This document shows positions 1 to 35,103 of a DNA stretch of 35,103 bases, piece after piece. A program made the position numbers and the translations under genes. The stretch covers positions 1-35,103 of the forward strand of contig CAJWEP010000007.1 of assembly GCA_913030945.1 (NCBI GenBank). The letters run 5' to 3'. The notes beneath the pieces are model-generated. The model saw only the letters and a list, made by a program, of their open reading frames with translations. It did no database searches and was not told the origin of the DNA. This DNA is from an uncultured Verrucomicrobiota bacterium (GTDB lineage Bacteria > Verrucomicrobiota > Verrucomicrobiia > Limisphaerales > UBA1096). Positions within the stretch are counted from its first letter, which is position 1; each line of letters begins with the position of its first letter.

Positions 1-96
1 GTCCCCACTGCCCTTGACGAGCGCATCCAGGTTTCGCTCAGCGAGACCGGCGGCGACGACTCGGTCACGCTGCGGGCCGCGAATCCCAACGAATGA
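1..96 (+). CDS. pyrR: 3' end of a PyrR-like bifunctional pyr regulator / uracil phosphoribosyltransferase (truncated by window edge)
   Basis: Frame 1 reads VPTALDERIQVSLSETGGDDSVTLRAANPNE*, resembling PyrR C-termini (..NVPTS..E.V.V.L.E.D..D.V..). Its TGA overlaps the pyrB ATG (ATGA). Confidence 0.65.
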   Translation, partial: VPTALDERIQVSLSETGGDDSVTLRAANPNE

Positions 97-1034
97 ACTG
101 GACCCGAAAACACCTGCTCGACATCGAGTCGCTGAGCGCCGCCGAGATCCGGATGATCCTTGACACATCGCGCGCCTTCAAGGCGGTCGGCGAGCGCACG
201 ATCAAGAAAGTGCCGGCCCTGCGCGGGCGCACGGTGATCAATCTTTTCGTCGAGCCGTCCACCCGCACGCGCATCAGCTTCGAGCTGGCCGCGATGCGGC
301 TCAACGCCGACGTCATCAACTTCACTGCCGAGGCGTCGTCGTTGAAAAAGGGCGAGACGCTCCGGGACACCGGCAAGACGCTGGAGGCGCTGAGCGCCGA
401 CATTATCGTGATCCGACACAGCGCGGAGGGGGCGCCACACCTGCTCTCGCGGGTGGTCGGTTGCAGCGTCGTCAACGCCGGCGACGGCGCGCACGAGCAC
501 CCCACGCAGGCGCTGCTCGACACCTTCACGATGTTCGAAAAAAAGGGTGATGTGAGCGGACTCAACGTCACCATCCTCGGCGATATCCTTTACAGCCGCG
601 TGGCCCGCTCGAACATCTGGGCGCTCACCAAGCTCGGCGCTAACGTCACGCTCTGCGGCCCGCCAACACTCGTCCCTCGCATCTTCGAAAAAATGGGATG
701 CCGCGTGACACACAACGTCGATGAGGCTCTTGCCGACGCCGACATCGTCAACCTGCTGCGCATCCAGCACGAGCGCCAGCGGCTCTCTGCCTTCCCGAGC
801 ATCGGCGAGTACCGGTCGCTCTTTGGCCTGACGAACGAGCGTTTCGCCCGGCTCAAGCCGGACGCCATCGTCATGCACCCCGGCCCGATCAATCGCGGCG
901 TCGAGATCGACAGCGAGATTGCCGACCACCCGCGTTCAACCATCCTCGATCAGGTGACCAACGGTCTCGCCGTGCGCATGGCGGTGATGTTTCTTGTAAG
1001 CGGCGGCAAGACGCTGCCCGAGCCGGGCGAATAG
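93..1034 (+). CDS. pyrB: Aspartate carbamoyltranscarbamylase catalytic subunit
   Basis: 313 aa with the carbamoyl-phosphate motif STRTRISFE, HPTQALLD and MHPGPINRGVEI. Confidence 0.97.
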   Translation: MNWTRKHLLDIESLSAAEIRMILDTSRAFKAVGERTIKKVPALRGRTVINLFVEPSTRTRISFELAAMRLNADVINFTAEASSLKKGETLRDTGKTLEALSADIIVIRHSAEGAPHLLSRVVGCSVVNAGDGAHEHPTQALLDTFTMFEKKGDVSGLNVTILGDILYSRVARSNIWALTKLGANVTLCGPPTLVPRIFEKMGCRVTHNVDEALADADIVNLLRIQHERQRLSAFPSIGEYRSLFGLTNERFARLKPDAIVMHPGPINRGVEIDSEIADHPRSTILDQVTNGLAVRMAVMFLVSGGKTLPEPGE

Positions 1035-1055
1035 CGCTTGGCCAAGCCGCCCGCC

Positions 1056-1964
1056 ATGAGCCAACCGTCCATCGCGCTGATCTTCAATCCCGCCGCCCGT
1101 GGCGACAAGGCGCGGCGCTTTCGCGAGTCGCTTGGCCAACTGCTAAACGAGTGCACGCTGCTCGAGACGAGTGGCCCCGGCAGCGCGACCAGCCTCGCCG
1201 CGCAGGCGATTCGCGACGGCTACAAAACGATCGTCGCCTCCGGCGGCGACGGCACGGTCAACGAGGTCGTCAACGGCCTGACCCAGGCGCGCGACGGCCT
1301 TGGCCAAGCGCAGCTCGGCATCCTGCCGCTGGGCACGATGAACGTGTTCGCCCGCGAACTAGGCATCCCGCTCACGGCCAGGCGGGCCTGGGAGACGATT
1401 CTGCTTGGCCAGGCGCGGGCTGTTGATCTGCCCCTGGCCAAGGTGCAAACGGATGCCGGCCCAGCGGAGCGCTGCTTCGTCCAGATGGCCGGCGCCGGGC
1501 TGGACGGCGACGCGGTCGGCGGCGTGAGCATTGCGTTGAAGAAAAAAATCGGGCCGCTGGCCTACCTGTTCTCCACCCTCGCAGCACTCAAGGCCAAGCC
1601 GCCGAGGTTGACCGCCACTTGGGACGGCGGCTCGGTGCGTGGCGAGTGGATGTGCGTCGGCAACGGCCGGTTTTTCGGCGGGCCCGTCGTGCTGTTCCCG
1701 GATGCCAGACTCAGCGACGGCCGGCTCGAACTGTGCGTGTTTCCGCGCATCAATCCCGGCTCGGTGGCGCGCGGTGTCGCGTCGATGGCTCTTGGCCAAA
1801 TCGGCGACTGGCCCGGCGCGGAGCATCATCGCGTGAGTGAACTCACCGTCACTGGCCCGGTCGGGACCCGTGTCCAGGCCGATGGCGAGTTTATCGGCAC
1901 GCTGCCACTGACGATCACGCTGCAGCCGCGCGCGTTGAAGGTGCTCGTGCCGCCCGGCAAATGA
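1056..1964 (+). CDS. Diacylglycerol kinase-family lipid kinase (YegS/BmrU-like)
   Basis: IALIFNPAARGDKA, the GGDGTVNEVVNGL nucleotide-binding motif, and LGTMNVFARELGIP. The ORF track starts at TTG 1038 inside a palindrome; ATG 1056 is more likely. Confidence 0.9.
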   Translation: MSQPSIALIFNPAARGDKARRFRESLGQLLNECTLLETSGPGSATSLAAQAIRDGYKTIVASGGDGTVNEVVNGLTQARDGLGQAQLGILPLGTMNVFARELGIPLTARRAWETILLGQARAVDLPLAKVQTDAGPAERCFVQMAGAGLDGDAVGGVSIALKKKIGPLAYLFSTLAALKAKPPRLTATWDGGSVRGEWMCVGNGRFFGGPVVLFPDARLSDGRLELCVFPRINPGSVARGVASMALGQIGDWPGAEHHRVSELTVTGPVGTRVQADGEFIGTLPLTITLQPRALKVLVPPGK

Positions 1965-1971
1965 TTTCTTG

Positions 1972-1987
1972 CCGCTTGGCCAAGCGG
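1972..1987. repeat. 16-bp perfect palindrome CCGCTTGGCCAAGCGG (longest intact copy of the family)
   Basis: Intergenic; starts 7 nt after the stop codon of the lipid kinase gene. Confidence 0.95.
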
Positions 1988-2005
1988 AGGCAACGCTGAC
2001 GACGC

Positions 2006-3523
2006 ATGGGTTCGACGGGAAAAGTTTACCTCGTGGGCGCAGGGCCGGGAGATGCCGGGTTGCTCACGATGCGCGGTGCCGAGCTGCTGCGCCGGGCGGA
2101 CGTGGTGGTTTATGACGCGCTGGTCAATCGCGAGTTGCTGGCTCTCGCACCGGAGGCGGCCGAGGTCATCTTCGGCGGCAAACGCCCCCGCGACCGGGCC
2201 ATCCCCCAGGACGAGTTGAACCGGCTGCTCGCCGAGAAGTCTGGGGCTGGCAAAACGGTCGTGCGGCTCAAGGGCGGCGACCCGTACATTTTCGGCCGGG
2301 GCGGCGAGGAGGCGGCCGGGCTGCGCCGCGACGGCGTTCCGTTCGAGGTCGTGCCTGGCATCTCATCCATCATCGCCGCGCCGAGTTACGCCGGCATCCC
2401 GCTGACCCATCGGGAGCATTGCTCGAGCTTCACGGTCATCACCGGCCACGAAGATCCCGACAAGAAGGAGAGTGCGCTGGACTGGGAACGCATCGCCCGC
2501 GAGCCTGGCACAAAGGTTTTGCTGATGGGCGTCGAGCGCATTGGCAAAATCACTGCCGCTCTCGAGGCCAACGGCCTGCCCGCGGATACGCCGGCGGCCA
2601 TGATTCGCTGGGGCACGATGGGCCGGCAACAGACGATCACCGGTACGCTGGCCACCCTGGCCGACAAGGTGGCCAAGGCCGATTTCAAAGCGCCGGCGGT
2701 GACGGTCATTGGTGGCGTCTCAACGCTGCGGGACACGTTGAACTGGTTTGAGAACCGGCCGCTTTTTGGCCAGCGCGTGGTGGTCACCCGCACTCGCCGG
2801 GAGGCCGGCAAACTGTCAGGCCAGCTCAGGGATCTTGGCGCAGAGGTGCTCGAGATTCCCACCATCAGGATCGTGCCGCCAACCAGCAATGAGCCGATCA
2901 TCGAGGCCGTCACCGGCATAGGCAGCTATGACTGGATCATCTTCACCAGCGCCAACGGCGTGGAGCATTTCTTCGACTATTTTTTCAAGGCCTACCGCGA
3001 CGTGCGGGACCTCGGCAACATCCACTTTGCCGCTGTCGGGCCGGGCACCGCGAAAAAGCTTCGTGAGCTTCACCTCCACATCGACCTCATGCCGGAGGTG
3101 CACACCGCCGAGGCCACCGCCAAGGCGCTGCTTGACTATCAGAATGTCGAGAACACCTCGATGCTGCTCGCCCGCGCAGAGGAGGCGAACCCGGAACTGC
3201 CCCGGTTGCTGGAGGACAAGGGGGCGATCGTCGACGACATCGCGTTTTACAAGACCGTGCCCGAGACGGCGGATCGCAACGGCGCGGCGGAGGAATTTGA
3301 GGCGCACGGCGCGGACTGGATCACGTTCGCGAGCGGCTCGGCGGTGAGAAGCTTCGACGCGCGGTTCGGCTTGGCCAAGCGCTGCGAAGACCACCCAGGC
3401 CTCAAGCTCGCCTCGATCGGCCCCGAGACCACCAAGGCAATTAAGGCGCTTGGCCTTCAGCCCGCCGTCGAGGCCAAGGATCACACCATTGACGGTCTGG
3501 CCAACGCCCTGCTCAAACAGTGA
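2006..3523 (+). CDS. cobA-hemD: Fused uroporphyrinogen-III C-methyltransferase / uroporphyrinogen-III synthase
   Basis: N-terminal [22 protein letters not shown]...[18 protein letters not shown] (SUMT); C-terminal HemD-like domain ([30 protein letters not shown]...[10 protein letters not shown]). Confidence 0.95.
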
Positions 3524-3525
3524 GC

Positions 3526-3548
3526 GGTGACGTTGGCCTAGCGTCACC
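3526..3548. terminator. Possible terminator hairpin between convergent cobA-hemD and DUF721 genes
   Basis: GGTGACG-TTGGCCTAG-CGTCACC: 7-bp perfect stem with a 9-nt loop, 3 nt after the cobA-hemD stop. A T-run lies 15 nt further on, inside the opposing gene. Confidence 0.45.
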
Positions 3549-3957
3549 CGATTCTGTAGGAGATTTTTTTGATCATCTCGCGGCCCATGGCGTGCTGCAT
3601 GCGCTGCAGAATTTCGTGTCGCCGGTAACGGACGATCTCGTCCAGCCATACGCTCGAGTCCACCGAGACGAACAGCGTGCCGCGATGAAGGTTCACCGGC
3701 TGCGCGTGGGCGGTGATAGTCGGGTCGATGGTCTGGTTCCACGCTTTCACCACCTCCAATTCCGCGCGGCGGCGGTCGAGCTGGAGTGAGCCGAGGACGT
3801 TCTTCACCACGGCACCGGCACTGAGCGACTTGCTGCCATGGGTTTTTTCCAGCTTTCTCACGTCGATGCCGCGCCACTCGCGCAGGACCTGATCGCGCGG
3901 GCCCGTGCGGCGCGGCCGGCGGCGCTTGAATCGGCGTTGAAACGGGGAGAAAGACAT
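3544..3957 (-). CDS. DUF721 / DciA-like protein
   Basis: 137 aa; LREWRGID...LTVSVDSSVWLDEI-like ending LFVSVDSSVWLDEIVRYRRHEILQRMQ, typical of DUF721. Convergent with cobA-hemD. Confidence 0.75.
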   Translation of the reverse strand: MSFSPFQRRFKRRRPRRTGPRDQVLREWRGIDVRKLEKTHGSKSLSAGAVVKNVLGSLQLDRRRAELEVVKAWNQTIDPTITAHAQPVNLHRGTLFVSVDSSVWLDEIVRYRRHEILQRMQHAMGREMIKKISYRIG

Positions 3958-4067
3958 GCAGCGAAGCAGGGCCCATCAAACGGCTCGTTTTGGCCGGAGT
4001 CAATCCGGGAATTATTCAGGCGATTCCGCTTGCAAAAGAGGAAGGGCTTTCCGACGTTCTTTTGGTT

Positions 4068-4505
4068 ATGACGCCCCGGTTCATTCTGTCAGCAATGGTG
4101 CTCGGTGGCCTACTCACTTCCGCGGTGGCCGTCGACAAACTCGAGAAGCGCAAGTCGCCCAAGGGCGCCAAGGCGTACATCATTTCACCCAAGAATGGCA
4201 GGACTGTCGGGAAGAAATTCACCGTGCGGTTTGGCCTCAAGGGGATGGGCGTCGCTCCGGCCACCATCGACAAGGAAAACACCGGCCACCATCACCTATT
4301 GATCGACGTGGACAAGCTGCCCAACTTGAATCTGCCCTTGGCCGCCACGGACAACATCCGGCATTTCGGTGGTGGCCAGACCGAGGTGACACTGGAGCTG
4401 CCCCCCGGCAAGCACACGCTCCAGCTGGTGCTTGGCGACTGGATCCACCTGGCCCACGACCCCCCGGTGATCTCCAAGAAAATCACCGTCACAGTGAAGG
4501 AATAA
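4068..4505 (+). CDS. Exported DUF4399-like protein
   Basis: Signal peptide MTPRFILSAMVLGGLLTSAVA; SPKNGRTVGKKFTVRFGLKGMGVAPA...TGHHHLLID...LPPGKHTLQLVLGDWIHLAHDPPVISKKITVTV matches the DUF4399 pattern. Confidence 0.85.
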   Translation: MTPRFILSAMVLGGLLTSAVAVDKLEKRKSPKGAKAYIISPKNGRTVGKKFTVRFGLKGMGVAPATIDKENTGHHHLLIDVDKLPNLNLPLAATDNIRHFGGGQTEVTLELPPGKHTLQLVLGDWIHLAHDPPVISKKITVTVKE

Positions 4506-4558
4506 GCCATCGGACGGAAACGTTCACAACGACCCGGCCAAGCGTCGGAGTTTTTTAT

Positions 4559-4574
4559 GCGCCTGGCCAGGCGC
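4559..4574. repeat. 16-bp perfect palindrome GCGCCTGGCCAGGCGC, symmetric variant of the family
   Basis: Relative to GCGCTTGGCCAAGCGC both half-sites carry the matching change (T->C and A->G), so the palindrome is retained. Confidence 0.9.
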
Positions 4575-4614
4575 TTGGCTTGACCCCGGCCTCTGGCCGC
4601 CGCACAAATGGCGG

Positions 4615-5814
4615 ATGACCTTCCGTTTTATTTTGACGCTTGTACTCGGCTTGGGGCTTGGCCAGGCGACGGCAGGCAACCACTCGCTCCGGGTCGATGC
4701 CGGGCAGCATGATCGCAGCGATACGCCGGTCTCGTTTCAATTGCCCAAGTCCGGCCAAGCACAATGGCGGCTCACCGGCCCCGATGGCCAAGCGGTGGCC
4801 ATCCAGGCGGATGACCGCGGCTTGGCCACGTTCATCGTCGGCAAGCTCGCCGCCTTTAAGACGGCCGTTTACCGGCTCGCCCCCGCAGCCAAGCCGACCC
4901 ACGTCGACGCCGTCCACTTGGCCAAGCGGAATGGTCAACTGCATTTCTCGATCGGTGACAGGGCGGTGCTGCATTATCAGGCCGAGAAAAGCGAGTTGCC
5001 GCGTGACGATCTCGAGCCGATCTACCGCCGGGGCGGCTACATTCATCCAGTCGTGACGCCGGGCGGCACGGTCATCACCGACGACTACCCGCACAACCAC
5101 AAGCATCACCACGGCATTTGGTTCCCGTGGACGAACACAATATTCGAGGGCCGCAAGCCGGACTTTTGGAATATGGGCAAGGGCACCGGCACCGTGGAGT
5201 TCACCGGCCTGCACGGCCAATGGAGCGGCCCGGTGCACGCCGGATTCTCGAGCTCCCACCAGTTCGTCGACCTCATTGCGAAACCCAGAAAAATCGCCCT
5301 CACGGAGACGTGGCACGTGCAGGTGTACGCCACTGGGCAAGCGTATTACCTCTTTGAACTGGAGTCGGTGCAGCGTTGCGCTGGTGGGAGCAAGATCCGG
5401 TTTCCGCAATACCGCTACGGCGGCTTGGGCTTCCGTGGCCATGGCGATTGGGACGGCAAAGAGAACTGCTTTTACCTCACGGCCAACGGCGAGAGCGACC
5501 GCATCAAGGGCCACACCACCCGCGCCCGATGGTGCCATGTCGGGGGGCGAACCGGTGGCAAGTGGGGCGGCATCGGCGTGCTGTGCCACCCGGATAATTT
5601 CCGTTTCCCGCAGCCGATGCGGATCCACCCGAGCGAGCCGTTTTTCAACTTCGCCCCAGCCCAGGCCGGCCACTGGGAAATCAAGCCAGACGAGGATTAC
5701 GTGTCGCGCTACCGCTTCGTCGTGAGCGACGGCCGCGCAGACGCCGAACTACTCGAGCGCCTCTGGCGTGACTTCGCTTTCCCGCCGCGAGTGGAAATCT
5801 ACGCAGACGAGTAA
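4615..5814 (+). CDS. Exported PmoA-type (DUF6807-like) protein
   Basis: Signal peptide ending LGLGQATAG; HPVVTPGGTVITDDYPHNHKHHHGIWFPWTNTIFEGRKPDFWNMGKGTG, typical of the PmoA/DUF6807 family. Confidence 0.85.
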   Translation: MTFRFILTLVLGLGLGQATAGNHSLRVDAGQHDRSDTPVSFQLPKSGQAQWRLTGPDGQAVAIQADDRGLATFIVGKLAAFKTAVYRLAPAAKPTHVDAVHLAKRNGQLHFSIGDRAVLHYQAEKSELPRDDLEPIYRRGGYIHPVVTPGGTVITDDYPHNHKHHHGIWFPWTNTIFEGRKPDFWNMGKGTGTVEFTGLHGQWSGPVHAGFSSSHQFVDLIAKPRKIALTETWHVQVYATGQAYYLFELESVQRCAGGSKIRFPQYRYGGLGFRGHGDWDGKENCFYLTANGESDRIKGHTTRARWCHVGGRTGGKWGGIGVLCHPDNFRFPQPMRIHPSEPFFNFAPAQAGHWEIKPDEDYVSRYRFVVSDGRADAELLERLWRDFAFPPRVEIYADE

Positions 5815-5820
5815 TACCGC

Positions 5821-6795
5821 TCACTTCAAAAATGTCACCGCTCCGATTGCGGCTGCGATGAGCAACAGAAGGAGAACCGCTGACGGCTTGGTCAAGCCGG
5901 TGCGGACGAGGTGGTGGGAGAAATGGTTGTTGTCGCCGACCCACACCGCTTGGCCAAGCCGGCAGCGGATGAGGATCACCGAGACCAGGTCGGCGAGCGG
6001 CACGGCGAGCACGAGCAGCGGCGCAATGACGAGCCACTTGTGAGGGCTGGCTGCGGAGTAAAAGTCGGGGAGGATCGCCAGCAGGGCGAGCAGGAAGCCG
6101 ACGACGTGGCTGCCGCCGTCGCCGAGGAATGCACCGCTGCGCGGGAAGTTGAACGGCAGGAAACCGGCCACCGCGCCGGTGAACAAAAACGCCAGCGAAG
6201 CGACGAGGTATTGCCCTTCCAGCCCGGCGTGCCACGCGAAAAACCAGCCGCCGATCAGCCCCAGCCCGGCGCACAGGCCGTTCATGTTGTCCTGAAAATT
6301 GACAGCGTTGGTGACGGTCAAAATCCACAGCACGGTGACAGCGTAACTGAAGGCCGGGCTCTCGACGAAGACCGTCACGCGGATGCCGCTGGTGGCGACG
6401 GCGAGCGCAATCAGCATCTGGCCGGTAAACTTCCACTTGGCCGACAGGTTGCGCTGGTCGTCGATGATGCCAAGTGCCAGCATGGCTAGCGCTCCGCCGA
6501 GGATGGCGGCGAGTTGCCATCCGCGCTTGGCCAAGCCGTGGGCGACAACGTGGGCGAACGATTCCGGCAAAGGGCCAAGCCAAGCCCACGCGGAGGCGGC
6601 CAGGATTGGCGCGGCCAGACCGGTGACCACGGCCAGGCCGCCCGCCAACGGCACCGGATGGTCGTGAATTTTCCGGTGGCCCGGCGCGTCCACCAGCCCG
6701 ACATGTTCGCACCAGCGTCTCCACAGCGGCAGCGAGGCAGCGGAAATCACCGCGCCCCCGACGAGCGCCAACAGGTAGAGTCCGACCGGAAACAT
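5821..6795 (-). CDS. MraY/WecA-family undecaprenyl-phosphate glycosyl-1-phosphate transferase
   Basis: Multi-TM protein with HRKIHDHPVPLAGGLAV, DDQRNLSAKWKFTGQ, NAVNFQDNMNGLCAGLG and LGDGGSHVVGFLLA. Confidence 0.92.
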   Translation of the reverse strand: MFPVGLYLLALVGGAVISAASLPLWRRWCEHVGLVDAPGHRKIHDHPVPLAGGLAVVTGLAAPILAASAWAWLGPLPESFAHVVAHGLAKRGWQLAAILGGALAMLALGIIDDQRNLSAKWKFTGQMLIALAVATSGIRVTVFVESPAFSYAVTVLWILTVTNAVNFQDNMNGLCAGLGLIGGWFFAWHAGLEGQYLVASLAFLFTGAVAGFLPFNFPRSGAFLGDGGSHVVGFLLALLAILPDFYSAASPHKWLVIAPLLVLAVPLADLVSVILIRCRLGQAVWVGDNNHFSHHLVRTGLTKPSAVLLLLLIAAAIGAVTFLK

Positions 6796-6903
6796 GAACT
6801 GCCCGGTTGGTTACGGAAAAGCAGCTTGGCCGTCGAGTCTCGATGGGCTTTTTTGAGGATCTACTCGACAGCCAAGAGGGGATGTGCACCATCCGCGTCA
6901 CGC

Positions 6904-8487
6904 ATGCAGAGGATCAAGCGAGGCCAATCGTTGTGCGTCATCGGTCTGTCGGCGGTCGGCTTGTTGCTGCCGGCCGAGGCCGCGGATGACGCGAAGTTCA
7001 TTGCCCGGGGGAAGGAGCTCTTTCAGTCGAAAATTTGTTTCACCTGCCACCAGGTGGACGAAAACGTGCCGGCTCCGGCCGGCATCGCCATGAAAGCACC
7101 GAAGTTCATGGGCGGTTTCTGGGGCAAAAAACGCGTCGTGACCCTCGGCTACGGCGGCCCGGAGGCCACGGTGACGTTTGACGAGGCGTACTTCACCGAG
7201 TCGATCCTCAAGCCGATGGACAAGGTGTCCAAGGAGGCCGCCGCGCCGATGCCGCCGCCGCCCGCTGTCAACGACGGGGAGATGAAGGCGCTGATCGCCT
7301 ACGTCCGCTCGCTCAGTGAGGGCGGCAGCGCGGAGGATCCCGACGGCCTCATCGCAAAGGGTAAAATCAACAATTTCACCTTCGCCGCCTACAAGGGCAG
7401 TTGGGACCGGCTCCCAGACTTCTCCAAGCTCAAGCCGTTCAAGACCGGCAAGGCTAAGAGCGGCACGGCCGACCCCGGCCTCGCCGGCGTGGGCGAAAAC
7501 TTCGGCGTGGTGTTCGAGGGCGATATCGAGATTGCCAAAAAGGGCGACTACTCGTTCAACCTCGGCTCCGACGACGGCACGCGCCTCCACATCAACGGCA
7601 GGCTGGTGGTGGACAACGACGGGGTGCACGGCATGCGGGCCAAGAAAGGCAGCATCGCCCTTGAGCCGGGAGCCGCCAGGCTGAGGCTGGAGTACTTCGA
7701 AAGGGGTGGCGAGGAGCGGCTCGCGCTCGACATGTCTGGCCCGGGCATCAAGCGTCTGCAGTTGGCCAAACAGACCATCAAGCCGGCGCGCCGGGGGCCG
7801 GCTTTCCCGACCGGTAACCCGATCACCGTCACCGACGAAGCGCGCATCTATCGCAATTTCATCGAGGGTGGCAGCCCGCGCGGCATCGGCGTTGGCTACC
7901 CGGAGAAGGTGAACCTCTGCTTCGACGCCAACACGATGCAGATCGCGATGCTGTGGCACGGTGCGTTCATGGACGCGGCGAGGCACTGGAACGGCCGTGG
8001 TCAAGGGTTTCAGCGACCGTCCGGCCACTACCTGATCCGCCTCAATCGCGATCAGCCGTTCGCGCAGCTTGACAGCCATGATGCCGCTTGGCCAAAGGCC
8101 GAGGGCCGCGACACTCGTGCCAAGGGCCTGAAGTTCCGTGGCTACTTCCTTCTCCCAGAGAATCGGCGCCCGATCTTCGGATACAAGATCGGGGACGATT
8201 TGCAGGTGGCCGACTATGCCGAGCCGAACGCCGGCGCGCTGCCGTCGATCACCCGACGGCTCCGCATACGCGGGAACGGCAAGGTGTGGTACCTCGCCGC
8301 CGCCGCCGCCTCGATCACCGAGGAAGACGGCGGTTACAACATAGGAGGCACCTTGCTACGCGTCAGTTTCCCGGAACTTGAGGCCGAGCCGGTGATCCGC
8401 GAGAGCGGCGGCCGCAAGGAATTGCTCATCAAGCTCAATGTCGAAGGCCAAGCGACCCTCAAACAGCATTACGAGTGGAACCTGTAA
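6904..8487 (+). CDS. Exported c-type cytochrome with PA14-like domain
   Basis: Signal peptide ending AEAADD, heme-binding CFTCH, and PA14-like YSFNLGSDDGTRLHINGRLVVDNDGVHG. The upstream part of the 6514 ORF overlaps the opposite-strand transferase and is spurious. Confidence 0.8.
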   Translation: MQRIKRGQSLCVIGLSAVGLLLPAEAADDAKFIARGKELFQSKICFTCHQVDENVPAPAGIAMKAPKFMGGFWGKKRVVTLGYGGPEATVTFDEAYFTESILKPMDKVSKEAAAPMPPPPAVNDGEMKALIAYVRSLSEGGSAEDPDGLIAKGKINNFTFAAYKGSWDRLPDFSKLKPFKTGKAKSGTADPGLAGVGENFGVVFEGDIEIAKKGDYSFNLGSDDGTRLHINGRLVVDNDGVHGMRAKKGSIALEPGAARLRLEYFERGGEERLALDMSGPGIKRLQLAKQTIKPARRGPAFPTGNPITVTDEARIYRNFIEGGSPRGIGVGYPEKVNLCFDANTMQIAMLWHGAFMDAARHWNGRGQGFQRPSGHYLIRLNRDQPFAQLDSHDAAWPKAEGRDTRAKGLKFRGYFLLPENRRPIFGYKIGDDLQVADYAEPNAGALPSITRRLRIRGNGKVWYLAAAAASITEEDGGYNIGGTLLRVSFPELEAEPVIRESGGRKELLIKLNVEGQATLKQHYEWNL

Positions 8488-8513
8488 CCCCCGGAAACAA
8501 AGGAGATTTCAAG

Positions 8514-9998
8514 ATGATGAATCAAGTGACACGCTTAGCACTGCTGGCCGGCCTCGCGCTTGGCCAAGCGGCCGCCCTCCGCGCTGCCGACCCGGTCGAG
8601 TCCGACTATTACCAGATCGATGCCATCCCGATGCCGGACGGTGTCGTGATGGAGACCAGCGGCATCGAGATGATGCCGGACGGCAAGTTGGCCATCTGTA
8701 GCCGTCGCGGCGACGTTTACGTCCTGTCCGACCCGTTCGGTGCGCCGGACAAAATCAGATGGACCCTCTACGCCGAGGGGCTGCACGAGCCGCTGAACCT
8801 CGCCTTCAGCGACGGCTGGCTCTACTGCACCCAGCGCGGCGAGCTGACCCGCATGAAGGACGTTAGCGGTGACGACCGCGCCGACATTTTCGAGACGGTC
8901 AACGACGGCTGGGGCATCACCGGCGACTACCACGAATACGCCTTCGGCACCCGGCCCGATCCCAACGGCGACATGTGGATCGTCCTCTGCCTCACCGGCT
9001 CGTTTTCCAGCCAGATCGACTACCGCGGCTGGTGTGTCCGTGTTACCAAGGACGGCGAACTCATCCCAACCGCCAGCGGCATCCGCTCGCCGGGCGGCAT
9101 CGGCCTGAACCACTTGGGCGAAGCCTTCTTTGCCGACAACCAGGGCCCCTGGAACGGCTCCAGCTCGCTCAAGCCGCTCTCGCATGGCTCGTTCCAAGGC
9201 CATCCCGGGGGCTTCCGCTGGTACGACCTCGCGGCCGCGAAGACGTCGATGGGTAAGCGCCCCACCGAGCCCAAGACCAACAGCCGCTGGGTGGCCGAGC
9301 GGCCCAAGATTCCTGAGTTGGTGCCCTCGGCCATCGTGTTCCCGCACGGCATCCTGGGCAACTCCACCGCCGGATTCGCCTACGACAGCAACGGCAAATT
9401 CGGTCCGTTCAAGAACCAGTTGCTCGTCTGCGACCAAACCTTCTCAGTGGTCAACCGCGCCTTTCTGGAAAAAGTGAACGGCGTCTACCAGGGTGCGGCG
9501 TTCTCGTTTTTGAAGGGCTTCGGCTCTGGGAACATCAGTGCCTACATGCACCCCAACGGCACGCTGTTTGTCGGCGGTACCGACCGCGGCTGGGGCGCTC
9601 GTGGCGGCAGACGATTCGCACTCGACCGCGTCACGTGGAAGGGCGGCGTGCCGTTCGAGATGCACGAGATGCGCGCCAAGCCGGACGGTTTCGAGTTGAC
9701 CTTCACGCACGAGGTGGAGGCCGTAAGCGCCGGCAATCTGGCTTCCTACAGCATGAGCGCTTACACCTACATTTACCGCTCCGATTACGGCAGTCCGGTC
9801 GTTGACAAAATGACCCCGAAGGTCGTGGGCGTCGAAGTCACCGGCCCGAAAACCGTGCGAGTGACCGTGGACAAGCTCATCCATGGGCATGTTCACGAGT
9901 TGCACGCCAAGGGAGTCCGTTCGGCCAAGGGCCTGCCGATCCTACACCCGGTCGGCTACTACACGCTCAACGAAATCCCCCCCGGCGAACTCAACTAG
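8514..9998 (+). CDS. Exported beta-propeller / sorbosone-dehydrogenase-like protein
   Basis: AAGGAGAT Shine-Dalgarno upstream of ATG 8514; signal peptide LALLAGLALGQAAALRAADP; repeated blade-like motifs (GIEMMPDGKLAICSRRGDVYVL, GEAFFADNQGPWNG). Family assignment is approximate. Confidence 0.7.
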   Translation: MMNQVTRLALLAGLALGQAAALRAADPVESDYYQIDAIPMPDGVVMETSGIEMMPDGKLAICSRRGDVYVLSDPFGAPDKIRWTLYAEGLHEPLNLAFSDGWLYCTQRGELTRMKDVSGDDRADIFETVNDGWGITGDYHEYAFGTRPDPNGDMWIVLCLTGSFSSQIDYRGWCVRVTKDGELIPTASGIRSPGGIGLNHLGEAFFADNQGPWNGSSSLKPLSHGSFQGHPGGFRWYDLAAAKTSMGKRPTEPKTNSRWVAERPKIPELVPSAIVFPHGILGNSTAGFAYDSNGKFGPFKNQLLVCDQTFSVVNRAFLEKVNGVYQGAAFSFLKGFGSGNISAYMHPNGTLFVGGTDRGWGARGGRRFALDRVTWKGGVPFEMHEMRAKPDGFELTFTHEVEAVSAGNLASYSMSAYTYIYRSDYGSPVVDKMTPKVVGVEVTGPKTVRVTVDKLIHGHVHELHAKGVRSAKGLPILHPVGYYTLNEIPPGELN

Positions 9999-10054
9999 CC
10001 ACTTGGCCAAGCGGGTAGAAGACATTCTGCGTCAGTCGTGGGACGGAGAGGCCT

Positions 10055-10948
10055 CTATTTTATTGACCGTTCCAGCCAGGCACGGAGTTGCTCGCGGATT
10101 GGACTGTCGCGAAGAAGCCATGCATCGCTGTGGTTGCGGAATCCGGTTTCGGCGAACGTGAGGTTTGCCTTGATACCGGTCGATTCGATCCACTGTTTTG
10201 TCGCTGCCAGGTTGAGTTTGGAGACGGTGTTTTCATGGCAGATGAATTGCGGCCGCTTGGCCAGGCGCTTCAGTCGAGCGAGGGCGGAATCACGGTCCGA
10301 GGCCGGGTAAGGCCAAGCCGCGATCCCATCGTAGTGGCTGTACGGAATGAAGGCCCGCCAGAGTTTGGCTATTTCGTTGTCGTACAGTCCAAGGTAGTTG
10401 CAGGCGATCGCACCGCGTGAGAATCCGCAGAGGATGACGCGGTCGGGGTCGCCTCCGTATTTTTCGCAAATCCAAGGCACCGCTTTCTTGCAATAATCCA
10501 GTGTCGGCTGCGCTGTGCGATTTTTGGAGTCACCCCACCAATGAACGGCAATGTCATTTTTGTCAGCGGTCAGGTACGGCAGGCACACCCAAACGAAACC
10601 GCGTCCGCCGGAGATTCCGTAGCCCATCTTGCTGCCCTCGGGCCGGCCGGTGCTAATGTCACCATAGGCTCCGCGGTATTGGTTTCCGGCATATTCGATA
10701 AGTACCGGGTAACGTTCGCCATTGATCCAGTCAGTCGGCAGATAGGTGACGTGGTATACATGCGTGTTCTCGTAGTCAGGAATTGTTTGCTTCACTCGTT
10801 TGCCGGCTTTTGGCTGGCCGAATTCCAGCTTGGGGATCATGAGGTCCGGTTCGATTGAGTGGATATCCGGTGACTCTGCCCGGGCCAAGGGCAGGGCAAC
10901 AAGTAAGCCAAGCAGGGTCTGGCAGGTTTGTGTGGTGAATAACGTCAC
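10055..10948 (-). CDS. Exported alpha/beta-hydrolase-fold esterase-like protein
   Basis: Signal peptide LLGLLVALPLARAES; nucleophile-elbow motif ILCGFSRGAIACNYLGL; YPVLIEYAGNQYRG. Confidence 0.75.
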   Translation of the reverse strand: MTLFTTQTCQTLLGLLVALPLARAESPDIHSIEPDLMIPKLEFGQPKAGKRVKQTIPDYENTHVYHVTYLPTDWINGERYPVLIEYAGNQYRGAYGDISTGRPEGSKMGYGISGGRGFVWVCLPYLTADKNDIAVHWWGDSKNRTAQPTLDYCKKAVPWICEKYGGDPDRVILCGFSRGAIACNYLGLYDNEIAKLWRAFIPYSHYDGIAAWPYPASDRDSALARLKRLAKRPQFICHENTVSKLNLAATKQWIESTGIKANLTFAETGFRNHSDAWLLRDSPIREQLRAWLERSIK

Positions 10949-11102
10949 AACGGAAGTAGTACTTGGCCAAGCTTGCCTTGAGGCGTGTAGGCAGAAAAGC
11001 CATCAATTGATGGAAAATACCCGTTGCAATCGGTGCGGGGTGTGATAAGTTTCCGCGCCCGCATTTCGGCGGAGCGACTCCAAATCGCCTGTTTTTAGAA
11101 AA

Positions 11103-11258
11103 ATGTCACAACATTCCAGCCTGAAAGTCGGAGGTGCAGCGGAAGCCAAGCGCACCGTGCTCACCCGTTACGAGCGCGTGGAACTGCTGCGCAAACGCGG
11201 CGAACTCAAGGAGGGCGACCGCATCACCGGCCTGAAAAAGACGAAGCCGGAGGAATAG
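11103..11258 (+). CDS. Small basic protein (Verrucomicrobia/Chlamydiae type)
   Basis: 51-aa ORF MSQHSSLKVGGAAEAKRTVLTRYERVELLRKRGELKEGDRITGLKKTKPEE*, matching the small basic protein pattern (..HSSLK..RNVLTR.ER...L...G.......GLPK..). Absent from the supplied ORF track because of its length. Confidence 0.85.
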   Translation: MSQHSSLKVGGAAEAKRTVLTRYERVELLRKRGELKEGDRITGLKKTKPEE

Positions 11259-11319
11259 TCGCCGCCAGCATTCGCGCTTGCCCGCCATCGACCCCACCGC
11301 GCACTCTTCCTCGGCGGTG

Positions 11320-12060
11320 ATGGTTCGTCTCCAAAAATTCCTCTCTGAAGCCGGAGTGGCTTCACGCCGTGAAGGCGAAAAACTGATCCTCGCCGGGCGC
11401 ATCAGTGTCGATGGCCAAGTCGTCCGACTGCTCGGCACCAAGATTGATCCCGCCAAAAATGAGATGGCACTCGACGGTCGGCCGCTCAAGCCGTTGGCCA
11501 AGCGCTTCGTTGCCCTCCACAAACCGCCCAAGTTTCTCTGCACCCGCCGCGACACGCATGATCGGCGGACAGTGTTCGATCTGTTGCCGGCTGACTGGGG
11601 GCACCTCTTCACCATCGGCCGGCTCGATGCCGACAGTGAGGGGCTGATCCTGCTAACCAACGACGGCGAGTTTTGTCAAAAGGTGGCGCACCCAAGCCAC
11701 GGCTTGCTCAAGACTTACCGGGTGACTCTGGCCAGGCGGCTTGATCCGGAGGCGCTGAAGCAACTCACGAGCGGCCTGCGCGACAAGGGGGATTTTTTGA
11801 AGGCCAAGCGCGCGCGCCTGCTCTCTGCCAACAACACCCGCAGCGAGGCTGAGCTGGTGCTGGCCGAGGGCAAAAACCGGGAGGTGCGCCGGATGTTTAA
11901 AGCGCTTGACCTCCGTGTGTTGCGCCTGCAAAGGGTGGCCGTCGGGCCGGTGAAACTGGGCGAGCTGCCGCTTGGCAAGTGGCGCTTGCTCAACCGTGCC
12001 GAGGTCGCGTCGTGCCTCAAGCCGTCCGAAAAATCGCCGCGAACGGCCCGGCGGAATTGA
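11320..12060 (+). CDS. RsuA/RluB-family pseudouridine synthase
   Basis: MVRLQKFLSEAGVASRREGEKLILAGRISVDG (S4 domain), GRLDADSEGLILLTNDGE, EGKNREVRRMFKAL. Confidence 0.94.
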   Translation: MVRLQKFLSEAGVASRREGEKLILAGRISVDGQVVRLLGTKIDPAKNEMALDGRPLKPLAKRFVALHKPPKFLCTRRDTHDRRTVFDLLPADWGHLFTIGRLDADSEGLILLTNDGEFCQKVAHPSHGLLKTYRVTLARRLDPEALKQLTSGLRDKGDFLKAKRARLLSANNTRSEAELVLAEGKNREVRRMFKALDLRVLRLQRVAVGPVKLGELPLGKWRLLNRAEVASCLKPSEKSPRTARRN

Positions 12061-12094
12061 CACCGGTGGTGGGACGTTTCACACTCGGCGTCCA

Positions 12095-13267
12095 ATGAAA
12101 CCACATGGTCGTTTCCTCATCCCGGCGCTGGCATGGCTCGTGGCCGTTTCAGGTTTGAGCGCGAAAGATGTCGTCAGCGAAGTCACCCCCTCCGAGTCAG
12201 CCACCGTCTCGGCTGACCGTGTCAACGTCCGCGCCAGGGCTAGCCTGATCGGCGAAAGCGTCACCCAGTTGCGAAAGGGCGACCAAGTGACGGTGCTGGC
12301 CAAGGTGACCGTCGCGCCGCCACGCGAGGGCGAGCCGGCCGACTGGCTCAAGATTGCCATGCCGGCCGCCGGCCAGACGTGGGTGCACATGGGCTTCGTC
12401 AAGGAGGGAAAAGTGACCGCCAGCAAACTCAACGTCCGCGCCGGGGGCGGCGAGCGGTTCAGCATCGTCGGTCGCTTGGCCAAAGGCGATGCCGTGAAGG
12501 AAAAACGCGTCGCCGGCGACTGGATTGAGATTGAACATCCCGTCGGCGCGCACGCCTACATCGCGGCCAAGTTTGTTGAGCTTGGCCAAGCCGCCGAAGA
12601 GACCAAGCCGGAGGAAACGCCCGAGGCCAAGCCGGCTGAGGTGACCGAAACGGAAGAGCCAAAAGAGACCCACGAGGCCAAGCCGGCCGAAACCACTCCC
12701 GAGGCCAAGCCGGAGACCGCAGAGGTGACTGAAGCAACGGAGCCGGCGGAAACCAAGGCCGAGCCGGAAGCGGTCGCCGAGGTCAAGGGCGAACCCGAAA
12801 CGATCCCCGATCCCGGAGATATGCCGGATCCGCCGGAGCCGGAGGTCGTCGTGGTCGATGCCGCCGAGGGCACCGAAACGCAAAAGCCGCCGATGGGCAA
12901 CCCGGAGGACGCCGAGGAAGCCAAGCGGGAAGAGGCAGCCACCGTCACCAAAACGGAATTGCCGGTGCCGCCGCCGCGCATCGTCACCCGCGAAGGCAAA
13001 ATCAAGCGTCGTTTCTTCCGCAGCCCAAAGGCCCCGAGCCGGTTCGAGCTGCTCGACGACAACGGCCGGACCATCAACTACCTTTACTCCTCCGACTCCG
13101 GACCGCTCAAGACGGTCGATGGCGAGGACGGCGAGCCGATCACCTTCGAGCGGCTGATGAGCATGCTGCGCAACCGCCGGGTCGTCCTCACCGGCATCGA
13201 AGCCGTGGACCCGCGCTGGCCTGCGCTGCCGCTACTCGACGTGCGCACGCTCAAGACAATTCCCTGA
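12095..13267 (+). CDS. Exported SH3-domain protein with long Glu/Pro/Ala/Lys linker
   Basis: Signal peptide ..VSGLSAKD; two SH3b-like segments (ADRVNVRARASLIGESVTQLRKGDQVTVL; ASKLNVRAGGGERFSIVGRLAKGDAV); repetitive EAKPAE-type linker. Confidence 0.85.
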   Translation: MKPHGRFLIPALAWLVAVSGLSAKDVVSEVTPSESATVSADRVNVRARASLIGESVTQLRKGDQVTVLAKVTVAPPREGEPADWLKIAMPAAGQTWVHMGFVKEGKVTASKLNVRAGGGERFSIVGRLAKGDAVKEKRVAGDWIEIEHPVGAHAYIAAKFVELGQAAEETKPEETPEAKPAEVTETEEPKETHEAKPAETTPEAKPETAEVTEATEPAETKAEPEAVAEVKGEPETIPDPGDMPDPPEPEVVVVDAAEGTETQKPPMGNPEDAEEAKREEAATVTKTELPVPPPRIVTREGKIKRRFFRSPKAPSRFELLDDNGRTINYLYSSDSGPLKTVDGEDGEPITFERLMSMLRNRRVVLTGIEAVDPRWPALPLLDVRTLKTIP

Positions 13268-14166
13268 TGTCGGCTGATAACCTGATAGACGGCCGCGCGA
13301 TCGCCCAGAAAGTTCACGCGGAAACCGAGTCCCGTGTCGACGCGCTCAAGTCAGCCGGCGTCAAGCCGGGCCTGATGTTCGTCCGCGTCGGGGAGGATTC
13401 GGCGTCGAAAGTTTATGTTGGCATGAAGGAGCGCACCGCGGCCAAGCTCGGCATTCGCTCCGAGACCACCGTACTTCCGGAGGACACGCCGGAGGCGGAC
13501 TTGCTCGAACTGCTCGGCAAGCTCAATGCCGACGCCAGCGTGCACGGTATCCTCGTGCAGGCGCCGCTGCCGCGCCACATCGACGAGACAAACGTGTTTT
13601 CCACCGTGTCGCCGGCCAAGGACATCGACGGTTTTCACCCGGTGAACGTCGGCAAATTGATGCTCGGCAAGGGCGGCGGCTTTGTGCCGTGCACGCCGGG
13701 TGCCGTGCACGAGCTGCTCATCCGCTCCGGCGTGGCGGCCGAGGGCGCGGAAGTGGTCATTCTTGGCCGTGGCAACATCGTCGGTAAACCGATGGCGGCG
13801 ATCCTTTGCCAAAAAAAACAACACGCCAACGCCACGGTCACCCTCTGTCACTCGCGCAGCCGCGACGTGGCGGAGCACTGCCGCCGGGCGGACATCGTCG
13901 TGGCGGCGATGGGCGTGCCGGAGTTCGTCAAGGCCGACATGGTGAAGCCGGGCGCGACGGTGATCGACGTCGGCGTGAACCGCGTCGATGACCCCGCCGC
14001 CGAGAAGGGCTACCGGCTCGTCGGCGACGTGGATTTTGCCGCTGTGCAGCCGATTGCGGGTAAAATCACCCCGAACCCCGGCGGGGTCGGCCCGATGACG
14101 ATCGCTATGCTCATGCGCAATACCGTCCGCGCTACCGAGCAGCAAACCGATGCCGGCATCCGCTAG
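13267..14166 (+). CDS. folD: Bifunctional methylenetetrahydrofolate dehydrogenase / cyclohydrolase
   Basis: KVYVGMKERTAAKLGI, GILVQAPLPRHID, KDIDGFHPVNVGKL, ILGRGNIVGKPMAAIL, TPNPGGVGPMTIAML. Confidence 0.97.
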   Translation: MSADNLIDGRAIAQKVHAETESRVDALKSAGVKPGLMFVRVGEDSASKVYVGMKERTAAKLGIRSETTVLPEDTPEADLLELLGKLNADASVHGILVQAPLPRHIDETNVFSTVSPAKDIDGFHPVNVGKLMLGKGGGFVPCTPGAVHELLIRSGVAAEGAEVVILGRGNIVGKPMAAILCQKKQHANATVTLCHSRSRDVAEHCRRADIVVAAMGVPEFVKADMVKPGATVIDVGVNRVDDPAAEKGYRLVGDVDFAAVQPIAGKITPNPGGVGPMTIAMLMRNTVRATEQQTDAGIR

Positions 14167-14179
14167 ATTTACAGACAGA

Positions 14180-14635
14180 ATGCAAGCCTCCCGAATACTC
14201 CCCGACCTACAATGCTCCGTGCTGTGCGAAGACGTGCGGCAGGAGGTCACCGGCAACTTCATTGCGCTGGGCATCATCGGCGCCATCCGAGTGCCCAAGC
14301 TACCGATTGTCGCCGGCAAACTGTGCGTGTTCACCCGCTGGGTCGCCGGCGTGGGCGAATTTCATGAGAATATCCGACTGATTGGGCCGGACCAGGAAAA
14401 GATTGTGCGCAAGTGCGAAACCAAGTTTGTCCTGAAAGATCCGGCGCATCATGCGACTAACATTGCGGTGTTCGCCGGAACCAAGTTTGAGATGCCCGGG
14501 GTGTACACGGTCGAGGTGATCGTGGACGAAGTGATGAAGCTGCGCTACCCGTTGCCGGTCGTTGTCGTCGAGCCGCCCCCCGGTGCGAAGAAGCCGCCCG
14601 AGGGAGATCCTGAGGCTCCGAAGGAGAACATCTAG
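14180..14635 (+). CDS. DUF6941-like conserved hypothetical protein
   Basis: MQASRILPDLQCSVLCEDVRQEVTGNFIALGIIGAIRVP...; compact 152-aa ORF between folD and the kinase on the same strand. Confidence 0.7.
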   Translation: MQASRILPDLQCSVLCEDVRQEVTGNFIALGIIGAIRVPKLPIVAGKLCVFTRWVAGVGEFHENIRLIGPDQEKIVRKCETKFVLKDPAHHATNIAVFAGTKFEMPGVYTVEVIVDEVMKLRYPLPVVVVEPPPGAKKPPEGDPEAPKENI

Positions 14636-14668
14636 CCGACGCGCTTGGCCGAGCGGGATTCGTTTAGT

Positions 14669-15571
14669 ATGATTTCAACGGAGCAAGCCAGGGAGTTGCT
14701 GGGCGCTGAATTTCCCGGCTGGGGCTCGTTCACATTCAGCCCCATTCCAGGTGGTCTTACGAATCAAAACCTCCTTGTCAAGACCGGCAGCGGCGAAAAA
14801 TTTGTTGCTCGTTTGCCCGGGAAGGATACCGAGATGTTTGGTATCAACCGGCAAACCGAATACGCGATCTCACGCGTGGCCTGGGAAATCGGCATCGCTC
14901 CGGAGCCGGTCGCATTCATCGTCAAGCACGAAATACTCGTCACCCGTTTCGTGGAGGGAGTCCCGATTGAGACGACCGATCCTGCAACGATTCGAAGCGT
15001 GGCCAAGCTGCTTCACCGGTTGCACTCGGTCCCGGAGGTTCCGGGCACGTTTAATCTTCCGCTGGTCATCGAAGATTACATTTCGACGGCCAAGCGATAC
15101 GACGTGAGCATGCCCAGCGAACTGGACGAGGCGTTGGGGTATTCGCGCAAAATTATCAATGCAATTGACCGTTGCCCAAGCCGGACGGCTCCGTGTCACA
15201 ACGACCTGATCGCGGCAAATTTTCTGCAGAGCCGAGATCGGCTCTACCTGCTGGACTGGGAATACGCCGGCATGGGTGATCCCTATGTTGATCTGGGGAA
15301 TTGCGCAGTCAACTTCTGCATGGACGAAGACGCTTGCACTATACTGATGGAATCTTATCTGGACAGGGAGCCGAACACAGCGGAAATGGCTCAACTGCAT
15401 CTGCTGCGGGTGCTGTCTGACCTGCGTGAGGCGATGTGGTCCTATGTGCAGATCGGTATTTCAACGCTGGACGTGGATTTTCACGCCTACGGAATGAAGC
15501 ACCTCGACCGCTTCCTGCAAAACGCCAAGTCAGCTGACTTGGAAACTTGGCTCGGGGCGGTTGAAGGTTAG
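14669..15571 (+). CDS. Choline/ethanolamine kinase-like phosphotransferase (APH fold)
   Basis: GGLTNQNLLVKT, CHNDLIAANFLQSRDRLYLLDWEYAGMGDPYVDLGN. Confidence 0.9.
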   Translation: MISTEQARELLGAEFPGWGSFTFSPIPGGLTNQNLLVKTGSGEKFVARLPGKDTEMFGINRQTEYAISRVAWEIGIAPEPVAFIVKHEILVTRFVEGVPIETTDPATIRSVAKLLHRLHSVPEVPGTFNLPLVIEDYISTAKRYDVSMPSELDEALGYSRKIINAIDRCPSRTAPCHNDLIAANFLQSRDRLYLLDWEYAGMGDPYVDLGNCAVNFCMDEDACTILMESYLDREPNTAEMAQLHLLRVLSDLREAMWSYVQIGISTLDVDFHAYGMKHLDRFLQNAKSADLETWLGAVEG

Positions 15572-16743
15572 CCGCTCGGCTGATCGACGTTTTGTTTGTC
15601 GATGTGAATTGCGATCTGTCGTTTCTCCAGTTCGGCGAACACCCTCTTGGGATCAAACGCCAGTTCCGGGGCGACAACCCCCAAAGCGCCAGCCTGGCCC
15701 TCAAGAATCAACTGGGCAGCGATGGACATCGGGATTCCGACCGAGCGGGTGTAGGCGCGTAGACGTTCCCAGCCGGCGACTGAACCATCCGAGGCCGGGT
15801 GGGTGGTCGTCAGGGTGTAGCAGACCGGTTTGCCGTCCTCCGTCCCGGTGACCTCGACGTGAAGGGCGTACCCATAAAGCTGGGTTGTGGTTCCCTGCTC
15901 GGATTGCAGCAGATAGTTCGCGATGGCATCCATCACCCCCACCTCGGCTCCCGCCACATTCACCGTTTTGTTCTCCAGGAAACCCCAGTCATAGAGGGCG
16001 CGCAGAAGTTGCATGTTCGCCGGTGGCCACGTTCCACGCACCTCGACCAGCCGCACTCCCTTCTCCTTGAATGACTCCGGGATTGTCTGAGTTTCGGCGT
16101 GGGGAATGATGTACTGCGTGTGTGTCCCGAACGGCTCAGGCAGCGCCACCTCTAGCGGGCGCGCGAACGGCTCGACCTGCTTGAACTTGCCGTTCTCAAA
16201 AACAATTCGGCTTTCCAAGCCGGGCTCATACTCGATACGGGTTGTTTCAGTGATCGCTGGCGAAAAGGCAAACGGCCGGAACGCCCCGTGGCTGATGCGA
16301 ATGGTATCGATCGTCTCCAGCCGGTCGTGGGCATAGCGGGCCATCACGTTGGTGATGCCCGGTGTCATCCCGAAGCCTGGCACATAGGTTTTGCCTGCCT
16401 CGATGAACGCATCATGAAACGCAAACTCCGGCCCGGTCCCGTTCAGGTTGACTCCATGCACACCCGCCCTCGCGATGCACAGGGTTGACTCGTGGTTGAT
16501 GGAGATAGGTGTGCCGTCCATGACGAGATCGTAATCCCGCATCAAGTCGGCGGTTTGGTCGGGCTGAAATACGTCGGCTTGGACAAAGTCAACCCGTTCG
16601 TCATCCAGCCAGACGGCGACTTCGCGTCCCCGGGCCTCGTTGGTGTCCCCGATTGTGACTTGGTTGATTCTGTCGGATTGAAGGAGATCGAGAACCGATT
16701 CGCGACTGATTTTCCCGGCGGCACCGAGGCAAAATATCTTCAT
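15568..16743 (-). CDS. Saccharopine dehydrogenase-like NAD(P)-binding protein
   Basis: MKIFCLGAAGKISRESVLDLLQSD...VTIGDTNEARGREV Rossmann start; PGFGMTPGITNVMARYAHDRL; C-terminal YALHVEVTGTEDGKPVCYTL. Confidence 0.85.
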   Translation of the reverse strand: MKIFCLGAAGKISRESVLDLLQSDRINQVTIGDTNEARGREVAVWLDDERVDFVQADVFQPDQTADLMRDYDLVMDGTPISINHESTLCIARAGVHGVNLNGTGPEFAFHDAFIEAGKTYVPGFGMTPGITNVMARYAHDRLETIDTIRISHGAFRPFAFSPAITETTRIEYEPGLESRIVFENGKFKQVEPFARPLEVALPEPFGTHTQYIIPHAETQTIPESFKEKGVRLVEVRGTWPPANMQLLRALYDWGFLENKTVNVAGAEVGVMDAIANYLLQSEQGTTTQLYGYALHVEVTGTEDGKPVCYTLTTTHPASDGSVAGWERLRAYTRSVGIPMSIAAQLILEGQAGALGVVAPELAFDPKRVFAELEKRQIAIHIDKQNVDQPSG

Positions 16744-16922
16744 TTCGTAGGGCGCGACCGCCCTCGGCCGTCTGGCCAAGTCTAGTGTTGGGTGGCGGTG
16801 AAGCCAAACAGAAAGAATTTTGAAACGACCGCTTGGCCAGGCGGCGTTGTGTCGCTCGGCCGCCTTGACTGAGGGCTGGGTTGGAGGAAGGATTTGCGGC
16901 TGCAACCTGTTGAGGATGCCTC

Positions 16923-19900
16923 ATGCTGCGTTTTTTTCATTGCCTTGGCCTGCGAGCGTTTTTTTTGACGGCGGCAATTTGCTGCTCGCCACTTGGCCAG
17001 GCGGCTGATCTGGCCAAGGCGTACCGGGCGGAGATCCGGCCGTTGCTTGATGAGTTTTGTTTCGAGTGCCACGCAGACGAGGATGCCGAGGCGGACATCG
17101 ATCTCGATACGTTCCGGTCGGTCGCCGACATCCGGCGCGACATCAAAGTTTGGCTCAAGGTCGATGACGTGCTCTCGAGCCGGCAGATGCCGCCGAAAAA
17201 ATCCGACCAGCCCAGCGATGTCCAGCGTGGAAAGCTGCAGAACTGGGTGCACGGCTTTTTGCTCGAGGAAGCCAAGGCGCGGGCGGGCGACCCTGGGCGG
17301 GTGGCGTTGAGGCGGCTCAACAACGACGAGTACAACTACTCTGTTCGCGACCTCACCGGAGTCACTTCGCTGAATCCAACCCGTGAGTTCCCGGTCGACG
17401 GTGCGGCGGGCGAGGGCTTCACCAACGCCGGCGATGCGCTGGTAATGTCGCCCGCGCTCGTGGGCAAGTTCCTCGACGCCGGCAAGGATGTCGCGCGGCA
17501 CGTCGTGCTGCTGCCGGATGGCATTCGTTTTTCCCGGCACGTCACCGAACGCGATCGTGCTGACCGCTTGATGGACAGAATCCAGAGGTTTTATGCGCGG
17601 TACGTGGATGTTGGCGGAAATGCCGGTGACAACTGGGACGACTCCCCAGAGGCCAAGGCGAACGTGATCAATCGCAACGGCAGCATTCCGCTCGAGCATT
17701 ATTTCACCGCGACACTGGCGGAGCGTGAAGCCTTGGCCAAGGGCTTAAAGTCAATCGCAGTGGTTGCCGAGGAGCGTGGCCTAAACGCGAAATATCTCGG
17801 ACTGTTGTGGGGGATGCTCAATCGAAACAGCGATCCGGTAGGATCCTTTTTGCTTAACAGCATTCGCAAGCAATGGCGGGCAGCCAAAGGGAACGATCCC
17901 AAGGCGATCGTGGAGGAGATTCAGCAGTGGCAACAGGCGTTGTGGCGCTTTGATCCGATAGGCCACATCGGGCGGGCGGGCGGGCCAACGGCGTGGATGA
18001 ACCAGGAAAACATCACTCGCTCCACTGAGAATTTCAGCATGGAACTCAGCCCTCTGGCCGATGGCAGCGACGTGGTGGTGTACCTGGCTGCCAACGACGT
18101 GGGTGATGGAAACGAGAATGATTTTGTACGCTGGCGCAATCCGCATCTGGTGGGTGGTGGCAGGGAGGATCTCTCGCTGCGGGATGTGCCGGGCTTGGCC
18201 AAGCGCCTGGCCAAGCTGCGCCGCGAGACGCTGGATGATACAGTCAAGTTCCTCACCGCCGCTGCGGAGGTCACCAGCGAGGAACCGGACATCGCCGCCT
18301 TGGCCAAACGGCATGAGGTCGATGCCACTGCGCTTGCCGCTTGGCTCGATTATCTGGCGCTAGGATCCGGCGGTCCGGTGAAAGTCGAGCGCTTGTTCAC
18401 CCAAAAACTAACCAAGTCCGGTGGCTATGATTTCGTAAACGGCTGGGGAACCGTCGGCACGCCTTCTGTATCGGCCAACTCGTCTGACACCGAGGTGCGC
18501 ATTCCCGGCATTAGCCGGCCGCATTCGGTTGTAATGCATCCTTCGCCGACGGTATTTGCGGCAGTCGGTTGGCAAAGCCCGATCGATGGCGTTGTCACGG
18601 TTATGGCGCGAATCGGTGACACCCATCCGGAGTGCGGCAACGGTGTCGAATGGTGGGTACAGCATCGCACCAGCGGCAAGGTCGGTAACCTGGGCAGCGG
18701 CGACTTCGATCGAGGAAGCTCCGCAGAAATGCCGCCCAGTAAAGTGGCCGTTCGAAGTGGCGAACTGATATCGATCATCGTCGGGCCGCGCCAGAAGAAT
18801 CACAGCTGTGATCTGACGGAGGTCAACATGGTCATCACCGAGCTCGCCGGCGCCAAGCGCCAGTGGGACATGGTCAGGGAAATTTCTGGGAACATTCTAG
18901 AGAGCAATCCACTTAAGGACACTCACGGGCACGGTGGTATCTGGCATTTCTATCATGGAGAAGTCACTGCGGTGAACAAGCTTTCGGAGAGGGTAATGAC
19001 GGTTCCTGCCGGTTCACTGCTAGCCAGCTGGCAGGCGGCGGCGGATCCCGCCAAGCGGGCCGATTTGGCCGGCCGCATTCGGGCTCTTGCCATCGGCGCC
19101 GAATCGGCTCAGCCAAACTCACCCGACGCTCTTCTGTTTCAACACCTGCAGAAGCTCTCAGTGCCGCGCAGCTACGCCCGTGTGCTAAAGACCGTCGAGC
19201 CCGACGCGCGGTTTGGCAAACATCCCCTTGGCCAGTCGGTGGTCACGGCGGACCTGATCGTGAAGGCGCCCTCGATCGTCGAGCTACGCATTCCGTCGGA
19301 GTTGGCCGAGGGCCGCACACTGGTATTGTCCGGCGAACTCGAACCGGAGCATGGAAAGAAAGGCAGTGTCCAACTCGCGGCCGGCTTGACCAAGCCGGTG
19401 GCGGATGAATTATCCCCGGGACGCTCCATTATCGTTGCGGTTGGCGGTGATTCGGAGAAGCGATTGACTGCCGGATTGGACGATTTTCGGGACCTGTTCC
19501 CTGCTTCGCTTTGCTACCCGCGAATTGTGCCGGTGGATGAGGTGGTGACAATTGCCCTTTATCACCGGGAGGATGAGCCGTTGCAGCGCCTGATGCTCAA
19601 TGAGGCTCGGAAAATCGAACTCGATCGGTTGTGGGACGAGCTGATCTACGTCTCCAAGGAGCCGTTTAAGCTCGTGGTTTCGCATGAGCAGAATGCAGCG
19701 TTTGCCACACAGGATCGGCCGGACATGGTTAAAGCCTTTGCTCCCATGCTTGAGCCGATCCGTAAGCAGGCGGAGGCATTTCGCAAGCGGCTCAAGGAGG
19801 ATGAGCCAAAGCAACTTGACGCCTTGCTGGAGTTTGCCGACCGCGCCTGGCGTCGGACGCTTACCGGTGAGGAGAGAGAGGATCTAAGCCTTTTTTATCG

Positions 19901-21044
19901 CGGCCTTCGTGACGGGGAGATACTGCACGAGAAAGCCATTCAATTGACGATTGCCCGAGTGCTGACATCGCCGGCGTTCCTCTACAGGCGTGAGCAACCT
20001 GCGGAGGGTGCTAAACCGGTCTCGGTGTCGAACAAGGAGCTCGCCATCCGGCTGAGTTACTTCTTCTGGTCGTCCCTGCCCGACGAGGAGTTGCGTCGTG
20101 CAGCGCAGGACGCTGAGCTCGTCAACGAGGAGGTGCTGCTGACGCAGACTCGGCGGATGCTGCGCGATTCGCGCACACGTCGCATGGCCGAGCAGTTCGC
20201 CTGTCAATGGCTGCACATTAGCGGGTTCGATCAAAACGACGACAAGAACGTGAAGCTCTATCCGGAGTTTCCTGAATTGCGCGCTGCCATGTATGAAGAG
20301 TCGGTGCGGTTTTTTGAGGACATGTTCCGCAACAACGGCTCGGTGCTTGACTTTCTGACAGCCGATCATTCATTCCTGAACGAGCGATTGGCCAGTCACT
20401 ACGGCATTGACGGCGTGAGTGGCAACGAGTGGCGGCGGGTCGACGGCGTGCAGGCCAGGGGACGCGGTGGCGTGCTCGGCTTGGCCACGGTGTTGGCAAT
20501 CAACTCCGGCGCGTCGCGCACGAGTCCCATCCTGCGCGGCAACTGGATTTACGAGACGCTGCTTGGCGAGCGTCTGCCAAAGCCCCCGGACAAGGTGCCT
20601 GACCTGCCCGAGATAGTGCCAGAGGGGTTGACGGCGCGGCAGTTGATCGAGAAGCACAGCTCCGAGCCAGGATGTGCCAAGTGCCACAAGCTCATCGATC
20701 CGTACGGCTTTGCGCTGGAGCAGTACGATACCATTGGCAGATTGCGGCCCAAGACGGTCGATACCAAGACCAGACTGGACGACGGCGCGGCCATCGAGGG
20801 CATCAAGGGACTGCGGCAATATCTCGCTGGGGAGCGGCTGGACGATGTGTTGGAGCAGTTTTGTCGCAAACTGCTCGGCTACGCGCTTGGCCGAGAGGTG
20901 GCGCTGTCCGACCTGCTGCTGCTCGAGGAGATGCAACGGCGGCTCAAGGCCAGCGACTACCGGTTCAATGTGGCGGTGGAGGCAATTGTCACCAGCCCGC
21001 AGTTCCGCAATATTCGCGGGCGACAGGCTAAAAATGAGGATTGA
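16923..21044 (+). CDS. Large exported planctomycetal cytochrome protein (DUF1587/DUF1592/DUF1588/DUF1585-type)
   Basis: 1373 aa; signal CCSPLGQAADLAKA; CFECHADEDAEADIDLDTF; RLNNDEYNYSVRDLTGV; RLSYFFWSSLPDEELR; NEWRRVDGVQARGRGGVLGLATVLAINSGASRTSPILRGNWIYETLLGERLPKPPDKVPDLPE; CAKCHKLIDPYGFALEQYD. Confidence 0.92.
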   Translation: MLRFFHCLGLRAFFLTAAICCSPLGQAADLAKAYRAEIRPLLDEFCFECHADEDAEADIDLDTFRSVADIRRDIKVWLKVDDVLSSRQMPPKKSDQPSDVQRGKLQNWVHGFLLEEAKARAGDPGRVALRRLNNDEYNYSVRDLTGVTSLNPTREFPVDGAAGEGFTNAGDALVMSPALVGKFLDAGKDVARHVVLLPDGIRFSRHVTERDRADRLMDRIQRFYARYVDVGGNAGDNWDDSPEAKANVINRNGSIPLEHYFTATLAEREALAKGLKSIAVVAEERGLNAKYLGLLWGMLNRNSDPVGSFLLNSIRKQWRAAKGNDPKAIVEEIQQWQQALWRFDPIGHIGRAGGPTAWMNQENITRSTENFSMELSPLADGSDVVVYLAANDVGDGNENDFVRWRNPHLVGGGREDLSLRDVPGLAKRLAKLRRETLDDTVKFLTAAAEVTSEEPDIAALAKRHEVDATALAAWLDYLALGSGGPVKVERLFTQKLTKSGGYDFVNGWGTVGTPSVSANSSDTEVRIPGISRPHSVVMHPSPTVFAAVGWQSPIDGVVTVMARIGDTHPECGNGVEWWVQHRTSGKVGNLGSGDFDRGSSAEMPPSKVAVRSGELISIIVGPRQKNHSCDLTEVNMVITELAGAKRQWDMVREISGNILESNPLKDTHGHGGIWHFYHGEVTAVNKLSERVMTVPAGSLLASWQAAADPAKRADLAGRIRALAIGAESAQPNSPDALLFQHLQKLSVPRSYARVLKTVEPDARFGKHPLGQSVVTADLIVKAPSIVELRIPSELAEGRTLVLSGELEPEHGKKGSVQLAAGLTKPVADELSPGRSIIVAVGGDSEKRLTAGLDDFRDLFPASLCYPRIVPVDEVVTIALYHREDEPLQRLMLNEARKIELDRLWDELIYVSKEPFKLVVSHEQNAAFATQDRPDMVKAFAPMLEPIRKQAEAFRKRLKEDEPKQLDALLEFADRAWRRTLTGEEREDLSLFYRGLRDGEILHEKAIQLTIARVLTSPAFLYRREQPAEGAKPVSVSNKELAIRLSYFFWSSLPDEELRRAAQDAELVNEEVLLTQTRRMLRDSRTRRMAEQFACQWLHISGFDQNDDKNVKLYPEFPELRAAMYEESVRFFEDMFRNNGSVLDFLTADHSFLNERLASHYGIDGVSGNEWRRVDGVQARGRGGVLGLATVLAINSGASRTSPILRGNWIYETLLGERLPKPPDKVPDLPEIVPEGLTARQLIEKHSSEPGCAKCHKLIDPYGFALEQYDTIGRLRPKTVDTKTRLDDGAAIEGIKGLRQYLAGERLDDVLEQFCRKLLGYALGREVALSDLLLLEEMQRRLKASDYRFNVAVEAIVTSPQFRNIRGRQAKNED
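18193..18216. repeat. Tandem 12-bp palindrome unit (LAKRLAK) inside the DUF1592 gene
   Basis: GCTTGGCCAAGCGCCTGGCCAAGC: cores at 18195 (TTGGCCAA) and 18207 (CTGGCCAA), 12 bp apart. Confidence 0.9.
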
Positions 21045-21066
21045 TTGCTGTGCAGACCATTATACC

Positions 21067-22401
21067 ATGAACCGAAGGGCTGAACTCGATATGAACAGGA
21101 TGCATTACCAACTTTCCCGGCGCACGATGCTCCGTGGCTTGGGCGCGTCGATGGCGTTGCCGTGGATGGAGTCGTTACGGGTGTGGGGTGACACCCATCT
21201 CGATGCGAAGAAGGCCAGTGAGGCACCAACGCGCATGGCGATCCTGTTCTCCGGTTGCGGTTATCACCGGCACGAATGGTGGGCCAAGGGAGAGAGCAAG
21301 GAGATGGAGTTGGGCAAGGTGCTCGCGCCGCTGATTGATTATCGCGAGAAGATGGTGTTCATCCGTGGCCTCTACAACGCTGAGGCACTCAAAGGCAACA
21401 TCCATAGTTCGCAGACCGGCAACCTGCTCTCCGGGGCGCCGTTGGCCTCGGGCGGGAGGATCAAATCCGGCACCAGCGTGGACCAGTTGGTGGCACAGCG
21501 CATCGGACACCGGACCAAGCTGCCGAGCCTGGTGCTGGGCTGTGAGAAATCCAGCCCCGGTGTGCACAAGGATTACTCGCTGCTTTACAGTTCGCATATT
21601 TCGTGGAGCAGTCCGACTACACCCACCCCGCTGGAGGTTTATCCTGCGTTGGCGTTTGATCAGCTCTTCAAGAACAAGGCGCAGGCTGGCGACCAAAGCG
21701 TGCTCGATGCCTTGCTGTCGGACGCGAAAGATTTGCGACGCAACATCAGCCGCCTGGACCAGCAAAAGCTCGACGAATATTTGAACTCCGTCCGCGAAGT
21801 GGAGAAGCGCATCGAAAGCGCCGGCAAACGCGGTGAGATTCAGGGTTGGCGACCAACCCTTAGGAAACCCGACATGCCGCGCCCCAAGGACGGCTACCCG
21901 CAGGATATCGTCGAGCACATGCGACTGATGAGTGACATCCTCGTGCTGGCGTTCCAAACTGACACCACCCGCATCTGCACCCTGAAGCTGAACAACGACC
22001 ACGGCACACTGCGTTTCCCGCACCTTGGCGTCGATTACATGATCCACCATCTGCTCTCGCACAGCGACACGGACGACTGGCTAAAGGTGAATCAGTTCTT
22101 CGTTGAACAGATGGCCTACATCGCACGTAGGCTCGATGGAATTCAGGAGGGTGAACGCACCGCGCTCGACAACACGATGTTGATGCTTTGTTCCAGTATG
22201 CTGACAGGCGCTCACGATGCCACGCAACTGCCGGTGGTCCTGCTTGGCGGGGGTGGCGGACGCATCAAGGGTAGCCAAAATCTCAACTATCTTGGAAAGT
22301 CAGATCGCCAGATGTGCCGCCTGTTCCTGAGCATGATGGACAAAATGGAGGTTCCCCTGGACACCTTCGGTGATGCCACCCAGCCCCTGGACGAGGTGTA
22401 A
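21067..22401 (+). CDS. Exported DUF1552 protein (Tat-like signal)
   Basis: Begins MNRRAELDMNRMHYQLSRRTMLRGLGASMALPWMESL; ILFSGCGYHRHEWW...SGAPL...SVDQLVAQRIG...SLVLG is typical of DUF1552. The 5' extension to 20674 overlaps the DUF1592 gene out of frame and is spurious. Confidence 0.9.
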   Translation: MNRRAELDMNRMHYQLSRRTMLRGLGASMALPWMESLRVWGDTHLDAKKASEAPTRMAILFSGCGYHRHEWWAKGESKEMELGKVLAPLIDYREKMVFIRGLYNAEALKGNIHSSQTGNLLSGAPLASGGRIKSGTSVDQLVAQRIGHRTKLPSLVLGCEKSSPGVHKDYSLLYSSHISWSSPTTPTPLEVYPALAFDQLFKNKAQAGDQSVLDALLSDAKDLRRNISRLDQQKLDEYLNSVREVEKRIESAGKRGEIQGWRPTLRKPDMPRPKDGYPQDIVEHMRLMSDILVLAFQTDTTRICTLKLNNDHGTLRFPHLGVDYMIHHLLSHSDTDDWLKVNQFFVEQMAYIARRLDGIQEGERTALDNTMLMLCSSMLTGAHDATQLPVVLLGGGGGRIKGSQNLNYLGKSDRQMCRLFLSMMDKMEVPLDTFGDATQPLDEV

Positions 22402-22435
22402 AGCTTGGCCAAGTTGACACGGCGCTTGGCCAAGC
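22402..22435. repeat. Paired palindromes with 21-bp centre spacing
   Basis: AGCTTGGCCAAG TTGACACGGC GCTTGGCCAAGC: cores at 22405-22412 and 22426-22433 in the gap after the DUF1552 stop. Confidence 0.95.
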
Positions 22436-22444
22436 ATAGCATTC

Positions 22445-23122
22445 ATGCGACTGATGAAGATGCGACTAATATTGTTCGTTGCCATTCTGGCAGCCGGCTT
22501 GGCCAAGCTGCAGGCGGGGCCGCTTGAGGCCGATGTCCACCTGACCTTCCCGCTGACGAAGCAGAAGTTGCTTGGCATCTATGTGGACGCCCGGCTGTAT
22601 GAGTATGATCCGTGGCTCGCCGATGCGCCGGCGACGCTGGTGGACCAGGTGGAGTTCAAAGGCCTTGATCTTAGCACCAAGGCGCACTCGCTGCTCGACC
22701 TTCATTTCTCGGCCAGGCGCAAAACGCGGATGAACTACTATGTGTCGATTCGCGCTTATGCCGAAAAGGGCGGCACGCAGTATTATTTTATCGATGGTTT
22801 CCAGAAAATCTTCGAGGGCGTGGACGAGGATGAACTGGACATCGAGTTGGCCACGCGCTTGGCTAAAGAGAATCCAACCGATGATCCAGTGATTGTTGGG
22901 GAGGGTGGCGGCAGCGGGGAAGCTACAGGCAAACTCATCGGCATTCATCGTGCGGTGGAAATCGAGTGGGAGGGCACGGATGGGGAAGAGTTTCTGCTGC
23001 AAAGATCGTCCGACCTCGAAAGCTGGGAGACCATCGAGACGTTGATCGGTGCTGGAGAAAACGAGTCCACCTTCCTTCGGGTCGAGGGCCGTGTGCAGTA
23101 TTGGCGGCTCCACCGTGAGTAG
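22445..23122 (+). CDS. Exported hypothetical protein
   Basis: Signal peptide MRLMKMRLILFVAILAAGLAKLQAG. C-terminal WEGTDGEEFLLQRSSDLESWETIE..G resembles PVC 'fibronectin-like/PEP-CTERM-adjacent' tails, but the family is not assigned. Confidence 0.65.
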   Translation: MRLMKMRLILFVAILAAGLAKLQAGPLEADVHLTFPLTKQKLLGIYVDARLYEYDPWLADAPATLVDQVEFKGLDLSTKAHSLLDLHFSARRKTRMNYYVSIRAYAEKGGTQYYFIDGFQKIFEGVDEDELDIELATRLAKENPTDDPVIVGEGGGSGEATGKLIGIHRAVEIEWEGTDGEEFLLQRSSDLESWETIETLIGAGENESTFLRVEGRVQYWRLHRE

Positions 23123-23207
23123 CCCCGATCCGGCTTTACACAGCCAACCGGTAAAGCCACACTCCCCGGTCAGGCTGCCGGTTGCAGCCGTTTCCCTTTT
23201 TACCATT

Positions 23208-24740
23208 ATGAGCATCCGAGTTCTTTTTTCCGTGGCGCTTGGCTTGGCGGCGCTTGGCCAGGCGGCCGCTGACGACAAGCTGGCCATCGAGCGCGTGCCC
23301 GGTGCCAAGCCACGCAACGTTGTTTTCATCCTGACCGATGATCATCGCTACGACGCGATGGGCTTCATGGGGCATCCGTTCTTGAAGACGCCGCACCTCG
23401 ACTCGATGGCCCGAAACGGTGTGCACCTGAAGAATGCGTTTGTCACTACGTCGCTCTGTTCGCCAAGTCGGGCGTCGATCCTGACCGGTCTGTACACGCA
23501 CAAGCACCGGGTGATCGACAACCAGCGGCTTGTGCCGGAGGGGACGGTGTTCTTTCCACAACATCTGCAGAAAGCCGGCTACGAGACGGCGTACATCGGC
23601 AAGTGGCACATGGGCGGCAGCACCGACCAGCCCAGGCCGGGATTCGACCATTGGGTGAGCTTTCGCGGGCAGGGCACATATCTGCCGTCGCGCAACGGCC
23701 TCAACGTCAATGGCAAAAAAGTGCCGCAAAAGGGATATCTCACCGATGAGTTGACTGACTACGCGGTGGACTGGCTGCGCAGCCGCAAGCGGGACAAGCC
23801 GTTTTTCCTGTACCTCTCGCACAAGGCGGTGCACGCGCAGTTCACGCCGGCCGAGCGACATCGTGGCGCGTATGCCAACGCGAAAGTCACGTCGCCCAGG
23901 TCGCAGTCGAACACGCCCGCAAACTACGACGGCAAGCCGCGCTGGCTGAAGGACCAGCGCAACAGTTGGCACGGGGTTGATTTCGCGTATCACAGCGGCA
24001 TCGACGTCGAGAAATTTTACAAGGATTACTGCGAGGCGTTTCTCGCGGTGGACGATAGCATCGGCCGGGTACTCAAGACGCTCAAGGAGGTGGGTGTGCA
24101 CGACGACACGCTGGTGATTTACATGGGCGACAACGGCTTTATGTTCGGCGAGCACGGCTTGATCGACAAGCGGGTTGCCTACGAGACCTCCATCCGCGTG
24201 CCGATGGTGATGCAGTGCCCGGCACTGTTCGAGGGCGGGCAAGTCGTCGAGCAGGTCGTCGCCAACATCGACATCGCCCCGACCGTGTTTGAGGCCGCCG
24301 GCATCAAGAAACCCGACTACATGGACGGCCAAAGCTTCATTCCGCTTGGTCAAGGGAAGGGCATTCCGTGGCGCGATTATTTTCTCTATGTATATTACTG
24401 GGAGAAAAACTACCCGCAATCGCCCACGGTGTTCGCGTTGCGCGGTGACCGCTACAAGTACATCACTTACTATGGCCTATGGGACACCGACGAATTGTAT
24501 GACATCCGCAACGACCCTGGTGAAACCCAAAACCTCATCGCCGACGCCAAGCTCAAGCCGGTCGTCCGCGAGATGGAAGACAAGTTGTACGGTATGCTCG
24601 CCGAGAGCGGCGGGATGTTCATCCCGCTCAACCAGCCGAGGGGCGGCTCACAAAACAAGCGCCTCAAGTCGCGCTCCAAGCCGGGCGCCTTCCCAAGCCA
24701 TCTCGTGGTGGACGAACCGATCAACCGCCGCGCACGTTAA
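23208..24740 (+). CDS. Exported sulfatase (arylsulfatase-like)
   Basis: Signal ALGLAALGQAAADD; FILTDDHRYDAMG; sulfatase maturation motif CSPSRASILTGLYTHKH; YIGKWHMGG; GDNGFMFGEHGLIDKR. Confidence 0.95.
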   Translation: MSIRVLFSVALGLAALGQAAADDKLAIERVPGAKPRNVVFILTDDHRYDAMGFMGHPFLKTPHLDSMARNGVHLKNAFVTTSLCSPSRASILTGLYTHKHRVIDNQRLVPEGTVFFPQHLQKAGYETAYIGKWHMGGSTDQPRPGFDHWVSFRGQGTYLPSRNGLNVNGKKVPQKGYLTDELTDYAVDWLRSRKRDKPFFLYLSHKAVHAQFTPAERHRGAYANAKVTSPRSQSNTPANYDGKPRWLKDQRNSWHGVDFAYHSGIDVEKFYKDYCEAFLAVDDSIGRVLKTLKEVGVHDDTLVIYMGDNGFMFGEHGLIDKRVAYETSIRVPMVMQCPALFEGGQVVEQVVANIDIAPTVFEAAGIKKPDYMDGQSFIPLGQGKGIPWRDYFLYVYYWEKNYPQSPTVFALRGDRYKYITYYGLWDTDELYDIRNDPGETQNLIADAKLKPVVREMEDKLYGMLAESGGMFIPLNQPRGGSQNKRLKSRSKPGAFPSHLVVDEPINRRAR

Positions 24741-24743
24741 GCT

Positions 24744-25676
24744 ATGCCTCGAAAACTCAGTTCCATCGCTCCCGACTGGTGGGATTACACCACGCTTGAG
24801 GACAACCTCATCCGCGACGCAGCGGCGCTCACGCCAGTCGACCTCCTGCAATTGTCGCGCCCCGGTTTCCGCGTCGAGATGTACGACACGCTAGAAGATT
24901 TCTACTTGGCCGAGGCGCTCGAGTACATCCATGCTTGGAGGCAAGCCACCGCCGACAACCCGGTCGGAGTCTGCGGCCCGATCGGCCCGACCGAGCAACT
25001 GCCACTCGTCGCCCGCTTGGTCAACGAGCTTGGCCAAGCGCTGAAGCACGCACATTTCTGGGGCATGGACGAATGGATCGGCGACGATGGCCGCGAAGTG
25101 CCAACCGACCACCCGCTATCATTCGAGCGCGCCGACCGAGAACTGTGCTTTGAGCGTATCGCGTCCGATTTGGTGATGCCGGAGGAAAACCTGCACTTCC
25201 CCACTGCCGATACCGGGGCGTTCCGCGCAACTTGGGACGGAGTGCGCTGCGCCGTGATGCAGGGCGGCCAGGGCGACATCAAGCACTGGGCTTTTAACGA
25301 TCCGCTGCGCCGTGAGGGCGCTCACTCCGACGTACCTCCGACGCCGGAGGAATACCGCAAGCTTGCCACGCGCGTTGTCGAGTTGCACCCGATCACGCTG
25401 GCGCAAAACGCCCGCACCTCCGGCGGCGGCAACATTACCATGGTGCCACCGCAAGCGGTCACCGTTGGCCCGGTGGAAACGTGGCAGGCAGAGAAGGTCA
25501 GTATCTGGCACGCCGGCACGCATGATAATCCGTTTGGGCAGCGGCTCACCGCGCTGATGATTTCCAAGGGCATCGCCGACTCCGCAGTGCCGATGTCGCT
25601 GCTCGCCGACCACCCGAACGTCCAGTTCAACTACTACCGGGGCGGCCTCGGCACCTGCGACGTCGAGATGCACTAA
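24744..25676 (+). CDS. Glucosamine-6-phosphate isomerase/deaminase-like protein (NagB fold, divergent)
   Basis: [42 protein letters not shown]...; KHWAFNDP in place of DGHIAFNEP; starts 4 nt after the sulfatase stop codon. Confidence 0.75.
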
Positions 25677-25704
25677 AGCGCCTCCTGGCCAAGCGGCTTG
25701 GTTG

Positions 25705-26826
25705 TTACCCCAGACATTGGCCAAGGGCGTCGAGGAAGCGTTCGACGTTGGCTGTGGTGGCGTTGTGGCCCATGAGGCCGACGCGCCAGATTTTGCCCTT
25801 CATCGGGCCAAGGCCGGGGCCGACCTCGATGCCGAAGTCGCTGAGCAGGCGACCTCGAACGCCTGCTTCGTGCGCTCCATCCGGTACGCCGATGGCGTTA
25901 AGTTGCCAAAGCTGATGCCCCTCCTGTGACGTGATCGAAAGGCCCAGCTTGGCCAAGCCGGCCTTTAGCGACTCGTGTGCCTGACGATGCCGGTTCCAGC
26001 GTGTCTCGAGCCCTTCCTCCAGGACCAGGCGCAACGCCTCGTGCAGCGCGTAGTTCATCGAGATCGGAGCAGTGTGATGGTACACGCGCTCCGAGCCCCA
26101 GTAGCTAGCCAGGAAATTCACGTCGAGATACCAGCTCTGCACCTTGGTTTTGCGGTTGGTGAGGACGTTCATCGCGCGGGGGCTGAACGAAACCGGTGCC
26201 AGACCCGGAGGGCAGCTCAGGCATTTCTGTGAACCACTGTAAACGGCATCGACCTGCCAGTCATCGATGGCCACCGGGCAGCCACCGAGTGATGTCACGG
26301 TATCAAGCACGAACAGCGCACCGGCGTCATGAGCCAGGCGCGATATTTCCTCGACCGGTGTAAGGGAGCCGGTGGAAGTCTCGGCATGAACAATTGCCAC
26401 AAGCTTGGGTTTACAACCCTCGAGTGCGGCGGCGATGGCCGATGGCTCGATGATCGTGCCCCACTCGGCCTCGACCTTGGTGACCGTGGCGCCGCAGCGC
26501 TCGGCGACATCGCACATGCGCGTGCCGAACACGCCGTTGACGCCGATGAGCACCTCGTCGCCCGGCTCGAGTAAATTAACAAAACAGGCCTCCATCCCCG
26601 CGCTGCCAGTGGCACTGACCGGGAACGTCATTTCATTTTCGGTTTGGAAAACGTGTCGCAGCATCGACTTGATCTCCTCCATCATGTCGATGAATGTCGG
26701 ATCAAGGTGGCCTACGAGAGTTTGCTGCATTGCTTGGAGCACGGAGGGGGCGGCGTTGCTGGGGCCGGGTCCGAGCAGCAGTCGATCAGGAGGTGAGTAG
26801 GCGGCGGGAATGCTGGAGTTGCTCAT
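25705..26826 (-). CDS. Alanine-glyoxylate / serine-pyruvate-type class V aminotransferase
   Basis: [73 protein letters not shown]. Confidence 0.95.
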
Positions 26827-26872
26827 CGTTGGACAGGCAATCTAGCGGCCGAAGGATGGGTTCGTCTAGGCC

Positions 26873-28369
26873 TCATGCAATGAGGTCTTGGATGACGTGG
26901 CCGTGGACGTCGGTCAGGCGAAAGTCGAGACCCTGGTACCGATAGGTCAACCGTTTGTGGTCGATGCCCAACAGGTGAAGGATCGTGGCGTTCAGGTCGT
27001 GGATATGCATGGTGCCGGGCGTCCACTTGCCCTTGGTCGGCCTGATCATGTTGCCGTCGGCGTCGGTAATGTTGTAGGAGTAGTCGTCCGTCTGGCCATA
27101 GGTGATGCCGGGCTTGATGCCGCCGCCGGCCATCCATGTGGTGAAGCAGCGTGGATGATGGTCTCGCCCGTAGTTCGTCTTTGTCAGCTTGCCCTGGCAG
27201 TAGGCGGTGCGGCCGAATTCGCCGCCCCAGACTACCAAGGTCTCGTCGAGCATGCCGCGTTGCCTTAGGTCGGCGATGAGCGCCGCGCAGCCCTGGTCGA
27301 TGTCCTTGCACTGGGACTCGTGCTCGCGTGGAAGACTGCCGTGGGCGTCCCAGCCACGGTGGAAAATCTGGATGTTGCGCACACCGCGTTCGGCCAGGCG
27401 CCGGGCGTTCAGGCAACAGGCGGCAAAAGAACCCGGATTTTTGGCTTCCTCACCGTAGAGCTTAAATGTCGAGTCACTTTCGCCCGAGAGATCCATCAAC
27501 TCCGGCACTGAGGTTTGCATGCGGTAAGCCATCTCGTGCTGCTTGATGCGGGCAAGAATCTCCGGATCGGCAAACTCTTTGAAATGTTCCTGATTGATGG
27601 CCGTCAACGCATCAAGTTGTGCGCGGCGATCTTTGCCAGTCACTCCGGCCGGGTTCTTTAAATACAGAACAGGGTCGCCCTGGCTGCGCAGGAGCACACC
27701 CTGGTGCTCTGATGGCATGAAGCCGGTTCCCCAAAGCCGGTTGAACAGACTTTGCTCGGCGAATTTGGAGCGCGCATGCATGACAACATAGCTCGGCAGG
27801 TTTTCATTTACTTTACCCAAACCGTAGCTGAGCCAGGCGCCGAGGCTGGGACGACCAGGAACCTGGCTGCCGGTCTGGATGTATGTGATGGCCGGGTCGT
27901 GGTTGATGGCCTCGGTGAAGGTGCTATAGATAACAGCCAATTCCTTCGCCACCTTGGCCGTGTGGGACAGCAGTTCACTGACCCAGACGCCGCGGTCGTT
28001 GTTTTCGTGCTTGGTGAAAGTATATTTACTTGGACAAACTGGCAGCGTCTTTTGACCCGAGGTCATGCCGGTAATGCGTTGCCCGTCACGGACGTGTTCA
28101 GGCAAATTCTGACCAAACATCTCGCGCATTTTCGGTTTGTAATCCCAGAGATCGTGATGGCTTGGGCCACCGCTCATGAAAAGATAGATCACCCGCTTGG
28201 CCTTGGGTGCGAAGTGAGTGCCTTGCGCTTGGCCTGCGGTGTTGGCGAGCAGGTTCGGGCCAAGCGCGTTGGCCAAGGCGGCAGTACCAAGGCCAAGCGC
28301 AGCGCGGCCAAACAACTGCCGGCGCGTCATCATGAGTTCGGATTCGCGAAGTGGATTCATGTTGTCCAT
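26873..28369 (-). CDS. Tat-exported DUF1501 protein
   Basis: MMTRRQLFGRAALGLGTAALANALGP; VIYLFMSGGPSHHDLWDYKPKM; FHRGWDAHGSLPREHESQCKDIDQG; GGEFGRT. Confidence 0.95.
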   Translation of the reverse strand: MDNMNPLRESELMMTRRQLFGRAALGLGTAALANALGPNLLANTAGQAQGTHFAPKAKRVIYLFMSGGPSHHDLWDYKPKMREMFGQNLPEHVRDGQRITGMTSGQKTLPVCPSKYTFTKHENNDRGVWVSELLSHTAKVAKELAVIYSTFTEAINHDPAITYIQTGSQVPGRPSLGAWLSYGLGKVNENLPSYVVMHARSKFAEQSLFNRLWGTGFMPSEHQGVLLRSQGDPVLYLKNPAGVTGKDRRAQLDALTAINQEHFKEFADPEILARIKQHEMAYRMQTSVPELMDLSGESDSTFKLYGEEAKNPGSFAACCLNARRLAERGVRNIQIFHRGWDAHGSLPREHESQCKDIDQGCAALIADLRQRGMLDETLVVWGGEFGRTAYCQGKLTKTNYGRDHHPRCFTTWMAGGGIKPGITYGQTDDYSYNITDADGNMIRPTKGKWTPGTMHIHDLNATILHLLGIDHKRLTYRYQGLDFRLTDVHGHVIQDLIA

Positions 28370-28386
28370 GGGGTTAAATTTTCGTG

Positions 28387-30819
28387 TCAAAACAGCATCA
28401 AAGCCAAGTCGCTGGCCAGGGCTGTGGCTGCCATCTGGGTCCATGCGGCATGGTCTGTTATGTTAAGTGATTGATCCCTTGGCACTTCGCCTGTGCCAAG
28501 CAGCGACAGCGCTTCTTTCTCGGAGTCGGAATAACGCTCGCGCATCGTCTTAAGCAATTTGGCGCAGGCGTTGCGTTCCGTTTTGCTTGGTTCCCGGCAT
28601 GTCAAGAGCGTGAAGAGCAGGTTGAGTCGCTCATTGTCAGTGGTGCGTTCCTTGAGCAGGCGTTCGGCGAGCATGCGTGCCATCTCGACGCGTTGGACTT
28701 CATTCAGCAGGCCAAGCGACTGGAGCGGTGTGTTGGTGCGCGAACGCCTCACACAGCTCGACTCGCGGCTCGGTGCGTCGAAGAGCGTCATCATCGGATG
28801 CGGGCTGGTGCGCTTCCAGTAGACGTAAAGGCTGCGGCGAAAAACCATCCGCCCCTTATCCTGCTTGTATTGTTTCGTGTTACTGGCCGGATGGGCAAGT
28901 TCTTTCCACAAATTGGGGGGTTGATACGGTTTCACGCCTTCACCGCCCATATGCGGATCAAGCAGGTTGCTGGCCCAAAGAGCAATGTCGCGCAGCACCT
29001 CTGCGTCGAGTCGATAGCGAGGTCCGCGGCTCCAAAGCATGTTCTCAGGATCGTCCGTGCCGTCGCGCAGGGCGGAGCTTTGGCGGAAGGTCTTGCTGGT
29101 GACCATGAGTCGTAACATATGCTTGAGGTCCCAGTTGCGACTCTGCATTTCGACGGCGAGCCAATCGAGCAGCATGGGATGGGTGGGTTGTTGGCCCTGC
29201 AGGCCGAAATCCTCCGGCGTGCGAACCAGGCCCGCGCCGAAGACGCGTTGCCAGATGCGGTTAACCAGAACGCGCGCGACAACCGGGTGCTTGCTGTCGG
29301 TAAGCCACTTGGCCAAGCTGAGCCGGTTGCGCGGCGCGCCTTTCGGTATCGAACCCATTGCACTGAGAACATCGGGCTGCAACGTTTTGCCGGTGGGCAG
29401 GTTGTATTCACCGCGCTCGAGAAGTTTGGTTTCACGTGGCTTGCCCAATTCCTTGGCGACAAGTGTGGTGGTGAAATTGGCTTCAGCATCAGCAATCTTC
29501 TTGGCAATATCGGTCGCTTCCTTTTGCAATTTTTCAAGGCGCTGGTCCGGCTTGGCCAAGGCTAGAAAACGCTCTTCCCTGCCACCCATTTCCCATTTTT
29601 TGTACAGTTCCGACTTAAGTTTTTCTGCTTGGTTAACCAAATCAATTCGCTTCGCCTTTAAGGCTCCCCACCTTTCCCATGCGCTCTGGTCGGCAGGTAC
29701 CTTTATCACCGGCGCATAGTCGTACTTGTTGCCATCAAGGGGCTTCTCGGCTGTGTTGTTGAAGAACGCAAGCAGTCGGTAGTACTCGGTCTGGCTGATT
29801 GGATCGTATTTATGCGAGTGACAACGCGCACAGATCATGGTCATGCCGAGGAACACTGTGCCAAGTGTCTCGGTGCGGTCGAAGTTGTTCTTTGCCTGAA
29901 ACTCCGCCGGGATCACGCCGCCTTCCGCGGTGGTGGGGTTCATCCTTACGTAACCGGTGGCAACAAGTTGCTCCATCGTCGGGTTGGGCAAAAGGTCGCC
30001 GGCCAACTGCCATTCAATGAACTTATCGAGCGGCAGGTTGTTGTTCAGCGCCCGGACCACCCAGTCGCGGTAGGGATAGATACCCCGGCGATTGTCAAGG
30101 TGCAGTCCGTGAGTGTCTCCATAGCGAACAGCGTCGAGCCAGTAACGCGCCTGGTGCTCGCCGTAGCGCGGATCGGCAAGTAACTGCTCAACCAACCGCT
30201 CGTAGGCGTTGGCGCGTTTGTCCGTCATGTAAGATTCCAACAGTTCCGGCTGGGGAGGAAGACCGGTCAACATAAGTGCCAGCCGTCGCGCCAGGGTTGG
30301 CTTGTCCGCCTCGGATGCAAAGGCGATACCCTTTTCCGCAAGGCTGGCCTGCACAAATGCATCGATTGGGTGGCCCGGACTGGGCGGTGTCACCTTGACT
30401 GGCGGCACGAATGCCCAATGCTTGGAATAACCGCCACCCTGTAGTACCCAGCGCTCGATTAGCTTCCGCTCCTCCGCCGTGAGTTGTTTCTGGGCATCCT
30501 CGGGCGGCATGGGATCGTCTGCGTCGTTAATGCGAGTGATGATTTCGCTCTTGGCCAGGTTGGTGGGATCGATAGCCTTGTAACCGCCCAAATCACTAGT
30601 GGCACCCTCAAACGAGTCGAGGCGCAGTGGGTCTTTTTTATTTGAGTCCGGGCCGTGGCAAACAAAACATTTGTTGGAAAGGAGAGGGAGGATTTCCCGG
30701 GCGAAATCAACGGTCTTCTCCGCCGCGGAAATGGCCGAGTGCGCAAGCGCGAGTGCGAACGCCGAGGGAATCAAGGTTTGAGTGCGGTTCACGCGGTATA
30801 AATAGCCTCGAATGCCCAT
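28387..30819 (-). CDS. PSD1/DUF1549-DUF1553 planctomycetal cytochrome c-domain protein
   Basis: CFVCHGPDSNKKDPLRLDSF; YWLDAVRYGDTHGLHLDNRRGIYPYRDWVV; NRIWQRVFGAGLVRTPEDFG; RESSCVRRSRTNTPLQSLGLLN. Confidence 0.95.
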   Translation of the reverse strand: MGIRGYLYRVNRTQTLIPSAFALALAHSAISAAEKTVDFAREILPLLSNKCFVCHGPDSNKKDPLRLDSFEGATSDLGGYKAIDPTNLAKSEIITRINDADDPMPPEDAQKQLTAEERKLIERWVLQGGGYSKHWAFVPPVKVTPPSPGHPIDAFVQASLAEKGIAFASEADKPTLARRLALMLTGLPPQPELLESYMTDKRANAYERLVEQLLADPRYGEHQARYWLDAVRYGDTHGLHLDNRRGIYPYRDWVVRALNNNLPLDKFIEWQLAGDLLPNPTMEQLVATGYVRMNPTTAEGGVIPAEFQAKNNFDRTETLGTVFLGMTMICARCHSHKYDPISQTEYYRLLAFFNNTAEKPLDGNKYDYAPVIKVPADQSAWERWGALKAKRIDLVNQAEKLKSELYKKWEMGGREERFLALAKPDQRLEKLQKEATDIAKKIADAEANFTTTLVAKELGKPRETKLLERGEYNLPTGKTLQPDVLSAMGSIPKGAPRNRLSLAKWLTDSKHPVVARVLVNRIWQRVFGAGLVRTPEDFGLQGQQPTHPMLLDWLAVEMQSRNWDLKHMLRLMVTSKTFRQSSALRDGTDDPENMLWSRGPRYRLDAEVLRDIALWASNLLDPHMGGEGVKPYQPPNLWKELAHPASNTKQYKQDKGRMVFRRSLYVYWKRTSPHPMMTLFDAPSRESSCVRRSRTNTPLQSLGLLNEVQRVEMARMLAERLLKERTTDNERLNLLFTLLTCREPSKTERNACAKLLKTMRERYSDSEKEALSLLGTGEVPRDQSLNITDHAAWTQMAATALASDLALMLF

Positions 30820-30846
30820 TTTTACAAGAGCGGCCGTCGTCTAAAA

Positions 30847-31896
30847 TTACTTCAAACCGGCTATTTCGGCCTTGGCCAAATAGATGGAGGTCTTTCCCGA
30901 GTGACTGCTGTAGTAACTGATCCAGAGGAGCCCGTTATGCCAAACCAAGCCCGCGTAGCTGGAATCGCCGCCGCTCGGTAGCTTGGCTGACGGGGTGTAC
31001 TTGGCGGTCTGGAAGTTGACCCAGCCCAGCTCGGTCCACTGCGAACCCCAGTCGCGATGGTTTTCATCCGCATAGCGCCGGACACAGGCAAGGACGCGAC
31101 CGTCCGGCAACTGAATCATGGACGGGCCGCCCAGCGTGATGTTGAGCCGGCGCCACTCCCAGTCGGTGTAGGGCGGTTCCGCTTGGCCAAGCAGGGCGTA
31201 GCCGCCGGTTTTCGATTGCGCATTGTCACGGCGCAGAAGCATATGAGCGCGGCCCTCGGCATCGAAGAGCATCGCGTGTTCGTTGCTGCGATCGCCCGGC
31301 GGCCGGAGGTGATCAACATGAAGCGTGTACTGATTGCCGTCGGTCGTGCGGTAAAATCGCGTCGCGTCGCGGTTACCCCACCGGTAGCCAAGCGCATAGC
31401 CGGTATTGCCGAGCCACGTGGTTTGCCAGAGCCAGTAGCCCTTGTCGGCAATCTGCGTGGCGGCCGACCAGTCGGTTCCGTTTTTGGAACGATACGTCAC
31501 GGAGGTGTTGTTGCGAATGTCGGCGCGGTCGTTGTCCACGCGATACTCACAGGAATTGAGCAGCAACTCGCCGCCTGGCGTGACGGACAACTTGGCGTCC
31601 CGCAAATCAACTCCCTGATTCTGCAGCAGCGCCACTGATTTCCATGCCTTGCCATCGCTGGAGGCGATCACGCGAATCTTCCCGTAATCGCCACCACCCG
31701 CATGGCCGCGACCCTCCCGAAAGGCGCAATACCACCTTCCCTTGAACCGTTGAAGGTCGGTAAACGCGTTGTGCGGGGCTGCATCCCAGATTTTCTGGGC
31801 CTCTACAATCTTGATGCCGTGATTTTCGTCAGCGACAAGGTGTCCGGCGAGAAGGAGCATCAGAACGACCGTGCAGTGTCGAAGGTTGTTTTTCAT
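30847..31896 (-). CDS. Exported sialidase / BNR-like beta-propeller protein
   Basis: Signal MKNNLRHCTVVLMLLLAGHLVAD; FTDLQRFKGRWYCAFREGRGHAGGGDYGKIRVIASSDGKAWKSVALL; repeated sialidase-like blades. Confidence 0.85.
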   Translation of the reverse strand: MKNNLRHCTVVLMLLLAGHLVADENHGIKIVEAQKIWDAAPHNAFTDLQRFKGRWYCAFREGRGHAGGGDYGKIRVIASSDGKAWKSVALLQNQGVDLRDAKLSVTPGGELLLNSCEYRVDNDRADIRNNTSVTYRSKNGTDWSAATQIADKGYWLWQTTWLGNTGYALGYRWGNRDATRFYRTTDGNQYTLHVDHLRPPGDRSNEHAMLFDAEGRAHMLLRRDNAQSKTGGYALLGQAEPPYTDWEWRRLNITLGGPSMIQLPDGRVLACVRRYADENHRDWGSQWTELGWVNFQTAKYTPSAKLPSGGDSSYAGLVWHNGLLWISYYSSHSGKTSIYLAKAEIAGLK

Positions 31897-31960
31897 GAAA
31901 GTGATGTTCGTGGGCGGGGACTGTTGCAGCGATGATTCATCCGGGCAAGGTCACTTGCCG

Positions 31961-33493
31961 TCAATCCAACTTCCTGGTGGTCAGGTCGAGTTGTCTCGAA
32001 ACGAAGACAGTCGGTTCGTCTATGGTGACGCCTGTTTTTTTCGGGAACCAATCGGCAGTCATCTCGGTGTACTTGAGGGCATTGGTGTTGGCAGGCGTCG
32101 GGCCGGGCGTGTCCAGTACGAATGCCGCCTTCATCAGCCCGGCATAGGCCTGTTGGTAGTTCATTGGGTTTTTCGCCACGACGAATTTGCAGGCCGCGAT
32201 GTCCAGCTCGAGCAGGTCAAACTGTTCCGTCATCCAGTCGTAAGTGGCGTTGCTGCTGACGACGATTTGAATCGGGCCAATCTCAACCACGGCGGTTGGC
32301 CCCATGTAACCCGAGCGGCCATCCCAGATGCCACCAGCATAGGTGAATGCCCCGTCGCTGAGCCGCGAAACAATGCCGTCCACAAAAACAGGTTCGCCCC
32401 ACTTGGGATCAAGCCGGTGGCCAAGCTGCAGTCGAATCGCTTGGCCAATGCCCGCTGCGTCCGCCCGTCGCGCCGCCTCGGGATCGACCACGGGAACAAT
32501 CGCCGATTGGTCGGAGGCTTCCGCGAGCAGCGCCTTGAGCGTGTGTACGCTGTCACCGGTGGCGCCGCCACCGCAGCAGTCGGCCGTCTCGACCAGTAGC
32601 ACCGGCCCGCCTTCGATTTGCAATCCGCGCCGAACAGCTTCGCTTGGCTCGAGCGTTTTCGGCTGGAGTTCGTGGCGTTTCTCCCAGTACCGCTTGGCCA
32701 AGCGCTTGGCCACGGCGACGGCATCCGTTTCGCTTTCGTTGGCGACCACCAAAACGCCGCCGCCCATGTCCGGCAGGTTCAAATAGGGATGCACCAAAAT
32801 GGGGCTGATCGAGTAAAGCGTCCCGCTGCCCTCAAGGCGCTTGGCCTCTTGCATGACATTGGCAAACGGCCCCGGCGGCTGCGTCTGGCCGTGAATGGCG
32901 CTGGTGATGACCGGCACCTTGGCCATGGCCATGACCGGCTTCAGTCGGGCGGCCAAAATATCAACGATCGCTTGGGCGCCGCGCTCGCCGGTCTCGAAGG
33001 CATCGACGTGCGGATAGGTTTCCCACGCCAGCAATGCATCGGTGTTGACCAACAACTCGGGCGTGATGTGCGCGTGCAGGTCGAGTGTGCCGACGATCGG
33101 CACCGTGTCGCCCACCCGTTCGCGAACCACACGCGCCAAGTCGCCCTCCATGTCGGGCGCGTTGACTGCCGTCCCGGCGCCATGCAGGCAAAGGAGAATG
33201 CCATCGAGTTCGCCCGCGTTGTCGAGCCATTCCAGTAGCTCGTTTTTCAGAGCGTCGTAAACCTCCGCCCGGACGGCTCCGCTGGGACTGGCGCTGGCGT
33301 ACAACAGCGGAACCGGCTCACAGTCGTTCGCCCGGAGCACGGACGTCATGCCGCCGAGCACGCCGGTGTTCCGGGCAAGCAGTTCGCCGCTGCAAAGGTA
33401 CTCCGATCGCTCGAACGCCGCACGATCCGCGAGTTGCTCCGTGAAGTGGTTGCTCTCGATGAAAATGCCGCCTACGCCAATCCGGGCTGACAT
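31961..33493 (-). CDS. M81-family metallopeptidase (MlrC/microcystinase-C-like)
   Basis: RIGVGGIFIESNHFTE; ILLCLHGAGTAVNAPDMEGDLARVVRERVG; GTLDLHAHITPELL; ADCCGGGATGDSVHTLKALLA. Confidence 0.93.
   Translation of the reverse strand: MSARIGVGGIFIESNHFTEQLADRAAFERSEYLCSGELLARNTGVLGGMTSVLRANDCEPVPLLYASASPSGAVRAEVYDALKNELLEWLDNAGELDGILLCLHGAGTAVNAPDMEGDLARVVRERVGDTVPIVGTLDLHAHITPELLVNTDALLAWETYPHVDAFETGERGAQAIVDILAARLKPVMAMAKVPVITSAIHGQTQPPGPFANVMQEAKRLEGSGTLYSISPILVHPYLNLPDMGGGVLVVANESETDAVAVAKRLAKRYWEKRHELQPKTLEPSEAVRRGLQIEGGPVLLVETADCCGGGATGDSVHTLKALLAEASDQSAIVPVVDPEAARRADAAGIGQAIRLQLGHRLDPKWGEPVFVDGIVSRLSDGAFTYAGGIWDGRSGYMGPTAVVEIGPIQIVVSSNATYDWMTEQFDLLELDIAACKFVVAKNPMNYQQAYAGLMKAAFVLDTPGPTPANTNALKYTEMTADWFPKKTGVTIDEPTVFVSRQLDLTTRKLD
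32692..32713. repeat. Tandem 12-bp palindrome unit (VAKRLAK on minus strand) inside the M81 gene
   Basis: GCTTGGCCAAGCGCTTGGCCAC: cores at 32694 and 32706, 12 bp apart. Confidence 0.9.
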
Positions 33494-33517
33494 CAGTCCT
33501 TCGCCGGTTGCGGTGGG

Positions 33518-34798
33518 TTAGTCCCGCCAGTAGGTGGACTCGGGGCCGACCGAGTAACGGACATTCATATGCGGTGTCTCGATGGCGATCTGTCCACGGT
33601 GCAGCGACTCGACACCGGCCAGCGTCATGCCCGAGGTCAGTAGCGTGCGCTCGGCCGGGTAGGGCACTTTGCCGGTGATCACCGCATCTTCGATGTGGCG
33701 GCAGAGCGGGTGAAAAAAGTCCGCCGTGGTCGAGCCGTGGCCCGGCATTGGCAGATACATTTGCGTGGAGACGATCTCGCCGGTGTCGGCCCGAATCCCG
33801 GCGTAGTTGAAGTCGCGGATGCCGGTCAGGAGCATCGTTGTGCGAAAGCCGTCCAAGTGGTCGATGAAATAGGCGGTCGAGTTCGGAAACGTTTTCCGTG
33901 CCCAGTCGAACGTGATCTTGCCGGTGTAATAGCCGCCCTCGACCGGCAGGTTGTGACTCCTGGTATACGCCGAGACAATGAGCCGCCGCGTGTCGGCATA
34001 CTTCGGCTTGGCCAAGTGCGCCCACATTTTCTCGCCGCGCAGGGCAAGCACCTGCCGGATGCCCACCTCGCCGCCGCGCCGCCGCTCGGACATGCACTGC
34101 GCCGTCTCCAGCGCGTGAATGTCGTAACTATCCACTCCGCCGTAGGCCACGCAGACACTCTCCTTCAACGGCACGTTGTGCGGCATGTCGATCGATGGTA
34201 TGCGTCGGGTGACCGGCAGCGATGAGCCGGCAAAGAACGGGAAATTGAGCCGTTTGGCGTCGTCGACCATCTCCCTGCAGTGAGCCCAGGTTGTGGAAAG
34301 GTGCTTGTCGTTGAACACCGGCACGCCGCGGCCGCTCTTCTCAAAAACCTTCACACATCTCTTGAACCACTCATAACGTGGATATAGTTTCTGGCCCTTC
34401 TCATTGTTCGGATAATTCCCGTGTTCGGCGATGATCACCACGCCATCGACCGCGAGCTTTCCTGTGCCCAGCGTCAGCGCCTGCTCGATGCTGGGGTAGA
34501 GTTTCAACCCGTACCGCTTTACACGGTCACGCCCAAGGTCGCCACTCTCAGGAAACTGATCGATATAGACCGAGGCAATATCGGTCCGAGGCTCCTGCCA
34601 TGCACCCCGCCAGCCGTAGCCCAGAGCCAGCCGGTCGAGAAAATGCTGCGCGTGCGAGTGCTGACGCACCTCCGTGCCGAGAAAAGCGATCCGCTTGCGC
34701 TTGGCTCCTCCTTGGCCAAGTACAGCCCCCGGAACCGCTGCCGTGACTCCAGCCAGCAGGCCGCAGTTCCCCAAAAAAGAACGTCGAGTCGTCTTCAT
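33518..34798 (-). CDS. Tat-exported conserved PVC protein (oxidoreductase-like, function unassigned)
   Basis: MKTTRRSFLGNCGLLAGVTAAVPGAVLGQGGAKRKRIAFLGTEVRQHSHAQHFLDRLALGYGW...; twin-arginine motif; start at 34798 rather than 34918. Confidence 0.8.
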   Translation of the reverse strand: MKTTRRSFLGNCGLLAGVTAAVPGAVLGQGGAKRKRIAFLGTEVRQHSHAQHFLDRLALGYGWRGAWQEPRTDIASVYIDQFPESGDLGRDRVKRYGLKLYPSIEQALTLGTGKLAVDGVVIIAEHGNYPNNEKGQKLYPRYEWFKRCVKVFEKSGRGVPVFNDKHLSTTWAHCREMVDDAKRLNFPFFAGSSLPVTRRIPSIDMPHNVPLKESVCVAYGGVDSYDIHALETAQCMSERRRGGEVGIRQVLALRGEKMWAHLAKPKYADTRRLIVSAYTRSHNLPVEGGYYTGKITFDWARKTFPNSTAYFIDHLDGFRTTMLLTGIRDFNYAGIRADTGEIVSTQMYLPMPGHGSTTADFFHPLCRHIEDAVITGKVPYPAERTLLTSGMTLAGVESLHRGQIAIETPHMNVRYSVGPESTYWRD

Positions 34799-35103
34799 TT
34801 TGTTTGGTAATTCTAAGTCGCGCAAACCTACCCAACCCGCCCTAACTTGGAAAGGAGCATCTTTCCGGTCAGCCTGTTTGGCTAAGTTTGGCAAATGATT
34901 CGCCCGTCGGCCAAGCAAGCAAAGTCCGGCATTGATTGGGAGTCCAATAAACCAGCTGAAAGCTCATCCTGTTGTTGGAGTTTTATAGTCAGCCTGAAAA
35001 ATTTTATTCATATTCACTGTTAGTTTTTGGTCACACCATCAGGCCTTTTGATCGAGTTACCCAAACTGGTCCAGTGCATTCGTTAGTCTGGACGGGTTGA
35101 TTA

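Follow-up and report, generated by a model that had tools for sequence, protein, structure and literature searches.

We describe a 16-bp palindrome, SCGCTTGGCCAAGCGS, that is iterated throughout the genome of an uncultured marine Verrucomicrobiota bacterium and is maintained there by a sequence-specific directional force. The most likely mechanism, to which we assign a probability of about 0.35, is that of an uptake or recombination signal. The motif is a new variant of highly iterated palindromes (HIPs) and is restricted to one genus; a text search of the literature returned no paper describing its octamer core, TTGGCCAA, as such a repeat. The original prediction, made for a single stretch of this genome, claimed a HIP1-like palindrome in what is likely a phylum other than cyanobacteria, which is correct for this member of a PVC phylum; its interpretation as a whole is partly supported.

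The window, i.e., the whole analysed stretch of 35,103 nucleotides, contains 35 exact copies of TTGGCCAA spanning positions 1038-34719; dinucleotide shuffles gave 0.70 +/- 0.75 and never as many as 35. The 12-mer form GCTTGGCCAAGC is present in 14 exact copies compared to 0 expected, so that the predicted numbers (35 cores and at least a dozen 12-mers) agree with the exact counts. None of the sites is assigned to a strand. The 12-mer form occupies 1036..1047, 3369..3380, 5948..5959, 6525..6536, 8558..8569, 12580..12591, 18193..18204, 22497..22508, 25028..25039, 25947..25958, 31181..31192 and 32692..32703, as well as the intergenic positions 1974..1985 and 22424..22435. Copies listed as cores are located at 1132..1139, 1300..1307, 1792..1799, 4918..4925, 7762..7769, 8088..8095, 11494..11501, 12476..12483, 17733..17740, 18300..18307, 25717..25724, 28269..28276, 29309..29316, 29552..29559, 30872..30879, 32441..32448, 34008..34015 and 34712..34719, and, in intergenic DNA, at 10003..10010, 10963..10970 and 22405..22412. 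The copy at 1132..1139 is also exact in most close relatives, and those at 1300..1307 and 3369..3380 are also exact in relatives at ~76% identity.

The original prediction proposed genome-wide counts, a Markov model, codon-preserving controls and a comparison with other 8-mer palindromes, and all of these bear it out. The motif is not confined to the window: the 3.41-Mb assembly contains 2,415 copies of TTGGCCAA (707 per Mb, ~1 per 1,400 bases), compared to 115 copies of the reversed control AACCGGTT. For 435 kb of DNA from the same genome, 315 copies were observed versus 28 under a third-order Markov model that was fitted on the same 435 kb, and this expectation drops to 3.3 when the motif halves are masked; for CTTGGCCAAG, the corresponding numbers are 223 and 3.1. 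Synonymous-codon shuffles yielded 36.4 copies (maximum 44) versus 248 observed within called genes. Among 8-mer palindromes, TTGGCCAA alone is strongly enriched. Homology had already been dismissed as an explanation, rightly, and codon usage and protein composition are also ruled out by the synonymous and codon-order shuffles and by the density of TTGGCCAA, which is higher in intergenic than in coding DNA. An assembly artefact or contamination is ruled out because the motif recurs in MAGs of independent studies.

The full extent of the motif was defined on intergenic sites, which are free of codon constraint. The enriched 8-mer and 12-mer forms that had been reported are real; the full length is 16 bp, not 8 or 12. 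In intergenic DNA the 16-bp consensus is sharp, its flanks are symmetric and the palindrome is perfect, no shared flank was seen outside the 16 bp, and the SCGCTTGGCCAAGCGS profile is identical between two clades that are ~25% diverged. The palindromy and the abrupt 8+8-bp limits are suggestive of binding by a symmetric (dimeric) protein, broadly in keeping with the DNA-binding-protein site that had been listed among three possible roles. One such protein would be a putative abundant dimeric nucleoid-associated or chromosome-segregation protein, with the sites kept by selection for chromosome organisation. The symmetric 16-bp footprint with graded information, the presence of sites within genes and in every type of intergenic gap, and the lack of need for any strand or transcript dependence are all consistent with it. 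We nevertheless regard it as unlikely, given that the sites are spaced almost at random, with no regularity found (CV 0.97), that positions turn over freely, that site loss is neutral or faster in some lineages, and that the motif is also present on a phage contig (L131). A role at the RNA level or as a terminator is not favoured, because divergent promoter gaps (0.96 sites per kb) are as rich as convergent gaps (0.72 per kb).

Within the genus, 18 of 21 genomes carry TTGGCCAA at 0.34-1.08 per kb, and three low-GC members have only ~0.1 per kb. No comparable density was found among the other sampled genomes of the phylum, and no comparable palindromes in ~35 other families of the order, each represented by one stretch of at most 20 kb. 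No replacement HIP was found in the low-GC members, the position of which is not fixed by a genus tree rooted with a distant outgroup. The zero-order observed/expected ratio (O/E) of the motif is ~22-101 across motif-rich genomes and rises with GC (Spearman 0.74 for 21 genomes and 0.58 for the 18 motif-rich ones), as expected if both follow recombination.

Using ortholog alignments, we found that sites at homologous positions in relatives differ by point substitution and not by insertion, and that positions turn over freely. Gaps account for only 10 of 320 aligned cells (3%) at the sites of this genome in close relatives. The third proposed role, that of a small self-spreading palindrome, is therefore contradicted: although the motif is palindromic and highly repeated, as a REP-like insertion would be, close relatives show substitutions at these sites rather than the insertions with conserved unit boundaries expected of a REP/MITE element, and no flank is shared beyond the 16 bp, which brings the probability of such an element close to zero. 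In 37 kb of alignments, site retention was 0.586 compared to 0.325 for words of the same composition (confidence interval of the difference 0.18-0.33). Coding and intergenic DNA are alike in this respect; intergenic retention is 41/65 (63%) compared to 85/355 (24%) for control words. Retention about twice that of matched words indicates that a directional force maintains the sites, and its strength varies among lineages, in some of which sites are lost at the neutral rate or faster. The average loss is 0.48 (0.38-0.61) of neutral; by our calculation, constant drive or selection yielding the ~33-fold enrichment over controls predicts a loss near 0.1 of neutral. Thus, either the force varies in time or the creation of sites is also biased.

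Biased creation is the essence of another explanation, in which a hypothetical mismatch-repair or very-short-patch-like activity resolves near matches in favour of the motif, and the palindrome is a functionless epiphenomenon of context-dependent mutation or repair. Compared with control words, one-off forms have an exact counterpart in another genome 12-20 times more often, an estimate of gain that is confounded by decayed sites. This 16-fold excess, compared to losses that are merely halved, speaks for a repair bias, and so do the same behaviour in coding and intergenic DNA, the presence of the motif on a phage contig and the association of its O/E with GC. However, the frequent one-off states include losses by T to C as well as by G to A changes, and their restoration takes both GC-raising and AT-raising changes, so that a single base-change bias is insufficient. 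Taken together, we consider this bias an unlikely cause as well.

The leading idea on HIPs is a link to DNA methyltransferases, and HIP1 itself has, to our knowledge, lacked an explanation since 1995. A HIP1-type association with an orphan methyltransferase, through methyl-directed mismatch repair or as a restriction-modification target, would be in line with GGCC and TGGCCA lying inside the core, and all cyanobacterial HIPs have a putative matching methyltransferase (PMC4390886). We searched the 21 genus genomes with profiles of five Pfam families that cover most DNA methyltransferases. PF01555, PF02086 and PF07669 were absent in all 21, PF00145 was found in only one, and PF02384 yielded three marginal partial matches, none of them in the genome described here; the same profiles match in 4-13 of 14 control genomes. 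The incompleteness of single MAGs is no explanation for absences shared by 21 genomes. The methyltransferase/mismatch-repair model of HIP1, and with it the methyltransferase or restriction target that had been proposed, is therefore not supported for this motif, and we consider it very improbable.

An uptake or recombination signal would operate without methylation. Point mutation would create sites wherever a near match exists, a symmetric (dimeric) protein would recognise the 16-mer, and site-carrying DNA would be preferentially taken up or recombined, so that site-bearing alleles could spread in a manner resembling DNA uptake sequences, and sites would be fixed and kept in genes and intergenic DNA alike. 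Enrichment is graded by mismatch load (151x for the perfect 12-mer, 27x for one mismatch and 3-6x for two), which matches the gradient of uptake sequences under molecular drive (PMC1939737). Full-length comEC is present in this genome, where it lies next to ffh. In the genus, comEC was found in 9 of 21 genomes, all motif-rich, whereas neither the three genomes with few motifs nor G020, which is intermediate, yielded it. With MAGs that are 61-94% complete, this difference (9/17 versus 0/4) does not reach significance (Fisher p=0.10). Site loss was slower in lineages in which comEC was found (121/166 versus 66/118 sites kept; Mann-Whitney p=0.035), a comparison that pools non-independent lineages and few sites; G014 has comEC and yet loses sites fast. 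The better retention with comEC, the GC correlation and the one phage contig weakly favour an uptake or recombination mechanism.

Viral contigs were sought with 14-15-mers, the matches of which arise mostly by chance. L291 and L301 (six copies each) were dropped, as host-type flanks are mostly missing, and L131 alone, with 8 copies versus 0.2-0.6 expected, was retained as a weak lead. It should be noted that this contig fits a force on all cellular DNA at least as well as it fits uptake. It would also suit a palindromic Chi-like signal that shields self DNA from exonuclease or guides double-strand-break repair, given that phages gain by self-mimicry, that a palindrome works in both directions, and that copy number and density are within the Chi range. 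However, Chi sites are oriented and non-palindromic, and 16 bp is long for Chi, making this reading distinctly improbable. Returning to uptake or recombination, a more specific version, in which a putative dimeric protein conserved across the genus imposes a methylation-independent palindromic signal on chromosome and phage DNA, with decay upon loss of the machinery, is possible but doubtful.

Among known systems, Chi shares with the motif short length and genome-wide over-representation and serves as a recombination signal; it is asymmetric and oriented with replication, whereas here the 16-bp palindrome is randomly spaced. The uptake sequences of Neisseriaceae and Pasteurellaceae (PMC1939737) share a density of ~1 per kb, graded enrichment, gain by point mutation rather than insertion and higher density in intergenic DNA. 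In contrast, known uptake sequences are non-palindromic (PMC1939737), and the present motif is a perfect palindrome in an uncultured host, with comEC found in no more than half of the MAGs that are rich in it. The closest parallels are HIP1 and the alternate HIPs (PMC4390886), with a palindromic octamer core at ~0.3-1 per kb in coding and non-coding DNA and loss in some relatives. Members of the HIP class are short palindromic oligomers that exceed compositional expectation by far and reach hundreds to thousands of copies per Mb; TTGGCCAA belongs to this class, and its density and enrichment are comparable to those of HIP1, as predicted (zero-order O/E 55-228 in cyanobacteria; Elhai 2015, PMC4390886). 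It is not HIP1 proper, which is GCGATCGC of cyanobacteria: sequence and phylum differ, the extended palindrome is longer (16 bp) and constant across the genus, and no matching methyltransferase was found among the five families in 21 genomes. Thus, a HIP of comparable strength exists in a distant phylum, in a genus with almost no DNA methyltransferases, a case not covered by the leading explanation for palindromes of this type. This genus separates what HIPs require from features that only happen to occur alongside them in cyanobacteria. Its sister species range naturally from ~0.1 to 1.1 per kb, which allows motif-rich and motif-poor genomes to be compared gene by gene. If true, a methylation-independent uptake or recombination signal would be a first mechanistic handle on the purpose of HIPs.

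The window contains exactly 35 copies of the 8-mer palindromic core TTGGCCAA, compared with 0.7 expected from dinucleotide shuffles, and exactly 14 copies of the 12-mer form GCTTGGCCAAGC, compared with 0 in the shuffles, in agreement with the original prediction of 35 cores and at least a dozen 12-mers with an expectation of about zero. The whole 3.41-Mb assembly, of which the window is contig 7, includes 2,415 TTGGCCAA versus 115 copies of the reversed word; thus, the enrichment is not confined to the window. Within 435 kb of own DNA, we observed 315 8-mer, 223 10-mer and 121 12-mer palindromes, whereas a 3rd-order Markov model trained on that DNA predicted 28, 3.1 and 0.44, respectively. Called genes contained 248 sites, compared with 36 once synonymous codons were shuffled within genes, so the excess persisted in both the Markov and the codon-shuffled controls that had been proposed for it. 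Sites fall into the three codon phases as 131, 102 and 13, and are denser in intergenic DNA (1.0/kb, 69 in about 67 kb) than in genes (0.67/kb). The listed ORF at 1038-1964 has a TTG start inside a motif copy, and its true start may be elsewhere.

At sites outside genes, C predominates at -1 (0.86) and -3 (0.66) and G at -2 (0.72), with S at -4; these positions lead into TTGGCCAA, which is followed by the mirrored flank. Composition is at background level at -5 and beyond, which makes the motif a sharply bounded 16-bp palindrome. The same profile emerged from 266 sites of close relatives and from 110 sites of the G003/G016/G010/G004/G012 clade, which is about 25% diverged, and a weak residue persists in the low-GC genomes. 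Enrichment drops smoothly as mismatches increase. A footprint this symmetric, and conserved genus-wide, suggests recognition by a dimeric protein that is itself conserved. A second dyad, CCAAGCGCTTGG, with the same half-sites in the opposite arrangement, occurs 32 times versus 0.28 expected (435 kb), about half of the copies not touching a full TTGGCCAA. Other palindromes are depleted in the same 435 kb (for example GGGCCC, 41 versus 130, and TGGCGCCA, 7 versus 37), despite the lack of recognisable restriction-modification methyltransferases.

The CobA-HemD protein has named matches in MAGs of marine Verrucomicrobiota, from sites such as the Arabian Sea, Fram Strait and ALOHA and including one labelled Pedosphaera, and the organism is accordingly assigned to that group. 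The comparison with related genomes, another proposed check, revealed 0.34-1.08 TTGGCCAA per kb in 18 of the 21 genomes of the genus, and about 0.1 per kb in the motif-poor G001, G005 and G019. Counts of CTTGGCCAAG are 427-3,274 per motif-rich genome versus 41-57 per motif-poor genome (reversed control, 1-19); elsewhere in the phylum, the highest count in any of 387 genomes was 76. In about 35 further families of the order, each represented by one stretch of at most 20 kb, no palindrome of any sequence was comparable. The GC content is 41-44% in the three motif-poor genomes versus 58-65% in the motif-rich ones, G020 being intermediate in both GC (51%) and density (0.34/kb), and the observed/expected ratio correlates with GC across the genus (Spearman 0.74). 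The within-genus GC range, about 41% to 65%, tracks motif density (L058-L069 versus L006-L025).

To follow individual sites, 37 kb (window 1-17000 and L012) were aligned with orthologs. In close relatives, 53% of cells at own-genome site positions were exact, 27% had a single mismatch (one-off) and 3% contained gaps, against 28% exact for control words of the same composition. Pooled over 12 genomes, retention was 0.586 for sites versus 0.325 for controls, the site loss rate being 0.48 of the control (CI 0.38-0.61), and one-off words had an exact counterpart in another genome 16 times (12-20) as often as controls did. Intergenic retention was 41/65 for sites versus 85/355 for controls; within genes, the protein-changing share of differences was the same for both. 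By lineage, with small numbers, the loss factor was 0.22 in G008, 0.43 in this genome, and reached or exceeded about 1 in G015, G014, G017 and G002. Therefore, the motif originates by substitution, and its sites are held by a force of varying strength. A small self-spreading palindrome, as had been suggested, does not fit relatives whose positions differ by substitution, with so few gaps. G008, which has the highest motif density and the strongest site retention, carries the sole C5-cytosine methyltransferase found in the genus (G008:C53:508-1560, L005).

The suggestion that the motif is a methyltransferase or restriction target fared poorly. DNA methyltransferase families, searched as five Pfam families, are almost wholly lacking genus-wide: PF01555, PF02086 and PF07669 were found in none of the 21 genomes, PF00145 in G008 only, and PF02384 as three marginal partial hits outside this genome, whereas the same searches gave matches in 4-13 of 14 control genomes. 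Methylation is a most improbable explanation on this evidence. A methyltransferase of another family, one lost from the bins, or a non-methyl modification such as phosphorothioation, which can target GGCC in Streptomyces, might nevertheless be present. It is very probable that the phenomenon is real, confined to the genus and maintained, and that no recognisable methyltransferase accompanies it.

DNA uptake sequences under molecular drive have a graded mismatch spectrum, a point-mutational origin and an intergenic excess (PMC1939737), all of which the motif shares. This genome encodes ComEC (806 aa, adjoining ffh); in MAGs that are 61-94% complete, comEC was found in nine motif-rich genomes, and not in the three motif-poor ones or G020. 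Site retention was better where comEC was found (121/166 versus 66/118; Mann-Whitney over lineages, p=0.035, the lineages not being independent). Given this incompleteness and non-independence, the comEC-motif links are weak. The phage contig L131 (IMGVR_UViG_3300032087_002358), with terminase, DnaB and exonuclease genes, contains 8 TTGGCCAA in 13.7 kb versus 0.2-0.6 expected, with host-type flanks; relatives with an 89% identical terminase and a GC content of 44-46% contain 1-2. Should L131 have its host in this clade, every DNA molecule in the cell would be subject to the force, a situation better accounted for by recombination/repair or Chi-like protection than by uptake alone. Weighing the likeness to uptake sequences, the comEC links and L131, we tentatively prefer an uptake or recombination signal, at a probability of roughly one in three; a nucleoid protein site and biased repair rank after it, both being doubtful, and Chi-like protection is unlikely.

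In cyanobacteria, Elhai detected a candidate matching methyltransferase wherever a genome had a highly over-represented sequence, and put forward a mismatch-repair ratchet directed by methyl-C (PMC4390886). For the five families searched, the genus lacks a recognisable matching methyltransferase, on which that model depends. An accompanying methyltransferase is a feature of the described cyanobacterial HIPs, and one in which the Verrucomicrobiota motif departs from them. The motif is not a member of HIP1, to which it had been likened; by its behaviour, it is a new variant of the HIP class.
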